From NCBI RefSeq assembly GCF_018474015.1, contig NZ_JAHCSG010000003.1, positions 1 through 64,000 of the forward strand: DNA of 64,000 bases, written 5' to 3'. Numbering within the stretch: position 1 is the stretch's first letter; every line of letters begins with the position of its first letter. Origin of the DNA: Williamsia sp. CHRR-6. GTDB lineage: Bacteria; Actinomycetota; Actinomycetes; Mycobacteriales; Mycobacteriaceae. Shown here one piece after another: positions 1 to 64,000 of the stretch. Both the position numbers and the translations under genes were made by a program. Below the pieces are notes generated by a model. That model made no database searches, was not told where the DNA came from, and worked only from the letters and a program-made list of their open reading frames with translations.

Positions 1-434
1 TCCTGCTGTTCACAATGTACGGCGGCTGCTCGACGCCGGCCTGCCCCGCACCCTTCACCCACACCGAAGCCCACCACGCCGAAACCGACTGGGCCGCAGG
101 CGGACTCACCAACTCCACCCACCTCGCCCCCGCCTGCGGACCCCACAACCGCGCCGTCCACAACAACCCCGGCGGCTGGCAGACCGTCAAAATCACCACC
201 GGACCCGACCGCGGCCGCTACGGCTGGACCGCCAACGGCACCACCAACCCACCCTGCACCAACCACCTCCACCAACCCCACCGAATACTCGAAGAGAACG
301 CGCCAGTGGACCCTGACTGGTCCGACATCGAGCACCGCCTTGAACTGGTACTCGCCGAACACGCGGCGCGGCCACCCGATCCCGAACCGATCATCATCCG
401 CGTCATCGACTACCGATCGCCGATCAGACCCTGA
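1..434 (+). CDS. HNH endonuclease / DUF222 (13E12-type) protein, C-terminal part
   Basis: The gene is already open at the first base of the window, so only about 143 C-terminal residues are seen. They contain the HNH nuclease core: CSTPAC near the start, then HHAETDWAAGG and a CGPHNRAVH motif, followed by a variable tail. This layout is typical of actinobacterial 13E12-repeat proteins, which pair an N-terminal DUF222 with a C-terminal HNH domain. These proteins are abundant, often multicopy and of unknown role; some are thought to be mobile. The neighbour purB lies on the opposite strand and ends 4 bp downstream, so the two genes converge. Confidence 0.85.
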   Translation, partial: LLFTMYGGCSTPACPAPFTHTEAHHAETDWAAGGLTNSTHLAPACGPHNRAVHNNPGGWQTVKITTGPDRGRYGWTANGTTNPPCTNHLHQPHRILEENAPVDPDWSDIEHRLELVLAEHAARPPDPEPIIIRVIDYRSPIRP

Positions 435-438
435 TCGG

Positions 439-1878
439 TCAGAGAATCGGCGCCGGGGCGTAGGCGGCCGCCTCGGGGTAGCGGGCGACCAACTCATCGA
501 CCATCGCCACCACGTCGGCCACCTGCTGCTCCGCCGCCCCGATGAAGGCGTGCTTGTCAGCAAGTGCTGCTTCGAGCGCATCCCGGTCCAGCGGTAGCCG
601 CTCATCGGCAGCCAACCGGTCGATCAGGTCCGGCTCACGGCCCTGCTCACGCATCGCCAACGCCACGGCCACCGCGTTCTCTTTGATGGCCTCATGCGCA
701 GTCTCGCGCCCCACCCCGGCGCGCACCGCCGCGATCAGCACCTTGGTGGTGGCCAAAAACGGCAGATACCGGTCGAGTTCCTTGGCGATCACCGCCGGAT
801 ACGCACCGAACTCCGCAAGCACAGTCAGGAAGGTTTCCATCAACCCGTCGATGGCGAAGAAGGCGTCGGGCAACGCCACGCGGCGCACCACCGAACAGAA
901 GACGTCGCCTTCATTCCATTGCGCCCCAGCCAGTTCCGCGGCCATCGACCCGTAGCCACGCAGGATGACCGCCAACCCGTTGACCCGTTCGCAGCTGCGG
1001 GTGTTCATCTTGTGCGGCATGGCCGAACTGCCGACCTGCCCTGGTTGGAAACCCTCGGTCACCAACTCGTGGCCGGCCATCAGCCGGATGGTGTGCGCCA
1101 GCGACGACGGACCCGCCGCCACCTGCACCAGGGCCGAGAGCACATCGTGATCCAAGGACCGGGGATACACCTGCCCCACCGACGTCAGAGATCGCGAGAA
1201 GCCGAGGTGCTCAGCTACTTTCGCCTCCAACTGCGACAGTTTGACGGCGTCACCGTCCAACAGGTCCAGCATGTCCTGCGACGTACCCATCGGACCCTTG
1301 ATGCCGCGCAACGGATATCGGTCGATCAGCTCGGCCAGGCGGCTGAGCGCGATCACCACTTCCTCTGCAGCAGAGGCGAATCGCTTACCCAGCGTGGTGG
1401 CTTGTGCGGCCACGTTGTGGCTGCGCCCGGCCATCACCACCGACGAGTACTCGGCGGCCCGCTGCGCCAACCGCGCGGCCACCGCCACCCCGTGGGAGTG
1501 CACATGCTGCAGCGACCGCAGGATCTGCAACTGCTCGACGTTCTCGGTGAGGTCGCGGCTTGTCATCCCCTTGTGGACGTGTTCATGTCCGGCGAGTGCA
1601 TTGAACTCCTCGATGCGAGCCTTCACGTCATGACGGGTGACGCGCTCACGATTGGCGATCGAGGCCAGGTCGATCTCGTCGACCACCCGCTCGTAGTCCT
1701 CGATCACACCGTCGGGGACGTCCACCCCGAGGTCGCGTTGGGCGCGCAGCACCGCGATCCACAGTTGACGCTCCAACACGATCTTGTGGCGCGGCGACCA
1801 CAGGTCGACGAGGTCGGCCGAGGCGTAGCGACTGGCCAGGACATTGGCGATCTGCGGTGTGGTGGTCACGGCGCCCAT
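439..1878 (-). CDS. purB: adenylosuccinate lyase
   Basis: The 479-residue protein should cleave SAICAR to AICAR and adenylosuccinate to AMP in cytoplasmic purine synthesis. The fumarase/aspartase superfamily signature GSSAMPHKMN lies at about residues 283-292, and TSRD (about 106-109) and GRSH (about 151-154) supply active-site residues expected in the family. The length matches mycobacterial PurB. The ATG at 1878 begins a protein with normal N-terminal alignment. A TetR gene ends 18 bp upstream on the same strand and purD follows a little further upstream, an order resembling the purB-purD region of M. tuberculosis. Confidence 0.95.
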   Translation of the reverse strand: MGAVTTTPQIANVLASRYASADLVDLWSPRHKIVLERQLWIAVLRAQRDLGVDVPDGVIEDYERVVDEIDLASIANRERVTRHDVKARIEEFNALAGHEHVHKGMTSRDLTENVEQLQILRSLQHVHSHGVAVAARLAQRAAEYSSVVMAGRSHNVAAQATTLGKRFASAAEEVVIALSRLAELIDRYPLRGIKGPMGTSQDMLDLLDGDAVKLSQLEAKVAEHLGFSRSLTSVGQVYPRSLDHDVLSALVQVAAGPSSLAHTIRLMAGHELVTEGFQPGQVGSSAMPHKMNTRSCERVNGLAVILRGYGSMAAELAGAQWNEGDVFCSVVRRVALPDAFFAIDGLMETFLTVLAEFGAYPAVIAKELDRYLPFLATTKVLIAAVRAGVGRETAHEAIKENAVAVALAMREQGREPDLIDRLAADERLPLDRDALEAALADKHAFIGAAEQQVADVVAMVDELVARYPEAAAYAPAPIL

Positions 1879-1896
1879 TGTCCCCTCCCGCGCCGA

Positions 1897-2520
1897 TCAG
1901 ATGATCGCAACCCCTGCGTTCTGCGGCGGCGCCAGCACGTCGAGCACCTCGGCCAGCGCGTGGCGGGCGGCACCCACCACATCACCGGTGTCGGCGGCCA
2001 GCGCCCCCACCACCACTCCGTCCTCCACGGCCATCAGGGCACTCACCGCACCCGGGTCACCGGCGCGTCCTGATTTGGCCAGCACCGCGCAGTGCCAGCC
2101 TGCCAGTTTGCTGCGATGCTCGGCCACCAGCGGTTGCAGCCGGGGCGTGCGGGCCGCCGCCACCACCATCTCGTAGCGGGCTGCCAGTGCGTCGCGCCGA
2201 GTGCGGTCGCCGATGAACACATCCGCCAACGCCTCGGCGGTGGCCTCGCAGCCCCGCCGACGCCGGGTCACCGACTCCGACCGGGCCGCGATGGCCAACT
2301 GATCGCGCTCGCACACGTGGCGGACAGCCTCCACGATCAGCTCTTCGAGTGATGCGAAATAGTAAGTCGTCGATGCCAAGGGCAGCCCCGCCCGCTCGGC
2401 CACCGCCCGGTGCCGAACCGCGTCGAACCCATTCTCCAACAACAGGTCCCCGGCGGCGGCGATGAGCTTCATCCGCCGCCGCTCACCTTTGGGGGTGGGT
2501 GCCGACGTCATCGGGCCCAT
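1897..2520 (-). CDS. TetR/AcrR family transcriptional regulator
   Basis: A 207-residue TetR-type repressor. The N-terminal HTH is visible at about residues 15-60 (GDLLLENGFDAVRHRAV then AERAGLPLASTTYYF), followed by an all-helical ligand-binding domain without recognisable specificity. The reading frame stays open upstream into the aminotransferase gene, but family similarity begins only at the ATG at 2520, or at a second ATG at 2511. No strong ribosome-binding site separates these two choices. The gene sits between purB and an aminotransferase on the same strand, the position held by a TetR gene near purB in mycobacteria. The target is unknown. Confidence 0.85.
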   Translation of the reverse strand: MGPMTSAPTPKGERRRMKLIAAAGDLLLENGFDAVRHRAVAERAGLPLASTTYYFASLEELIVEAVRHVCERDQLAIAARSESVTRRRRGCEATAEALADVFIGDRTRRDALAARYEMVVAAARTPRLQPLVAEHRSKLAGWHCAVLAKSGRAGDPGAVSALMAVEDGVVVGALAADTGDVVGAARHALAEVLDVLAPPQNAGVAII

Positions 2521-2570
2521 GGTGCCAAACCGTCGCGCAGACGACAGGGATTTCTGAGAAATTGGGGATT

Positions 2571-3767
2571 TCAGGACCGACGCAGCACAGGTTGCAACAA
2601 GTCCAATGCGCGGTCCACCTCGGCGGTACTGCCGGCGAAACTCATCCGCACCGTGTGGCCACCGGCAACCGAGTCGAAGTCGACGCCAGGCGTGACGGCC
2701 ACCCCGGTTTCGGCCAACACATCTCGACACCACGTCAACGAGTCGTCGGTGAGATGGGCGATGTCGGCGTAGAGGTAGAACGCGCCGTCGGGCGGGGCGA
2801 TGTCGGTCACCCCGAGGCCGGCCAGACCGTCGAGCAGCAGCCGCCGGTTCGTGGCGTAACGCCGAACGTGACTGTTGCACTCGGCAATTGACTCCGGTCC
2901 GAACGCGGCCAGCGCCCCGGCCTGGGCGATGGCCGGTGGGCAGATGGTCATGTTCGCGGTGAGCCGCTCCACCGCGCGCCGATAGCGCGCCGGCACCAGC
3001 ATCCAGCCCAGCCGCCACCCGGTCATGGAGAAGTACTTCGACACCGACCCGACCACCACCGATTCACGCGAGGTGGACCACGCGGAAGAGGTGGCCGGTA
3101 TGGGCGAATCGTCACCGGCAGAACCGTATTCGATTCCGTATTCAATGCCATGGTAGATCTCGTCGGAGATCAACAGGGTGCCGTGCGCGTCGCACCAGCG
3201 AGCCAGCGCGGCCAACTCGTCAGGGGCCAACACGGTTCCGGTGGGGTTGGCCGGGCTGGCCACGATCAGCCCGGCCGGCGGTGAGTCGAGCGCATCGAGC
3301 ATCGCCGGGGTGGGCGCGTATCGGGTGGCGGGACCGCAGTCGAGTTCGATCACCTCGCAGCCCAGGGCGGCCAACGTGTTGCGGTAGGCGGGGTATCCGG
3401 GGCGCGCCATGGCCACCTGGTCGCCGATGTCGAAGGCGGCCAGGAAGATCAGCGTGAACGCACCCGATGAGCCGGTGGTGACCACCACGTCGGATGCGCT
3501 CACGTCGATGCCGTGCAGGCGGCGGTGATGACCGGCGATCGCTTCACGTAATGCGCTGGTGCCCAAAGATTCGGTGTATCCCAGCGGGTCGGCGTCCAGA
3601 GCCGCCCGTACTGCGGCCAGCACCGGCGCCGGGGCGGGCGTGGACGGTTGTCCAGCGGCCAGCGACACCACCTCCAAGCCCTGCTCGCGGCGGGCTGCAG
3701 CGGCAGCGAGGACGTCCATTACGTGGAACATCTCGATGTCGGATCGGTGCGATGCTGCGCGTGCCAT
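2571..3767 (-). CDS. pyridoxal phosphate-dependent aminotransferase (class I/II)
   Basis: A 398-residue fold-type I aminotransferase. The PLP lysine lies in SVSKYFSMTGWRLGW (Lys at about residue 244). The cofactor-binding motifs SPANPTG (about 171-177) and SDEIYHG (about 201-207) are intact. The substrate cannot be read from sequence; related proteins act on aspartate, aromatic amino acids or alanine. A longer open frame continues upstream, but the ATG at 3767 gives the start usual for the family. It shares a strand with purD, an alpha/beta hydrolase and a TetR gene, possibly as one transcription unit. Confidence 0.9.
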   Translation of the reverse strand: MARAASHRSDIEMFHVMDVLAAAAARREQGLEVVSLAAGQPSTPAPAPVLAAVRAALDADPLGYTESLGTSALREAIAGHHRRLHGIDVSASDVVVTTGSSGAFTLIFLAAFDIGDQVAMARPGYPAYRNTLAALGCEVIELDCGPATRYAPTPAMLDALDSPPAGLIVASPANPTGTVLAPDELAALARWCDAHGTLLISDEIYHGIEYGIEYGSAGDDSPIPATSSAWSTSRESVVVGSVSKYFSMTGWRLGWMLVPARYRRAVERLTANMTICPPAIAQAGALAAFGPESIAECNSHVRRYATNRRLLLDGLAGLGVTDIAPPDGAFYLYADIAHLTDDSLTWCRDVLAETGVAVTPGVDFDSVAGGHTVRMSFAGSTAEVDRALDLLQPVLRRS

Positions 3768-3796
3768 GGGTCTCACAGTAGCTCTGGGCCCCACCG

Positions 3797-4498
3797 TCAG
3801 CCGAAGACGAAGCGGGTGATCAGCTCGGTGACCGGCGACGGCGGCGACCACAGGTCGTTGTGTCCACGCCCCGCCACCGACGCCGTCTGCGAGTTCGGAA
3901 TGCGTTGCGCCACAGCATCGGTCATCGACTGTGGCAGCATCTCGTCCTGGGCCCCGCGGATCAACAGCGCGGGTTGGGTCACCCGGTGGGCCTTGCCGAG
4001 GGTGTCGAACCGGTCGCGCGAGATCCACGCCGGGGTGAACCGAAACACGGTGCGGGCGATGCCGTTGACGCTGGTGAAGGGGGCGGTGAGCACCAGGTGG
4101 GTGCCGTGGCCGCGCACGGCCATCTCGGTGGCCACCGCCGAGCCCAACGAATGTCCGACGATCACCAGTGGCCCGGTGACCGGTGCCATGTGGTTCAGGA
4201 TCTCCTCAACCGCGGTGTAGACGCTGCGTTCGGTGGGTCGGGGTAGGTCGGCGGCGATGCCGTAGCCGGGGTACTCGGGAATGACCACCCGAAAACCCGC
4301 CCGCAGGAACGGGATCAGCCCGATCAACTCTCGTGCGTCTTCGGCGTTGCCGTGCAAGAACACCATGGTCGCCGGCGCGGTGTCGGCGCCGAGGACCAGG
4401 GCGCGCCCGGTCGCGGTGGTGATGGTGGGCGACCCGGCCAACGGCGCTTGCGCGGCGGCCTCGGGTGGTGGCGGGAGAAAGATGAGACGCCGCAACAT
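3797..4498 (-). CDS. alpha/beta hydrolase
   Basis: A 233-residue serine hydrolase. HGNAEDA near residue 49 forms the oxyanion region. The nucleophile elbow GHSLGSA places the catalytic Ser at about 118, with Asp near 185 (GAQDEM) and His near 213 (GRGHND). It is short and resembles Bem46-like and dienelactone-hydrolase-like proteins of Actinobacteria. There is no signal peptide, although the N-terminus has a short hydrophobic stretch. It starts 5 bp from the end of purD on the same strand, so the two are probably cotranscribed. The substrate is unknown. Confidence 0.85.
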   Translation of the reverse strand: MLRRLIFLPPPPEAAAQAPLAGSPTITTATGRALVLGADTAPATMVFLHGNAEDARELIGLIPFLRAGFRVVIPEYPGYGIAADLPRPTERSVYTAVEEILNHMAPVTGPLVIVGHSLGSAVATEMAVRGHGTHLVLTAPFTSVNGIARTVFRFTPAWISRDRFDTLGKAHRVTQPALLIRGAQDEMLPQSMTDAVAQRIPNSQTASVAGRGHNDLWSPPSPVTELITRFVFG

Positions 4499-4503
4499 CG
4501 CGG

Positions 4504-5763
4504 TCAGCTCGGGATGGTGATGCGACCTTCGAGCGCGGCCAGCCCGATGTCCGAACGATGATGGGAGCCAGGCAGTTTCACCGCTGCGATGCGATCGTAA
4601 GCCTGCGCGCGGGCAGCGGCCAGGTCGGCACCCACGCCGACGACGCTGAGTACCCGACCGCCGGCCGACACCACCGCCCCTTCAGCGTTGAGCGCAGTGC
4701 CCGCGTGCAGGATGCCGGGGGTGTCCGCGCCGGTGATGACGTCGCCGGTGCGGGGGGTGCCCGGGTAGTTCTCGGCGGCCACCACCACGGTCACCGCGGC
4801 ACCGGCCCGCCACGACAGCGGCCCGAAGTCCGCGAGGGTGCCGGTGGCGGCGGCGTGCAGGGCTAGTCCCAGTGGCGATTCCAGCAGCGCCAGCACGGCC
4901 TGGGTTTCGGGGTCGCCGAAGCGGCAGTTGAACTCCACCACCGCTGGACCGTGCGCCCCGATGGCCAGGCCTGCGTACAGCAGTCCGGTGAACGGGGTTG
5001 CGCGAGAGGACATCTCCGCTACCACCGGTGACACCACCTCGTCCACGATGCGCGCCACCATGCCGTCGGGTAGCCACGGCAGCGGGGTGTAGGCGCCCAT
5101 ACCGCCGGTGTTGGGGCCGCGGTCGCCGTCGCCGACGCGTTTGTGGTCTTGGGCCGGTAGCAGCGGCACCACGGTAGTGCCGTCCACCAGGCAAAACAGC
5201 GACACCTCGGGGCCGTCGAGGAACGACTCCAGCAGTACTGGATGCCCGCCTTCGAGGAGGTCGGCGGCGTGCGCGCGGGCGGCGTCGCGGTCGGGGGTGA
5301 CCACCACGCCCTTGCCTGCGGCCAACCCGTCGTCCTTGACCACCCAGGTGGGACCGAACCGGTCCAGCGCGGCGTCGAGGCGGGCGGGGGTGTCGACGAC
5401 TTCGCTGTGGGCGGTGCGCACCCCGGCCGCGGCCATCACATCTTTGGCGAACGCTTTGGAACCTTCTATTCGGGCGGCAGCAGCGCTGGGCCCGAACGTC
5501 GCGAACCCCGCAGCACGCAACGCATCGGCCACACCAAGCACCAACGGAACCTCAGGCCCGATGACCACCAGATCGGCAGCCACGTGTCGGGCCAACGCCA
5601 CCACCGCGTCGGCGTTGCTCGCATCGACCGGGTGGTTGGTGGCCACCGCAGCAGTACCAGCGTTGCCAGGGGCTACATGCAGTTCGCTGACCTGCGGATC
5701 AGCTGAGAGTCCCACCAACAGCGCGTGTTCGCGGCCGCCGGATCCGATCACCAGTACTCGCAC
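4504..5763 (-). CDS. purD: phosphoribosylamine--glycine ligase (GAR synthetase)
   Basis: This ATP-grasp enzyme forms glycinamide ribonucleotide, the second step of de novo purine synthesis. The 419-residue length is standard. The N-terminus starts with the [10 protein letters not shown] signature, the ATP-grasp region includes [12 protein letters not shown], and RFGDPETQ is near residue 290. The start is taken at the GTG at 5763, because family similarity begins exactly there ([10 protein letters not shown]) although the frame is open further upstream. The gene marks the last conserved backbone function before the accessory island. Confidence 0.95.
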
Positions 5764-5821
5764 GCGCGTGACTCTACCGGCAGGCACCGGCACTCCTGGC
5801 CGACTGAGCGCCACCACCGGC

Positions 5822-5852
5822 ACTTTCGTAACTTTCGTAACTGCGCTAGTGT
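5822..5852 (+). promoter_or_regulatory. putative promoter/operator of the HTH-PIN module
   Basis: A perfect 9-bp tandem direct repeat, ACTTTCGTA at 5822-5830 and 5831-5839, is followed by a -10-like TAGTGT at 5847-5852 upstream of the antitoxin-like gene. Direct repeats next to a promoter are often bound by the DNA-binding antitoxin itself, so this could be the autoregulatory operator. The position supports this; binding is inferred. Confidence 0.4.
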
Positions 5853-5892
5853 GGTGATTCCGGCACGCCTCGGATGGAAGGAAGTGAGACTC

Positions 5893-6396
5893 ATGAGCAG
5901 CGCGTCTGCGGACATCGTCAGCCCAGTTCCGGCCGATGCCACTGGGCTTGCCGACGTGCTCAGCTTCATCGAAGCCCATGAGGCTCGTCACGGGACCTCT
6001 CCTGAACCTGCCTTCTTCCTGTCCGGCGCGAGCGAACACGACCGCGTTGAACTGACCGAACAGCTACACGAGGTCCTCAAGCGTGCCGCCCACGCCCTCA
6101 GCAACGGCCAGTCGATCAGCATCCTGACCCGCGACCAGGAAATCTCAACCCAGCAGGCCGCCGAGATCCTTGGTCTCAGCCGCCCTACGGTGGTGCGCCT
6201 CATCGATGACGGCGAGTTGGACGCGCACGTGCCCGGCTCGGTCCGACGTAAGCTGCGGCTTGCCGACGTTCTCGCTTACCGCGAGGAGCTGCACGCCAGG
6301 CGCAACCGGTTCATCGCCGAGAGCTCGGAGGAGTTCGCGGATGCAGACGCCGACGACGTCGCCCAGTTGCTCGCCGAGGCGAAGCGAAAGCGTTGA
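5893..6396 (+). CDS. HTH (excisionase/MerR-like) DNA-binding protein, putative antitoxin
   Basis: A 167-residue protein with a helix-turn-helix at about residues 83-140 ([23 protein letters not shown], then a [14 protein letters not shown] wing). The ATG at 5893 is preceded by a good GGAAGG ribosome-binding site. This protein family is typically encoded directly upstream of a PIN-domain gene, and it is here too: a PIN open reading frame starts 30 bp downstream. It is therefore probably the antitoxin and autorepressor of a VapBC-like pair. Because the toxin gene is broken (next entry), it now appears orphaned. Confidence 0.75.
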
Positions 6397-6426
6397 TCAT
6401 CCACGGCGTCTGAAAGACTCGCCAAC

Positions 6427-6620
6427 GTGTATCGCGCGGTCCTCGACACCTGTGCTCTTGTGCCGAACCTTCAGCGAGATTTTCTGTTGCAGCTGGCCGC
6501 TGAGAAGGCGTACTCGCCGCTGTGGGGGTCTGGGATCCTGTTCGAGCTGGACTACGTACTCGCCGGCCTGCACGGCAGGACCGGGATCACCGATAGCGAG
6601 GCACGACGGCGCGCTGATCA
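6427..6620 (+). pseudogene. PIN-domain toxin, N-terminal half (split gene)
   Basis: The GTG-started frame begins [20 protein letters not shown] and continues through [19 protein letters not shown] to SEARRRA. This is the first half of a PIN ribonuclease, with the first catalytic Asp in VLDTC and an acidic Glu in FELD. Beyond about 6614-6620 the frame runs antisense into the end of hsdR and no longer resembles PIN. The matching C-terminal half is found at 12658-13042 on the opposite strand. Only about 63 of the usual 180-190 residues remain, so a functional toxin is not expected. Confidence 0.75.
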
Positions 6621-9600
6621 GTCCGCGCTACCGCCGGCCAGCCCGAAGTATCGCTCGAAGAATTCAGCCAACCGGGCGATCACCCGCTGCTTTGCGTCCC
6701 CATGGCCACCGCTAGCAGAAAATCGGGAGGCCGGGGGCAGCACCCTGGTGATCTCGGTGCCGGAGGTACGCAGGGCGCCCTCGCGGAACGCCGATTCGAC
6801 GAACTCGCGAGTGTTGTCGGCGCGCAGGTTCTCCTCGGCGATGATCGTGGCCAGCTCCGCCTCACGTTTGGCGGCGACGAAGGCCTGCCACTCGTCATCG
6901 ACCGCACCGTCCACGGACACCGAGTCCACGAAGTCCTCGATCAGATCCTTCTTGTTGCGCAAGCTGGGGCTGGCATCGACGGCGCGGGAGATCTCGGCGC
7001 GAATCTCCTTGTCCTGACCATCACCGCCGTGCTTGTCGCGGTACTTGGCGACGAGCATCAGGATGTAGTCGACGTTGATCTCGACCTGCTTGATCAGCTC
7101 GACCTCGAAGACGATGTCGTCGTTGATAAGCTCCTTCTCCGCGTCGCTGCCCGCCCGGAACTCGGCGTACAGATCGAGGTACACGCTGCGGTAGTCCTGT
7201 CCCTGGCGTTCGGTGAGGATCTCGTTGCCGGCGAAGTCGTCGAACGAGGTGAGAATGTTCTCCAGCCGCAGGATCTGCCCGAACATCGCGATGAACTCCT
7301 TCTGCGCCTCCTCCCCCACAATCGGCTGACCCAGCGGGAACTGCGCGAGCATCTCGGCTACCTTCTCGGCGTAGGTGCCGTAGTACTCGGCGTAGGGCGC
7401 CAGGATCACCACACCGCGGGCGTCCTTGTTGCCGAACAACTCCAACGCCTTGTTGGTGGCGTCCTCGAGGTCGCGGAAGGCGACGATGTTGCCGTAGGTC
7501 TTCACCGAGTTGAGGATGCGGTTGGTGCGCGAGTACGCCTGGATCAACCCGTGGGCGCGCAGGTTCTTGTCCACGAACAGGGTGTTCAACGTGGTGGCGT
7601 CGAAGCCGGTGAGGAACATGTTGACCACGATCACCAGGTCGAGTTCCCGGTTCTTGAGCCGCTGCGACAGGTCCTTGTAGTAGTTGCCGAACTTGTCGGC
7701 GCTGGTGTCGTAGCTGGTGCCGAACATCTCGTTGTAGTCGAGGATCGCGTCGTCGAGGGCGGCGCGGGCATCGGTGGGCAGGTCGGTGGTGTCGAAGCCT
7801 TCATCGTCGAGTATCCCGCCGTCGGCGGTGCTGTCATCGACGGCCTCGTTGGCGCCGTAGGAGTAGATGAGCCCGATTTTCAGCCGCCGATGGGCGGGCA
7901 GCTTCTCCTGCTCCCACTTGAGCACGCTGTAGTAGACGCGCGCAGCGTGAATGGAGGCGGTGGCGAAGATGGCATTGAACCCGCGCACCCGTTTACGGGC
8001 GCGCACGGCCTCGGCCTGTCGGCGGGTGCGGGTGGCTTGGGCGACGTTGGTGACCACCGAGTGCTCGTAGCTCGACGACCGTTTGGTCTTCTGGTCGAAG
8101 TGGTCGAGCACGTATGTCGCGATCAACCCAATGCGGCGGTCGTCCAGCAGCGCCTTCTCGCGGTCGATGGACGAGACCTGCTTGTCGTCAGGAGAGCCGA
8201 CCTTGATGGTGTTGATGTAGTCGATGCGGAACGGCAGCACGTTCTTGTCGGTGATGGCATCGACGATGGTGTAGGTGTGCAGCTTCTCGCCGAACGCCTG
8301 CTCGGTGGTCTTGAACTGGGGGTTGCCGCCGCTGCCGCTGTTCTCGGCGAAGATGGGAGTGCCGGTGAACCCGAACAGGTTGTAGCGCTTGAACGCTCGG
8401 GTGATGTCGGTATGCATGTCGCCGAACTGCGAGCGGTGGCATTCGTCGAAGATGATCACCACGTGCTCCCCGGTGACGGGGTGTTTGGGGTTGGCCTTGA
8501 TGAACGTCGAGAGCTTCTGAATGGTGGTGATGATGATCCGCGCAGCTGGGTTCTCGAGCTGCTGCTTGAGCACCGCGGTGGAGGTGTTGGAGTTGGCCGC
8601 ACCTTTCTCGAAGCGGTCGTACTCGCGCATGGTCTGGTAGTCCAGGTCCTTGCGGTCGACGACGAAGAGCACCTTCTGCACACTCGCCAACTTCGACGCG
8701 AGTTGCGCGGTCTTGAACGAGGTGAGCGTCTTGCCGGAACCGGTGGTGTGCCATACGTAGCCGCCGCCGGCGACGGTGCCGAGGTGCTTGTAGTTGGTAG
8801 CGATGTCGATGCGCTGGAGAATCCGCTCCGTCGCCACGATCTGGTAAGGCCGCATCACCAGCAGCAGACGGTCGGCGGTGAGCACGCAGTAGCGGGTAAG
8901 GATGCTCAACAGTGCGTGTTTGGCGAAGAACGTCTTGGCGAACGACGTGAGGTCTTGGATCGGCTTGTTCTGCGCATCGGCCCACCACGAGGTGAACTCG
9001 AAGGAATTGGACGTCTTGCGTGCCTTGGTCGCCTTCTGCCCCTCCTTGAGGTGCTGGCTGCGGGTGGTGTTGGAGTAGTACTTGGTGAGGGTGCCGTTGC
9101 TGATCACGAACAACTGCACGTATTCGAACAGGCCCGATCCGGCCCAGAAGCTGTCGCGCTGGTAGCGGTCGATCTGGTTGAACGCCTCGCGGATGTCGAC
9201 GCCGCGCCGCTTGAGTTCGATGTGCACCATCGGCAGGCCGTTCACCAGAATGGTGACGTCGTAGCGGTTGGCGTAGCGGCCCCCGGCGCTCTGGTCGTCC
9301 GTGGGGTCGGCGGCGGCGACCTCGTACTGGTTGATCACCTGCAGCCTGTTGTTGTGGATGTTCTGCTTGTCCAGCAGCGTGATGTTCTTGGTGGTGCCGT
9401 CGTCGCGCTTGAGGGTCTGGACGTGATCCTCCTGGATGCGCACCGTCTTCTCGGTGATGCCGTCGTTCTTCCCCGCCACCTTGGTGCCGAAGAACGCCGC
9501 CCACTCGGCGTCGCTGAAGGTGATGGCGTTGAGCGCTTCAAGCTGCGCCCGAAGGTTGGCCACCAGCTGCGCCTCGGACGTAATGGGCAGGTACTCGTAC

Positions 9601-9755
9601 GCCTGGGACTGCAGCAGCGCCAGCAACTCGTTCTCCAGCGCCGACTCCGACTGATATGCCGCCTGATCTGATGAATCGGCGACGTACTCGGCCACGACCG
9701 TGCTCTCCGCCGAGACGGCGATGGGGTCGAATTTGCGCGGTGCGGCCTCCGTCAC
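6618..9755 (-). CDS. hsdR: type I restriction endonuclease subunit R
   Basis: This 1045-residue subunit provides DNA translocation and cleavage in the HsdRMS complex. The N-terminal PD-(D/E)xK nuclease shows D166 (NRYDVTIL) and E180-x-K182 (HIELKRRG). The SF2 helicase motor has Walker A TTGSGKT at about 337-343, motif II DECHRS at about 438-442, and FTGTPI near 463. The ATG overlaps the hsdS stop by 4 bp (ATGA), so R is translated after M and S. Its stop codon lies only a few bases from where the N-terminal PIN fragment stops matching. A shorter, diverged copy of its 3' end lies at 13343-13573. Confidence 0.93.
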
Positions 9756-10939
9756 GACGGCGCCTCGTCGAAGGTCAGCAACTTGTCCCGGTAGTACTCG
9801 TACTGCTTGCGCCGGGCTGCGAGTTCGGCGGGGAGGCCGACGCTGAGGTCGTTGACGAGTGCATCAAAGCCATCCAGTTGTGCAACGACTTTGTCTTGCT
9901 CGTGCAGTGGAGGAACCGAAAGCTCGTACACGTCCCGGATCACAGAGGGATGAGCTTTGCGCGTGTAATCAAATACTTGACTTTCCCATTGCACTGTCAG
10001 AACGTAATAGAGGTACTTCACACGCAAAACCGAGCTGTCGATAGTCATCCAACCACTAACGTTGGTGACCGAGAAACGGTGCGGATGGCGGTAAAAGAAT
10101 CGTCCGCCACCATCCACGGACCAGGTGATCCGTTCATCATTGAACATGTACAGCCCGTATCGACCAAATTCGCCGGTACCGGAACCGGAGGATGAGTAAA
10201 CAGGATATCGTCCAGGGCTATTAGCGATATCTATCTTCGAAATGACTTTTCCGCGGCCGAGCTTGACAGTCCCGCGATTCTCAAGTTCGCCCAATGACAA
10301 TCGGTCACCGCTCTGTGAGCGTGACACGATCTGCGCTCGATAATGCCGATACTGCCGCCGCCGCGCTTCCAGCTCTGCTTCCAGCTCTGCTTCCAGCTGA
10401 GTGAACTGGTCCAATATTTGCACGATTTCGCGCTGGACTTCGAGAGGTGGCACAGGAATTCGGAAACTGTAGAGCTGCGCACTGTTGATCGAAGTCACTG
10501 AACCGCCCGACTTGCTACAGCTCCTCAAGATATCTCCGCCGCGGGAACTCAGGATGTGAGCAATGAAACCTGCCAAAATCCCATCCCGAGGGAAAACCGC
10601 CTTCATGTCCTGGTTGAGCGCTACTGGAATTGGAACGAGGGCAGTGGGAAACACACGGTCAAGGATGCTTGATCGAACGACGACGGCAACTGACGGAGCG
10701 GGAATAAGGTTCGTTGATGAATTCGCAACCGCTAATTCCGTGATGGTGTCGATTGTCGTATTTACAACCCGTCGCCCCATGTCTTTTGGGGATACCCACG
10801 GTATATTACCGCCGTCCCAAAAATCCGCTCTATCCTTTGTGGGCGTCCCTCCGCCGAACCACTTCCCGATAGAACTGAGAGGCTCGGTCGGTACACCGTC
10901 CGGACACAACTCACTAATTAACTCATCAACCCGGCTCAC
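9752..10939 (-). CDS. hsdS: type I restriction-modification specificity subunit S
   Basis: A 395-residue specificity subunit with the usual two target-recognition domains (about residues 15-150 and 200-340), each followed by a conserved helical region. The first helix contains a tandem EAEL repeat (LEAELEAELEARRRQY, about 178-193) and the second ends in AARRKQYEYYRDKL. The TRD-coding DNA is visibly less GC-rich than hsdM and hsdR, as expected for horizontally exchanged TRDs. The gene overlaps hsdM and hsdR by 4 bp on either side (ATGA). The recognition sequence cannot be inferred from sequence alone. Confidence 0.92.
   Translation of the reverse strand: MSRVDELISELCPDGVPTEPLSSIGKWFGGGTPTKDRADFWDGGNIPWVSPKDMGRRVVNTTIDTITELAVANSSTNLIPAPSVAVVVRSSILDRVFPTALVPIPVALNQDMKAVFPRDGILAGFIAHILSSRGGDILRSCSKSGGSVTSINSAQLYSFRIPVPPLEVQREIVQILDQFTQLEAELEAELEARRRQYRHYRAQIVSRSQSGDRLSLGELENRGTVKLGRGKVISKIDIANSPGRYPVYSSSGSGTGEFGRYGLYMFNDERITWSVDGGGRFFYRHPHRFSVTNVSGWMTIDSSVLRVKYLYYVLTVQWESQVFDYTRKAHPSVIRDVYELSVPPLHEQDKVVAQLDGFDALVNDLSVGLPAELAARRKQYEYYRDKLLTFDEAPS
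10366..10401 (-). repeat. 12-bp tandem repeat encoding the EAEL spacer of HsdS
   Basis: Two perfect copies of a 12-bp unit (CTTCCAGCTCTG on the + strand, 10366-10377 and 10378-10389) and one imperfect copy (10390-10401) encode the repeated four residues between the two TRDs. In EcoR124I and related enzymes, a change in the number of such four-residue spacer repeats alters the distance between the two half-sites. The repeat is directly seen; a similar slippage role here is inferred. Confidence 0.8.
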
Positions 10940-12501
10940 CCCGCCCCCTCCAAGTCCGCCACAATCTCATCGATCGCCACACGCAACTCCTGCTGGCGCG
11001 CCACGATCCTCGCGATCTCCTTGTTCAACTCGGTGATGTCGACAACCTCGCGCAGGTCCTCCTGCTCCACGTAGCTCGACACCGCGATGTTGTAGGCGTT
11101 CTCCGCGATCGCGTCGTTCGACACCAGCTTGGCGAAGTGCTCGACATCCTCCCGCGCGGTGAGGGTGTCGAGGATGCGGTTCTGATTCGCCGGCAGCAGC
11201 TTGTTCTTGTTGCCCTGGCGGGTGAACTCGGCCGAGGCGTCGATGAAGAACACCCCGTTGTCCCTCTTCGACTTCTTGAGCACCACGATGCAGGTGGCGA
11301 TGGTGGTGCCGAAGAACAGATCGGGCGGCAGCTGGATCACCGCGTCCACGTAGTTGTTGTCGATCAGGTACTTGCGGATCTTCGCCTCCGCACCCCCGCG
11401 GTACAGCACACCGGGGAACTCGACGATCGCCGCGGTACCGTTCACCGCCAACCACGCCAGAATGTGCAGCGTGAAGGCCAAGTCCGCCTTCGACTTCGGG
11501 GCCAGCACCCCGGCGGGGGCGAACCGCTCGTCGTTGATCAGCAGCGGGTTGGCGTCGCCCTCCCACTTGATCGAGTACGGCGGGTTGGAGACGATGGCCT
11601 CGAACGGCTCGTCGTCCCAGTGCTGCGGATCGGCCAGGGTGTCGCCGTGGGCGATGTCGAACTTCTCGTAGTTCACATCGTGCAGGAACATGTTGATGCG
11701 GGCCAGGTTGTAGGTGGTCAGGTTGATCTCCTGGCCGTAGAACCCGCCGACGTTGTCCTTGCCCAGCACCTTCACGAACGTCAGCAGCAACGACCCCGAC
11801 CCCGCCGCCGGGTCGTACACCCGGTTCACCCGCGTCTTGCCCGCCACGGTGATCTTGGTGAGCACCTCCGAGACCTCCTGCGGCGTGTAATACTCACCGC
11901 CGGACTTACCGGCCTGCGAGGCGTACATCTGCATCAGGTACTCGTAGGCATCACCGAACAGGTCGATCGAGTTGTCCTCGAAGTTGCCCAGCGGCAGGTC
12001 ACCGATCGCATCGAGCAGCTTGACCAGCTTCTCGTTGCGCTTGGCCACGGTGTTGCCCAGCTTGGAGCTGTTGACGTCGAGATCGTCGAACAGGCCCTTG
12101 AGGTCCGGCTCGCTCTCGGTGCCCACTGCGGAGCCCTCGATGTTGCGGAACACCCGCTCGAGCGTCTCGTTGAGGTTCGCATCGCGCGCGGCGCGGGCGC
12201 GCACGTTGGTGAACAGCTCGGACGGCAGGATGTAGAAGCCCTTCTCGTCCACGGTGTCCCGGCGCCCGAACTCCGCATCGGCATCACTGAGCTTCGGGTA
12301 GTCGAAATCGACGTCGCCCGCCTCGTGCTCGAGCTTGTTCAGGTACGCCGTGAGGTTCTCGGAGATGAAGCGGTAGAACAGCATTCCGAGCACGTAGGTC
12401 TTGAAATCCCACCCGTCGACACTGCCGCGCAGATCGTTGGCGATACGCCAGATCGTCTTGTGCACCTCGGCCCGCTGGGCTTCCTTGGTGGTCGGCGACA
12501 T
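10936..12501 (-). CDS. hsdM: type I restriction-modification DNA methyltransferase subunit M
   Basis: A 521-residue N6-adenine methyltransferase subunit. The N-terminal HsdM helical domain (about 10-150) is followed by the SAM motif DPAAGSG (about 230-236) and the catalytic NPPYSI (about 306-311). It is the first gene of the hsdMSR operon on the minus strand. The next gene upstream on that strand is the C-terminal PIN fragment, separated by 156 bp that should hold the promoter. It overlaps hsdS by 4 bp. All residues needed for activity appear present. Confidence 0.93.
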   Translation of the reverse strand: MSPTTKEAQRAEVHKTIWRIANDLRGSVDGWDFKTYVLGMLFYRFISENLTAYLNKLEHEAGDVDFDYPKLSDADAEFGRRDTVDEKGFYILPSELFTNVRARAARDANLNETLERVFRNIEGSAVGTESEPDLKGLFDDLDVNSSKLGNTVAKRNEKLVKLLDAIGDLPLGNFEDNSIDLFGDAYEYLMQMYASQAGKSGGEYYTPQEVSEVLTKITVAGKTRVNRVYDPAAGSGSLLLTFVKVLGKDNVGGFYGQEINLTTYNLARINMFLHDVNYEKFDIAHGDTLADPQHWDDEPFEAIVSNPPYSIKWEGDANPLLINDERFAPAGVLAPKSKADLAFTLHILAWLAVNGTAAIVEFPGVLYRGGAEAKIRKYLIDNNYVDAVIQLPPDLFFGTTIATCIVVLKKSKRDNGVFFIDASAEFTRQGNKNKLLPANQNRILDTLTAREDVEHFAKLVSNDAIAENAYNIAVSSYVEQEDLREVVDITELNKEIARIVARQQELRVAIDEIVADLEGAG

Positions 12502-12657
12502 ACCTCTCCTCGTCCCGCTGCGGCGGCTCTCCTCGCCCGCCCAACCGGGCGGTCGGGACTACCTTCGCAGTTGGGTACGACATGTGTGGCGGCGACACGC
12601 TCCTACTGGCTGGCAAGCCGCATTTGCGCTGCGACAAGGCACGGTGGCGTTGGGGAA

Positions 12658-13042
12658 TCAGCCGCCTAAACGGAGAGCAGCAAAAGACTCGATGAGTCCA
12701 TCGCGCTCCAGTCTCGGCAGGACCGCTGCAACCGTCCTCGGCTCCTTCATGTTGGAGTCGGCGATGCGCTGTATCGCGCCGTACACGGCGGTCCTGTCCA
12801 GGTCGATCTGATCGAGGATGAAGTCGTCGGGCGACTTGGCCTCCAGGTCCCAGGGCGTAAGGGCGTCAGCGGGAAAGTCCCTCAGATTCCGGGTGACTAT
12901 CACCTGCGCGCGAGCCTTGATCGCAGCGGCGAGCACGTGCCGATCGCCCGGATCGGGTAGCTCCACGGCATCAACGAGCGGTTCGAAGCCAGCCACCGTA
13001 CCGTCGCGGATCGCGTCGTTCATCAGTGTGCGGGTGCGCGCC
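12658..13042 (-). pseudogene. PIN-domain toxin, C-terminal half (split gene)
   Basis: The frame reads LMNDAIRDGTVAGFEPLVD, then LPDPGDRHVLAAAIKA, VIVTRNLRDFPADAL and FILDQIDLD, the second half of an excisionase-linked PIN toxin with its acidic DRH and DFP region. It has no start of its own. Upstream it joins the decayed IS1380 fragment at about 13042-13055. It complements the N-terminal half at 6427-6620 almost exactly, with little sequence missing between them. The two halves are on opposite strands, about 6.4 kb apart, with hsdMSR between. Confidence 0.75.
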
Positions 13043-13044
13043 AG

Positions 13045-13297
13045 CCTCGTCGAGAGTGGCGATGTCGGCGAGGCAGTCACCGCCGAGCGCCACCGACACC
13101 GCGGGGTCAAGGACGATCTCGGCGGGCTCGAACTGCGCCAACGGTTTCCGTCACGGCGACAGCGCTTCCGACAACGCGGCGCCCAGACCGGTGACCTCCG
13201 CGGTGCGAAGGAGTGTGACGGCTCCGGTTTGCGGCACGAGACCGGTTCCGGTGGCATCGGCGGTCAGGTGTGGGTACGACGACGTAGACTCGCTCAC
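13045..13297 (-). pseudogene. IS1380-family transposase, N-terminal remnant
   Basis: From the GTG at 13297 the minus strand reads VSESTSSYPHLTADATGTGLV, then QTGAVTLLRTAEVTGLGAAL and, after an in-frame TGA, RKPLAQFEPAEIVLDPAV and ALGGDCLADIATL. This is the conserved start of IS1380 transposases, interrupted by a stop and cut off where the PIN fragment begins. The catalytic core is absent. It marks a former IS insertion at what is now the breakpoint of a rearrangement. Confidence 0.65.
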
Positions 13298-13342
13298 CAG
13301 AATGGCGCTCCTCGAACTCGCTGGATTGTTTCCTTCGCAAGT

Positions 13343-13573
13343 TCAATCTTCCCAGTTCAGGGCACCATTCTTCCGAACATCCTCGCCGTGTCGACCCACC
13401 GGCGTGAAAGCCCGAGGCTCGCCGGTGTCGTCCCCACCACCACTCAACCCGAAGAACCGCTCGAGGAACTCAGCAAGGCGTGCGATCTCCCGCTGCCTGG
13501 TCTCCCCGAGACCTTCGCCTCCGGAGAAACGGGAGCCCGGGGGCAGCAACCTCGCGGCGGCGCAACACCCCAC
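13343..13573 (-). pseudogene. second hsdR 3' end remnant
   Basis: The frame contains RLLPPGSRFSGGEG followed by RQREIARLAEFLERFFGL. This closely parallels the C-terminus of the intact HsdR ([17 protein letters not shown] then [17 protein letters not shown]). It covers only about the last 45 HsdR residues and then continues into about 25 unrelated codons. It lies on the same strand as hsdR, 6.7 kb upstream, so the hsdMSR block is flanked by two related hsdR tails. This suggests that an older type I system occupied this site. What little lies upstream of it is not recognisably HsdR. Confidence 0.6.
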
Positions 13574-13782
13574 TGGCCTGATCCCACATGGACGAGTTGC
13601 GCCTCGGCACGTGCACCCGCAGTTCGTCTAAACCCTTCAGGGAGACTCAGGCGGTTTGACGGCAATGCGGCTGTTCATGATTCAGATTCACCACCGGCGC
13701 GACGGCCGGTAGCAGCCGATATGTCACGGCTGCCGCTGCCTGCCGCAGTCGAATCACCGAGAACCCGGCCTGACATGCAGAT

Positions 13783-13812
13783 TTGCCGACGCATCGGGCG
13801 TGTCCCTATACT
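13783..13812 (+). promoter_or_regulatory. sigma70-like promoter for the abiF leader RNA
   Basis: TTGCCG at 13783-13788 and TATACT at 13807-13812 are separated by 18 bp. This is a good vegetative promoter for a transcript starting near 13819, directly before the strong hairpin and abiF. It is a sequence match only. Confidence 0.5.
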
Positions 13813-13818
13813 AAGTGC

Positions 13819-13866
13819 AATCGTTCGGCCCGCCCCGGCTTCCGGGAGCGGGCCGGATTTATATTC
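13819..13866 (+). ncRNA. short structured RNA upstream of abiF (putative abiF-type RNA)
   Basis: The segment folds into a long stem: CGGCCCGC (13826-13833) pairs with GCGGGCCG (13848-13855), and CCCGG (13834-13838) with CCGGG (13842-13846). This is 13 base pairs with one bulged A and a CTT loop, followed by a weak AT-rich tail. It is preceded by a promoter and followed by the abiF start. A conserved small RNA class is known upstream of abiF genes in several phyla, and the position and compact terminator-like hairpin fit it. It could alternatively be an attenuator. Confidence 0.5.
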
Positions 13867-13871
13867 AGGGC

Positions 13872-14843
13872 GTGTCCACACCGATGAAGCCGTTCCTCTC
13901 ACTCGACGACCAACTTGCACGCATCAAGGGTCGCGGGATGACCGTCGACGACGCGGACGAGGCCCGTCGCTGGCTCGCGGCTGTCGGGTACTACCGCCTC
14001 AGTGGCTACTGGTATCCCTTCCGCGTTCGGGACCCGGCCACCCTCGTTCGCTCGGACCGGTTCTTGACCGACAGCTCATTCACCGAGGTCATCGGGCTCT
14101 ACGAGTTCGACCGCCACCTCAAGACGCTGATCCTGAGCGGCATGGAACGGGTCGAAGTCGCCATGCGCAGCCAGATCGGCTACACCCTCGGCGCATACGA
14201 CCCCCAGGCGTACAGGAACAGCGCACTGTTCCGGTCGACCTTCAACCACGACGGATGGAACCACACAGCGGACGGCAGAGTTGCCCGTGCCCGCGGCCGC
14301 GACAACTTCGTCGACCACCACGACGTGAAGTACGGCGGGCAGCTCCCGATCTGGGTGCTCACCGACGTCCTCGACTTCGCTGACATCTCGAAGCTGTTCG
14401 AAGGCATGCGGGCCACCGACCAGCGAAGGATCTCAGACTGGTTCGGCATCACCAGAGATCCGGGTATCTCGAACAACCAGAAGAAGAAGTGGAACAGCCG
14501 TCCACCGCTCGCCAACTGGCTCGAGCACCTGACCGTCGTCCGCAACATCTGCGCCCATCACGGCAGGCTGTGGAACCGCCAGCTCACCCCCGTCGGCACA
14601 CGGGTCATCACCCACCTACCCGGGTTCGAAGGGATCCCGCCCGATCAGGCCGAACACGTCTACATGACAATCTGCATCATCGCGTTCCTCCTCGACACGA
14701 CCTCCCCGGGCAACACCTGGCTACAGAAAGTCGGGACCCTCGTCCACCGCAGTTTCTCTCGCTTCGAACACCGAACGGTCGAGGAGATGGGATTCCCGAA
14801 CAACTGGGCTGCGCTTGCCCAGTGGTCCGGGAAGACCTCGTAG
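13872..14843 (+). CDS. Abi-family (AbiF/AbiD-like, Abi_2) HEPN abortive infection protein
   Basis: About 323 residues of the Abi_2 family (PF07751), associated with abortive infection of phage. The N-terminus has KPFLSLDDQLARIKGRGM and the hallmark YYRLSGYW near residue 40. The HEPN RNase motif R-x4-H is present as RNICAHH (about 220-226), so RNA cleavage is plausible. The start is either the GTG at 13872 or the ATG at 13884; a CAGGG lies just upstream. It follows a short structured RNA and sits in a block with a type I R-M system, consistent with a defence role. Confidence 0.85.
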   Translation: MSTPMKPFLSLDDQLARIKGRGMTVDDADEARRWLAAVGYYRLSGYWYPFRVRDPATLVRSDRFLTDSSFTEVIGLYEFDRHLKTLILSGMERVEVAMRSQIGYTLGAYDPQAYRNSALFRSTFNHDGWNHTADGRVARARGRDNFVDHHDVKYGGQLPIWVLTDVLDFADISKLFEGMRATDQRRISDWFGITRDPGISNNQKKKWNSRPPLANWLEHLTVVRNICAHHGRLWNRQLTPVGTRVITHLPGFEGIPPDQAEHVYMTICIIAFLLDTTSPGNTWLQKVGTLVHRSFSRFEHRTVEEMGFPNNWAALAQWSGKTS

Positions 14844-15014
14844 CGTCGTGGCACCTCGGGTAGGCCGCGCCAAGCCATGTTAGGTATCCCCGGCTACTCC
14901 TGGGGGTCCTTACTACTCCGGCTCCGGTTTCGGCTCGTTGGGAGCTGCCTTCGCCCGTCAGAAAGGTCAATTTTATTGGATCAAAGTGTCGTATCCACGC
15001 GTCATGTTCCATGC

Positions 15015-15203
15015 ATGACTGACTTCCTATATCGCGTCGACGGCAGCCCCGCTGGCTTCGTTCTCGGGCGCTTCATTCATGACCTATGGGGGGACACAGT
15101 CGGCCAAATCAGTTCATCGGGTCGAGTGCATCGCCTGATCGGGCAGTATGTGGGCGAACTGCACGACCAGCAGGTCGTCGACAAAAATATCGGCAATATC
15201 TGA
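15015..15203 (+). CDS. small protein, possible 4-fold beta flower protein
   Basis: The 62-residue frame starts at the ATG at 15015 and repeats a short beta-hairpin-like pattern: DFLYRVDGSPAGFVLGRFI, then DLWGDTVGQISSSGRVHRL, then GQYVGELHDQQVV. Alternation of D/S-G turns with short hydrophobic strands is typical of the 4-fold beta flower fold, found in small proteins of mobile elements. The upstream DNA is AT-richer than its surroundings. Its function is unknown, and the assignment rests on the visible repeat pattern only. Confidence 0.45.
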   Translation: MTDFLYRVDGSPAGFVLGRFIHDLWGDTVGQISSSGRVHRLIGQYVGELHDQQVVDKNIGNI

Positions 15204-15874
15204 AACCTGGTAGCCCAGGAAATCCCGGAAGCCCGGGGAGCCCCAGGAATCGAGGCCACCGCGGATGTCCGGACCGCGACGTGTTTGACAGCTTGGTTTG
15301 AATGCTCGCGTGCGCTGCACTGATCCGGGTGATGTCGGCGGTCAGGTCCGGGGTCACCGCCAAACCGGTGGTCGCCGCGGCGTCGACGGCGATCTCCATC
15401 GCGAGGGTATGCCCATCGGCCTCCATGGACTCGTCGATAATCGCCATCCGATAGGCGTCGACACCGGGCCGGACGTGCTCCGCCAGGTCCTAAGCCACTT
15501 CGAAGGGAGCCCGCATGGGCGGCAGCCTATGCGCCGGCGCCCCCGGCGACGCGGTTCGGGCCGGACCCGGCACTGGCGAGCCACCGGTAACCGCCATTCA
15601 TGTCAGGTGACAGCGCACCCGACCTCACCTCGAGCATGGCCCACGACCTGGGCATCTTCCGATCGCGCCGGCGGCTCGCCATCAGCGCCGCTTGACCACG
15701 GCCGCTGTTGACGGTAACGTTGTGTTGGCGGCTTTCGTGCGTCCAAAATGCAATCCTCTCAGATCTAGGTGGGATTTTTTATGCCCTGAGCAGGCTAGAC
15801 GGTTCGCCGATCCGATTCACGTTGGCCAGCATGCGATGCACTGTCACACTTTCCGTATTGGGTGAGGAGTTCCA
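15204..15874. other. degenerate intergenic region with decayed coding
   Basis: This 670-bp stretch has no intact gene. On the minus strand (about 15270-15510) a protein-like frame reads DLAEHVRPGVDAYRMAIIDE and continues to TPDLTADITRISAAHASIQT, with an in-frame TAG before it. A second short frame (15540-15690) contains DMNGGYRWLASAGSGPNRV. Neither is recognised. Both look like remnants of lost genes and fit the mosaic character of the island. Confidence 0.4.
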
Positions 15875-16615
15875 GTGACACGCAAGTTCCGGGTGCACGA
15901 GCTGGCGAAGGAACTCGGCGTCAGCCGCAAGACGGTGCTCGCAGCACTCAAGGCGCAAGGCGAGTTCGTGAAGTCCGCGTCCTCGACAGTCGAAACGCCA
16001 GTCGCACGTCACCTGCGGGGATCGTTCGCAGTCCGTCCCGCGCCACCCCCACAGACGTGCCGCTTGGATACCCTGAGGGAGGGTCCACCACTTCGACCTC
16101 CTCCACCCCGCACCATCCTGGGACAACCTCGACCGGTTCCACCGCGACCCGCCCCGAAATCACGTCCTCGCGTACCAGCCGCGCTGCCCTCGACTCAGCT
16201 GGTCACCGCATCTGAGGCTTACGCGATCGTGGGTGTCAGGCCCGAAACGGTCCGGAAGTGGGCCTCACGTGGCCACCTGCAAAGCAAAGGGAAACGCGAC
16301 CGGGCTGCACTTTACGATCGCGACGACCTGTTGAGAGTCCGCGACGAAACCCGTAGCAGAACGATCGATCCTGCGGTGTCGTCGGAACTGTACGTGCGTC
16401 ACTCCTACTACAACCGGCTCATCACCACTAACGAGGTGGCTCGGCTCTTCGACGTTGCACCTTCGACCGTCCGCAGTTGGGTCCGCCGCGGCCATCTGGC
16501 GCCGGCCCGTCGTGGACCCCGCGGCCAGCTCTTCAAGATCGGGCTCGTGCTGATCGCCGCCTCCGACCGTCGAGATGAACTCTTTCGTTCCCGAAGATTC
16601 GTCTACCCGGACTGA
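15875..16615 (+). CDS. IF2 N-terminal domain fused to two helix-turn-helix domains
   Basis: A 246-residue protein begun by a GTG with a GAGGAG site 5-10 bp upstream. Residues about 3-48 match the N-terminal domain of translation factor IF2 ([20 protein letters not shown], then [15 protein letters not shown]). A proline-rich linker (about 60-105) follows, then two MerR-like HTH segments: [23 protein letters not shown] (about 112-135) and [23 protein letters not shown] (about 183-205). There is no GTPase domain, so this is not IF2. Proteins with a free IF2 N-domain occur on actinobacterial mobile elements. A DNA-binding regulator or replication-linked role is possible. A strong terminator follows. 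Confidence 0.7.
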
Positions 16616-16630
16616 CCGGACAAAAAAACC

Positions 16631-16657
16631 AACCCGCTCCGCCGGAGCGGGTTTTTT
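16631..16657 (+). terminator. Rho-independent terminator
   Basis: AACCCGCTCC pairs with GGAGCGGGTT around a GCC loop, and a run of T follows (16652-16657). It lies 16 bp after the stop of the IF2N-HTH gene and ends that transcript. It is also preceded by an A-rich tract, so it could work in both directions. Confidence 0.9.
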
Positions 16658-16757
16658 CATGCCCAAGTGGCATCCCGAACTCCGCAGCGAACCACGTTGC
16701 GGCCCATACCCACCACATCCGTTGGTGGGCCATCCCCCAGAAGCGGAGGTTCCCACG

Positions 16758-16907
16758 ATGCTAGCGACTATCGCGAACCATCACGTGACCATCCTTGCTT
16801 CGCTCCTCGCAACCCAACAATTCGTGTTGCGACTTCTTCCCTTGGTGTCGGATCGCGCGAACAACCGCGCGGCCCGTCTCGCCAAGGCGAAGAAGAAGAG
16901 CAAGTAG
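16758..16907 (+). CDS. 49-residue basic/hydrophobic peptide
   Basis: The ATG at 16758 has a strong GCGGAGG ribosome-binding site 7 bp upstream. The peptide has a hydrophobic N-terminal half (MLATIANHHVTILASLLAT) that could enter or lie on the membrane, and a very basic tail (RANNRAARLAKAKKKSK). No homologue is recognised. It starts about 100 bp after the terminator and is preceded by a potential hairpin (ACCCACCA with TTGGTGGG, about 16708-16728). The size and composition would suit a small membrane-active peptide or toxin, but nothing proves it. Confidence 0.5.
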   Translation: MLATIANHHVTILASLLATQQFVLRLLPLVSDRANNRAARLAKAKKKSK

Positions 16908-17056
16908 GCCGGAGCAAAAAAACCTGACTTCTGTGGGAGGGACAAGTCTGTCCAAAATTCGCTGCAAAACCCCAGGTGGGGCCCAAAATCGACACGTTCG
17001 CATCCAATGCGAGAGTCAGAATCCAGGATGTCCCCGGTAAACCGGCTCTTCCGGTT

Positions 17057-17301
17057 TTAGAGTGCATCGAGTGCTCGGGTGAGGTTGCCGCAGTGCAGCA
17101 GTGATCGGATGCGGTAGTGGGTGAGGTTGCGGAAGCCGAGAGCGTTGCGGCGTAGCGCTTCCAACCTCCCGTTGATCGCCTCCGATGCCCCGTTCGATGC
17201 CCGGTGGGTGAAGTATGCGAGGACGTCGAATCGGCGCCAGTGCAGAGTCCGACCGAGCTGAGCGAGTTCCTCGAGCCCGGCGGGGACACCTGTGCGTGGC
17301 A
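17057..17301 (-). pseudogene. ISL3-family transposase, C-terminal fragment
   Basis: About 80 residues end the protein: LEELAQLGRTLHWRRFDVLAY, then FTHRASNGASEAINGRLEAL and LGFRNLTHYRIRSLLHCG. This is the conserved C-terminus of ISL3 transposases, including the SEAINGRLE glutamate region. The coding similarity stops where the left end of the IS3 element begins (about 17302), so the IS3 insertion or an associated deletion removed the rest. No N-terminal ISL3 part was recognised on the far side of IS3. Confidence 0.75.
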
Positions 17302-17367
17302 TGTTCCCCGTGAGCGGGTCCAGTCTGGTTTAGAGTCGTGTTGCCCGTGACCTGGGCGGATAGGACG

Positions 17368-17655
17368 ATGACGATGGCTGGACGGAAACGGCATTCTGCG
17401 GAGGACATTGTGCGCAAGCTGCGCCGGGCCGATGAACTCAGCGCAGCGGGTAAGACGTCTGAGGAGGTCGCTGCCGAGTTGGAGGTGTCCTCGGCGACGT
17501 TGTACAACTGGCGACGCTCCTACGGTGGCATGGACACCGACGCGGCGAAGGAGTTGAAGGAGCTGCGTGAGCAGAACGGCCGGCTCAAACGGCTCCTCGC
17601 TGATGCCGAACTGGAAATGGACGCCCTGCGCGAGGTCGCAAAGGGAGGATTCTGA
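17368..17655 (+). CDS. IS3 transposase OrfA (HTH subunit)
   Basis: A 95-residue OrfA with the HTH_Tnp_1 pattern: RKRHSAEDIVRKLRRADEL, then KTSEEVAAELEVSSATLYNW, and a C-terminal leucine-zipper-like helix (ELREQNGRLKRLLADAELEM). The ATG at 17368 precedes the conserved start. Its stop overlaps the beginning of the orfB frame, the usual arrangement for a programmed -1 frameshift producing OrfAB. Confidence 0.85.
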   Translation: MTMAGRKRHSAEDIVRKLRRADELSAAGKTSEEVAAELEVSSATLYNWRRSYGGMDTDAAKELKELREQNGRLKRLLADAELEMDALREVAKGGF

Positions 17656-18519
17656 GCCCAGCCGCGAAACGTCGTGCCGTGGATATGCTCGTCGAACGAT
17701 TGGGTATGTCGAAACGGTTGGCGTGCAGAGCGGTTGGGCTTTCCCGTTCCACCTATGCCCGGACCCCGATCGCGCAGACCCCGGCTGATCCTGACGCCGA
17801 TCTGCGCGAGTCTCTGCGCGCCTATGCGCGGGCCAATCCGGTGCACGGGTTTCGTCGCGCCTGGGCGCATCTGCGCCATGACCGGGCGGTGGTGGTCAAC
17901 AAGAAGAAGATCCACCGCCTGTGGGTGGAGGAAGGGCCTACAGGTCCGGATCTACCACCCCCGTAAACGTGCCGGACAGAGTTCGGTTCCTCAGATCGAG
18001 GCCGATGCCCCGAAGACAGTGTGGGCACTGGACTTTCAATTCGATTCCACCATCGACGGCAAGGCCGTCACGATCGCGTCGATGATCGACGAACACACCC
18101 GACTGTCAGTCCTGAACATCGTCGACCGGTCCATCACCGCTGAGAAGTTGACCGCCGAGCTCGATAAGACGTTCGCCGTGTGGGGTGGCCCGCCGCGAGT
18201 ACTGCGTCTGGACAATGGCCCGGAGTTCATATCGCATGCGCTGCAACAGTTCTGCGGAACGAAGATCGGCATCGCATACATTCGACCAGGGACACCCTGG
18301 AACAACGGGCACATCGAGTCGTTCAACAACCGGCTTCGAAAGGAGTGCCTCAACCGCAACCACTGGACCAGCCTGCTCGAAGCCCGCGTGGTCATCGCCG
18401 ACTTCAAAGACGACCACAACCACCGGCACCGCCACTCATCCCTGGGATACCTCACCCCGGCCGAGTACGCTGCCCAATGCACCCACACCTATCACCCCGT
18501 GGCGTGCGAGATCGACTGA
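17652..18519 (+). pseudogene. IS3 transposase OrfB (DDE integrase), frameshifted
   Basis: The first part reads SPAAKRRAVDMLVERLGM and continues to KKIHRLWVEEG. The frame then shifts by one base near 17936 and continues as LQVRIYHPRKRAG. An extra G in the run GAAGGGCC explains the break. The second frame keeps the DDE core: WALDFQFDST (Asp), RLDNGPEF (Asp) and NGHIESFNNRLRKECLN (Glu). Unless the run of G allows slippage, the element cannot make a full transposase. Confidence 0.8.
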
Positions 18520-18570
18520 AAACAATCACCCATAGGCCTCTAACTCAGAGAGGACCGACTATCGGGGACC

Positions 18571-18971
18571 TGCCAAACGTTCGATCAAGACCGTTCATCC
18601 CTTTGACAACATCGACGCATCGCACGAGATCGTCGGCATAAGATTGACGACTTGTTGCCGCGGGGCCTTGTCGCACTTCTTCAACAACTTTGATCATCGT
18701 ATCCTGCACAAGGGGGGTGATTTTGTTCCAGTCCCGGCGGGTGCACGTACGGACAGCCCCCCGGGTATTGACAAGAGACGCCACCCCGTTGAAGCTCCAC
18801 AGGCAAGGCTTGGGTGGCTCATCCCGTCTCAGCGTTGCAGCGCGGAGACCATCGCAGATCGCCTGGGTTGGGCGTGCGCGTCGAACCGACATGTGGCCGG
18901 GCGGCGCGAGTTGCGCAGGGCTGTGCAACGAACGGATGGGTCAGGCCACTGGCCGGATCGTGCAGGTCCAG
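18571..18971. other. gap of 400 bp, no recognised gene
   Basis: Right of the IS3 element there is no intact gene on either strand that I recognise. An open minus-strand frame (about 18571-18928) has a protein-like stretch, RRDWNKITPLVQDTMIKVVE then SYADDLVRCVDVV, which could be the end of a gene cut by IS3. No family is assigned. Confidence 0.3.
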
Positions 18972-19331
18972 CTAGAAATCAATGAAATCATCATTTGCGC
19001 GATAGTAATTCAATGCCTCAATATATGGAGCAACGCTGTCACCATCCAACTGGACACGAGCAGCATCGACAACGTCTATGAATGCTTGGCCGTAGTAAAC
19101 CAACTCATACCCGTTTCGAGACACGAATTCTGGAAAAACTTCTTCCTCATTAACGATAGACGGATAATTCTCAAAGATGCATATTGTCTCCGCAATCAGC
19201 AGATCCGGGTCATCCTTCGCGTAGATGCAAGGGAAGCCATCCCGCACTTCGTCGCTGTCCGTATCTAAGCTAACCGCAAGCCGGACAATCTCACCGAGTG
19301 CGGCCTCCACGGCAAGTTCAATATCTAGCAT
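18972..19331 (-). CDS. orphan small acidic protein, immunity-protein-like
   Basis: A 119-residue acidic protein from the ATG at 19331 with a good CGGGAAG site just upstream. Its content includes ELAVEAALGEIVRLAVSLD, then FPCIYAKDDPDLLIAETICI, YELVYYGQAFIDVVDAA and ALNYYRANDDF. The DNA is distinctly AT-richer than its surroundings, a sign of transfer. Length, acidity and isolation resemble immunity proteins of polymorphic toxin or contact-dependent inhibition systems, but no toxin gene is adjacent. Function is unassigned. Confidence 0.6.
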   Translation of the reverse strand: MLDIELAVEAALGEIVRLAVSLDTDSDEVRDGFPCIYAKDDPDLLIAETICIFENYPSIVNEEEVFPEFVSRNGYELVYYGQAFIDVVDAARVQLDGDSVAPYIEALNYYRANDDFIDF

Positions 19332-19495
19332 AGTTTTCTTCCCGTTGCTCCGTCTAGTTTCCCAGTTCTACCTTCCCTGCCACCACCCCACAGATTGCGT
19401 CAGGTATCGCGCCGGCACTCGGCAAGCACGCATCGAAGCGAATCATCTCCCAGATCGTGTCCGCCGGACAGCTGCAAGAAGCGAACGCGATCGAC

Positions 19496-19593
19496 CGGAC
19501 GGTCATCAATGTCGGTCACCTCACCAGTCAGCCATTCACCCCGTGAGTATGTGAAGGGTTGCGCGCAGTGCAAGCTCAACGAACCTGGTGCAG
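19496..19593. repeat. 98-bp direct repeat, copy 1
   Basis: About 80 percent identical to 21593-21689 in the same orientation. The left part, CGGACGGTCATC then TCACCTCACCAGTCAGCCAT, is nearly exact. On the minus strand both copies encode LTGEVTDIDDRP after a TGA. The stop of the CPBP gene lies inside this copy. Confidence 0.7.
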
Positions 19594-20508
19594 TCCAACG
19601 AGCGACGCCTGGTTGGCCGCTGCGCTGGTTGGCGCGGCGCGGCGCGTGCGCCACCACACCACGGCCGTGACGACGACGAGCGCGGCGCTCGGGATGAGGA
19701 ACACCGGCGATCCCACCACCGCCCCGCGGTCGTCGAGTGCGGAGGTGAAGTCGCTGCGCAGCGCGGTGGCCAGGACGAGCCCGGCAACGTTGTAGACGGC
19801 GTGAACGACGACGGCCGTCTCGAGCCCGCCGGTGCGCCAGGTCATGATTCCCAGGGATCCGAACAGCACCAGGTACGAGGTGAGGATGTAGGGGTCGAGC
19901 GAACCGTGGATCAGGGAGAACCCGACGGTTGTGACCACGATGCCGACCAGCGCACCTGAGCGTGCGCCACGAGTCCACCCGCCGAGCACGCGGAACAGGA
20001 ATCCACGGAAGCCGTACTCCTCACCTGCTGCGGCGAGCGGGGTCAGCAGCATCCCGATCACGAAGTAGGCGATGAGGTCGCCGGTGGTCCAGGGCACCTG
20101 CTCACCCGGCTCGAGCAGCGACCCGACCGACACCGCCACCAGCACCAGCGGGCCGAACATGAGCAGGGCGCGTGCGAAGACGTCGAGCCGGAACCGCCCG
20201 GCCACCGAGTGCAGCGATCCGGCCGGCACCCCGTAGAGCACGCGCTGGAGCACCATGCAGTACGGGATCAGCGCGGCCAGCGCGAGCGCACCCGCGGCCT
20301 GCGTAATGGGCGTGGTGCCCGAGCGCCCGAACACTTCCCGGTCGACGTATCCGCCGACGACGAGGAACAGCTGCGCGAGCCCCACGAAGCCCACGAGCAG
20401 CAACACGATCGCCACGATGCCGCGGAGCGCGGGACGCCGCTGCCCGGCATAGGCGCGGTGGTACGGGGCGCCGCTGGCCGCGATCGGCTCGGTGGTGGTG
20501 GTGGACAT
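19576..20508 (-). CDS. CPBP family intramembrane glutamic endopeptidase
   Basis: A 310-residue polytopic membrane protein (about eight hydrophobic segments) of the CAAX protease and bacteriocin-processing family. The catalytic motif EEYGFRG is near residue 180 and the second motif FSLIHG near 215. Such proteins process prenylated proteins or peptides, or protect against bacteriocins. It is divergent from a TetR gene, and the shared 112-bp intergenic region carries two near-perfect 15-bp palindromes, so it is almost certainly repressed by that regulator. The C-terminus is basic. Confidence 0.85.
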   Translation of the reverse strand: MSTTTTEPIAASGAPYHRAYAGQRRPALRGIVAIVLLLVGFVGLAQLFLVVGGYVDREVFGRSGTTPITQAAGALALAALIPYCMVLQRVLYGVPAGSLHSVAGRFRLDVFARALLMFGPLVLVAVSVGSLLEPGEQVPWTTGDLIAYFVIGMLLTPLAAAGEEYGFRGFLFRVLGGWTRGARSGALVGIVVTTVGFSLIHGSLDPYILTSYLVLFGSLGIMTWRTGGLETAVVVHAVYNVAGLVLATALRSDFTSALDDRGAVVGSPVFLIPSAALVVVTAVVWWRTRRAAPTSAAANQASLVGLHQVR

Positions 20509-20531
20509 GAAATCTCCCGGAACGATTGATC

Positions 20532-20546
20532 TAGCACAGTGTGATA
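20532..20546. promoter_or_regulatory. TetR operator 1 (palindrome)
   Basis: TAGCACA-G-TGTGATA is a 15-bp palindrome with one mismatch. It lies 24 bp upstream of the CPBP start, and its centre is 26 bp from that of operator 2. Confidence 0.75.
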
Positions 20547-20557
20547 GTCACGAACGT

Positions 20558-20572
20558 TAGCACACTGTGCTA
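20558..20572. promoter_or_regulatory. TetR operator 2 (palindrome)
   Basis: TAGCACA-C-TGTGCTA is a perfect 7+1+7 palindrome, 49 bp upstream of the TetR start. It is the expected binding site of the adjacent regulator, which would control itself and the CPBP gene. Confidence 0.8.
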
Positions 20573-20620
20573 GACAGGGGTGCAACAAACGTCGGCACAA
20601 GGTGCAGGAGGATGGTGACC

Positions 20621-21259
20621 ATGGCGGACGAGGGCGAACTCGGCACGCGGGATCGGATTCTGGTTGCCGCCGCGACGATGGTCACCGAGAACCCGAGTGC
20701 GAGGCTCAGCGTGCGCGCGGTGGCCGCCCGCGCCGGGGTGAGCACCGGCTCGCTCCGTCACTTCTTCCCGACGCAGCAGCTGCTGATGGACGAGGTCGCG
20801 GCAAGGATCACCGGACTCGTGGTGACCGAGGACGTCATCGACGACACCACGATCCCGGCCAGGGAGCGTCTGACGATGTGCGCGCGAAGCGTCCTCGCCG
20901 CGACCGGAACCGGCGACAGCGCGCGGCACACATGGCGTACGGCGTTCGAGTCCTATATCGACTCCGAACCGAATATCGAAGCCACACAGGCATTCTTGGC
21001 CTTCAACCGCGCCGGTACTCGCCGCATCGAGCGGTGGCTGGCTGTGCTCGATCGCGAAGGTGCGCTGCCGCCCGGGAACAACTCCGAACGCGCGGCGTAC
21101 CTCGGCGCAGTCCTCGACGGGCTCTCCATTGCACGAGCGCTGCCGAACGACGCCGCCCGCATCCGGTCGGAGGACCAGATCCTCGACTACGCCATCTCGC
21201 TGCTGTTTGTCGGGCCTACCATCCAGCAGCAACTCCCTGACGCAGCGAGCCTGCCGTGA
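20621..21259 (+). CDS. TetR family regulator (of the divergent CPBP gene)
   Basis: A 212-residue TetR protein. The HTH is RDRILVAAATMVTENPSARL then AVAARAGVSTGSLRHFFPTQ (about residues 10-55). The ATG at 20621 is chosen over the ATG at 20612 because AGGAGG ends at 20611, giving a 9-bp spacing. The ligand-binding domain is typical in length and unassigned in ligand. Two operator palindromes lie in the divergent intergenic region. The pair forms a self-contained cassette between two direct repeats. Confidence 0.88.
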   Translation: MADEGELGTRDRILVAAATMVTENPSARLSVRAVAARAGVSTGSLRHFFPTQQLLMDEVAARITGLVVTEDVIDDTTIPARERLTMCARSVLAATGTGDSARHTWRTAFESYIDSEPNIEATQAFLAFNRAGTRRIERWLAVLDREGALPPGNNSERAAYLGAVLDGLSIARALPNDAARIRSEDQILDYAISLLFVGPTIQQQLPDAASLP

Positions 21260-21703
21260 CGCTGGGGGCAGTCGACGGAAACGACGAACAGATTCGTCGA
21301 ACTGATTGTCGAAATGTGTGAGTTCTCCGGCGGGGCCGTGATCGAACCCATCGACCGCGATCACGGAGTTCGCGACTAGGAGGACAACCTGATCGTCTCG
21401 CGCCTCATTGGATGCAGGTGCAGCTCCACAGGTTCGGATCGCGATCCGCGCTGGGGCACGGTGGCCTGATCACCGCTCGGCGGCGATACCCACGTCGGGC
21501 AGCGAGGCCGGCAAACACGCCTCGGGGTGAGCGGCGAGCGCCGACCACGGTGAGGTGAATGCCTCGGCGATGGCCTGCCACCACGTACGGCTCGGACGGT
21601 CATCGATGTCAGTCACCTCACCAGTCAGCCATCACCCCGAGGACACGAGAAGGGTTGCGCCCAAGGCGATCTCAACGGTTCTGGTGCAGGACAATTCAGC
21701 CGG
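21260..21703. other. intergenic region with two gene remnants
   Basis: No intact gene is present. On the plus strand (about 21279-21410) the frame FVELIVEMCEFSGGAVIEPI then DRDHGVRD, a TAG and EDNLIV resembles the end of a glyoxalase (VOC) protein broken by a stop. On the minus strand (about 21470-21640) LTGEVTDIDDRPSRTWWQAI, then AEAFTSPWSALAAHPEACL, ends at a TGA and looks like the tail of a lost gene. The second direct repeat is included here. Confidence 0.45.
21593..21689. repeat. 98-bp direct repeat, copy 2
   Basis: Partner of 19496-19593, same orientation. Together the copies bracket the 2.1-kb CPBP-TetR cassette. It ends 14 bp before the stop of the LLM oxidoreductase gene. Confidence 0.7.
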
Positions 21704-22849
21704 TCACACCGGCCATGCTGTGGCCAACAGCTCATAGGACCGCACCCGATCGGCCGGGTCGTGCGTTGCGGTGGTCACCACGATCTCGTCGGCCCCGGTC
21801 GCCCGCGCCAGGGCCTCCAACCCGGCCACCACCGTCTGCGGCGCGCCCACGAACTGGGTGGCGATGCGGTCGGCCACCACGGGTAACTCGTCGTCGGTCA
21901 GCGGCGCAGCCTCGCCCGGCGCCGGGTAGAACGGGGCCGCGCCGGTGCTGCGGATGCCGTACACCCAGCGGCCGAATCCCGACGCCAACTCACGGGCGGT
22001 CGCATCGTCATCGGCCACCACCGCATCCGCCGACACCACCACATACGGTCGCGAATACTGTTCCGACGGCCGAAAAGCATTGCGGTAGGCCTCAACTGCA
22101 GCCAACGTGGTGGCTGGCGCGATGTGATAGGCCGCCACGAACGGCAGGCCACGCTCCCCAGCCACCTGCGCGCTCTGCCCGGCGCTGCTGCCCAACACCC
22201 ACAGTTCGACGTCGGCGCCCTGGCCTGGACTCACCGTCAGCTCACGCCCGTCGACACCGAACGTCCCGCCGATCAGCGACCGCACCTCATCCACCGCGTC
22301 ACCAAAATCGGGTAGCTGCGCTCCCTCGGGGATCAGTGCGCGCTGGATGGCGATGTGATGCGCGGCGGCGGCGGCAACCGGCCGCGGTGGAGCCGGGATC
22401 AGCAGTCCGTCGATCACCCGATCCTGGGTCGCCATCGCCGGCGGCGGGCTGGACGGCCCGCCCCGGCCCGCCGCACGGACCGCTTCGCTGAGGCGTTGCG
22501 GTGAGCGACCCACGCCGAGGTCGAGACGGCCCGGATACAGCGCGTCCACCATGCCGAACGCTTCGACGATGGCGGCGGGTTGATGCAGACCGATTTGCAC
22601 AGCTGCTGCACCCACCCGGATGCGCCGCGTGGCCGCCGCAACCAAGGCCACCTGCGTCGCCGGGGACGATCCGGCCACTTTGGCAAAGTGATGCTCAGCG
22701 ATCCAGAACCGGCGATACCCCAGCTCCTCGGCCCGTACCGCGAGGTCGATTGTGGCGCGCAATGCTGCCGCAGCGCTGGATCCACTGGCGATCGGCGAGA
22801 TGTCCAGAACCGACAACGGCGGACGGGCGGTCGGCTCGGCGGATGCCAT
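21704..22849 (-). CDS. LLM class flavin-dependent oxidoreductase
   Basis: A 381-residue TIM-barrel protein of the luciferase-like monooxygenase superfamily (FMN or F420-dependent). It shows LSVLDISPIASG at the start, GYRRFWIAEHHF (about 54-65), GVGRSPQR and a C-terminal QFVGAPQTVVAGLEAL. It belongs to the MsnO8-like subgroup. The substrate is unknown. It is divergent from two further LLM genes, which share the upstream region of about 140 bp. Confidence 0.87.
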   Translation of the reverse strand: MASAEPTARPPLSVLDISPIASGSSAAAALRATIDLAVRAEELGYRRFWIAEHHFAKVAGSSPATQVALVAAATRRIRVGAAAVQIGLHQPAAIVEAFGMVDALYPGRLDLGVGRSPQRLSEAVRAAGRGGPSSPPPAMATQDRVIDGLLIPAPPRPVAAAAAHHIAIQRALIPEGAQLPDFGDAVDEVRSLIGGTFGVDGRELTVSPGQGADVELWVLGSSAGQSAQVAGERGLPFVAAYHIAPATTLAAVEAYRNAFRPSEQYSRPYVVVSADAVVADDDATARELASGFGRWVYGIRSTGAAPFYPAPGEAAPLTDDELPVVADRIATQFVGAPQTVVAGLEALARATGADEIVVTTATHDPADRVRSYELLATAWPV

Positions 22850-22990
22850 GCGAGTACCTCCTGACGGTGACCGGTGACCTGTTCAACGATGCTGCACACC
22901 CCAGACAGTCCCGGCAACAGACTTCGACTCACCCTGAACCGAAGAACTCGGCGCGGATGGATGCCACGCCCGCGCGGCGTTGCACCTGGG

Positions 22991-24154
22991 GTGAACGCGA
23001 TTTCTCCTTACCTGGTTGCGGTCGATCTCGACGGGGCGGGCTGGCATCCGGCCGCGTGGCGCGAAAGCCGATCCTCGGGTCGTGACCTGGCCGACCCCGC
23101 GTTCTGGGTGCGTACCGTGGGCGCACTGGACGAGTCGGGGATCGACCTGGTCACCCTGTCCGACGGATTCGGTGGTCCCCCCGGATCAGACGGTCGCACC
23201 GACCGGGCCGTCATCCGACTCGACGCGATCGTGCTGGCGTCGCGGCTGGCCCCCACCACCGGTCAGGTGGCCATCCTGCCGACGGTCGTGGCCACCCACA
23301 CCGAGCCGTTCCACACGTCCAAAGCCATCGCCACCCTCGACTACGTGTCGACCGGTCGGGCCGGGTTGGTGGTGCGCACCAGCCTCGGCGGCGAGGAAGC
23401 CGCAGTGGTGGGCCGACGCTCCATCGACGATCCCGCCGACCCGGCACTGGTGGATGAACTGACCGAGTACGTCACCGTGGTGCGTGCGCTGTGGGATTCA
23501 TGGGAAGACGACGCCGAGATCCGCGACGTGGCCACCGGTCGGTTCATCGACCGAGACAAGTTGCACTACATCGACTTTCACGGTGAGAACTTCGCGGTGC
23601 GCGGGCCGTCCATCACGCCCCGACCGCCGCAGGGTCAACCGCTGGTGGCCGTACTGGCCCACTCGCAGGCGGCGTGGACGGCCGCCGGCCAGGTTGGTGA
23701 CATCGTCTTTGTGGCCGATGCTGCCGATGTGTCGAGTGCCCGCGCCGCCATCGATGCGGCACATCGTGCCGCCGACCGCCCGGTCGACGAGCCGGTGCGG
23801 CTCATCGTTGACCTTGCCGTCGCGGTCGGTGGCGACGCCGAACAACGCATCGCACGGCTGGACGGGTGGGCCGACACCGCGACCCGCCCGGCAGCTCAGG
23901 TCGTCATCGGCGATGCGGCTGCCGTGGCCGAGCAGATGGCCCGACTGCGCGAGGCCGGTGCCGACGGGGTGCGTCTGCTCCCGGCCAGCACCTCGGTCGA
24001 CGCCCCCGCCATCGCGACATCGGTGGTGCCGGAAATGATTCGGCGACAACTGTTCACACCGGTCGCTGGTTCGGCGTGGTCGGCGACGGCACGCGGCCGG
24101 CTGGGCTGGGCTCGACCGCAGAACGTCTTCGCCCGGGCCGGGGCCACCCGATGA
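22991..24154 (+). CDS. LLM class flavin-dependent oxidoreductase
   Basis: A 387-residue luciferase-like protein. Characteristic stretches are YLVAVDLDGAGWHPAAWR near the start, ATLDYVSTGRAGLVVRTS (about 115-135), and VTVVRALWDSWEDDA near 170. The GTG at 22991 is taken as start because similarity begins there; an ATG at 22961 is possible and neither has a strong ribosome-binding site. It overlaps the next LLM gene by 4 bp (ATGA), so they are translationally coupled. Such pairs commonly oxidise sulfur compounds, nitriles or chelators. Confidence 0.85.
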   Translation: MNAISPYLVAVDLDGAGWHPAAWRESRSSGRDLADPAFWVRTVGALDESGIDLVTLSDGFGGPPGSDGRTDRAVIRLDAIVLASRLAPTTGQVAILPTVVATHTEPFHTSKAIATLDYVSTGRAGLVVRTSLGGEEAAVVGRRSIDDPADPALVDELTEYVTVVRALWDSWEDDAEIRDVATGRFIDRDKLHYIDFHGENFAVRGPSITPRPPQGQPLVAVLAHSQAAWTAAGQVGDIVFVADAADVSSARAAIDAAHRAADRPVDEPVRLIVDLAVAVGGDAEQRIARLDGWADTATRPAAQVVIGDAAAVAEQMARLREAGADGVRLLPASTSVDAPAIATSVVPEMIRRQLFTPVAGSAWSATARGRLGWARPQNVFARAGATR

Positions 24155-25497
24155 GTCGACCCCGCAAACAGGTGCACCTGGCCGCCCACTTCCCCGGCGT
24201 CAACAACACCACAGTGTGGAGTGACCCGGCCGCGGGCAGCCACATCGAGTTCTCCTCGTTCCAACACTTCACCGCCTCCGCCGAACGCGGTCTGTTCGAC
24301 TTCCTGTTCCTGGCCGAGGGTCTGCGTCTGCGTGAACAACGCGGGCACATCCACGATCTCGACGTGGTGGGCCGCCCGGACACCTTCGCGGTGCTTGCGG
24401 CGCTGGCCGCGGTGACCGACCGAATCGGGTTGGCGGGCACCATCAATTCCACCTTCAACGAGCCCTACGAGGTGGCCCGGGCGTTCGCGACGTTGGATCA
24501 TCTCAGCGGCGGACGCGCCGCCTGGAACGTCGTCACCTCCTGGGATGCGTTCACCGGCGAGAACTTTCGACGCGGCAGTTTCCTGCCCGAAGAGCAGCGC
24601 TACGAGCGGGCCAAACAGTTCCTGGCCACCGCGCGTGAGCTGTGGGACTCGTGGCGGCCCGGGGACGTGCTGGCCGACGTCGACTCCGGCGAGTTTCTTG
24701 CGCGGGCGGAGGCCGGTCGATTCACCCACCGCGACAACCACTTCGACATCGGTGGCCGATTCACGGTTCCCCGCAGCCCGCAGGGCCGTCCGGTGATCTT
24801 CCAGGCCGGGGATTCCGACGAGGGCCGAGAGTTCGCTGCCGCCGAGGCCGACGCCATATTCTCGCGGCACGGCACCGGCGAGGTGGCACAAAACTTTTAC
24901 GCCGACGTCAAGGGTCGGATGGCCGCGCACGGTCGAGCGCCGCAGGAGTTGCTCATCCTGCCTGCTGCCACCTTTGTGGTGGCCGACACCGACGCGCAGG
25001 CCGCTGATGCCGCCCGGGAGGTCCGCTCGGCGCAGGTCAGCGGGCCCACCGCCATCACGTTCCTCGAGGTGCTGTGGAACCGCGACCTCTCCGACCACGA
25101 CCCAGACGGTCCGCTGCCCAGCGTCGACCCGGTGATCGGCGAGAACACCGTGTCCAAGGGGCGCGCCCAGACCCGGATGTATCGGGACCCCATCGCGACG
25201 GCGAACGAGTGGCGGGAACTGGCTGCCGCCAAGAAACTCACCAGCCGCGAGGTGGTGGTGGAGTTGACCGGGCGACAGAACTTCGTCGGATCACCGCAGA
25301 CGGTGGCCAATGCCATCAACGATGCGGTGCAACAGGATTGGGCCGACGGCTTCATCCTGGTGCCGCACATCACCCCTGGCGGGCTGGACCTCTTCGTAGA
25401 CACGGTGGTGCCGCAGCTGCAAGAACTCGGGGTGTATCGAACCGCCTATGAAGGCAGCACGCTGCGTTCACATCTTGGCCTGGCACCGTTGCAATAG
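24151..25497 (+). CDS. NtaA/SnaA/DszA-type FMN-dependent monooxygenase
   Basis: A 448-residue monooxygenase of the NtaA/SnaA/SoxA/DszA group, which uses reduced FMN from a separate reductase to oxidise compounds such as nitrilotriacetate or dibenzothiophene sulfone. Conserved segments are GRAAWNVVTSWD (about 120-131), DNHFDIGGRFTVPRSPQG (about 190-207) and QAGDSDEGREFAA. The start at the ATG at 24151 overlaps the previous LLM gene. No flavin reductase gene is adjacent. The actual substrate cannot be given. Confidence 0.87.
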   Translation: MSRPRKQVHLAAHFPGVNNTTVWSDPAAGSHIEFSSFQHFTASAERGLFDFLFLAEGLRLREQRGHIHDLDVVGRPDTFAVLAALAAVTDRIGLAGTINSTFNEPYEVARAFATLDHLSGGRAAWNVVTSWDAFTGENFRRGSFLPEEQRYERAKQFLATARELWDSWRPGDVLADVDSGEFLARAEAGRFTHRDNHFDIGGRFTVPRSPQGRPVIFQAGDSDEGREFAAAEADAIFSRHGTGEVAQNFYADVKGRMAAHGRAPQELLILPAATFVVADTDAQAADAAREVRSAQVSGPTAITFLEVLWNRDLSDHDPDGPLPSVDPVIGENTVSKGRAQTRMYRDPIATANEWRELAAAKKLTSREVVVELTGRQNFVGSPQTVANAINDAVQQDWADGFILVPHITPGGLDLFVDTVVPQLQELGVYRTAYEGSTLRSHLGLAPLQ

Positions 25498-25499
25498 CG

Positions 25500-25757
25500 G
25501 TGCACCACCCCGTCCGCCTTGCCGCCGTTGAGGCATGGTGCCGGTGGGTGGACGCTGTCCTGTCCCGTGAACCGTCGCAGAAGAGAAGTGCCTTCGGGGG
25601 ACGTCCATCGAACGAACGGATCGCACTGGTGCCGATCCGTACACACTTCTTCTCCCACTACGGCTGGCTTGCCGAGGGTGCCCTGATCCGCGACGCTGGC
25701 TCGGCGACGCTCGGCAAGCACCTTGTCGAAGCATTGGACAGCCTCGCCGCGCGCTGA
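25500..25757 (+). pseudogene. prolyl aminopeptidase remnant
   Basis: The 85-residue frame reads VRLAAVEAWCRWVDAVLS, then RIALVPIRTHFFSHYGWL and SATLGKHLVEALDSL. This matches the lid and C-terminal parts of proline iminopeptidase (the A..AW..WE..LS and ARIE.HYF..GFL segments). The nucleophile elbow is missing, and the C-terminal acid and His region has been deleted. It begins 2 bp after the LLM stop. It is a decayed fragment without activity. Confidence 0.55.
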
Positions 25758-25801
25758 TCGCGCCGTCAGGGCAGCATCGCCTCACGTGTCAGGATCTGGC
25801 C

Positions 25802-25921
25802 TTAGCGCCCAACCGACGGGGTTTAGCGCCCACTCGACGGGGATTAGCGCCCAACCGACGGGGATTAGCGCCCAACCGACGGGGTTTAGCGCCCAACCGA
25901 CGGGGATTAGCGCCCACTCGA
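25802..25921. repeat. 21-bp tandem array A (six units)
   Basis: Six copies of GCCCA(A/C)(C/T)CGACG start at 25807, 25828, 25849, 25870, 25891 and 25912, exactly 21 bp apart, separated by GGG(T/A)TTAGC-type spacers. It lies between the convergent pip remnant and the 25933 gene. It shares its core with arrays B and D. Confidence 0.9.
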
Positions 25922-25932
25922 TGATGCCGTCG

Positions 25933-26481
25933 TCAGGGCAGCATCGCGTCCACCGCGTTCGACGCGATCGTCAGCAGGGACAGTCCGCCGGTGCCAAACG
26001 CTGCGGCGACAGTCAGCGCCACCAGCAGTTGTTCACGCGAGGGCACCGGAGGGTCGAACGTACGGTGTCCCAACCGAACCGGGGGCGACCAGATGAGCTC
26101 GACGGTCCCGTCGCCGTGGCGGGTGAGTTCGGCGAACACGTTGTGCGCGACGTCGAGGGTCGACAATCGGAACTCGCAGCAGACGTCGTCTCGTGGCGAG
26201 AGATCCAGGGCGACACCGTCGACCTCGATGTCGACGCGATAGGACCGTTTCGTGAACCGGGCGCGCCGCGGCCGGACCGTCACCTTGGCACCGGGCAGGT
26301 CGATTTCGACCGCCTCGGGATCGCGAGTCCCCAGCGGCGTCCGCTCGTGGGTCACTTCTCCACGGCGCCGGAGTGTCACACGGCACGCCGGTTCGTCGAC
26401 ACTGACGGCCTCGACCACGCCGTCTCCGCTGCGCAGTACAACATCGCCGAACAGGTCGGTGTCGAGTGTCTGCTCGGGCAT
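25933..26481 (-). CDS. conserved hypothetical actinobacterial protein
   Basis: A 182-residue protein, probably soluble with a hydrophobic C-terminal helix (LLVALTVAAAFGTGGLSLL). The middle contains alternating charged and beta-like segments (EIDLPGAKVTVRPRRARF, then KRSYRVDIEVDGVALDL and CCEFRLSTLD). I do not recognise a named family. It is encoded 3 bp downstream of the FBP-domain gene on the same strand, so the two are likely cotranscribed. Confidence 0.7.
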   Translation of the reverse strand: MPEQTLDTDLFGDVVLRSGDGVVEAVSVDEPACRVTLRRRGEVTHERTPLGTRDPEAVEIDLPGAKVTVRPRRARFTKRSYRVDIEVDGVALDLSPRDDVCCEFRLSTLDVAHNVFAELTRHGDGTVELIWSPPVRLGHRTFDPPVPSREQLLVALTVAAAFGTGGLSLLTIASNAVDAMLP

Positions 26482-26484
26482 GGC

Positions 26485-26976
26485 TCAGTCCGATACGCGC
26501 GCGAGAAACGCAGCCACGTTTGCCCGCACGCGGTCGATTTTCGACCCGACGTCGAGGTCTTCGCGGTACTGCCTGCCCAGCGCCGGCGTCTTCTCACCGC
26601 GGGCGTAGAGGGAGCAGTCGAGGTCGGTGCAGATGTAGGTGCCGACGGTGTTGCCGTTGCGACCGGCCGCCCCCGGCTTACGCGCGGTCATCAGCGACAC
26701 CCCACCGGATGGATGGGTGGTCAGACAGATCTTGCACATCTGGGCTTTGCGGGTGCCTCCAGTCTCATAGCGCAGGGCCACCCCGATCAGCTGATCGTCC
26801 GAACCCGGCGCGACCAGATACGCCCGACCGGCATACGTCGGGTCGTTCCACCCGAAGAAGTCCAGGTCGTCCCACCGCTGGTCGGCGAGGTCGCGCGGCA
26901 CGGTGATCCGCTTCACCTCACCCTGAGTGCAATTGACGAAGGACGACCGGATCTGGGTCTCGGTCAACGGCAACAT
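26485..26976 (-). CDS. FBP domain protein (elongation factor G-binding, FusB-like)
   Basis: A 163-residue protein with the FBP layout. An N-terminal helical segment (MLPLTETQIRSSFVNCTQGE) is followed by a C-terminal treble-clef zinc finger whose ligands appear as CKIC (about 88-91) and CTDLDC (about 126-131). FusB-type proteins bind EF-G and help it leave stalled ribosomes, giving fusidic acid tolerance. Actinobacterial homologues probably have a housekeeping or stress role. Confidence 0.8.
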   Translation of the reverse strand: MLPLTETQIRSSFVNCTQGEVKRITVPRDLADQRWDDLDFFGWNDPTYAGRAYLVAPGSDDQLIGVALRYETGGTRKAQMCKICLTTHPSGGVSLMTARKPGAAGRNGNTVGTYICTDLDCSLYARGEKTPALGRQYREDLDVGSKIDRVRANVAAFLARVSD

Positions 26977-27054
26977 GAGGTTTCCATCGTTCGCAGGGCG
27001 GGGGACGCCCCAGGCTAGGGCGGCCCGCCGGTCACGGGCAACCGAAATATGGGC

Positions 27055-27097
27055 GAGGCCACCGGTCGACGATCGGGGGACGTCGGCCGGTGGCCTC
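27055..27097. terminator. long inverted repeat, probable bidirectional terminator
   Basis: GAGGCCACCGG (27055-27065) pairs perfectly with CCGGTGGCCTC (27087-27097) around a 21-nt loop. It lies between the end of the GT39 gene and the start of the FBP gene, both on the minus strand. No T-run is seen. It most likely ends the GT39 transcript. Confidence 0.55.
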
Positions 27098-27138
27098 AGG
27101 TGAGCCGATCTCTCGGCTCGGTCGGTGGGGCAGGCGGG

Positions 27139-29241
27139 CTAGGTCACGGGTGCGGTCAGGTCGTAGAGCGTCACCGACCCGACGGTGATCGCCGAGTAGT
27201 TCGCCTGTACCCACTCGCTGATAGCCGTTGCCGTGCTCTGCGCGTTCATCCCGCCGCCCAGGCGTCCACCACCGATGAAGTAGTGGATCTTGCCCTCGCG
27301 CACGTACTTCTGGAACTGCGCCAGCGTGGGCGAAGGATCGCTGCCGTTGAAGCCACCGATCGGCATGACCGGCTTCTGCGTGGCCAGCTGATAACCCGAG
27401 GCCTCGTTGGACCCGACGGCCGCAGCCACCCAGGTGTAGGAACCGGAGTTCCTCTCCAACAACGACACCATCTCGGCGGTGGGTCGCGACCCCATCAACA
27501 GGTTGCCGCCCGGACCGCCAGCGGTGAAACCACGTTGGTTCTGAACGGGTGTGCCCGCCGCGCCAGGAATGCCCTGCCCAGGACCCTGGCCCGGCACTGC
27601 ACCACCGGGTCCGAATCCGTTCTGGCCGGGACCGACGCCCGGCCCGAGGCGGGGACCGAACGCGCCGCGACGCAGACCACCGGGGCCACCGAAGCCACCG
27701 CCGTTGACCTGCGGGCCCGCGGTGATGATCGATCCCTGCTTGGAGGTATGCAGGGTATCGACGACATAGGCTGTGGGACCGGCTAATCCGGCGATGATCG
27801 CAACCGCCGCGGCCACACCGGTGACCGGGCCGGTGCGCCGAACGCCGGGCACGAGCAGCCCCACCGCAGCGATCACGGCGCCGACCACCACCACCCACCG
27901 CAGCCACGGCACGAAGTCCGGTGAACGGTTGAGCAGCAGATAGGCCATCACACCGGTGGTCACCGACGCCGCGGCGAGCACCGCCCGCACCCAGAGCAGC
28001 TCACGCTGCCTCCAACACACCACCCCACCTGCTGCGAGCAATCCTGCGATCGCAGGCGCCAGGGCAATCGTGTAGTAGGAGTGAAAGATTCCCGACATGT
28101 AGCTGAACACTGCGGCGGTGGTCAGCAGCCACACTCCCATCACGACGATCAGCGCGCGGATCGGCGAGGTACGCGGCGCCCGCCAGGTCAGAACCACCGC
28201 CGCCACGCCGAGCAGCAACGCGGTGGGGATCAGCCAGGCGATCTGACCGCCCTGCTCCGGCTGGAACATCCGGAAGAATCCGGTCTCCCCCCACATACCG
28301 CCGCGCCCGCCGGGCCGTCCGGGCCCGCCGACCGCTCCCCGGCTGCTGAGGAACTCAGCGAAGGCGCCTGCGCGCGGACCGCCTCCGGTGCTTCCGGTCT
28401 CGTTGCCCGTCAGCCGGCCGAAGCCGTTGTAGCCCAACGTCAGTTCCAGAATCGAGTTGTGTTGGGAGCCACCGATGTATGGCCGCGAGTCTTTGGGCCA
28501 CAGCGTGACCGCCAACACCCACCAGCCGGCGCTGACGATCAATGCACCCAATGCCGCAAACAGGTGACCCATCCGTTTGATCCAGGTGTGCTGCCCGAAC
28601 GCGAGGTAGGCCACCGCCAATGGCGGAATGACCAGGAACACCTGCAGTTGTTTGGTGAGGAACCCGAACCCGACGAACATGCCGGTCAGCAGCATCCAGC
28701 GAATTCGGCCGTCCTCGATGCCGCGCATCGTGGCCCACACGGCAGCAATCATCAACAGCACCAACAGTGCGTCGGGGTTGTTGAACCGGAACATCAACGC
28801 CGCCACGGGCGTCAACGCCAGCACCGCTCCGGCCAGCAGTCCGGCCTGCCAGCCGACCTGCCGCTTGATGACGAGATAAAGCAACGCCACCGAGGCCACA
28901 CCCATCAGGACCTGCGGCACCAGGATGGACCACGAGTTGAGCCCGAAGATGCGAATCGCAATGCTGGGCAACCACAACGACATCGGCGGCTTGTCGACGG
29001 TGATGGAGTTCGCGGCGTCCGAGGATCCGAAGAACCACGCCTTCCACGACACCGAACCCGCCTGCATGGCCGCCGAGTAGAACGAGTTGGCGTAGCCGTT
29101 GATGCTCAGGTTCCACAGGTACAGCGCGGCGGTGACACCCAGCAGGGCACCGAGACCCCACCGTTGCGGGTGGGCGATGCGGTGGCGCACCGGTGGCGCA
29201 GTGACGGCATCACTGGGTGGGGTGTCGAGCAGCGAGGTCAT
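27139..29241 (-). CDS. GT39/ArnT-like polytopic mannosyltransferase
   Basis: A 700-residue membrane glycosyltransferase of the PMT/ArnT (GT39) type, using a polyprenyl-phosphate sugar. It has about 12 hydrophobic helices and the extracytoplasmic loop motif VDKPPMSLWLPS (about 81-92) with catalytic Asp and Lys. The C-terminal 190 residues form an outside domain preceded by a glycine/proline-rich stretch (about 515-575). It overlaps the GT2-GtrA gene by 4 bp. The partner probably makes or flips the lipid-linked donor, and this enzyme transfers it to the cell envelope. Confidence 0.88.
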   Translation of the reverse strand: MTSLLDTPPSDAVTAPPVRHRIAHPQRWGLGALLGVTAALYLWNLSINGYANSFYSAAMQAGSVSWKAWFFGSSDAANSITVDKPPMSLWLPSIAIRIFGLNSWSILVPQVLMGVASVALLYLVIKRQVGWQAGLLAGAVLALTPVAALMFRFNNPDALLVLLMIAAVWATMRGIEDGRIRWMLLTGMFVGFGFLTKQLQVFLVIPPLAVAYLAFGQHTWIKRMGHLFAALGALIVSAGWWVLAVTLWPKDSRPYIGGSQHNSILELTLGYNGFGRLTGNETGSTGGGPRAGAFAEFLSSRGAVGGPGRPGGRGGMWGETGFFRMFQPEQGGQIAWLIPTALLLGVAAVVLTWRAPRTSPIRALIVVMGVWLLTTAAVFSYMSGIFHSYYTIALAPAIAGLLAAGGVVCWRQRELLWVRAVLAAASVTTGVMAYLLLNRSPDFVPWLRWVVVVGAVIAAVGLLVPGVRRTGPVTGVAAAVAIIAGLAGPTAYVVDTLHTSKQGSIITAGPQVNGGGFGGPGGLRRGAFGPRLGPGVGPGQNGFGPGGAVPGQGPGQGIPGAAGTPVQNQRGFTAGGPGGNLLMGSRPTAEMVSLLERNSGSYTWVAAAVGSNEASGYQLATQKPVMPIGGFNGSDPSPTLAQFQKYVREGKIHYFIGGGRLGGGMNAQSTATAISEWVQANYSAITVGSVTLYDLTAPVT

Positions 29242-30533
29242 GCGAAGGCCCCCTGGGAATCGGTGTCATGAGAACGGAAAACCCATCGCAGCGCGATGAA
29301 TCGGGTGAGGGTGGCCACCAGGTTGGCCAGGATCAGCACCAGCAGCTCGATATGCCTGGAGGTCTGCGGCGCCCATTCGTGCAGTGCCCACAGCGATCCA
29401 GCGGTCAGCGCCCAGCCGAACACGAACACCCCGATCCCCTGCAGGTGGTGGCGTGCCGCACCCGCACGACCGCGCACCCCGAAGGTGAAGGCGCGGTTGG
29501 CCGCGGTGTTGCCCACCGCGGTGATCAGCAGGGCCGCGAAGTTGGCTGCCTGCGCCCCCACCATCGGATGTGCCAGCAGGTAGAGCGCCGCGAAGGCGAT
29601 GGTGGACACCACACCGATGGCCGCGAACCGCACCAGCTGGCCCACCATTCCGCGCGGCACACCGCTCACCGTCGGGTCGGGTAATCGCCTGCGGCCCAGG
29701 CTCGCTCGCAGCTGCGCGACCGGCAGCTCGCCCTCGGCCAACGCTCGACCCACCCGCCAGCACCCCTTGATGTCCTCGATCGCGGTGTGCACGATGTCGA
29801 CCTTGCTGTTGGGGTCGTCCACCCAATCCACCGGCACCTCGGCGATCCGCAGCCCGATCCGCTCGGCCAACACCAGCAGCTCGGTGTCGAAGAACCAGCC
29901 GGTGTCGTGCACATGCGGCAGCAACGCCCGCGCCACATCGGCACGGATCGCCTTGAACCCACACTGGGCGTCGGAGAACTTCGCACCCATCGCAGCGCGC
30001 AGGATGAGGTTGTAACTGCGCGAGATGAATTCGCGTTTGGCACCTCGTACCACCCGCGCCGACCGGTTCAGCCGTGACCCGATGGCCACGTCCGAATGAC
30101 CGGAGAGCAGCGGAGCGACCAACGGCAGCAACGCATTCAGATCGGTCGACAGATCTACATCGCAGTAGGCGACCACGGCTGCATCACTGTGCATCCAGGT
30201 GGCGTTCAATGCGCGACCGCGACCCTTCTCGTCCAGGTGCACCACCCGCACACCGCTGATCGTCTGCGCCAACTCGATGGCCACCGCCAGCGTCGAGTCG
30301 GTACTGGCGTTGTCTGCGATGGTGATCCGCGCCGAATACGGCACCCGCGTGCGCACATGCTCGGCCAGCCGTTCGATGCAATCAGCCAGATCGGACTGTT
30401 CGTTGAACACCGGCACCACCACATCGAGCTGCGGGTGAGCCGGAGTCGGGTCGATGACCACCGTCATCTGCGGGGCGGCGGTCGGATCCGGTGACGTCGG
30501 TTTCCCCGACCGGTCGATCGTGTCTGCTGTCAT
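29238..30533 (-). CDS. bifunctional GT2 glycosyltransferase / GtrA flippase-like protein
   Basis: A 431-residue fusion. Residues about 30-260 form a dolichol-phosphate-mannose-synthase-like GT2 domain, with VVPVFNEQSDLADCIERL at its start and YCDVDLSTD (the DXD region). Residues about 290-425 are a four-helix GtrA domain (VRFAAIGVVSTIAFAALYL). It should make polyprenyl-phosphate hexose and move it across the membrane for the GT39 enzyme encoded directly downstream, with which it overlaps (ATGA). It lies near phoPR and HIT on the same strand. Confidence 0.9.
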   Translation of the reverse strand: MTADTIDRSGKPTSPDPTAAPQMTVVIDPTPAHPQLDVVVPVFNEQSDLADCIERLAEHVRTRVPYSARITIADNASTDSTLAVAIELAQTISGVRVVHLDEKGRGRALNATWMHSDAAVVAYCDVDLSTDLNALLPLVAPLLSGHSDVAIGSRLNRSARVVRGAKREFISRSYNLILRAAMGAKFSDAQCGFKAIRADVARALLPHVHDTGWFFDTELLVLAERIGLRIAEVPVDWVDDPNSKVDIVHTAIEDIKGCWRVGRALAEGELPVAQLRASLGRRRLPDPTVSGVPRGMVGQLVRFAAIGVVSTIAFAALYLLAHPMVGAQAANFAALLITAVGNTAANRAFTFGVRGRAGAARHHLQGIGVFVFGWALTAGSLWALHEWAPQTSRHIELLVLILANLVATLTRFIALRWVFRSHDTDSQGAFA

Positions 30534-30604
30534 GACCCAGACTCTGCTGGGCCAAGCTGCCGCGATTCTGCGGCGACGCTGTCAGCTTCCTGTGAGGGCC
30601 ACGA

Positions 30605-31030
30605 TCAGTCGGCTACGTGCGCTTCATGGCCGGCTTCGCGTAGCGCAGCGCGGATCCGCGCGGCGGCGTCGTCGAGGGCAGCCGGATCGGGGTTCTTGTC
30701 GGCCAGCGCCAGGTCGAATGTCTGCAACGAGTGCGCCGGGAACACATGGACGTGCAGGTGCGGAACCTCCAGGCCGGCGATCAGCAGACCCATCCGGGGT
30801 GCGTCGAACGCCGTGCGAGTGGCCTGACCGACCGTCTGCGCGACCGAGATCACCTGCGCGAACAGCTCCGGATCGACCTGCTCCCAGTGGTCCACCTCCG
30901 CGCGCGGCACCACCAGCACGTGACCGGGCGTGACGGGGTTGATGGTGAGGAAGGCGACCACCGTGTCATCGGTCCACACGAACCGTCCCGGGAGGTCGCC
31001 GTTGATGATCATGCTGAACACAGATGCCAT
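30605..31030 (-). CDS. HIT family protein
   Basis: A 141-residue histidine triad nucleotide hydrolase or transferase. The triad is HLHVHVFP (about 92-99), and the N-terminal part [18 protein letters not shown] is typical. Substrates are usually AMP-conjugates. It lies 25 bp downstream of phoR, the same neighbour as the HIT gene beside phoPR in M. tuberculosis, which supports a conserved backbone location. Confidence 0.92.
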
Positions 31031-31054
31031 GCCACCGATGGTAGGCGCCGCCGA

Positions 31055-32506
31055 CTACTGCGAGCGTGGAAGCCGCACCACGAACGTGGCGCCACCACCG
31101 GGGGTGTCCTGCGCGGTCACCGTGCCGTCGTGCGCGGTGACCAGCGCCGAGACGATGGACAGACCCAACCCGCTGCCGCCCGATCCTGTTGCGCGGGTGC
31201 GGGAGTCGTCGCCGCGATAGAAGCGTTCGAAGACCTTCGCCCGGTCTTCAGGCGCCAGGCCGGGGCCGGTGTCGACCACGCGCAGCACCGCGTCGGTGTC
31301 GTCGGTGCCCACCTCCACGCTGATCGAGGCATCGGCGGGGGTGTGTTTGACGGCGTTGGTGATCAGGTTGCCCAACACCTGCGTCAACCGCGCGGCGTCG
31401 CCCATCACCGCCGGTACCCCCGGGCCGTCGAGCACCCGCAGGTCGATACGCCGGTCCGGCGCCATCGCCCGCGCGCTGTGTACCGAATCCGAGGCGAGCG
31501 CAAGCAGATCCACATGCGTGCGTTCCAGCGGTCGGTGGGCGTCGAGGCGTGCCAGCATCAGCAGCTCCTCCACCAGCAAACCCATGCGTCCGGCTTCGGA
31601 CTCGATCCGTGACATCAACTGTTCGGGGTCGGTCATCGCGCCCTGGCGGTACAGCTCGGCGAACCCGCGAATCGATGTCAGCGGCGTCCGCAGCTCGTGG
31701 CTGGCGTCGGCCACGAACTGCCGCATCCGGTCCTCTGAGGCCCGCGCCTGTTCCTCGGACTGCTCGGTGGCGGCGAACGCCTCCTGGATCTGATGCAGCA
31801 TCACGTTCAGCGACTCTGCGAGCCGGCCCACCTCGGTGCCCGACGCCGAGGTGGGAACCCGCTGATCGAGATCGCCGTCGGCAATGGCCCGCGCGGTGGC
31901 CTCCACTCGGCGCAACGGTCGAAGACTGTTGTGCACCAGCAGATATCCCACGCCCCCGACCACGGCGACCACGGCCAGGCCCACCCCGAACTGCAGCCAG
32001 ATCAACCGGGTGACGGTGTCGTCGACGTCGGTGAGTTTCACCGCGAGGATGGAGCTGCCGTAGGTGGAGGTCACCTTCACCACCCGCCACCGGGTGTCTG
32101 ATCCGTTGGCCGAGCCCACCGTCTTCGGTTGGGGGGACAGCGAATTCGGTGACGAGATGTCGGGGGCACCACCGACGTCGTTGATGATGAACGAGATGCC
32201 GTCGGTGCGACTGACCTGCACGAAGTACGGCGACGGTGGGCGGCGTTCGTCCTGCGGAGGCCGCGGCAACGTGGGCTGGGCGCCCGGGTTGTCGCGGTCG
32301 ACGTGCGGCCGCGCCCACCCCTGAGCCGCATTGCGCAGACCGTTGTCGGTGCGGTTGAGCAGTTGTTTCTCCATCGCGGAGGTGACCGCCACCCCGGACA
32401 CCAGCAGACCCACCGCGACCAGCACCAACATCAGCGCCACCAGCGACACCCGAAGCGGGATCCCGCGCCGACGTCGGGTCGTCTGGACCGGCACGCCGGT
32501 GGTCAT
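31055..32506 (-). CDS. phoR: sensor histidine kinase PhoR
   Basis: A 483-residue membrane kinase. There are two transmembrane segments (about 20-44 and 165-187) with a sensor loop between, then HAMP (LRPLRRVEATARAIADGDLD), the phosphoacceptor ASHELRTPLTSIRGFAELYR, and catalytic boxes with NLITNAVKHTP and GGSGLGLSIV. The cytoplasmic half closely resembles mycobacterial PhoR (for example SRIESEAGRMGLLVEELL). The start at 32506 overlaps the phoP stop (ATGA), so the pair is one operon. The signal sensed is not readable. Confidence 0.9.
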   Translation of the reverse strand: MTTGVPVQTTRRRRGIPLRVSLVALMLVLVAVGLLVSGVAVTSAMEKQLLNRTDNGLRNAAQGWARPHVDRDNPGAQPTLPRPPQDERRPPSPYFVQVSRTDGISFIINDVGGAPDISSPNSLSPQPKTVGSANGSDTRWRVVKVTSTYGSSILAVKLTDVDDTVTRLIWLQFGVGLAVVAVVGGVGYLLVHNSLRPLRRVEATARAIADGDLDQRVPTSASGTEVGRLAESLNVMLHQIQEAFAATEQSEEQARASEDRMRQFVADASHELRTPLTSIRGFAELYRQGAMTDPEQLMSRIESEAGRMGLLVEELLMLARLDAHRPLERTHVDLLALASDSVHSARAMAPDRRIDLRVLDGPGVPAVMGDAARLTQVLGNLITNAVKHTPADASISVEVGTDDTDAVLRVVDTGPGLAPEDRAKVFERFYRGDDSRTRATGSGGSGLGLSIVSALVTAHDGTVTAQDTPGGGATFVVRLPRSQ

Positions 32507-33201
32507 CGGGGTTCGCGCATCACGTACCCCACACCGCGCAGGGTGTGGATCAATCGGGTGTCGCCGGTGTCGACCTTGCGCCGCAGGTAGGAGACGTAGG
32601 ACTCGACCACGTTCACCTCGCCACCGAAGTCGTAGTTCCACACGTGGTCGAGGATGCGCGGCTTGGACAGCACGGTGCCCGCGTTGATCATGAAATAGCG
32701 CAACAGCGTGAACTCCGTCGGCGACAACGACACCAGCTCGCCGGCCTTCCACACCTCATGGGTGTCGTCGTCGAGTTCGATGTCGGCGAACGTGATCCGG
32801 CTTGGCTCAGCCTCCTTCTCACCGAAACCGTTGCGGCGCAGTATCACCCGCAGTCGCGCGACCACCTCTTCCAGGCTGAACGGCTTGGTCACGTAATCGT
32901 CGCCGCCGATGGTCAGACCGTTGACCTTGTCCTCCACCGAGTCCCGCGCAGTGAGGAACAGTGCGGGCGCTTCGATGCCGTCGGCCCGCAGCCGACGCAG
33001 CAGCCCGAACCCGTCCATCCCGGGCATCATCACATCCAGCACCAGCGCGTCGGGCCGGAAGGTTCGGGCCTTGTCCAGCGCCGCAGGGCCGTTCGCGGCC
33101 GTCGCCACGTCGAAGTTCTGGAACTTCAGCGACACCGACAGCAGTTCGAGGATGTTCGGCTCGTCGTCGACCACGAGCACTCGCGCACCGGAATCAGTCA
33201 T
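32503..33201 (-). CDS. phoP: response regulator PhoP
   Basis: A 232-residue OmpR-type regulator. The receiver has VLVVDDEPNILELLSVSLKF, the phosphoacceptor Asp in LDVMMPGMDGFG, and Lys in DDYVTKPFSLEE. The winged helix ends with VVESYVSYLRRKVDTGDTRL. Near-identity to mycobacterial PhoP is evident over ILDHVW.YDFGG.VNVVE. The ATG at 33201 follows a GGAAGG site. In mycobacteria PhoPR controls lipid synthesis, acid pH response and secretion; the regulon here is unknown. Confidence 0.93.
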   Translation of the reverse strand: MTDSGARVLVVDDEPNILELLSVSLKFQNFDVATAANGPAALDKARTFRPDALVLDVMMPGMDGFGLLRRLRADGIEAPALFLTARDSVEDKVNGLTIGGDDYVTKPFSLEEVVARLRVILRRNGFGEKEAEPSRITFADIELDDDTHEVWKAGELVSLSPTEFTLLRYFMINAGTVLSKPRILDHVWNYDFGGEVNVVESYVSYLRRKVDTGDTRLIHTLRGVGYVMREPR

Positions 33202-33300
33202 GGTGCCTACCTTCCGTGAACTCACTTGGCCTGCCCTGGGAGTTTCCTGGCAGCTGGCTGTGAACCCCTGCCAGGGTCTCATGGTCGATGTCCGAGCAGG

Positions 33301-33831
33301 TCAGAACAGGGTGGGCTCGCCGAAACCGGGTGCGCCTTCGATGCCCAACAACATCGCTTTGGTCGCCGGGCCGCCACCGGCGGAGAAGCCCCCGAGCGCA
33401 TCGGCGCCCACCACCCTGTGACATGGGACCAGGATCGGGATCGGGTTGCGGCCCAATGCCAGTCCCACCGCCTGCGCAGCCCCGGGCGCTGCGAGGCGGG
33501 CGGCAACCTCGCCATAGGTCAGCGTGTCCCCACGCTTGATGGAACGGGTGACCCCGTAGACCCGCCGGTCGAAGTCGGTGCAGGCGGCGAGGTCGATCGT
33601 CGCCGTGGCGAGCCGGTGCCCCGGATCGCCACCTGCCAGCAACAGCGTGACCGCCGCGGCGATGTCGGCCACCGACTCACTCGGCACTCCTGGTGTGCCC
33701 AATTCGAAACGTGAGCAATCGGATTCGTCCGGTAGCAGCATCGCGACCACGGCGTCATCGGCGTTCCAGACGATGGTGCACCGCCCGATCGCGGTGTCGA
33801 AATCGTGGTGATCCACGCCTGCGCGCGTCAT
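33301..33831 (-). CDS. ogt: methylated-DNA--protein-cysteine S-methyltransferase
   Basis: A 176-residue suicide repair protein that takes alkyl groups from O6-alkylguanine. The active site is PIPILVPCHRVVGADALGGF, with the acceptor Cys in PCHRV, and the DNA-binding HTH is TYGEVAARLAAPGAAQAVG. It overlaps the AlkZ-like gene by 4 bp, making a likely two-gene DNA-repair operon. Confidence 0.92.
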   Translation of the reverse strand: MTRAGVDHHDFDTAIGRCTIVWNADDAVVAMLLPDESDCSRFELGTPGVPSESVADIAAAVTLLLAGGDPGHRLATATIDLAACTDFDRRVYGVTRSIKRGDTLTYGEVAARLAAPGAAQAVGLALGRNPIPILVPCHRVVGADALGGFSAGGGPATKAMLLGIEGAPGFGEPTLF

Positions 33832-35018
33832 GACACGGTGGCGTGAAACGGTGCCGGGTACCCTGGTTTGGGCCGTATGTCACCCAGCCATTCGTCGAGT
33901 TGTGCTGCACGCGAACGCAACTGCGCCACCGCCGCCGCGGGCAGCGGCTCCAGCAGATGTAAGGCCACTCCCCCGCCGGGACGTAGGTACCAACCGCCGA
34001 CGACGCGCCCGTCCCACCACGCGGTCTGACCGCCGTTGCCGTTGCGGTCGAACAGGTGCCCGGCGTGCGGGGCGAGGTAGAAGTCGCGCTGTTTCCACCC
34101 CATCGTCGCCGGATCGAGTTCGGGTAGCAGCACCGCGCGCGGCGGCACCGGCTCGACCGGGTCCAGATCATCGGGCAGCAGATATCCGGTCGCCACCGGG
34201 GTTGTCGCGTCACCGGTTTCGACGTCCACCGCCACCGCCTGCACCTCGGCCAGAGCGGCCCGCACTGCAGTCTTGGTCGACCCCAACCACCAGACGATGT
34301 CGGTCTCGGTGCCGGGTCCGAACGTCTGCAACCACCTGCGCACCATCTCCCGATGTCCAGTCGCGGGGTCGCGCAGCTGCAACGGCGAGGGCAACCAGCG
34401 GTCCATCGCAGCCCAGCAGGGCCGGAACTGATGCCAGCCGACGGTGTTGGTGCCGCGCACGATCGCTCCGGCCGCGCTGAGCATGTTGAGTACTCGTGGC
34501 CCGATCGGCATGCTCGAGTCCGACCCCGTCGCCACCCGTCCGCCGATTTCGACAATCGCCTCCCGCAGCTGGGTCGAGGTGCCCTCCAGTCCGGCCGCCA
34601 GTGCGGTGACCACTGCCGTTGCCGCCGCATCCAGCCAGCCGTCGGGGTCGGGGTAGGTGGGATCGCGGCGCAGGTCACGAAGGATGTTGGTCCGCTCGGA
34701 TGCCGCCACTCGGGCCCCGACGCAACTGACCGCGTCGGTGAGGGTGGCACGGTCGACGACGAACATGGTGCGCCGCATGGCCAACTGCCGAATCAGGGAG
34801 CGTCGGCGGTAGAGAGCGTCGTCTAGGTCAGCGACGCTCGAGCCCGGTCGGCGCGCCCACATCGACAGGTACACCGTCGGTGGGCAGGTGGCGTGCAGGG
34901 CCACCACCGACGACACCACGTCCTGCACTGAGCCGACCGGCTCGCCGAGCAGCAGATGTCGTCGCTGGAGGCGGGCGCGCCGCTGCCCGACGGTGATGAG
35001 CGGTCGGGCAGTGCTCAC
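33828..35018 (-). CDS. winged-helix DNA-binding protein, AlkZ-like DNA glycosylase
   Basis: A 396-residue protein of the HTH_42 (PF06224) family, whose characterised members (AlkZ, YcaQ) excise crosslinked or alkylated bases. Visible conserved pieces are VGSVQDVVSSVVALHATCPP, TVYLSMWARRPG, LIRQLAMRRTMFVVDRA and VLLPELDPATMGWKQRDFY. Translational overlap with ogt supports alkylation repair. The catalytic residues of AlkZ were not checked individually, so glycosylase activity is an inference. Confidence 0.85.
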   Translation of the reverse strand: MSTARPLITVGQRRARLQRRHLLLGEPVGSVQDVVSSVVALHATCPPTVYLSMWARRPGSSVADLDDALYRRRSLIRQLAMRRTMFVVDRATLTDAVSCVGARVAASERTNILRDLRRDPTYPDPDGWLDAAATAVVTALAAGLEGTSTQLREAIVEIGGRVATGSDSSMPIGPRVLNMLSAAGAIVRGTNTVGWHQFRPCWAAMDRWLPSPLQLRDPATGHREMVRRWLQTFGPGTETDIVWWLGSTKTAVRAALAEVQAVAVDVETGDATTPVATGYLLPDDLDPVEPVPPRAVLLPELDPATMGWKQRDFYLAPHAGHLFDRNGNGGQTAWWDGRVVGGWYLRPGGGVALHLLEPLPAAAVAQLRSRAAQLDEWLGDIRPKPGYPAPFHATVS

Positions 35019-35030
35019 GAGAGGGTGCGG

Positions 35031-35441
35031 TCAGGCAGGCAGTACGGCGACGGCGTCGATCTGCACCAGCTGCTCGTCGAACGGGAGCACGGTGACGCCC
35101 AACAGCACAGCGGCCGGTCGGTGATCGCCGAAACTCTCGTGTACGGCGTCCCAGGCGACAGTCAGGTCGGCCTGCAGCCGCTCGGCCACACAGATCGTCA
35201 CCTTGGCCACGTCCTGGAGCCTTGCCCCCACCTCGGACAATGCGACGGCCAGGTTGGCCACGCATCGACGAGCTTGGGCTTGCACGTCACCGCCGCCCAC
35301 GGTGGCGCCGTCGGCGTCGGTCGGCGCGATGGCCGCGGTGTAGATCGTCGAGCCTGCAGCGACGGTGACGCTGGGGACGTATCCGACAGGCGAGTACAAC
35401 GAGGACGATGTGTTGGGTTCGATGGCAGCCATGCCGCTCAT
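35031..35441 (-). CDS. RidA family protein
   Basis: A 136-residue YjgF/YER057c/UK114 protein, related to the enzymes that hydrolyse reactive enamines and imines from PLP enzymes. It shows LYSPVGYVPSVTVAAGSTIY, VAKVTICVAERLQ and RPAAVLLGVTVLP. The conserved catalytic Arg usually found in RNPAR-like segments appears as HRPAAV. The start may be 35441 or the ATG at 35432. It follows the AlkZ-like gene start by 12 bp on the same strand. Confidence 0.82.
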   Translation of the reverse strand: MSGMAAIEPNTSSSLYSPVGYVPSVTVAAGSTIYTAAIAPTDADGATVGGGDVQAQARRCVANLAVALSEVGARLQDVAKVTICVAERLQADLTVAWDAVHESFGDHRPAAVLLGVTVLPFDEQLVQIDAVAVLPA

Positions 35442-35499
35442 CGTAGGCAGTCGTCGAGCGCGGCTTGCCAGGGTGCAGACCTCAGGTGCAGACATGAAG

Positions 35500-35534
35500 A
35501 ACCCCGCCGGCCCGGGGGAGGGAGCGACGGGGTT
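35500..35534 (-). terminator. hairpin terminator downstream of csbD
   Basis: AACCCCG (35500-35506) pairs with CGGGGTT (35528-35534). Read on the minus strand the stem is followed by CTTC. It separates the CsbD gene from RidA. Confidence 0.5.
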
Positions 35535-35622
35535 CCTCTGGGACGAGCGGCCAGGTTCACAGCCAAGGCGGCTCGATGGCATCAGCCGGTGGAGAGAGGT
35601 GCACCGGCAGGCGCCTGATGGA

Positions 35623-35877
35623 TCACTTGGTGATGTCGTTGACCTTGTCGGCCACGGCGCTCTTGGCGTCCTCGACGGCACCCTTGGCGTCGGCGACGGC
35701 GTCCTCGGCCGACTCCTTCACGTTCTGCGCGGCGTCGTTGACCTTGGCCTCGGCCTGGTCCTTCTTGCCTTCGTTCTCCAGGTCCTTGTCGTCGACCAGG
35801 TTCCCGACGAACTCTTTGGCCTCGCCGATCGCGCCCTCGACGGCGTTCTTGGCCTTGTCGATGAAGTCGTTGCCCAT
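35623..35877 (-). CDS. CsbD family protein
   Basis: An 84-residue charged, alanine-rich, helix-forming protein. It shows GNDFIDKAKNAVEGAIGEAK at the start, FVGNLVDDKDLENEGKKDQA in the middle, and repeated amphipathic heptads to the end. CsbD-like proteins are general-stress proteins, often high in stationary phase; their molecular role is unknown. The ATG at 35877 has a GAGG-like site upstream. It is monocistronic, with a hairpin downstream. Confidence 0.85.
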   Translation of the reverse strand: MGNDFIDKAKNAVEGAIGEAKEFVGNLVDDKDLENEGKKDQAEAKVNDAAQNVKESAEDAVADAKGAVEDAKSAVADKVNDITK

Positions 35878-35982
35878 GGTGTCTTCCTCTCAGATCGGTC
35901 CGCGACGCGAATCGCCTCGGTTCTTCGGGAGATGAGTCGACCGGGGTGCCCAGATTGCACGGATCCACCGGGGTGACCTCGA

Positions 35983-37059
35983 TCACACAGCGCGGTGGAT
36001 GGGTCCCGATCGGTCGGACAAGGCGCCGCCATCTGCGGCGGAGCGTGCGGCGATGACCTGAGCAGCGATCGAGATGGCGGTCTCAGCGGGAGTGTGGGCG
36101 TCGATGTCGAGGCCCACCGGGGCCACCAGCCGGGCCAGATCGGCCGGTGCGATGCCGCCGTCGACCAGCCGCTGGACTCGGTCGGCGGTAGTGCGCCGCG
36201 ATCCCATCGCGCCCACGAACGCGAACCGGTCCAGGGTCAGCGCCGCCTGCAGGGCTGGGACATCGAACTTGTCGTCGTGGGTCATCACGCAGATCACCGT
36301 GCGTGCATCCAGGCGCCCGGCGGCGTGTTCGCGCGCGAGATACCGGTCGGGCCAGTCGACCACGGCGTCGTGGGCGGTGGGGAAACGGGCAGGTGAGACG
36401 AACGTGGCGCGGGCGTCGACCACGCTCACCCGATAGCCCAGCAGCACACCCACGTCGAGAAGGGCACGGACGAAATCGTTGGCACCGGCCAGGATCATCC
36501 GCGGCGCAGCCGCGAACGTCTGGACGAAAACCTCTGCGCGACAGGCATTCACCTCAGCACCCAGCACCGCATTGGTGCCTGCCGCCAGCAACGCCCGAGC
36601 GTCGCCGACCATCCGGTCAAACGGTGGCGACAGCGATTCGGTGTCGGCGTCGATCGCGACACGCTGGGCCACCTCGGCTGAGGTGGTGGTGAGCAGAGCG
36701 CATCCCACCCCGGCCGCAATGTGCGCACGCAACCTCGTGAACTCTGCGGCGTCGTCCACCCGCTCGATCATCACGTCGATCTCGCCGCCGCAGGGCAACC
36801 CGACCGCAAGCGGATCGGCGGCCACACTCGCGAAGCGTTCGATCCGAGTGGCACCGTCGGCGAACACCTCGACGGCCACGGCGAGCACCTCAGCTTCCAC
36901 GCATCCACCCGACAGGGAGCCGTGCACGCACCCATCGGAGCCGATCACCATCGCCGACCCCACCGCGCGCGGGGACGACCCGGTCGTGGCAATCACCCGC
37001 GCGAGGACCGCGGGTCCTCGGTCGGTTACGTCGATCAGCGCATCGAGGACATCCCGCAC
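35983..37059 (-). CDS. XdhC/CoxI family protein
   Basis: A 358-residue protein that in relatives helps mature or sulfurate the molybdenum cofactor of xanthine or CO dehydrogenases. The XdhC_CoxI domain has AVLARVIATTGSSPRAVGSA, GSLSGGCVEAEV and VGLPCGGEIDVMIE. The C-terminal Rossmann domain has the CVMTHDDKFDVPAL and FVGAMGSRRTTADR segments. No molybdoenzyme gene is present in the window, so it acts with enzymes encoded elsewhere or has another redox role. Confidence 0.87.
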   Translation of the reverse strand: MRDVLDALIDVTDRGPAVLARVIATTGSSPRAVGSAMVIGSDGCVHGSLSGGCVEAEVLAVAVEVFADGATRIERFASVAADPLAVGLPCGGEIDVMIERVDDAAEFTRLRAHIAAGVGCALLTTTSAEVAQRVAIDADTESLSPPFDRMVGDARALLAAGTNAVLGAEVNACRAEVFVQTFAAAPRMILAGANDFVRALLDVGVLLGYRVSVVDARATFVSPARFPTAHDAVVDWPDRYLAREHAAGRLDARTVICVMTHDDKFDVPALQAALTLDRFAFVGAMGSRRTTADRVQRLVDGGIAPADLARLVAPVGLDIDAHTPAETAISIAAQVIAARSAADGGALSDRSGPIHRAV

Positions 37060-37098
37060 CCGGCCATCGTCACCTGCGGCTGGAGTCGCGGCAACCGA

Positions 37099-37959
37099 TC
37101 AGGGTTGGACCTGCCGCTGAGCTCTGGCGTACGCGGCTGGGGCGATCCCCAGGGTGGTGGTGAAGTCGCGGGTCAGGTGCGCCTGGTCGCTGTAGCCGAG
37201 ATCGCTCGCCACGCTCGCCCAATCGACCTGCTGACCCCGCGAGACCAGTTCAGCAGCGTCGATCAGCCGCCACCTGCGAATCACCCAGGTAGGCGAGACA
37301 CCGGCACACGACGCGAACATCCGCTGCAACGTCCGGGGGGTCACGCCGGAGTTCGTGGCCAGCTGCTCGATCCGGGTGATCGAACGATCGCGCTCCGCAC
37401 AGCCGGCCACCGCCGCCACCTGTCGGGCGAGTCGGATCCGCCCGGCGGGACGCACCTCAAGTGACCGGATCATCGCCTGACCGAGGACCGGTGCGGCGGC
37501 CTCTATCCCGCCGTCGGCAAACGCCGATGCCACCGCGGAATCGTCGACGTCGATCAACCCCGAGGGGTCGCAGACCGCATCGGTCAGAGCGCTGACGTCA
37601 TCGCACCAGGCCCCGAATCCGCCGGTGGTCGTCTTCGCGGCGAGATTCCATGCACAGCCCGCCAGCATCCGGGTGACAACTCCCGTCGCAACCCCACAGA
37701 TGTTGCAGCGCAAAGGATATGGCCCGACACCCGGAGCGAAACCGGGCGGCGGCGCGGTCCCGACGCTCACATTCACCCCTGGCTGAGAAACCACATCCTG
37801 TCGATGGGTGAGCCCCGCAGGCAGATCCCAGCGCACCGACCAGAACCAGTCGAGGAGACCGGTCAGCTCGGACGGAGTCGGGTGGCGCTCGAGGCGGACG
37901 TGTTGAAACATCCGGCTGGGCGAGACGATGCCCCGGGTGTCGCCCGACGTCGTCTGCAT
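37099..37959 (-). CDS. AraC family transcriptional regulator
   Basis: A 286-residue regulator with a C-terminal double HTH (about 205-285): LATNSGVTPRTLQRMFASCA then VASDLGYSDQAHLTRDFTTT. The N-terminal DUF6597-like domain (ELTGLLDWFWSVRWDLPAG) is common in actinobacterial AraC proteins. It is divergent from the mycothiol-type gene at 38044, so that gene is the first candidate target. Confidence 0.88.
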   Translation of the reverse strand: MQTTSGDTRGIVSPSRMFQHVRLERHPTPSELTGLLDWFWSVRWDLPAGLTHRQDVVSQPGVNVSVGTAPPPGFAPGVGPYPLRCNICGVATGVVTRMLAGCAWNLAAKTTTGGFGAWCDDVSALTDAVCDPSGLIDVDDSAVASAFADGGIEAAAPVLGQAMIRSLEVRPAGRIRLARQVAAVAGCAERDRSITRIEQLATNSGVTPRTLQRMFASCAGVSPTWVIRRWRLIDAAELVSRGQQVDWASVASDLGYSDQAHLTRDFTTTLGIAPAAYARAQRQVQP

Positions 37960-38043
37960 ACCCGCGATGCTAGCCGCGCAGCCTGCGATTCTTGTCGCAC
38001 ATCTTCAAGATCCGGCGGCACCAGCACTCCTACCGTCGGTCTC

Positions 38044-38646
38044 ATGAACGACAGCCACGATCCATCCACCCGAACCGACCTCGTAGCCGTGATCCGGCAG
38101 CTCGCCGACATACTCGACGCGGTCGACCCCGCCGACGCCCACGTGTCCACGCCATGTACCGAATTCGACCTCACCGCACTTCGCAGCCACGTCGTCGGCT
38201 GGTTGACCGCATTCGCCGACGGCCTGACCGATCCGGGCGGCTCCTGCTCCGACCCTGATGCGGTGACGGTGGCGGGTTCTGGTGCGGCGCAGGCCCGTTC
38301 GGTCGCCGACCGCCTCGATGCCATCGATGATGCTGCGCTTGCCGAACAGGTGCTGATCGGCGAGCAGGGGCTGCCGACAGCGATGGCGTTGTCGATGATG
38401 CTGTGGGAGTACCAGATGCACGGGTGGGATCTCGCCGCCGCGATCGGGCATCCGTGGTCGCCTGACGAACGCGGGATCGAGGCGTCCCTGTTGTTCGCAC
38501 CCATGATGCTCGGAGACGGCGCCGGGGGTGCGGACGCCATGTTCGGACCTCCCGTCGCCGTCGCCGACGACGCCCGACCGTTGGATCGACTCCTCGGCCT
38601 GTCGGGCCGAGACCCCGCCTGGTCGGCCGCATCGCGGTCAGCCTGA
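38044..38646 (+). CDS. TIGR03086 family metal-binding protein (mycothiol-dependent enzyme fold)
   Basis: A 200-residue DinB/MDMPI-like helical protein. It has the N-terminal STPCTEFDLTALRSHVVGWL metal-ligand region and EYQMHGWDLAAAIG near residue 122, giving the usual His set. Family members are mycothiol-dependent maleylpyruvate isomerases or S-transferases, and most are uncharacterised. It is divergent from the AraC gene and convergent with the I9-like gene. Confidence 0.85.
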   Translation: MNDSHDPSTRTDLVAVIRQLADILDAVDPADAHVSTPCTEFDLTALRSHVVGWLTAFADGLTDPGGSCSDPDAVTVAGSGAAQARSVADRLDAIDDAALAEQVLIGEQGLPTAMALSMMLWEYQMHGWDLAAAIGHPWSPDERGIEASLLFAPMMLGDGAGGADAMFGPPVAVADDARPLDRLLGLSGRDPAWSAASRSA

Positions 38647-38653
38647 AACAGAC

Positions 38654-38887
38654 TCAGGTCGCGTCGCCCAGATGTGGGCGGGTGCCGAAGGTGGCGGCCT
38701 GCTCGACCGAGATCACGCCGGCGATCTCGGACAGCGCCGAGGCGCGCTGCGCGTCGGCGGTTCCTGAGATGATCCCTATCGTCGAATGAACGGCGGTGAC
38801 GTGCACACCACGTTTTTCGAGCGCCGCAACCACCTGATCGATGGCACCGAGGTGCTCGTCGTCGACAGTGATCGTGACCTCGCCCAT
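38654..38887 (-). CDS. peptidase inhibitor I9-like / subtilase propeptide-like protein
   Basis: A 77-residue protein with a ferredoxin-like beta-alpha-beta pattern: VTITVDDEHLGAIDQVVAAL, GVHVTAVHSTIGIISGTA and LSEIAGVISVEQAATF. The ending GVISVEQ resembles the end of subtilase propeptides and I9 inhibitors. It is encoded 47 bp downstream of an S8 protease on the same strand and has no signal peptide, as with the protease. It may act in trans as chaperone or inhibitor of that protease. Confidence 0.65.
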   Translation of the reverse strand: MGEVTITVDDEHLGAIDQVVAALEKRGVHVTAVHSTIGIISGTADAQRASALSEIAGVISVEQAATFGTRPHLGDAT

Positions 38888-38934
38888 GAGGTGATGCTAC
38901 GCGCGCGACCTGCGCGCCGACCGCTCCCGGCGGG

Positions 38935-40242
38935 CTACTGCGGAGCCTGCACCAAGCCGGACCCGACGTCGGAGGCAGGTAGCTGCAATCGGCTGCTCTG
39001 CTGGGTGAGCGTGGTCCACAGATCGCGGCCGCGGCGGCCGGTGACCTGCGCCCACAGCGCCGCGATACCGGCCACATGCGGGGTGGCCATGCTGGTGCCG
39101 CTGATGGTGTTGTAACGCGACGCACCGTCGATGTCCTGCACCGGCCACGAGGAGTAGACGTCCACACCCGGACCAGCGACGTCGATGTTGCCGCCCTCGA
39201 TGCCGAGGCTGCGGGCGGAGAACGGGGCGATGGCCAGCGAGGAGTCGACGGCAGCGACCGCGGCGATCGACGGACTGTTGGCGGGCACCCCGACGAAACC
39301 GGGATCGGCCGGGCGACGTGCGTTGTTGCCGGCTGCGGCGACAATCAGCGTCCCGCGGTTGAGGGCACGGCGGCCCACCGTCTCGTAGGCGGCCGACACC
39401 TCACGCACATCGGCGCCGAGCGACATCGACACCACGTGCGCGGAATTGCTCAACGCCCAGTCCAATCCGGCGAGGATTTGCTGGTCGGACCCACTACCGG
39501 AGTTGTCGAGCACTTTCCCGACCAAGATCGTGGCCTCGTGGGCCACGCCGTAGCGACGGCCGGTGCCCGGCGCCAGCGGTCCGCAGGAGGTGCCGATGCA
39601 GTGGGTGCCGTGACCCACCCCGTCGGCGACGGTCTGCCCCGCGACGAACGACCGGTCGGTGATGTCACGCCCGGTGAAGTCCGGGTGCGAGAGATCGAAT
39701 CCGGTGTCGAGCACCGCTACCGTCACCCCGGCACCGGTCGCGCTCGAGGAGACGACACCGGTGGCCTGCAGTCCCCAGGTCGCGGCGTCGGTGTCGACGA
39801 AGGAGGGGGCGGCGGCCACCGATGCCGACGTGTCGAGCAGCTGGGCCGACAGCGCGTCCACGCCATCGCGAAACCCAGCGATGTAGTCGGACCCGCGGCC
39901 ACCTGCGCGGATGTGATGGATACGCTCGTGTTCTACGGTGCGGATCGCTCCGTCAGCCGCGCACATGCCCTCCAGTGAGGCGACCTGATCGGGGTCGGCG
40001 TCGACCACCGCCACACCCAGCTGGGCGAAGATGGTCGCCTGGGCGCTGCCCACCTGATCGAGGTCGAGCGCGCGACCCGAGAAGTCGAGGGTCGAGGCCA
40101 CTTCGGTCAAGCCCGCCACCTGACGCAGCGCAGCGGCGTAGTCGGCGGCGTCAGTGCTGCGCGCGAACACCACCACTCGTCGCCCGGTCGTAGAGCCGGC
40201 GCTCGCGGCGCTGTTGAACCCGTTGTCCCCGAACATCATCAC
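38935..40242 (-). CDS. S8 family serine peptidase (subtilase), apparently cytoplasmic
   Basis: A 435-residue subtilase. The catalytic triad is visible: Asp in VAVLDTGFDLSHPDF, His in GHGTHCIGTSCGP, Ser in ISGTSMATPHVAGIA, with the oxyanion Asn in VAAAGNNARRP. The N-terminal about 120 residues look like a propeptide-type domain, but no signal peptide is present. A separate I9-like protein follows in the same operon. Intracellular subtilases often turn over proteins or process peptides. The start at 40242 is the first of three adjacent ATGs. Confidence 0.88.
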   Translation of the reverse strand: MMMFGDNGFNSAASAGSTTGRRVVVFARSTDAADYAAALRQVAGLTEVASTLDFSGRALDLDQVGSAQATIFAQLGVAVVDADPDQVASLEGMCAADGAIRTVEHERIHHIRAGGRGSDYIAGFRDGVDALSAQLLDTSASVAAAPSFVDTDAATWGLQATGVVSSSATGAGVTVAVLDTGFDLSHPDFTGRDITDRSFVAGQTVADGVGHGTHCIGTSCGPLAPGTGRRYGVAHEATILVGKVLDNSGSGSDQQILAGLDWALSNSAHVVSMSLGADVREVSAAYETVGRRALNRGTLIVAAAGNNARRPADPGFVGVPANSPSIAAVAAVDSSLAIAPFSARSLGIEGGNIDVAGPGVDVYSSWPVQDIDGASRYNTISGTSMATPHVAGIAALWAQVTGRRGRDLWTTLTQQSSRLQLPASDVGSGLVQAPQ

Positions 40243-40660
40243 GCCACCCGATCTCTTGTGAACCCGCTACTGTCATCGGTCGCGAACACCTCGACCTCAC
40301 CACGACGGTAGCGGGATCCACCGACACTGGTCCCGCACGCGAGCCGGCCGCACCTGGTGGAACTGCCGGGGCGCATGCGGTCGGCGACCGACGCAAACGC
40401 GCCCGTCGAGTGGGCACAAAACCGCGTCGATTGGGCAGAAAACGTGCGTCGAGTGGGCAGAAACGTGCCCCGAGTGGGCGGAGAATCTGGATCTCGTCGG
40501 TGTACTTGGTGACGGTGGTGGGGGTCCAGCTCCCTCGCGGCACAGTTGCCAAGCACACGGTGAGCGTGCTGGATGGGACGGGTCGCCGACGCCACCAATC
40601 TGAGGCTCGCGCTGCTGCACATGTTGGTGGCGGTGCGCGCGCCAGCACGGAGACCACGAG
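40243..40660. other. intergenic region between the subtilase gene and tRNA-Thr
   Basis: About 418 bp without a convincing gene. It holds 21-bp array B (40404-40479), the upstream region of the subtilase gene, and the 3' flank of the tRNA. No other feature is seen. Confidence 0.5.
40404..40479. repeat. 21-bp tandem array B (four units)
   Basis: Cores CGTCGAGTGGGC, CGTCGATTGGGC, CGTCGAGTGGGC and CCCCGAGTGGGC start at 40404, 40425, 40447 and 40468, 21 or 22 bp apart, separated by A-rich spacers such as AGAAAACGTG. The reverse complement is the same GCCCANYCGACG core as arrays A and D. Confidence 0.88.
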
Positions 40661-40732
40661 AGCCCCCTGTCAGGATTGAACTGACGACCTTTCGCTTACA
40701 AGGCGAGTGCTCTACCACTGAGCTAAGGAGGC
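40661..40732 (-). tRNA. tRNA-Thr (anticodon TGT)
   Basis: The minus strand folds as a tRNA. Acceptor GCCTCCT pairs with AGGGGGC, with the D arm TAGCTCAGTGGTAGAGC and anticodon loop CTTGTAA (anticodon TGT). The T arm is GTCAGTTCAATCCTGAC. CCA is not encoded. Confidence 0.93.
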
Positions 40733-40822
40733 GTGGCTCGCACCAGCTCGAGCCAGCGCCGAGTATATCGGCGGTCCCCCGACGCGTCGGACGCGCCGTC
40801 CCGAGCAGGTAAACTGCGGGTC

Positions 40823-40993
40823 ATGCCAGCAAAAACCAGCGACAGGGTCGACGAACTCGGCGAAGACGATCTCGCCACCGTCGCCGACGAGACCGCCGCG
40901 TCCGCCCGCCGGGTGGTCGCCGCCTACGCAACCGACGCCGACGAATGCCGGATGTTGCTCAACATGCTCGGGATCGCACCCGGCGAAGCCTGA
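40823..40993 (+). CDS. small conserved actinobacterial protein upstream of otsA
   Basis: A 56-residue acidic helical protein, with DRVDELGEDDLATVADETAA then CRMLLNMLGIAPGE. It ends 3 bp before the otsA GTG, so the two are probably translationally coupled. The function is unknown. It is included because of the tight coupling and actinobacterial codon usage. Confidence 0.6.
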   Translation: MPAKTSDRVDELGEDDLATVADETAASARRVVAAYATDADECRMLLNMLGIAPGEA

Positions 40994-40996
40994 TAG

Positions 40997-42532
40997 GTGA
41001 GTCCACTCGAGCTCAGCACCGATGACGTCGCGGCCAATGAGTCCGATGACGTGGCCGCAGCCGACTTCGTTGTGGTCGCCAACCGGCTGCCGGTCGACAA
41101 AGAGGTGCTGGCCGATGGGACCGTTCGGTGGAAACGGTCACCCGGCGGCCTGGTCACCGCGCTCGAACCCATCCTGAGGTCGCGGACCGGGGCGTGGGTC
41201 GGCTGGTCGGGGGTTCCCGACTCGCACGACAACCCACGGATCAAGGGTCTGCAGCTCGTTTCGGTCCCGCTCAGCGCCGATGAGATCCGCGACTACTACG
41301 AGGGCTTTTCCAACGCCACGCTGTGGCCGCTCTATCACGATGTGCTGGTCAAGCCCGAGTATCACCGCGAGTGGTGGAACGCCTACGTCGATGTGAACCG
41401 GCGTTTCGCCGAAGCCGCCTCGGCGGTGGCGTCGCAAGGCGCACTGGTCTGGATTCAGGACTACCAGTTGCAGTTGGTGCCCAAGATGCTGCGCATGCTG
41501 CGTCCGGACCTGAGAATCGGCTTCTTCCTCCACATCCCGTTCCCACCGGTGGAACTGTTCATGCAGTTGCCCTGGCGCACCGAGATCGTGGAGGGACTGC
41601 TGGGCGCCGACCTCATCGGCTTCCATCTTCCTGGCGGCGCACAGAACTTCCTCTACCTCGCGCGGCGCCTGGCCGGACAGGCCACGTCCAAGGGCTCGGT
41701 CGGTGTTCGCTCGAAATTCGGTGTGGTGCAAGTCGGTTTCCGCCACGTTCGGGTGGGGGCTTTCCCCATCTCCATCGACTCCAGCGCCCTGGACGCCGCG
41801 GCGCGGTCCCGCACGATCCGCGCCCGCGCGGACGAGATCCGCCGCGAGCTGGGCAATCCGCGCATCATCATGCTCGGCGTCGACCGCCTCGACTACACCA
41901 AAGGCATCGATGTCCGCCTGCGCGCCCTACAGGAGTTGCTGCTCGAAGGCCGTATCGAGCCGTCCGACCTGGCGATGATCCAACTGGCCACGCCCAGCCG
42001 TGACCGGGTGCAGAGCTACATCCAGATGCGCGCCGACATCGAGCAGCTGGTGGGAAACATCAACGGCCGCTTCAGCCAAGTGGGTCATCAGGTGGTGCAT
42101 TACATGCACCGACCGGTCGACCGTGACGAGCTGATCGCGTTCTTCGTCGCCGCCGACGTCATGTTGGTCACCGCACTGCGCGACGGGATGAACCTGGTCG
42201 CAAAGGAATACGTCGCATGCCGTGGCGACCTGGGCGGTGCTTTGGTTCTCAGCGAGTTCACCGGTGCCGCAGCGGAATTGCGCTCGGCGTATCAGGCCAA
42301 CCCGTATGACCTCGACCGCGTCAAGGATGCCATCGAAGAGGCCATCACCCAGGACAAGGAAGAGGGCCGCCGCCGCATGCGGTCGATGCGTCGGCAGGTG
42401 CTGGCCCACGACGTGGCGCGGTGGGCCGCGAGCTTCCTTGACGTGTTGGCCTCCACGCAAGACGAGGTGACCGCGTCGGCGAACCGCCGGGTCGACCTGG
42501 TCGAGGATGCACCCATCGGCGGCGACGACTGA
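40997..42532 (+). CDS. otsA: alpha,alpha-trehalose-phosphate synthase (UDP/GDP-forming)
   Basis: A 511-residue GT20 enzyme making trehalose-6-phosphate from nucleotide-glucose and glucose-6-phosphate in the cytoplasm. Conserved parts are [56 protein letters not shown] and [17 protein letters not shown]. The GTG at 40997 is used because it directly follows the small upstream gene. The trehalose-phosphatase fusion gene begins 43 bp downstream. Confidence 0.95.
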
Positions 42533-42575
42533 CTGGGTTGCACCCGGGCACCGGCGCGGGTTCTAGACTTCAACG

Positions 42576-45134
42576 GTGAGCGCCCGAGACCTCGATCCTG
42601 ATCTGCGCCGCGCGTTGAAGACCATCGCGCGCATCCCCCGCCTTCTCGTCGCCTCGGACTACGACGGCTGCATGGCACCCATCGTGTCGCGACCGCAAGA
42701 CGCCAAACCGAACCCCGAGTCGGTGCGCGCGATGCGGGCCCTGGCCGACCTCGACTCGACCACCGCTGCGGTCATCTCCGGGCGCGCACTGCGCGACCTG
42801 GCGACCCTGTCGCGACTGCCCGCCGAGGTCCACCTCGTCGGCAGTCACGGCAGCGAGTTCGACATCGGGTTCGTCCACGAGATCAGCGCTGAGGCCACCG
42901 CCCTGTTGGGCCGCATCATCGCCGAACTGCAGTCGGTGTCCCAGCGGTATCCGGGCACCACAGTGGAGTCCAAGCCCGCCAGCGCTGCTCTGCACACCCG
43001 CAACGCTTCGGCCGACGATGCGGTCGCCGCGTTGGAGACGGTCCGTGCGGGCGCTGCCACCTGGGACGGGGTGCAGGTCACCGAGGGCAAGTCCGTCATC
43101 GAGTTGGCCGTCATCCAGACCGACAAGGGTCATGCGCTCGACATCCTGCGCCATCAGGCAGGTGCTGGCGCGGCAATCTTCTTCGGCGACGACGTGACCG
43201 ACGAGAAGGCGTTTCGACGTCTGCACGGACCCGACTTCGGGGTGAAGGTGGGCGACGGCGAGAGCCTGGCCACCTACCGCGTCGCCGACACCGACCAGGT
43301 GGCCACCTCGTTGGCGTTTCTCTACGAGGAGCGCCGGGCGTGGTTGCGCGGGGAGGGGGCGGTTCCCATCGAGCGGCTGACCATGTTGGCCACCCCGCGC
43401 ACCATCTCCCTGGTCACCCCCGATGCGCGCGTGTGTTGGATGTGTCATCCCGAACCCGATTCAGCGGCCCTGTTCGCCAGCCTGCTGGGCACCATCGATG
43501 CCGGCGAGTTCGGCGTCCGCCCGTTCATCGACGGCGGCGAGAAGCCGCCGCTACCCCAGAGCCAGCGATACGTGGACGGCACCATGACCGTCGAAACGCG
43601 TTGGGCTGGTTTGGAAGTGCTCGATTACATGCCTCACGACGTGCCGGCGGGTCGCACGGACCTGACGCGCGTGGTCACCGGCGACATCCCGGCGCTCATC
43701 GAGTTCTGTCCGCGCCCAGAGTTCGGTCAGACCAGTGTGGGCATCGAGGTCGTCGACGACGGCCTGCGAGTCACCGGCACCAACGACCCCATCGTGTTGC
43801 GGGCACCGGGCATCAGCTGGCAGATCGACACCGACCGCTTCTATCAACGCGCCACCGCCGTGGTCGATCCCAGGCAAGGGCCGATCGTGCTGGAATTGCG
43901 TTGCGGCACCAGCGACATCGCGTCATCAGAGGTCTCAGAGCAGCAGCGACGCAGCGAATCCGAGTCGTACTGGCGGGATTGGGCGGCCGGACTCACCCTG
44001 CCCGCACTGAAGCCCGAGCTGATGAAGCGCTCAGCGCTGACGCTGAAGGGGTTGGTACACGCCGACTCTGGGTCGATCATGGCCGCAGCCACCACCTCGC
44101 TGCCTGAGGACATCGGCGGCGTACGCAACTGGGACTACCGATACTGCTGGCTGCGTGATGCCGCGCTCACCGCGTCGGCGTTGGTGTCGGTGGGGTCGCT
44201 GACCGAGGCGCAGGATTATCTGGCCTGGCTGCATCGGGTGTTGGAGACCGTCAGCGGCCCCGAATGGCTGCACCCGCTGTACACGCTGGCCGGAGGGTCG
44301 CTGCCGCCGGAGGCCATCATCGACTCGCTGCCCGGGTACGCCGGTTCACGACCGGTGCGGGTGGGCAACGCCGCCAACCAGCAGGTACAGCTCGACGTGT
44401 TCGGGCCGATCGTCGACCTCATCGCCCAACTCGCCGATGCCCGCGCCGCTGCAGGCATCGCCGATGCACTGCCCGACGCCGACTGGGACCTCGTGGTCAA
44501 GATGGTCTACGCGGTGGAACGTCGCTGGTTCGAACCCGATCACGGCATCTGGGAGATCCGCAACAACCCGCGCCACCACGTGTACTCGAAGGTGATGTGT
44601 TGGCTGACCGCCGACCGCGCGGTCACCCTCGGCGAGAAGTTCGGCCGCCAGGTGGAGCCGGGCTGGTCGGTGCTGCGCGACGTCATCGCCGCCCAGGTGA
44701 TCGAGAAGGGCTGGAACGATGAGGTGTCGTCCTACACCTCGGCGTATGAGGGCACTGACCTCGACGCGGCCACCCTGCACATCGGATTGTCAGGGTTGAT
44801 CGATCCGGCCGATCCCCGGTTCGCGCAGACCGTCAAGGCCACCGAGTCCGAATTGCGCAGCGGCGCAACGGTGTACCGCTACTTCAGCGACGACGGCCTA
44901 CCCGGCGAAGAGGGCGGATTCCACCTGTGCGCGGCATGGCTGGTGGAGGCCTACCTGTTGATCGGTCGCCGCACCGACGCCGAAGCCCTGTTCGCGCAGC
45001 TGGTGAAGGCGGCAGGTCCTACCGGGCTGCTGTCTGAGGAGTACGACCCGGTGGCCGAACGTGCGCTGGGCAACCACCCCCAGGCCTACAGCCATCTCGG
45101 ATTGCTGCGCTGCGCCACCCTGTTGGCGAACTGA
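42576..45134 (+). CDS. otsB: fused trehalose-6-phosphate phosphatase (OtsB) and GH15 glucoamylase/trehalase-like protein
   Basis: An 852-residue two-domain protein. Residues about 1-260 are a HAD phosphatase with nucleophile motif SDYDGCMAP (27-35), SGR, and FFGDDVTDEKAF near 205; the usual DGT is DGC here. Residues about 265-850 form a GH15 domain with NWDYRYCWLRDAALTASAL and LHPLYTLAG segments, GYAGSRPVRVGNAANQQVQ and the C-terminal barrel. GH15 members in mycobacteria include trehalase. The same polypeptide may therefore form trehalose and hydrolyse it or a related glucoside. It follows otsA directly. Confidence 0.9.
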   Translation: MSARDLDPDLRRALKTIARIPRLLVASDYDGCMAPIVSRPQDAKPNPESVRAMRALADLDSTTAAVISGRALRDLATLSRLPAEVHLVGSHGSEFDIGFVHEISAEATALLGRIIAELQSVSQRYPGTTVESKPASAALHTRNASADDAVAALETVRAGAATWDGVQVTEGKSVIELAVIQTDKGHALDILRHQAGAGAAIFFGDDVTDEKAFRRLHGPDFGVKVGDGESLATYRVADTDQVATSLAFLYEERRAWLRGEGAVPIERLTMLATPRTISLVTPDARVCWMCHPEPDSAALFASLLGTIDAGEFGVRPFIDGGEKPPLPQSQRYVDGTMTVETRWAGLEVLDYMPHDVPAGRTDLTRVVTGDIPALIEFCPRPEFGQTSVGIEVVDDGLRVTGTNDPIVLRAPGISWQIDTDRFYQRATAVVDPRQGPIVLELRCGTSDIASSEVSEQQRRSESESYWRDWAAGLTLPALKPELMKRSALTLKGLVHADSGSIMAAATTSLPEDIGGVRNWDYRYCWLRDAALTASALVSVGSLTEAQDYLAWLHRVLETVSGPEWLHPLYTLAGGSLPPEAIIDSLPGYAGSRPVRVGNAANQQVQLDVFGPIVDLIAQLADARAAAGIADALPDADWDLVVKMVYAVERRWFEPDHGIWEIRNNPRHHVYSKVMCWLTADRAVTLGEKFGRQVEPGWSVLRDVIAAQVIEKGWNDEVSSYTSAYEGTDLDAATLHIGLSGLIDPADPRFAQTVKATESELRSGATVYRYFSDDGLPGEEGGFHLCAAWLVEAYLLIGRRTDAEALFAQLVKAAGPTGLLSEEYDPVAERALGNHPQAYSHLGLLRCATLLAN

Positions 45135-45148
45135 CCTCAACCACAGCC

Positions 45149-45237
45149 GTTTTCGGCACGGTCGACGCCCCATTTCGGCACGGTCGACGCCCTATTTCGG
45201 CACGGTCGACGCCCTATTTCGGCACGGTCGACGCCTA
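45149..45237. repeat. 22-bp tandem array C (four units)
   Basis: Four copies of GGCACGGTCGACG start at 45155, 45177, 45199 and 45221, 22 bp apart, separated by CCCTATTTC-type spacers. It fills the space between the convergent otsB-GH15 and transglutaminase genes and overlaps the end of the latter's stop region. The GTCGACG part matches arrays A, B and D. Confidence 0.9.
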
Positions 45238-46047
45238 GCGGATGGGGACCGGCTCGATGCCGTCGTCAGTGGGCAGAGCCCCGTCGACGGTGGCCATCAC
45301 CTGGTAGCTGTTGAGGTTCACCGCGCCACCATGGTTGTCGAGGAAGGCGGTGTCGGCAGCATCGCGCCCGGTTGCGATGCGCACCAATGCTTGTCGCGGT
45401 GCCAGTCCGGTGGGATCGATCACCAGCCAGCGGTCGTCGATCAGCGCCTCGGCCACCGCATGAAAGTCCATCGGCACGCATCCGGGCGCATAGACAGCCA
45501 CCAGCCGCGCCGGGATGTTCAACGCGCGCAACAGCGCCACCGCCAGGTGCGCGAAATCGCGGCACACCCCCGCCCCGGCCAGCAGAGTGTCGGCCGCCCC
45601 GTCGATGGGATCACTGGCACCGGGCAGGTAGTTCAATCTCCGCGAGACGAACCGGGCCACCTCGCCCAACAATCGTTCGGGCGCCGCGGACAGATCGAAT
45701 TCCGCTGTGACATAGCCGAAGAACTTGTCGGCCTCGGCGTACCGGCTGGGCCGCAGGTACAACGACCGATCGGTGATCTCCACCGTGACCGGATCGGATG
45801 GGGCCAGGATCGAAGCCGAGTAGTCCACCGCAACGTTGCCGACGGGCGCCTGCAACCTGTGGATCCGTGTGCCACAGGCCCCGATGATCTCCTCGGGCTG
45901 CACGGTCGAACCGTTGACCGACACCACCAGCGACTCGGTCACATGTGACCCCGGCGCGTACGCCACGGTCACCTGTAGTTCGAGTTCGGTGGGGGCGTCG
46001 ATTCTGATGTCCATCATCGACGAGACGTCACGTTTGATCGTTGTCAT
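45235..46047 (-). CDS. transglutaminase-like family protein
   Basis: A 270-residue protein with a papain-like triad: Cys in AGAGVCRDFAHL, His in MDFHAVAEA, Asp in LVIDPTGLAPRQ. The N-terminal beta domain is the transglutaminase_N type (MDIRIDAPTELELQ and related strands). The start is the ATG at 46047; a further ATG lies at MMDIRID. Family members are cysteine proteases or amidases of unknown substrate, common in Mycobacteriales. Confidence 0.85.
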   Translation of the reverse strand: MTTIKRDVSSMMDIRIDAPTELELQVTVAYAPGSHVTESLVVSVNGSTVQPEEIIGACGTRIHRLQAPVGNVAVDYSASILAPSDPVTVEITDRSLYLRPSRYAEADKFFGYVTAEFDLSAAPERLLGEVARFVSRRLNYLPGASDPIDGAADTLLAGAGVCRDFAHLAVALLRALNIPARLVAVYAPGCVPMDFHAVAEALIDDRWLVIDPTGLAPRQALVRIATGRDAADTAFLDNHGGAVNLNSYQVMATVDGALPTDDGIEPVPIR

Positions 46048-46097
46048 GGTGTACGCCGAGCGTAGGCCTCGGAGACCACAGCCGTAAACTCGGGCGT

Positions 46098-46853
46098 ATG
46101 AACACTGTGCAGACGTCATCGAACCGCAAGGTGGCCGTCGTCACCGGAGCCAGTTCCGGTATCGGCGAAGCCACGGCGAGAACCCTTGCCGCGCAGGGCT
46201 ATGACGTGGTGATCGGAGCTCGACGGCTCGATCGGCTCACCGCGGTCGCCGACGAGATCGGTGGGCGCGCAATCCCCCTCGACGTCACCGATGACGAATC
46301 GGTGGCCGCGTTCTGCGCGCACCTCGATCGGGTCGACATCCTGGTCAACAACGCCGGTGGCGCTCGTGGGCTGGCCACCGTGGCCCAGGCCGACCTCGAG
46401 GACTGGCGCTGGATGTGGGAGACCAACGTGATGGGGACAGTCCGGATGACCCGCGCGTTGCTGCCTGCGCTGGAGGCATCCGGCGACGGACTGATCGTGA
46501 CGATCACCTCGATCGCGGCCATCGAGCCTTACGACAACGGGTCGGGCTACACCGCGGCCAAACACGCCCAGGGCGTCATGCACCGCACGCTGCGTTTCGA
46601 ACTGCTGGGTAAACCGATCCGGCTCACCGAGATCCAGCCTGGCATGGTGGAAACCGAGTTCTCCCTGGTGCGCTTCGACGGCGACGCCCAGCGCGCCGCG
46701 TCGGTCTACGAGGGTCTGACCCCGCTGACCGCGGACGACATCGCCGAGGTCATCGGGTTCGTCGCCTCACGACCCCCGCACGTCAACCTCGACACCATCT
46801 TGATCAAACCGCGCGATCAGGCCAGCGCCCGCCGCAACATCAAGAACCCCTGA
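46098..46853 (+). CDS. short-chain dehydrogenase/reductase (SDR)
   Basis: A 251-residue classical SDR. The cofactor motif is VVTGASSGIGEATA (about 14-27), with NNAGGARG near 88, Ser in TITSIAAIEPY, and the catalytic YTAAK near 154. The C-terminus ends with HVNLDTILIKPRDQ, a pattern of serine or YdfG-like 3-hydroxy acid dehydrogenases. A related SDR lies next to lprQ in M. tuberculosis, but here the ugp operon intervenes. The substrate is unknown. Confidence 0.9.
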   Translation: MNTVQTSSNRKVAVVTGASSGIGEATARTLAAQGYDVVIGARRLDRLTAVADEIGGRAIPLDVTDDESVAAFCAHLDRVDILVNNAGGARGLATVAQADLEDWRWMWETNVMGTVRMTRALLPALEASGDGLIVTITSIAAIEPYDNGSGYTAAKHAQGVMHRTLRFELLGKPIRLTEIQPGMVETEFSLVRFDGDAQRAASVYEGLTPLTADDIAEVIGFVASRPPHVNLDTILIKPRDQASARRNIKNP

Positions 46854-46857
46854 GTTC

Positions 46858-47940
46858 TCAGGGGCGCAGGCGGACTCCGGAGTCGGCGTTGAAAAACAAC
46901 AACTCGGCCGGATCGGTGCGCAGCCGGACGGTCGCGCCGATCTCGGCGCTCACCGTCCGCGGCACCCGGGCCACCATCGCGGCGTCGGTGCCGTCGAGGG
47001 TGACGTGGAGCAGTGAGTCGGCACCGAGCTCTTCGAGCAGCCGCACCTTCCCCTCGATGGCGTTGGCCACCTCGGCACCGGCCAGCGTCACCGACTCGGG
47101 ACGAATACCGACCGTGACGGTGCCCCCAGCCGCCGCAGAGCGCACTGCGGGCGCCATTTCTACTGTGCCGGTGCCGATCTGGGCACCATCGGCGGTGACC
47201 TTCGCGGTGACCAGATTCATCCCGGGCGATCCGACGAAGCCGGCCACGAAGGCGTTGACCGGGTCGTCGTAGAGCTCCCGCGGCGCGGCGAGCTGTTGCA
47301 ATTCACCGTCGAGCATCACCGCCACCCGGTCACCCATCGTCATCGCCTCCACCTGATCGTGGGTGACGTAGATGGTGGTGACACCCAAAGACCGCTGCAG
47401 CGCCGAGATCTGCGCTCGGGTGGACACCCGCAGGCGCGCATCGAGATTCGACAGCGGCTCGTCCATGGCGAACACCTGGGGACGCCGAACGATGGCTCGC
47501 CCCATGGCAACTCGCTGCCGCTGCCCACCAGAGAGCTTGGCCGGCTTACGGTCGAGCAACTCGGTCAACTCCAACATCGAGGCCGCTTGCGCCACCCGGG
47601 TGGCGATCTCGTCCTTGGGTACCCGTGCGTTACGCAACGCGAACCCCATGTTGGCTGCCACCGTCATGTTCGGATACAGCGCGTAGTTCTGAAACACCAT
47701 CGCCACATCGCGCCGCTGCGGTTCCACATCGGTGACGTCGGTGTCGCCGATGTGAATGCTTCCCTCGGTGACGGCCTCCAACCCGGCCAGCATGCGCAGG
47801 CTGGTGGACTTGCCACAGCCCGACGGACCCACCAGCACCAAGAACTCACCGTCGGCGATGTCAAGATCGAGACCTCGCACCGACGGACGTTCGGCGCCCG
47901 GGTATCTCAGGCTGGCATTGCGGAAGGAGACCGTAGCCAT
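46858..47940 (-). CDS. ugpC: ABC transporter ATP-binding protein UgpC/MsmK-type
   Basis: A 360-residue sugar-ABC ATPase. The Walker A is GPSGCGKST, the signature LSGGQRQRVAMGRAI, Walker B VFAMDEPLSNLDA, and there is a C-terminal OB-fold (TOBE) regulatory domain. Its ATG overlaps the TGA of the binding-protein gene by one base. It powers the importer encoded by the three genes upstream; the order permease, permease, binding protein, ATPase is that of ugpAEBC in M. tuberculosis. Confidence 0.9.
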   Translation of the reverse strand: MATVSFRNASLRYPGAERPSVRGLDLDIADGEFLVLVGPSGCGKSTSLRMLAGLEAVTEGSIHIGDTDVTDVEPQRRDVAMVFQNYALYPNMTVAANMGFALRNARVPKDEIATRVAQAASMLELTELLDRKPAKLSGGQRQRVAMGRAIVRRPQVFAMDEPLSNLDARLRVSTRAQISALQRSLGVTTIYVTHDQVEAMTMGDRVAVMLDGELQQLAAPRELYDDPVNAFVAGFVGSPGMNLVTAKVTADGAQIGTGTVEMAPAVRSAAAGGTVTVGIRPESVTLAGAEVANAIEGKVRLLEELGADSLLHVTLDGTDAAMVARVPRTVSAEIGATVRLRTDPAELLFFNADSGVRLRP

Positions 47941-49271
47941 CAGCGGGGCAGCTTCGACTTGATCTGGGCGTTGTACACCGACTCGATGGACTTCTGGACG
48001 GTGCCCAGCGTCGCCTTCGGGTCTGCACCCTGGGCGATCGAAGCCAGCCCGTCACCGATGATCTTGGCGCCGTTGGGGATGAACACGCGAGCGTAGTCCT
48101 GCGAGCGGGTGGCCGAGAGCTGACGAACCGCGGTGTTGTAGTTGGGGTTCTTCTCGATGAACGCCTTCAGCGAGGGATCTTCCAGCGCCGACTTGCGCAC
48201 CGGCATGTACCCGGTGTTCTGCGAGAAGTACGACGTGTTGGCCGGGTTGGTGACGAACTCGATGAACGCCAACGCCGCCACCTTGCGGTCGGGGTCGCTG
48301 ACGTCGGACGGGACGGCGATGCCCGCGCCACCGGTGGGGCACGACGGACGCGGGCCAGGCAGGAACGCCGTCCCCACACCGAACTTCGCGGCCTTGGTGA
48401 TGGTCGACAGCGATCCGGTCGACTCCATCGCGCACGCGCCCAGGCCGGCACCGAAATCGCTGGCCGGGTCGGCGGTGATGCGGCCCCAGCCCTCGTCCTT
48501 GACGATCCGCTTGAGGAAGGTCGCCGCCTTCACGGTCTCGTCGGAGGTGAAGGTGAAGTCCCACTCCTTGGAGTAGCGGCCACCGAAGCTCCACACCGCA
48601 CCCTGCCAACCCCAGTCGATGTAGTCGGTGCCGTCAGGCAGCAGGATGGCCTTGCGGTCGCCACCGATCGCCTCATTGAGTTTCGGTGCCCACGTGGCGA
48701 ATTCGTCCCAGGTTTCAGGACCACGGTCGGGCAGCCCGGCCTTGGCGAAGACGTCCCTGTTGTAGTAGAACAGCGGCGTCGACCGCGAGTACGGCAACGC
48801 ATAGTGCTGCTTGTCGAAGATGTAGTCGGCGGCCAGGCTGTCGACGTAGTCGCTGAGATCGACCTTGGCCGCGGCGAACAGGCCGTCCAACGGCTCCAGC
48901 CGCTTGTTGAGCGCGAAGTTGAACCAGGTGGTGTCGGACACGACCACCAGATCGGGCACCTTGTTGCCGGCCAAGGCGGCCTGGAACTTGGTGGCCACCT
49001 CCTGGTAGTTCTTGCCCGCGTCCACCAGGTTGACCTTGATGGTGGGGAACTTGGCCTGGAAGTCGGTGATCAGCTTCTGCTCCAACGGCTTCGAGCTACC
49101 GGGGTGGTTACTCCAGAACTCCAGGGTGACCGGTTTGGTGGGCAGTGTGCCTGCGGCACTCGAGCCCGAGCCCGAGCTGGAGCTGCCGGTGCCTGCACAC
49201 GCCGACGCCCCGACTGCGACCGCGGCGGCGGCGCCGAGACCGAGGAATCCTCGCCTGTTCAGTTCAACCAT
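47940..49271 (-). CDS. ugpB: ABC transporter substrate-binding lipoprotein, UgpB-like
   Basis: A 443-residue lipoprotein. It begins with an RR-type signal (LNRRGFLGLGAAAAVAVGA) ending in a SACAG lipobox. Segments DAGKNYQEVATKFQAAL, YALPYSRSTPLFYYNRD, AGLPDRGPETWDEFATW, YFSQNTGYMPVRKSAL and RSQDYARVFIPNG match mycobacterial UgpB closely, a glycerophosphocholine/glycerophosphate binder. The start is the ATG at 49271. Substrate identity here is by homology. Confidence 0.88.
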   Translation of the reverse strand: MVELNRRGFLGLGAAAAVAVGASACAGTGSSSSGSGSSAAGTLPTKPVTLEFWSNHPGSSKPLEQKLITDFQAKFPTIKVNLVDAGKNYQEVATKFQAALAGNKVPDLVVVSDTTWFNFALNKRLEPLDGLFAAAKVDLSDYVDSLAADYIFDKQHYALPYSRSTPLFYYNRDVFAKAGLPDRGPETWDEFATWAPKLNEAIGGDRKAILLPDGTDYIDWGWQGAVWSFGGRYSKEWDFTFTSDETVKAATFLKRIVKDEGWGRITADPASDFGAGLGACAMESTGSLSTITKAAKFGVGTAFLPGPRPSCPTGGAGIAVPSDVSDPDRKVAALAFIEFVTNPANTSYFSQNTGYMPVRKSALEDPSLKAFIEKNPNYNTAVRQLSATRSQDYARVFIPNGAKIIGDGLASIAQGADPKATLGTVQKSIESVYNAQIKSKLPR

Positions 49272-49333
49272 GGTGGGTGTCCTTCGCTTTTCGGTGTTCG
49301 CCGGTGGTGGGTGTAGTGCGGTGGCAGCGTCGG

Positions 49334-50194
49334 TCAGCCTTTGACCGCGCCGGTGGTCAGACCCTTGATCATCTGCCGCTGCAGGAACAGGAACACGATG
49401 AGCATGGGTAGTGCGGTGAGGATGGTGCCTGCCATCACCTGACCCCAGTTGTTGCCATTCTCGTTGTTCTGCAACAGAGTCAGGCCGATGGGCAGCGGCG
49501 CCACCGACGAGTTGTCCGACATCAGGAACGGCCACAGGTATTCGTTCCACTCGTTGACCAGGGTGATCATCGCGAACGCCACCATCGTGGGGATGGAGAT
49601 GGGCAGGATGACCCGCAGCAGCAGCTTCCAGTGCCCGGCGCCGTCCATGCGTGCGGCCTCGATGATCTCGCGGGGCAGCGACAGGAAGTGGTTGCGCAGC
49701 AGGAAGGTTCCGAACGCCACCCCGGCCAGCGGCACGATGATGCCCAGGAATGTGTTGCGGAAGTTGACCATCAACGCGTAGTTGGAGATGACAGTGATCT
49801 GGTTGGGCACCATCAGCGCCGAGATGATGACGAAGAAGATGACCTTCTTGAACGGGAAACGCAGGAACACCAGCGCGTAGGCGGTGGTGATGCCCAGGAC
49901 GAACTTGATGCCCCCGGTGGCGAAGGTGATGATCAGCGAGTTGCGCAGATAGGTCCAGAACTGGATGCGGTCGTTGACGTCGGAGTAGTTGCGCGGGTGC
50001 AGCTTCGGCGGCCACCAGGTGGCGGGCGAGGTGTACACGTCGGGCTGGGTCTTGAGGGAGGTGATGATCATGAAGTACACGGGGATACCGATGAACAGCA
50101 GCACCGCGATCATCGCCACATATCCCCCGGCGGTGCCGAGCGGGTTGCGACCTGCGGTCCGCCCGGCTGCGCGCCGCTCGTCGGTGATCGTCAT
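49334..50194 (-). CDS. ugpE: ABC transporter permease UgpE-like
   Basis: A 286-residue inner-membrane permease with about six helices and the EAA loop EIIEAARMDGAGHWKLLLRV (about 185-204). Its ATG at 50194 overlaps the end of the first permease gene (ATGA). It forms the channel with the UgpA-like subunit. The frame is open further upstream, but similarity begins at this ATG. Confidence 0.9.
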   Translation of the reverse strand: MTITDERRAAGRTAGRNPLGTAGGYVAMIAVLLFIGIPVYFMIITSLKTQPDVYTSPATWWPPKLHPRNYSDVNDRIQFWTYLRNSLIITFATGGIKFVLGITTAYALVFLRFPFKKVIFFVIISALMVPNQITVISNYALMVNFRNTFLGIIVPLAGVAFGTFLLRNHFLSLPREIIEAARMDGAGHWKLLLRVILPISIPTMVAFAMITLVNEWNEYLWPFLMSDNSSVAPLPIGLTLLQNNENGNNWGQVMAGTILTALPMLIVFLFLQRQMIKGLTTGAVKG

Positions 50195-51120
50195 GACCGC
50201 TCCCGATCCATCAGGTAGACCTGGATCGCGGTGACGATCAGCAGGGCGAGGAACATGACCGTGGCGATGGTGGCCCCGTATCCGGCGCGCGAAGCCTGGA
50301 AGGTCTGGTCGTACACCTCGTAGATCATCGTGGTGGTGCCGTTGTTCGGGCCGCCGCGGGTCATCACGTTGATGATGTCGAAGACCTGAAGAGTGTTGAG
50401 CAGCACCGTGATCGACAGGAAATAGGTGGCCGGTCGCAACTGGGGCAGGGTGACCCGGGTCAGCTTCGTCCATGCCCGGGTGCCGTCGATGGCGGCCGCC
50501 TCGTCCAGATCACGATTGGTGGCCTGCAGCGCAGCCAGGTAGATCACGAAGGTGTAGCCCAGGTTCTTCCAGATGTAGGTGAAGGTGACCATGAACAGCG
50601 CCCAGTTCGGATCCTGATAGAAATCAGGGCTTTTCATACCGATCGAGTGCAGCATCGACTCGACCAGACCGAAGTTGGGGTGGAACACGAACTGGAAGGC
50701 CACCCCGATGGCGGCACCGGAGAGCACGAACGGCGCGAACACCACCGTCCGGACGATGTTGCGGCCCTTGAGAGCTCGGTCCAGCAACAGGGCCAGCGCC
50801 AACCCCAGCACCATGGAGATGACCACCGCGGCGACGGTGAACACCACTGTGTTGGTGACCACCGTGGCGGTGGTGGGGTCAGAGAACCACTCGCGGTAGT
50901 TCGACAACCCGATCCACTTGGCGGCGTCGCGGCCACCGATCTCCCACTGGGTGAACGACAGTCGGATGTTGTCGAGCAGCGGGCGGTAGGTGAACACCGT
51001 CAACAGCACCAGGTTGGGCAGCACGAACGCCAGGAACAAGACGTTCTCGCGCGCGGTCAGGTGCGCACGGATCCCACGCCTCGACGTGGGAGTCACCAAC
51101 TCGGTGGAACCGGCCATCAC
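50191..51120 (-). CDS. ugpA: ABC transporter permease UgpA-like
   Basis: A 309-residue permease with six helices and the EAA loop LDEAAAIDGTRAWTKLTRV (about 215-233). It is the first gene of ugpAEBC. Starts at 51120 or 51117 are possible. The 118 bp upstream (51121-51238) precede the L,D-transpeptidase gene end and should carry the operon promoter; no clear operator was seen. Confidence 0.9.
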   Translation of the reverse strand: MMAGSTELVTPTSRRGIRAHLTARENVLFLAFVLPNLVLLTVFTYRPLLDNIRLSFTQWEIGGRDAAKWIGLSNYREWFSDPTTATVVTNTVVFTVAAVVISMVLGLALALLLDRALKGRNIVRTVVFAPFVLSGAAIGVAFQFVFHPNFGLVESMLHSIGMKSPDFYQDPNWALFMVTFTYIWKNLGYTFVIYLAALQATNRDLDEAAAIDGTRAWTKLTRVTLPQLRPATYFLSITVLLNTLQVFDIINVMTRGGPNNGTTTMIYEVYDQTFQASRAGYGATIATVMFLALLIVTAIQVYLMDRERS

Positions 51121-51238
51121 CGGCGAAGCGTGCGCGGACAGGGTTACCGATTGGTGAACGCTGCCCGCTGATCAGATAGACATCTCCCGACCAGTGATCG
51201 ACCGATAACGCCCACCCCCGCGGGCCTCATCGCCGCGA

Positions 51239-52549
51239 TCAGCCGGTCGGCTGACGCCGCGCCGACGGCGACGGGGTGGTGGACGTGCCCGAGAGCTGCG
51301 GAGCGTCCGACGGGGTGGCCGGCGCCGAGGACGTCGGCGCCTCCCCGTCGAGCGCCGACATCGACTTCCATTGGGCGTAGGAGAACGTCCAGTCGTAGAT
51401 GTCACCGTCGGCCTGCGACAACTGCAGGCGAGTGTTGGTCACCTCGACCGGATCGCCGTAGATCGCGGTCTCGTAGTAGCGCTGCGCGTTCTCCAGCGAC
51501 AGGTTGATGCACCCGTTGGTCACGTTCGACGAGCCCTGGACCCCGGTGGTCTGCGGGTTGGCGTGGATGAATTCGCCGTTGTTGGAGATGCGCACCGCCC
51601 ACCGCTCGCGCACGTTGAAGTAGCCGGCGGCAGGGTTGGACATGTAGAAGTCCTCGTGCTTCTCGCTCACCACATGGATACCCGAGCGGGTCACGTTGCG
51701 GTCGAGGTCGCCTGAGCCGTAACTGCACGGCAACGACATCAGCAGCGATCCGTCGCGGATCACGTCGATCTTGAACGAGGTGGCGTCGGCCTTCACGATC
51801 TGCGACCGGCCGATGGTGAAATCGCTGGTCACATCGGCCGCGCCGTAGACGCCGTCACCGTGGTCGAGCCCGTAGAGCTTGCCGACCATGGAAAACTTGG
51901 TGCCCGGCGCGAAATACTCCGCCGGCCGCCAGTGCACGCGCGAACCGTTGTCCTCGGGCAACCAGCCCCAGCTGCCCTCGGTGGGTGGCGTGGTGGTGAC
52001 GGTCAGCGCCCGCTCGACAGCCTTCTTGTCGGTCACCTCGGCGTCGAACTTGAGGATCAGGGGCGCCGCGATACCCACTTCCTGGCCGTCGGCGATGTTG
52101 ATGACGACGTTGATCTGGTCTTTGGGGGTGATGGTGGTGAAGGTGCCCTGCACGGGGACGGTCTTGCCGTCGTCGCCGACTGCGGTACCCGACCAGGTGT
52201 AGGCCACGCCGTATCCCAGGGGCTCGGCGATGCGGTAGGTGGTGCCGTCGGCGGCCAGCGCCCCCTTGACGACGGTGCCGCGCGCGTTGGTCAGCTTCAC
52301 GTCGGCGTTGAGCTTGCCCTTGCTGACCGACACGGCGAAACCGGCGGTGGGGCTGGGCTGCGCGCCGTCGGCCAGAGCCGGGGTGAACGTGATCTCGGCG
52401 CTCGGCTTCGGCGGTGGTGTCGATTTCTTGGGCTCTGACGAGGTACCGCCGCTGCTACATGCTGCGGCGGTCACGCCGAGCGCGCCGGCGGCCAGGGTGG
52501 CCAACGCGCCCCGCCGCGTCAGCTGAGCCTTGGCATGACTGTCCTCCAT
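51239..52549 (-). CDS. L,D-transpeptidase lipoprotein (LprQ/LdtMt5-like)
   Basis: A 436-residue exported lipoprotein with a twin-arginine-like signal ([19 protein letters not shown]) and lipobox AAACSS. Two Ig-like domains (about 50-260) precede a YkuD domain (about 265-395), which makes 3-3 crosslinks in peptidoglycan. The catalytic Cys is in VTNGCINLS, where most family members have SHGC. A C-terminal Ser/Pro-rich tail follows. It is next to murB, as lprQ is in M. tuberculosis. Confidence 0.88.
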
Positions 52550-52632
52550 GGCACCTGAGGCTACCCGGACATCCGATCACCCTGCCCTCGGTTGCCGACC
52601 GAGGGCACCGAGACGACCTCACCGAGACGACC

Positions 52633-53730
52633 TCACAGGGAGCAGCCCACCATCACCGGTTCAGGCTCCAGCTGGACCCCGAACGCGGCCCGCACCCCGT
52701 CGCGCACCTCACGGGCCAGCGCCAGCACATCCTCGGTGCGGGCGGTGCCGCGATTGGTCACCGCCAGAGAATGCTTGGTGGACAACCGGACCGGCGCATG
52801 GGCTCCGGGGTGTCCGCGCCCGAACCCGGCCTTCTCTATCAACCAGCCGGCCGAGAGCTTCACCCCGTCGCGGGCGGGATGGCGGGGTACCTCCACCGCG
52901 CCCAACCGCGCGGCCACCGCAGCCAGGATGTGAGGGAGATCATCATCGGCCACAACGGGATTGGTGAAGAACGAGCCGACACTCCAGGTGTCGTGATCGA
53001 TCGGGTCGAGCACCATCCCCTTGCTGCGACGCAGCGCCAGAACCTGCTCACGCGCCTGGGCCGCGTCGACGCGCCCGTTCGGCTCCACACCCAAGGCAAG
53101 TGCCAGTTCGCGATAGCGGATGGGGGCGCTGGTGGCGTCGGTGGTGCACCGCAGCGCCACCGCCACCACCACCCGATCGTCGCGACCCTTGAGCACACTG
53201 CTGCGATAGCTCAGCTCCAGCGCCGCGGGGTCCACCCACCGCACCGAGTGATCGCGGCGGTCCAACAGTTGCACCCCGTCGAGGACGTCGGCGATCTCCA
53301 CTCCGTAGGCACCCACGTTCTGCACCGGGGTGGCTCCGACCGCGCCGGGAATACCGGACAGACACTCCAATCCACCGAGTCCACGGGCGACGGTCTGGGC
53401 CACCAACTCGTCCCACACCATCCCCGCGCCGACCTCCACGCGCACGGTGCCAGATGCCCGAGCAACACCCGATACGTCAGAAGCGTTGTCCCCGAACGAG
53501 ATCTCGGAGTTGGCGAGCACCACCACGGTGCCGGCGAACCCATCGTCACCGACCACCAGGTTCGACCCGCCGCCCACCAGCAGCACCGGCTCACCGACGT
53601 CGTCGAGCCGGGTGATGGTGTCGATCAACTCAGCGCTGGTGCGCACCCGCAGCACCGCGTGGGCAGGTCCGCCGACACGCAGCGTGGTCAGCTCGGCCAA
53701 CGTCGGGGCGGGACGCGAACGGGGATGCAC
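52633..53730 (-). CDS. murB: UDP-N-acetylmuramate dehydrogenase
   Basis: A 365-residue FAD enzyme that reduces UDP-GlcNAc-enolpyruvate to UDP-MurNAc for peptidoglycan. It shows TLAELTTLRVGGPAHAVLR, LLVGGGSNLVVGDDGF, GLECLSGIPGAVGATPVQNV and YRSSVLKGRDD, and the C-terminal KAGFGRGHPGAHAPVRLSTK. The GTG at 53730 is the natural start although the frame is open further upstream. A DUF2505 gene is divergent 24 bp away. Confidence 0.94.
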   Translation of the reverse strand: MHPRSRPAPTLAELTTLRVGGPAHAVLRVRTSAELIDTITRLDDVGEPVLLVGGGSNLVVGDDGFAGTVVVLANSEISFGDNASDVSGVARASGTVRVEVGAGMVWDELVAQTVARGLGGLECLSGIPGAVGATPVQNVGAYGVEIADVLDGVQLLDRRDHSVRWVDPAALELSYRSSVLKGRDDRVVVAVALRCTTDATSAPIRYRELALALGVEPNGRVDAAQAREQVLALRRSKGMVLDPIDHDTWSVGSFFTNPVVADDDLPHILAAVAARLGAVEVPRHPARDGVKLSAGWLIEKAGFGRGHPGAHAPVRLSTKHSLAVTNRGTARTEDVLALAREVRDGVRAAFGVQLEPEPVMVGCSL

Positions 53731-53754
53731 CGGGCAACGGTAACGTCTCGCGTC

Positions 53755-54255
53755 ATGGCCACGAAGTTTGAGCAGTCCACCACCTGTCCCCTGTCCATGG
53801 CGCAGTACCGCCAGGCGCTCGCCGATCCCGCCTACTGGGCCGACCTCGCCAAAGGGCACGAAGACGCCCCCGGCGAGGTCGTCTCGCACACCGTCGAGGA
53901 GACCGGCGTCGCCATCGAGATGATCCAGAAGATTCCGGCCTCCCAGCTGCCGTCGGTGGTCACCGCGGTCATCTCCGGCGACCTGGTCATCAACCGCAAG
54001 ATGAGCTGGAACTACATCACCGACACCCACGTCGACGGCACCTTCGACGCCGACGTCGCCAACTCGCCCGCGAACATCACCGGCGCCCTCAGCGTCGACG
54101 GCGCCGACGAGTTGGACTTGTCGACCAACGTGGCCGTGGAGGTCAAGGTCCCCCTGATCGGCGGCAAGATCGAGAAGATGATCGCCCAAAGCCTGCAGGA
54201 GCTGGTGACCGGCGAGCGCGACCACGTCGTGAAGTGGGTCCAAGAGAAGTACTGA
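53755..54255 (+). CDS. DUF2505 domain protein (first of two)
   Basis: A 166-residue SRPBCC-like protein of the actinobacterial DUF2505 family, with CPLSMAQYRQALADPAYWAD, EMIQKIPASQLPSVVTAVIS, DVANSPANITGALSVDGADE and VEVKVPLIGGKIEKMIAQSL. The fold suggests lipid or polyketide binding. Its function is unknown. A paralogue follows 51 bp downstream on the same strand. It is next to murB, as in M. tuberculosis. Confidence 0.85.
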   Translation: MATKFEQSTTCPLSMAQYRQALADPAYWADLAKGHEDAPGEVVSHTVEETGVAIEMIQKIPASQLPSVVTAVISGDLVINRKMSWNYITDTHVDGTFDADVANSPANITGALSVDGADELDLSTNVAVEVKVPLIGGKIEKMIAQSLQELVTGERDHVVKWVQEKY

Positions 54256-54306
54256 GCGTAGGCCGCCGGGGCGGCGCTGGGATGGGTGGCAGGTAGCGTA
54301 CCGGGC

Positions 54307-54816
54307 ATGGCACGTCGTCTCAGCTACTCGGCCCGGCACGAGGTCGCCCCGGAAACGGTCTACTCCGCGCTGAAGGAACGCCAGTTCTGGGAGGACCAGA
54401 TGACGGAGTTCCGCAAGCTCACCCCGCGCTCGGACATCGAGTCGTTCACCGTCGACGACAACGGCATCGACGTGGTGCTCATCCAGACCATCCCCAAGAC
54501 CGATCTGCCGGCGATTGCTGCCGCGGTGATCAAGAAGGACCTGGTGATCACCCGCAAGGAGTTCCTCGGTCCGTTCGATGCGACCAAGACCGAGGGCACC
54601 TACAGCGCCGCCATCCCCGCCGGCCCTGGCAACCTCACCGGCGTGCAGGAGCTGCTGCCCACCGAGACCGGCTGCACCCTGCGCCGCACCTCGGAGGTCA
54701 AGGTCTTCATCCCGTTCGTCAACGGCAAGCTCGAGCAACTGGTCCTGGTGCACCTGGTGGATCTGTTCCGCGGCGAAGCGGAGTTCACCGGCGACTGGAT
54801 CAAGGCACACGGCTGA
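54307..54816 (+). CDS. DUF2505 domain protein (second of two)
   Basis: A 169-residue paralogue of the preceding gene with the same order of motifs: RHEVAPETVYSALKERQFWED, IQTIPKTDLPAIAAAVIKKD, IPAGPGNLTGVQELLPTET and VKVFIPFVNGKLEQLVLVHL. The similarity between the two copies shows an old tandem duplication. Its function is unknown. Confidence 0.85.
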   Translation: MARRLSYSARHEVAPETVYSALKERQFWEDQMTEFRKLTPRSDIESFTVDDNGIDVVLIQTIPKTDLPAIAAAVIKKDLVITRKEFLGPFDATKTEGTYSAAIPAGPGNLTGVQELLPTETGCTLRRTSEVKVFIPFVNGKLEQLVLVHLVDLFRGEAEFTGDWIKAHG

Positions 54817-54835
54817 GCCCTCAGAGGGGCGATCT

Positions 54836-55672
54836 GTGCCTGTACACGGGGTGTCCAGCACACGCGGTGGGGCAACCGCCCAGGGTGTGTCGGTCATGCC
54901 GAGTGCGACGGCCGTGCAGGGCCAGATAACCAGGGGCACAACCAATCCCAATCGTCTGCGCCGAGTGGATCGGTGGATGGCCGGGCGCGCAGAGATCGTC
55001 GAGGTGCTGGCGGCCGCACCCGACCCGCTGGCGGTCGACCTCGGCTACGGCAATCGGCCTGACACCGCCGTGGAGATGGCCGCCCGCCTGCGCGCGGTGG
55101 AACCTCGGATCTCGTTGGTGGGCTTGGAGATTGACCCGCAGCGGGTGGTCGCCGACCGCGACGGCGTGCGCTTCGGGCTGGGCGGCTTCGAATTGGCCGG
55201 TCTGCGACCACATCTGGTGCGCGCCTTCAACGTGCTACGTCAGTACGACGAGAGCGAGGTGCTCGGATCGTGGGCGCAGATGCAGGCCGCGTTGGCGCCG
55301 GGCGGACTGATCGTCGAAGGCACCTGCGACGAGATCGGCCGCCGCTGCACCTGGGTGCTGCTCGACGAACACCGGCCCCGATCGTTGACCCTGGCCTGGG
55401 CACCAGGACACACCGACCGGCCCTCCGAGCTGGCCCCGCGCCTGCCCAAGGCGCTGATCCACCACAACGTGGACGGCCGCGCGATCTTTGCACTGCTGCG
55501 CGCAGCCGATCGCTGTTGGGACTCTGCCGCGCCGTACGCGCCCTATGGGCCTCGCATCCGGTGGTTACACGCCCGCGCAGCTCTGGCCGATCTCGGGGTC
55601 CCCGTGGAACAACCCCGCCGCCGCACCCGAGACAACGTGCTGACGGTGCCGTGGGACCACGTGGCACGGTGA
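54836..55672 (+). CDS. SAM-dependent methyltransferase-like protein
   Basis: A 278-residue Rossmann protein. It has PLAVDLGYGNRPDTAVEMAARL (the SAM motif I region, with GYG in place of GxGxG), LVGLEIDPQRVV, and LAPGGLIVEGTCDEIGRRC. The start at the GTG at 54836 has AGAGGGG 6-10 bp upstream. The actinobacterial family carrying this sequence is annotated as class I SAM-dependent methyltransferase; the substrate is unknown and the acceptor region looks degenerate. Confidence 0.75.
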   Translation: MPVHGVSSTRGGATAQGVSVMPSATAVQGQITRGTTNPNRLRRVDRWMAGRAEIVEVLAAAPDPLAVDLGYGNRPDTAVEMAARLRAVEPRISLVGLEIDPQRVVADRDGVRFGLGGFELAGLRPHLVRAFNVLRQYDESEVLGSWAQMQAALAPGGLIVEGTCDEIGRRCTWVLLDEHRPRSLTLAWAPGHTDRPSELAPRLPKALIHHNVDGRAIFALLRAADRCWDSAAPYAPYGPRIRWLHARAALADLGVPVEQPRRRTRDNVLTVPWDHVAR

Positions 55673-55684
55673 TCGGCGGATACC

Positions 55685-55876
55685 TCACGGGACGTCGACT
55701 CAGCGCTGTGTCGAGTGGGTGGAACAGCGACGTCGAGTGTGCGCGGCTGTGTGCTGCCCAGCCGACGCCGGTTACCGCCCAGCCGACGCCAGTTACCGCC
55801 CAGTCGACGCCAGTTACCGCCCAGCCGACGCCAGTTACCGCCCAGTCGACGCCGGTTACCGCCCAGCCGACGCCGT
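55685..55876. repeat. 21-bp tandem array D (six units) with three diverged inverted copies upstream
   Basis: Six exact-period copies of GCCCAG(C/T)CGACG start at 55756, 55777, 55798, 55819, 55840 and 55861, separated by CC(A/G)GTTACC spacers. Upstream (55692-55745) three diverged copies of CGTCGAGTG run in the opposite orientation. It lies between the methyltransferase-like and nitrilase genes. Confidence 0.9.
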
Positions 55877-55947
55877 GGCGGTTCGGAGCGCACCCGAGTG
55901 GAGGTTCTGCGCGCCCCTGAGCCGGGCATCGTCGTAGGGTGATCGCC

Positions 55948-56751
55948 ATGCGCGTTGCTCTGGCCCAGGTGTCGTCGGGAACCGATCCCGAGGCCAACCT
56001 CGGGCTGATCGGTGACTGGACCGCCCGGGCCGCAGCCGCCGACGCCGACCTCGTCGTGTTCGGCGAGGCCATGATGTGTCGCTTCGGAGTGGCGCTGCAC
56101 CCCGTCGCCCAGCCTCTCGACGGGGCGTGGGCCACCGCGGTGTCGACGGTGGCCGGCCAGCACGGGGTGACGGTGATCGCGGGCATGTTCACACCCGCAC
56201 CCGACGGCAGCGAGCGCGTGTTCAACACCCTGCTCATCGCTCACCCCGACCAACGGCGCGAGGGCTACCACAAGATCCACCTCTACGACGCCTACGGGTT
56301 TCGCGAATCCGACACGGTCGCAGCGGGTTCCACGCCGTTGGTCACCGAGATCGCCGGCCATCGGGTGGGGGTGGCCACCTGCTACGACATCCGATTCCCG
56401 GGGTTGTTCACCGCGCTGGCCGACCAGGGTGCCGAAATGATCGTGGTGCCCGCATCGTGGGGTGACGGCCCAGGCAAAGTGGACCAGTGGCAGGTCCTGG
56501 CCCGCGCCCGCGCCCTGGACAGTTCCACGGTGGTGGCCGCCGTGGGCCAACCGGTTCCCACCGATCAGGCGGCGATCGATGCGCCTGCCCCCACCGGGGT
56601 GGGACATTCGATGCTGGTCGATCCGTTCGGTGTGGTGGTCACCGAGTGCGGGCCGCAGGAACAGTTGGTCGTCAACGACATCCCGTTCGCCCAGGTGAGG
56701 CGCGCACGCGAGAGCATCGCAGTCCTCGACAACCGGGTGTCGTGGCGCTGA
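55948..56751 (+). CDS. carbon-nitrogen hydrolase (nitrilase superfamily)
   Basis: A 267-residue enzyme with the Glu-Lys-Cys triad: Glu in LVVFGEAMM, Lys in YHKIHLYDAYGF, Cys in GVATCYDIRFPGLF. It resembles Nit1-type deaminated-glutathione amidases. The ATG at 55948 is preferred over an upstream GTG at 55939. An amidohydrolase of this family is close to murB in M. tuberculosis too. Confidence 0.88.
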   Translation: MRVALAQVSSGTDPEANLGLIGDWTARAAAADADLVVFGEAMMCRFGVALHPVAQPLDGAWATAVSTVAGQHGVTVIAGMFTPAPDGSERVFNTLLIAHPDQRREGYHKIHLYDAYGFRESDTVAAGSTPLVTEIAGHRVGVATCYDIRFPGLFTALADQGAEMIVVPASWGDGPGKVDQWQVLARARALDSSTVVAAVGQPVPTDQAAIDAPAPTGVGHSMLVDPFGVVVTECGPQEQLVVNDIPFAQVRRARESIAVLDNRVSWR

Positions 56752-56827
56752 ACCTCGTCCGCGCCGACGACCGACCTTCAGAGAAGTCTCACGATTACCT
56801 CATGAAGTCGGGGCACAATCGAATGCG

Positions 56828-57730
56828 ATGAACGACGCGATGCGCCCACAGAATGTTCCGCCCACGCCGCCGACCCGACCGATCCCGACCGGCGGACCCG
56901 CCCGGTCACCCCGCAAACGATCGCTGGGCTTGACCATCGCGGTCTCGTCGCTGGTGGTGATCTTGGTGCTGCTGATCTCCGGTGTCGGCAGCGAGCTGTA
57001 CCTACGCAGTGCCGCCCGTGACTGCGTGCAGAAGACGTTCACCCAGATCACCGGATCGCCGACCACGGCGTCGCTGAGCAAGAAACCGATCCTGCTGCAG
57101 TACTTCAGCAAGGAGATCCCCTACGTGCAGATCGACACCACCGGCGACACCGCCTCGTCGATCGAGTTGCACGGTCGGGCCGAACAGATCAAGACCCAGT
57201 CCAAGAGCTCGACGGTGGGCACGCTCGACGCCTCGGGCAAGGTGTCGTTCGCACGGATTGTGGAGCTGAGCAAACAGGGCGCCCAGGACGCCGCAGCGCA
57301 GCAACAGCAGAACCCCACCCAGAACAATGGGCTGGGCGGACTGTTCGGCGGGTTCACCCTCAACCAGGTGACCGGTGATCAGACCGCCAAGACGATCAAG
57401 GTCGACGCGACGGTGACGGTGGCCATCTTCCCCGTCCCGGTCAGTGTGGAGCTCAAACCGGTGCTCACCGCGGGAAAGATCTCGTTCCAGGCGGTCAAGG
57501 CCAGCGCGCTGGTGTTCGGCGTGCCCACCGACTTCGCCCAGACGTTGGTCGACGGGGTGTCGAAGTCGCTGTTCCCGCCGTTGTTCGACCAGCTGACCTT
57601 CACCACCTTCGACGTCACCTCGGCCGGGATCGACTTCGCCGTCAACGGGCGCGACGTGACACTCGACGAGCAATCGATGAACTCCACCGAGCAGAGCACC
57701 CAATCGAACTCGACCTGCACCATCCTGTAG
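56828..57730 (+). CDS. DUF2993 family protein (LmeA-like)
   Basis: A 300-residue exported protein with a proline-rich N-terminus, one signal-anchor helix (LTIAVSSLVVILVLLISGVG, about 35-55), then a beta-rich DUF2993 domain including VQIDTTGDTASSIELHGRAE and VTVAIFPVPVSVELKPVL. LmeA in mycobacteria is a periplasmic phosphatidylinositol-binding protein needed for lipoglycan elongation. A low-complexity Q/N stretch is present near 155-165. The same role here is inferred. Confidence 0.82.
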   Translation: MNDAMRPQNVPPTPPTRPIPTGGPARSPRKRSLGLTIAVSSLVVILVLLISGVGSELYLRSAARDCVQKTFTQITGSPTTASLSKKPILLQYFSKEIPYVQIDTTGDTASSIELHGRAEQIKTQSKSSTVGTLDASGKVSFARIVELSKQGAQDAAAQQQQNPTQNNGLGGLFGGFTLNQVTGDQTAKTIKVDATVTVAIFPVPVSVELKPVLTAGKISFQAVKASALVFGVPTDFAQTLVDGVSKSLFPPLFDQLTFTTFDVTSAGIDFAVNGRDVTLDEQSMNSTEQSTQSNSTCTIL

Positions 57731-57743
57731 CCACCTGGGTACG

Positions 57744-59237
57744 GTGGAGGTCGTGACGACTGATCGAGATCCGTTGTGGCTGTTCGGCGATCAACTGGGC
57801 GCCCACATCCATTCAGGCCCTGAGCACGCCGACCGCGACGTGGTCCTGATCGAGTCGTCCGGGGCGTTTCGCCGACGCGCAGGCCACCGCCAGAAGGCGC
57901 ACCTGCTGCTGTCGGGGATGCGGCACCTGGCCGCCGAACTCGGCGAGCGCGCGGCCCTGTGGCAGGCCGAGAGTTACCGTGATGCGTTGGTAGAACTCGG
58001 CCGCCCGGTAGTGGTGCACGAACCCTCCACTCGACCCGCGTTGGCGCTGGTGCAGCGCCTGGCCGCCGAAGGTCTGGTGTCACAGATCCTGCCCAACCCG
58101 TCGTTTGCGTTGTCGCGCAACGATTTCAGCGCGTGGGCCGGCGACGGCGAGAAGTTCCGGCTGGAGACGTTCTACCGGGAGCAACGCAAGCGGTTGCGTG
58201 TGCTGATGGACGGCGAGCAGCCGACCGGCGGCACATGGAACCTCGACCACGAGAACCGCGAATCACCACCCAAGACAGCCACTCTGGGCGTTGCTGAACC
58301 GTGGTGGCCAGTCGAGGACGAGATCGACGAACAGGTACGCGCCGACCTCGACGCGATGGATGTGCAGTTCTCCGGCGTGGACGGCCCACGGCTGTTCGCG
58401 GTCACCACCGACGAGGCCGACGCGGCGCTGCGCACGTTCATCGAGCACCGACTGGCCACGTTCGGCCGCTACGAAGACGCGATCATGGGCGGCGACTGGG
58501 CGATGAGCCATTCGCTGCTGTCGGTGCCGCTGAACCTGTCGTTGCTCGACCCGATCGAGGTGGTGCACGCCGCCGAGGACGCCTACCGCGCCGGCGACGT
58601 CCCCCTGGCCTCGGCCGAGGGTTTCATCCGCCAGATCATCGGGTGGCGGGAGTTCATCTGGCATCTCTACTGGCATTACGGAGCCGACTACACGACACGC
58701 AACTCGTTGAATGCCCATACGCCGCTTCCGGATTGGTTCCGCGACCTCGACGCCGACGCGGTCACCTCGGCATGTCTGTCCGACGCGTTGGCCGGGGTGC
58801 GCGACCGCGGGTGGGTGCACCACATCCCGCGGCTGATGGTGTTGGGCAGCCACGCCCTGCAACGCGGCTACGACCCGGCCGAGCTGACCGAATGGTTCCG
58901 CGCCAACTTCGTCGACGGGTTCGAGTGGGTGATGCCGGTGAACGTGATCGGCATGAGCCAGCACGCCGATGGAGGCCTGATGGCCACCAAGCCGTACACC
59001 TCCGGTGGGGCCTACCTCAACACCATGAGCGATCACTGCAAGGGATGTGCCTTCGACCCGAAGAAGCGGGTCGGCCCCACCGCGTGCCCCTTCACCGCGG
59101 GGTACTGGGCCTTCACCCATCGCCATCAGGAGATGTTGGGTGCCAATCACCGCACCGCCCGCTCGATCGCGACGATGAACCGACTCAAAGACCTCGACGA
59201 GCTGTTGGAACAGGAAGCCGTGCGCGAACAGTTCTGA
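57744..59237 (+). CDS. iron-sulfur photolyase/cryptochrome (PhrB/FeS-BCP type)
   Basis: A 497-residue DNA photolyase-family flavoprotein. Its N-terminal antenna domain begins DPLWLFGDQLGAHIHSG. The four Cys of the [4Fe-4S] cluster appear: one before the segment and the set HCKGCAF and TACPFTAGYW near 430-455. These are the marks of prokaryotic (6-4) photolyases and related CryB proteins. Starts at the GTG 57744 or 57753 are possible; GGAGG lies between them. Repair activity is inferred. Confidence 0.87.
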   Translation: MEVVTTDRDPLWLFGDQLGAHIHSGPEHADRDVVLIESSGAFRRRAGHRQKAHLLLSGMRHLAAELGERAALWQAESYRDALVELGRPVVVHEPSTRPALALVQRLAAEGLVSQILPNPSFALSRNDFSAWAGDGEKFRLETFYREQRKRLRVLMDGEQPTGGTWNLDHENRESPPKTATLGVAEPWWPVEDEIDEQVRADLDAMDVQFSGVDGPRLFAVTTDEADAALRTFIEHRLATFGRYEDAIMGGDWAMSHSLLSVPLNLSLLDPIEVVHAAEDAYRAGDVPLASAEGFIRQIIGWREFIWHLYWHYGADYTTRNSLNAHTPLPDWFRDLDADAVTSACLSDALAGVRDRGWVHHIPRLMVLGSHALQRGYDPAELTEWFRANFVDGFEWVMPVNVIGMSQHADGGLMATKPYTSGGAYLNTMSDHCKGCAFDPKKRVGPTACPFTAGYWAFTHRHQEMLGANHRTARSIATMNRLKDLDELLEQEAVREQF

Positions 59238-59364
59238 TCACCGGGGTGGGGCCGCCGATGCCGGGGCACGGCACTGGCCAGGCCCCTACGATGTGGACCA
59301 CGACGCGTTGTCGCGGTGCCGAGGGGAGGTTCATGATGGGTGTGCCGGCGATCCCCAACCGGTC

Positions 59365-60642
59365 GTGACCTCCACGGCGAGCTCCGATGACGCGACGCCT
59401 GCCGAGGCGATCCCACCGGCGACACCGCAGCTCGGAGCGGCACTTCGGCCCGAGGTGGCCGAGCTGTTCCGGCAGGTGGCGAGCACGCTGCTGATGGACT
59501 CGGCGGCCTTGGTGGTCACCGTCGCCGCGTCGTCAGCTGAGGTGAAGAACCCGGCAGTGTCGAAGGATCCGATCCTGCAGGCCGAGGAATCGGGCCTCGC
59601 GCAGGCCGAGGTCATCCACTGGCTCACCTCGAACGTGAGCCGACCCGGGGAGCCGGTGGCGCCGTTCGTCGGCGAGCAGATGGTGGTGTACGCCCGTGAC
59701 CTGCAACGACGGTCGCTGGAGCTCGATCTCGCCGCCTCCTGGCGTGAGGGGATCTCGGCGGCGTGGCGCCGCTGGATGCAGGTGGCCATCCGAGCGAGCA
59801 ACGACCTCGACCTCGTCGTGGACCTACTCGACGTGTCGCTGCGCTCGATGCTGCTGTTCGCCGACGCGTCGATCCGGTCGATCCAGGACGCCATCCTCGC
59901 CGAGTCGACGCATGTCGCATCCGAGGCCAGAGTGCTCGCCACCATCGACCTCATCATGGCTGAGGCACCGCTGAGCGAGGCCATGCTCGAAGCCCGACTG
60001 GGCTATCGGCTGGGCGGCAGTCACGTCGGTGCGGTGGTCTGGCACGACGGGATCACCGGCGCCGGCGCCGATCTCAGCTCGGCCGTCAACGCTGTGGCCG
60101 CCGCGGTGGGGGCGCCGCGACATCTGGTGGCCACGGCCAGCACCGCGGCACGGTGGGTGTGGTTCGCCACGGCCGACCTGCCCGGTCTGCCGGTCCTGGT
60201 CCGCCACCTCGGCCCCTACCCCGGGGTCCGTGTCACCGTCGGACGGCCCGCATCGGGTCTGGAGGGTTTCCGCACCACCCACCGCGATGCCGTCAGCGCG
60301 CACAACGTGCTCACCCGTACCGGATCGCCCCACCGCGCGGGCTCATATGCCGACCTCGCGCTGGTCGACGCCCTCACCCGCGACCGAGCCAGCTCCGAGG
60401 CGCTGGTGCGAGAAACTCTCGGCGATCTCGCCGCTGCCGACCGTGAACTACGCGACACCGTGCTCACCTACATCCGTTGCGGGTTCTCCGCGTCCAAGGC
60501 GGCCCAGCAGATGTATGCCCATCGCAACACCGTGGAGCGACGGTTGGCGCGGGCCAACGAGATGTCGGCGACCCGAGTCGACGACGACCCGGTGCGGGTC
60601 GCCGCCGCCCTGTCGATCCTGGAATTGTTCGAGCCCCACTAG
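59365..60642 (+). CDS. PucR-type helix-turn-helix transcriptional regulator
   Basis: About 425 residues. A C-terminal PucR-family HTH is visible as YIRCGFSASKAAQQMYAHRN then TVERRLARANEMS (about 370-402), preceded by a GGDEF-like CdaR domain (GYRLGGSHVGAVVWHDG). The N-terminal part is a helical sensor domain. The start at the GTG at 59365 is uncertain. The gene converges on the oxidase-monooxygenase operon, ending 22 bp from its last gene, and may regulate it. Confidence 0.82.
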   Translation: MTSTASSDDATPAEAIPPATPQLGAALRPEVAELFRQVASTLLMDSAALVVTVAASSAEVKNPAVSKDPILQAEESGLAQAEVIHWLTSNVSRPGEPVAPFVGEQMVVYARDLQRRSLELDLAASWREGISAAWRRWMQVAIRASNDLDLVVDLLDVSLRSMLLFADASIRSIQDAILAESTHVASEARVLATIDLIMAEAPLSEAMLEARLGYRLGGSHVGAVVWHDGITGAGADLSSAVNAVAAAVGAPRHLVATASTAARWVWFATADLPGLPVLVRHLGPYPGVRVTVGRPASGLEGFRTTHRDAVSAHNVLTRTGSPHRAGSYADLALVDALTRDRASSEALVRETLGDLAAADRELRDTVLTYIRCGFSASKAAQQMYAHRNTVERRLARANEMSATRVDDDPVRVAAALSILELFEPH

Positions 60643-60664
60643 CGTGGCGCGGGCCCGGCCCCGA

Positions 60665-62038
60665 TCAGCCGCCCGCGCGCGCTGCGGTCACGGCCGCCGC
60701 GGACAGTCGTTCGAGCACCTCGTCGGCGGCGCGCTCACCGCCGGCGATGGCACCCTCGACATACCCGACGTACTCGTCGCCGGTGTCGGTACCGGCCCAG
60801 TGGATGACACCGACCGGCTCACGCAGCGACCGGCCGTGCTGGGTGAGTCCGAACGGTGGTGCGATGGAAAACGGTGCACCCGCCGCGAACTCCTCCATGG
60901 CCCACCGGTGATCGACGTAGTCCAGCGGTACCCGGGCCCGGGGCCCGAACATCGTCTCGAGTTGGCTCAGCACCAGCTCGCGACGGGCGGTCTCGTCGAG
61001 CTGATCGAACTTTCGGGTGTCGACGAACGACATCAACACCCCCGGGCCCTCCTGGGCACCGACGTCGAACACCAAGAACACCGGGCCGTCGGTGTTGACG
61101 ACACTGCCCGAGAGCCCGTCCTCCCGCCAGAACGCCGTCGGGTACGCGACGATCGCCTTGGTCAGCGCCCCCTGGCGCCAGCGCTGGCTGAGCAACCGGT
61201 GGTTGTCGGGCAGCTGAGGTCGGAACGCGATGTCCTTGCGCTGGTTGGCCTGGGTGGCGACGATGACGAACGAGCAGCGGACCGCCATGTCGTCGGTCTC
61301 GACGAGCGTGCCGTCGGCGTCGGTGGTGATGCGACGCACCACCTGTCGTGTACGCACCCGGCCGCCGAGTTCACGGGCCAGCGCCAGCGCGATCGACCCG
61401 AAGCCACCGACGATCACGTCCTGCTGGCTGCCACCCTCGACTGCGAGGCCTTTGTCCAGACCGCCGGCGCCGGAAAAGTAGCGGGCGGCCTGCATGAGTG
61501 AGATCTCCTCGGGCTCCACCCCGTAACACACGCGACTGATGGTCGCGAACAGCTTCCGCGTGGTCGTCGACGCGCGCCGACGGGCCAACCATCCCCCCAG
61601 TGAGATCCCGTCGATGCTCTCCGCGTCGTCGGACATCCAGGGCGCGCTCACGCGTGTCTTCTTGATGACCTTGCGAAAGGCGAGTTCCACCCGGCCGTAG
61701 TCGAGCATCTCCAGCGGCCTGAGTTTGGGGATGGTGCCACGGTAGGTGCCCATGCGGCCGTTGATCACCGAGATGCTGCGGCCCTTGTCGTAGACCGGCC
61801 GCAGTTGCAGACCGAAGCGGTCGAGCATCGAGATGACGCGGTGCTGAGCCGGCCCGACGAAGGCTGCACCCAGATCCACCGTGGTGCCGCCGAGTTCGCC
61901 GTTCAACGTGCGGCCGCCCACCCGTTCGTGGCCCTCGAGCACCACCACGTCGTAGCCCGAACGCGCCAACCGTTCGGCCGCCACCAGGCCACTCACCCCC
62001 GCTCCCACGACCACCACGTCTGCGCTGATCTGGTCCAT
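60665..62038 (-). CDS. flavin monoamine oxidase / FAD-dependent oxidoreductase
   Basis: A 457-residue amine-oxidase fold. It has the dinucleotide-binding VVVVGAGVSGLVAAERL at the N-terminus, the GGRTLNGELGGTTVDLGAAF motif near 42-61, and a C-terminal WAGTDTGDEYVGYVEGAIAGG segment closing the FAD site. The substrate may be an amine or another hydride donor. It is the last gene of an operon with a flavin monooxygenase, a hydrolase and an SRPBCC protein. Confidence 0.88.
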   Translation of the reverse strand: MDQISADVVVVGAGVSGLVAAERLARSGYDVVVLEGHERVGGRTLNGELGGTTVDLGAAFVGPAQHRVISMLDRFGLQLRPVYDKGRSISVINGRMGTYRGTIPKLRPLEMLDYGRVELAFRKVIKKTRVSAPWMSDDAESIDGISLGGWLARRRASTTTRKLFATISRVCYGVEPEEISLMQAARYFSGAGGLDKGLAVEGGSQQDVIVGGFGSIALALARELGGRVRTRQVVRRITTDADGTLVETDDMAVRCSFVIVATQANQRKDIAFRPQLPDNHRLLSQRWRQGALTKAIVAYPTAFWREDGLSGSVVNTDGPVFLVFDVGAQEGPGVLMSFVDTRKFDQLDETARRELVLSQLETMFGPRARVPLDYVDHRWAMEEFAAGAPFSIAPPFGLTQHGRSLREPVGVIHWAGTDTGDEYVGYVEGAIAGGERAADEVLERLSAAAVTAARAGG

Positions 62039-62089
62039 GACAGTCCCTTTCCTGGTCGTTGTTCGGTCGTTGCTGGTGTCGTGTGCGGG

Positions 62090-62581
62090 TCAGGCGCTCG
62101 CGCTCAGCCGGTGCTCACGCACGGCGAGCTTCTCCAACTCGGCCAACGAGGTGGCGAACTCTGTGGTCACCATCGAGCGCAGCGCCGCACCGTACAGCCG
62201 GGACAGCGGGCCCACCTGCAGCGTCAGCTGCGAGCCGTAGGTGGTCTTGGTGTGTTCGCGGCCGTCTGAGTCGGTCAGCGGCTCGAAGCGGGTGTAGGCC
62301 TGGACCAGGCCGACCCCGGGGAACCCGCCCCCGACGAACACCCGCTCGCGGTTCGGTTCCACCGACGCCACGGTCCACTCGGTGGTGGAGGTCCATGGCC
62401 CGATCACCACGCTGAGCTCGGTGAAGTGATCACCCACCTCCGCCGGGCCGGCCCGGAAGTCCACGGAGCGAACATTGTTGACCCATTCGGCATTGCGCAC
62501 TGGGCTGCCCGTGATGGTCCACAGCACCTCCAGCGGCACCGGGATAAGGCGGGTGGCCGAGAACTCCACGACTTTGCTCAT
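62090..62581 (-). CDS. SRPBCC family protein
   Basis: A 163-residue START/Bet v1-like protein. It begins VVEFSATRLIPVPLEVLWTI, followed by TGSPVRNAEWVNNVRSVDFR. The fold binds hydrophobic molecules. The ATG overlaps the end of the upstream hydrolase gene by 4 bp, so it is part of the same operon. Its ligand may be an intermediate of the operon's pathway. Confidence 0.85.
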   Translation of the reverse strand: MSKVVEFSATRLIPVPLEVLWTITGSPVRNAEWVNNVRSVDFRAGPAEVGDHFTELSVVIGPWTSTTEWTVASVEPNRERVFVGGGFPGVGLVQAYTRFEPLTDSDGREHTKTTYGSQLTLQVGPLSRLYGAALRSMVTTEFATSLAELEKLAVREHRLSASA

Positions 62582-63534
62582 GACGACTCCTGGGTTGCGA
62601 GGGAGGACGCGGCCTCCAGATGGGGAAGAACATGGCCGAAGAACTCGTCGCCGAGCGATTCGGGTAGGTGGTGCCCGGCGCCGACCAACTCGACGAACCG
62701 AGCGCCGGGCACAGCATCGGCGGTGGCACGGCCCCCGGAGGGGTGCACGATCAGATCGCGGTCACCGTGCAGCACCAGGGTGGGAACGCGCAGTCCACGC
62801 AGGGCGGAGGTGCGATCGGGCGAGGCGGAGATGGCCTCGACCTGGCGCGCCGATCCGGCGGCGAGATCGTCACCGCAGCGGTCCCACATGCCCGCCGCCA
62901 GAGCCGCTTCGGCGACCTCGTCGATGGGATGCGCGCGGCCGGCGAGGTGGTCGGTCATCCGCAGATGGTTGCGGACGAACCCGACCCGGGTCCTCGGCGC
63001 CGGTGCGGCCATCAGCGCCATCGTCGACAGCGCGGGTCGCCCCACGTCCTTGGCGCCGGTGGTCGAGTACACCGACGTCAACGACGCCACCCGGTGTGGA
63101 GCCATCAGCGCGATGGTCTGCGCGATCATCCCGCCCATCGAGCGGCCGATCAGATGCACCCGGCCCACGTCGAGCAGGTCGAGCAGCTCGACGAGGTCTG
63201 CGCCCATGTCGGCAAGGGTGTAGGCATCCGACCGCGCCACCCCCAGCGCCTGCCGCCACAACGCGGGTGGGCGGGTGCTCGCAAACGTCGATCGGCCGCT
63301 GTCGCGGTTGTCCGCGCGCACCACCCGATGGTTCGCGGCGATCAGGCGGCTGACGTAGCTCTGCGACCAGGTGGTCAGGTCCTCACCGAGACCACCGATC
63401 AGCAGGACCGTCTCGGTGCCCGCGTCCGATGTCGAGCCGGACCGATGGTCGCCGGCGCTGTCGCGGAAGCACAGTCGGATGCCGGTCGAGAGGGTGAGGA
63501 AGCGATCCTCGTGGTGCCCGGCCCGCTCATGCAC
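62578..63534 (-). CDS. alpha/beta hydrolase
   Basis: A 318-residue hydrolase. The oxyanion segment is LLIGGLGEDLTTWSQS, the nucleophile IGRSMGGMIAQTIALMAP (Ser in GRSMGG), the acid is in LVLHGDRDLIVHPSGG, and the base His in LVGAGHHLPESLG. It overlaps the monooxygenase gene by 8 bp. In such clusters the hydrolase often cleaves the ester or lactone formed by a Baeyer-Villiger enzyme, an inference here. Confidence 0.88.
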   Translation of the reverse strand: MHERAGHHEDRFLTLSTGIRLCFRDSAGDHRSGSTSDAGTETVLLIGGLGEDLTTWSQSYVSRLIAANHRVVRADNRDSGRSTFASTRPPALWRQALGVARSDAYTLADMGADLVELLDLLDVGRVHLIGRSMGGMIAQTIALMAPHRVASLTSVYSTTGAKDVGRPALSTMALMAAPAPRTRVGFVRNHLRMTDHLAGRAHPIDEVAEAALAAGMWDRCGDDLAAGSARQVEAISASPDRTSALRGLRVPTLVLHGDRDLIVHPSGGRATADAVPGARFVELVGAGHHLPESLGDEFFGHVLPHLEAASSLATQESS

Positions 63535-64000
63535 GGCCGGCTCCGACGGTGGTGCGCACCCGATCGCGACTCGAGCTCAGATGCAGGTTCTCGTCCACCA
63601 CGGCTCCCTTGAGCAGGCGGGCGTCCTCCTGATACCCCATGGCCATCCGCCACGGCTTGGTCTGTCCCTGCTTGGGCAGCTGATCGGCCGCACGCAGGGC
63701 GTAGCCGGCGCTGATGTCCATCACCGGCCGCGTCTGCATACCGGGATCGGCGATGGCGACCGCGGTGTCGTAGCCGTGCGCGTCCATGTGCTGGACCAGG
63801 CTCAGAAAGTACTTGCACATCAGCGAGACCTTCAGCGTCCACGACGAGGTGGTGTAGCCGATGGCCATGGCCCAGTTGGGGATTCCCGAGAGCAGCATGC
63901 CGCGGTAGCAGATGCTCTCGCTGACGTCGACGGGTCGGCCGTCGATGTCGAGTTCGATACCGCCGAACAGACGCAGGTTCAGCCCGGTGGCGGTGACGAT
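63527..64000 (-). CDS. FAD-dependent monooxygenase (FMO/Baeyer-Villiger type), C-terminal part
   Basis: The frame runs off the right edge; 157 C-terminal residues are seen. IVTATGLNLRLFGGIELDID, YRGMLLSGIPNWAMAIGYTT and SWTLKVSLMCKYFLSLVQHM match the end of flavin monooxygenases of the EthA/MymA type, including the ATG.N dinucleotide-binding motif (TATGLNL). The N-terminal Rossmann fold is outside the window. It leads the operon with the hydrolase, SRPBCC and FAD-oxidase genes. Confidence 0.85.
   Translation of the reverse strand: MVTATGLNLRLFGGIELDIDGRPVDVSESICYRGMLLSGIPNWAMAIGYTTSSWTLKVSLMCKYFLSLVQHMDAHGYDTAVAIADPGMQTRPVMDISAGYALRAADQLPKQGQTKPWRMAMGYQEDARLLKGAVVDENLHLSSSRDRVRTTVGAGRA

Follow-up and report, generated by a model that had tools for sequence, protein, structure and literature searches.

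We analysed a 64,000-nucleotide stretch from Williamsia sp. CHRR-6 (contig NZ_JAHCSG010000003.1, positions 1 to 64,000; hereafter the window), in which four intergenic regions carry arrays of short repeated units, at the places given in a preliminary description of this DNA. Array A (type 1, 25807..25923), whose sense strand reading CGTCGRNTGGGC is the minus strand, holds five exact cores and one core with one mismatch, and starts 9 bp past the end of the minus-strand gene 25933-26481. Array B (type 1, 40404..40479) lies on the opposite strand to A (plus), with three exact cores (40404-40458) at steps of 21 and 22 bp and a decayed fourth copy, in a divergent gap that is also home to tRNA-Thr (40660-40732, minus strand); the tRNA alone matched above the gathering score when positions 24000-57000 were searched with Rfam 15. 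Array C (type 2, 45151..45235, minus strand) consists of roughly four units of 22 bp, lacks the type-1 core and begins 1 bp past the end of the minus-strand gene 45235-46017, which is convergent with the gene 42576-45134. Array D has two arms: the right one (type 1, 55756..55872, minus strand), with six exact cores, lies in a tandem gap and is antisense to both flanking genes, and the left one (55709..55742, plus strand), with two decayed cores in the opposite orientation, lies 13 bp from it in the sense direction of the upstream gene 54977-55672. As reported earlier, the steps in A and in the right arm of D are 21 bp without exception across six cores each. The genes beside the window arrays have mutually unrelated functions, the few annotated flanks being metabolic genes, and a regulon was therefore rejected.

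The type-1 sense core CGTCGRNTGGGC is an asymmetric 12-bp word and, by inspection, no palindrome. The results showed that the type-1 core GCCCANYCGACG occurs 241 times in the genome (119 forward, 122 reverse), against 25 copies of the reversed pattern, and that the exact core occurs 14 times in the window, compared with a mean of 0.37 and a maximum of 3 in 100 shuffles. In an 860-kb sample, 93 of the 98 exact cores sit inside arrays, and the same-strand core spacings up to 90 bp, in unselected sequence, are exclusively 20-22, 41-43, 62-63 and 83-85 bp. The claim that far-apart loci have a core in common thus holds genome-wide, with a frequency far above chance and a lattice of 21-bp multiples. 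Units measure 21-22 bp and spacers 9-10 bp, the latter being repeated. Since type-1 cores were located with a one-mismatch pattern, the conservation of the core is partly by construction. A second class of arrays, type 2, has the sense form CGTCGACCGTGCCGAAA-N5 and the core form CGTCGACCGTGC; six further type-2 arrays besides C were found in a 796-kb sample of contig 1, and array C occupies the same kind of site as type 1. In a third class, which looks related, units recur every 19 bp, a period other than two helical turns.

The arrays proved to be tied to gene 3′ ends, which is a new finding. Of 22 array loci, 15 fall in convergent gaps (p ~1e-7), six in tandem gaps and one in a divergent gap; L042 and L087 were set aside from the gene-context counts. 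Moreover, 17 of 27 arrays begin no more than 30 bp from a stop codon and read CGTCGRNTGGGC in the direction of that gene, which shows an orientation preference relative to gene ends. In convergent gaps, the median distance is 3 bp to the sense gene versus 91 bp to the opposite gene in this genome, and 32 bp versus 90 bp in other species. Tandem gaps show only a weak bias of orientation, with 3 arrays in sense and 4 in antisense in this genome and 21 and 13, respectively, elsewhere, and arrays B and D are exceptions to the gene-end rule. Contrary to the preliminary description, which had called them unrelated, the arrays are not independent of the flanking genes, since both their position and their orientation follow the gene 3′ ends. 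The possibility that arrays replace hairpin terminators found no support, since hairpins are not scarcer at array-bearing convergent gene ends (17 versus 102 ends, p 0.97).

Two inverted arms are common among the loci. Of 36 such pairs, 21 have their arms 27-28 bp apart (15 of 26 once orthologues were collapsed by hand), and the sequences in between are mostly unrelated. This 27-bp gap rule comes from three Williamsia genomes; the gaps are 13, 16 and 122 bp in the genome under study (G000) and 18, 30 and 52 bp in Gordonia. In G000, a single type-1 arm was detected at 16 of 18 type-1 loci, decayed and type-2 arms being uncounted.

Analysis of related genomes revealed paired cores in all eight Williamsia genomes examined (1 to 126 per genome), in eight Gordonia records and in two other actinobacterial records; in 11 of 11 chosen genomes the core and the spacing are constant and the spacers different. 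Of the 15 triple loci of W. serinedens, 8 have an orthologous counterpart in W. deligens that likewise carries a triple array, whereas comparison of other species with G000 showed the array kept in two of six syntenic gaps, which represent one locus. The preliminary description had named a chance frequency without periodic clustering, or absence from close relatives with random variation, as grounds for doubt. Neither refuted it, as the core is periodic and far above chance and relatives do carry it, although individual positions turn over. L088 and L109, both from Gordonia, have both flanks in common; their proposed correspondence to L083 of W. sterculiae was withdrawn, because a single flank supports it and the similar gene is apparently more than 1 kb away from the L083 array. 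Among the matches listed, those of G006 appear to be all in plus orientation, and further loci that carry the label W. deligens occur in either orientation. Searches with exact patterns gave no sign of a broad spread: relaxed type-1 triples were found in one of 298 genomes of the order and type-2 pairs in one of 396 genomes of the phylum, both times G000, the sole Williamsia in these samples. Two of 75 stretches (L044 from Myxococcota and L072 from Contendobacter) were coding heptad repeats and were dropped from later counts. The arrays of Terrabacter L087 and L219 overlap predicted genes and are possibly coding heptad repeats as well.

The conserved core, subject to the partial construction noted above, and its helical phasing fit an operator array, and phased sites of a putative DNA-binding protein, as proposed at the outset, are still the best reading, strengthened by the 21-bp lattice and the 27-bp inter-arm gap. 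We propose, with a confidence somewhat short of even, that the arrays are phased multi-site operator strips at gene 3′ ends, which would insulate or stop transcription. Each 12-bp core (CGTCGRNTGGGC or the type-2 form) would be one protein site, and side-by-side, possibly cooperative binding would be feasible because the 21-bp period, two helical turns, would place neighbouring proteins on one face of the DNA. One array would serve the gene preceding it, and between convergent genes two inverted arms on one shared helical lattice could serve both. The bound strip would most likely form a roadblock, at which transcription leaving the gene may be terminated or insulated from what follows.

The arrays might instead be supercoiling or chromosome-organisation sites like the BIMEs of E. 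coli, at which gyrase or a nucleoid protein would bind in convergent gaps, the places where positive supercoils build up, without RNA polymerase being stopped. BIMEs bind DNA gyrase, and convergent enrichment and helical phasing fit this explanation; however, a supercoil sink needs no oriented placement directly after stop codons, and gyrase sites do not usually have an asymmetric core that is strongly conserved. BIMEs and REPs bind several proteins, according to the accessible part of one report (PMC2817692), and overall we regard this explanation as rather unlikely. The position at gene 3′ ends would also suit RNA elements, transcribed arrays forming stems that end or stabilise messages, and strong stems were predicted at the two-arm loci L106 (z −4.65) and L080 (z −8.99), with moderate folding of array B (z −2.4). 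Yet on the strands tested, folding of the one-arm arrays A, C and D is not significantly stronger than that of shuffled sequences, most type-1 loci of G000 have a single detected type-1 arm, subject to the same counting, and a hairpin loop would not be expected to keep a length of 27 bp while its letters vary, all of which makes an RNA role very unlikely.

Selfish or neutral repeats, that is, tandem duplication products or mobile words surviving at gene ends, where they do least harm, appear quite unlikely. The patchy distribution among congeners, the turnover of positions and the depletion over the initial 200 kb of contig 1 point that way, whereas the recurrence of one core among independent arrays whose spacers differ, the fixed lattice and the orthologous retention between W. 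serinedens and W. deligens argue against it. A mobile origin was not supported by the searches performed: no viral contig has paired type-1 cores, the pattern searched; blastn gave no match in phages for array B or in plasmids for B and C; and the RAYT (Y1) transposase domain PF01797 had no match in G000, with 5 of 14 control genomes positive. Replication-fork barriers, whose arrays are phased and oriented in a similar general layout, or other replication-linked sites are extremely improbable, since forward and reverse copies are equal in number and both orientations are mixed in a contig where 15 of the 16 50-kb bins sampled have a negative GC skew. A replication-linked orientation was rejected.

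No arrays of this kind were described in the literature searched, which included few subscription journals. Judged on repeat structure, they are not CRISPR, as stated before, given 21-22-bp units and repeated spacers in place of ~30-bp exact repeats and unique spacers. Nor do they resemble intrinsic terminators, as A, C and D lack a significant fold and have no T run at their ends. Iterons likewise are direct repeats spaced roughly two helical turns apart; the arrays, however, occupy dozens of gene-end loci spread over the sampled contig and the window, with metabolic genes as the few annotated flanks, not one origin beside a Rep gene, and with equal strand counts the earlier iteron comparison is left unsupported. 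BIMEs, which also stand at gene ends, are mosaic clusters in which palindromic REPs are spaced regularly and alternate in orientation. The Williamsia arrays are similar in regular spacing, presence of both orientations and location, and differ in their same-orientation arms. Of the known kinds, REP elements come nearest, although the units here are not palindromes. In the portion of PMC3733652 available, REPs of the GTAG and CGTC superfamilies are extragenic, multicopy palindromes with stems and loops, near the 3′ ends of convergent or co-oriented genes, often as inverted dimers and rarely head-to-tail; that portion gives no Actinobacteria for CGTC REPs and describes them as without RAYT association, so the missing RAYT is not informative on them, while it sets the arrays apart from GTAG REPs. 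Compared with that description, the Williamsia arrays are also extragenic and multicopy, lie near 3′ ends in convergent and tandem gaps, form inverted pairs and have a sense core starting with CGTC, and they differ in their asymmetric 12-bp cores, direct-repeat arrays and 21-bp lattice, with A, C and D folding no better than shuffles to a significant degree and B moderately folded. The paired uptake-signal terminators of Haemophilus, as far as the text of PMC5217627 is available, are dyad pairs of a genome-wide word at gene 3′ ends. The Williamsia arrays share the genome-wide word and the pairing at gene 3′ ends, whereas the Haemophilus pairs act as RNA stem-loops and, in that text, lack a direct-repeat lattice. 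To our knowledge, the ending of transcription between convergent genes in GC-rich actinobacteria is poorly understood, and the arrays offer a countable, oriented, recurring gene-end element with a sharp geometric rule, which could lead, through a single pull-down and a handful of deletions, to a new gene-end or chromosome-organising protein. In eukaryotes, roadblock terminator arrays of the TTF-I/Reb1 type are oriented multi-site DNA-protein strips downstream of genes, a layout that the Williamsia arrays would share, together with, presumably, the working mode; we know of no bacterial roadblock protein of this kind. It is conceivable, and we put it forward tentatively, that some actinobacteria mark gene ends, chiefly convergent ones, with oriented, helically phased arrays for a dedicated putative protein, using two or more interchangeable types of site and a fixed geometry of inverted arms, which would make them a bacterial counterpart of the roadblock terminator or insulator.

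The preliminary description had proposed four intergenic tandem arrays in the window with units of about 21 bp and a 12-bp core, and every one was present in the sequence: A (25807-25923, minus strand), B (40404-40479, plus strand), C (45151-45235, minus strand) and D (right arm 55756-55872, minus strand; left arm 55709-55742, plus strand). The exact core GCCCANYCGACG, which defines the type-1 arrays A, B and D, occurred 14 times in the window versus a shuffle mean of 0.37, and 241 times across the whole genome of strain CHRR-6 (3,998,357 bases, 14 contigs) versus 25 for the backward-read pattern. Combining 796,130 bases of contig 1 with the 64-kb window gave a sample with 860,130 bases of unselected sequence, in which 93 of 98 exact cores sat inside arrays. 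Same-strand core distances of up to 90 bp in this sample were 21 (53 pairs), 42 (39), 63 (28) and 84 bp (18), and the remaining nine deviated from these values by at most 1 bp. Besides doubled periods, the core-blind Tandem Repeats Finder returned a period of 21 bp for type-1 arrays (22 in one row) and 22 bp for type-2 arrays, the kind represented by C. In 11 Gordonia genomes, chosen for earlier triple-core matches in a collection scan, adjacent cores were 21 (48 cases), 22 (7), 23 (1) or 42 bp (6) apart. A unit spacing of 21-22 bp was built into the search pattern of both the paired-core genome survey and the triple-core scan; the fair tests of it are Tandem Repeats Finder, the distances in the unselected sample and, within 20-23 bp, those of the Gordonia set.

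Positions 1-4 and 8-12 of the type-1 core were at least 95% conserved (per-array average over 26 own and 113 other-species arrays), a figure that arises partly by construction because the cores were picked with a one-mismatch pattern; in the next in-register unit, unselected and with array ends included, these positions were conserved at 72-84% in our genome and 74-86% in the others. The spacers were variable, being GGAAA-rich in CHRR-6 and commonly starting with GGTT elsewhere, and all 11 Gordonia genomes combined the same core with again different spacers. Three other repeats were noted: a 21-bp tandem repeat at window positions 35647-35709 is a coding heptad repeat within a CsbD-like gene, unrelated to the arrays; a tandem array of 26-bp units, with an internal palindrome (GTGTGAGTCACAC), at contig 1 positions 1113591-1113690 adjoins the end of a minus-strand gene; and a 20-bp tandem repeat at 1167241-1167304 of the same contig copies the final stretch of a coding sequence, TGA stop included.

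Of 121 genomes examined, all eight from Williamsia and one from a different genus contained paired cores, at 1 to 126 per genome. The triple-core scan of a species-level genome collection yielded 75 stretches, comprising 54 from Williamsia, 17 from Gordonia, one each from Terrabacter and Kitasatospora, and two coding false positives. For eight of the 15 triple loci of W. serinedens, W. deligens carried a triple array at the orthologous position, with both flanks similar each time, and the comparison in the opposite direction gave 9 of 22. Six of 86 other-species array loci had a syntenic gap in the CHRR-6 sample, and only two of these six gaps (one locus) bore arrays there, which counts against strict conservation. 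Within contig 1, no type-1 array was found at positions 1-200000, and more than 20 lay at 740-1336 kb.

Array C reads CGTCGACCGTGCCGAAA-N5 in the sense direction, with a period of 22 bp in CHRR-6; type-2 arrays with a period of 21 bp occurred in three of nine genomes from the genus of the record titled Kitasatospora arboriphila. Types 1 and 2 are found in equivalent locations. At sample positions 406286-406529 the left gene is followed by a type-2 array and the right gene by one of type 1; the Kitasatospora record has one arm of each type, flanked by a LigD primase-polymerase-like gene on one side and a NUDIX gene on the other. A third class has the core CGTGCGAAC and repeats every 19 bp in CHRR-6, where it was located at contig 1 positions 856066-856153 and 857309-857494, contig 3 positions 462053-462292 and contig 4 positions 297655-297813. 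Among 73 genomes searched, it was present in four of eight Williamsia genomes, including ours, and in a single further genome from the order, and its inverted copies at the two places read kept the 19-bp register across a 12-bp gap. Not all arrays of this general kind are therefore spaced by two full turns. Where contig 2 begins (18-342), copies of the third-class pattern are spaced 140 bp apart, which suggests a longer tandem repeat at this contig end.

Placement was assessed with gene calls from our own codon-usage predictor rather than curated annotation, taking as sense the strand that reads CGTCGRNTGGGC. Among arrays with three or more cores, 27 (20 type 1, 7 type 2) could be counted in the sample, in 22 intergenic gaps; two type-1 arrays of that size overlapping predicted ORFs (sample 124748-124908 and 390035-390109) and four two-core arrays were set aside. 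Fifteen of the gaps were convergent, six tandem and one divergent, against a convergent background of 110/664 (binomial p 1e-7 by count, 3e-8 by length). A same-sense gene lay upstream of 23 of the 27 arrays, and 17 started within 30 bp past its stop codon; this distance is the informative measure, since an array between convergent genes follows a same-sense gene whichever way it points. Convergent-gap medians were 3 bp to the stop of the sense gene versus 91 bp to the other in our genome, and 32 versus 90 bp in other species (loci not de-duplicated). In tandem gaps the orientation was weakly biased, with 3 arrays in sense and 4 in antisense in our genome and 21 and 13, respectively, in other species (not de-duplicated). 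In the clearest cases TGACC was followed directly by CGTCGAGTGGGC. Within the window, A and C conform to this gene-end rule, and the exceptions are B, which lies near a tRNA-Thr and the beginning of a subtilase gene, and the right arm of D.

Many loci were two-armed and inverted, in the form (CGTCGRNTGGGC-N9)n, gap, (N9-GCCCANYCGACG)n. Gap length was absent from every search pattern. The gaps of 36 distinct pairs measured 27 bp in 18, 28 in 3, 17 in 4 and 48 in 2, with single occurrences of 13, 16, 18, 30, 47, 52, 102, 115 and 122 bp. After orthologues were collapsed by hand (ten rows dropped, including the Kitasatospora pair; orthology of loci L179, L194 and L196 unchecked), 15 of 26 gaps were 27-28 bp, and the 26 departed from an even spread over 10-60 bp with p 1.4e-12. 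A Rayleigh test at 10.5 bp gave 6e-7, and periods from 9.5 to 12 bp fitted about equally, so that the strong result is a single preferred gap length, not a measured period. This preference comes mainly from W. deligens, W. serinedens and one uncultured Williamsia; the gaps were 13, 16 and 122 bp in CHRR-6 and 18, 30 and 52 bp in Gordonia. By eye, gap sequences look unrelated save in orthologues such as loci L058 and L079, and one decayed core lies inside each of three 47-48-bp and three 27-28-bp gaps (the latter at L041, L091 and L196). The reverse arrangement had gaps of 9, 11, 11, 11 and 12 bp, three of the five being one orthologous locus. Arithmetically, core centres lie 29, 39 or 60 bp apart in inverted pairs (about 10.5n minus 2.7) and 21-24 bp apart in reverse pairs (about 21 plus 2.7), so that sites pointing either way can fall on a single helical lattice.

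These facts ask for a reader that recognises double-stranded DNA, with a preference for one helical face and with orientation, and that works at gene ends. Regarding a role as RNA, strong stems were predicted at two two-armed loci (z -4.7 and -9.0), and array B folded somewhat better than its shuffles (z -2.4); arrays A, C and D folded about as well as theirs. A single type-1 arm was detected at 16 of 18 own type-1 loci (decayed and type-2 arms uncounted), so RNA structure is not a common property of the arrays, and we therefore prefer a predicted protein that, bound cooperatively on the array, would form a roadblock or insulator at the gene end. We also infer that the arrays may act in termination; hairpins at array-bearing convergent gene ends were as strong as those at others (17 versus 102 ends, p 0.97). 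The strongest rival to the roadblock or insulator is a BIME-like role in supercoiling. The possibility that the arrays are selfish or neutral repeats is slightly raised, because a locus considered shared across genera was withdrawn.

Among known repeats, the Y1 transposase that accompanies GTAG REPs was not found in the CHRR-6 genome. A 2025 REP survey covered three Actinomycetota genomes, and its main text includes neither Gordonia nor Williamsia (PMC12306157). Titles and opening lines of abstracts retrieved with the core letters included nothing judged related, and other 3'-end motif pairs have been described (PMC5217627). According to passages of PMC3733652, CGTC-tagged REPs are known from five phyla, Actinobacteria not included; like the arrays, they lie close to 3' ends and in convergent gaps, and they share with the array core the letters CGTC, by chance or not, whereas they are palindromes, unlike the arrays.
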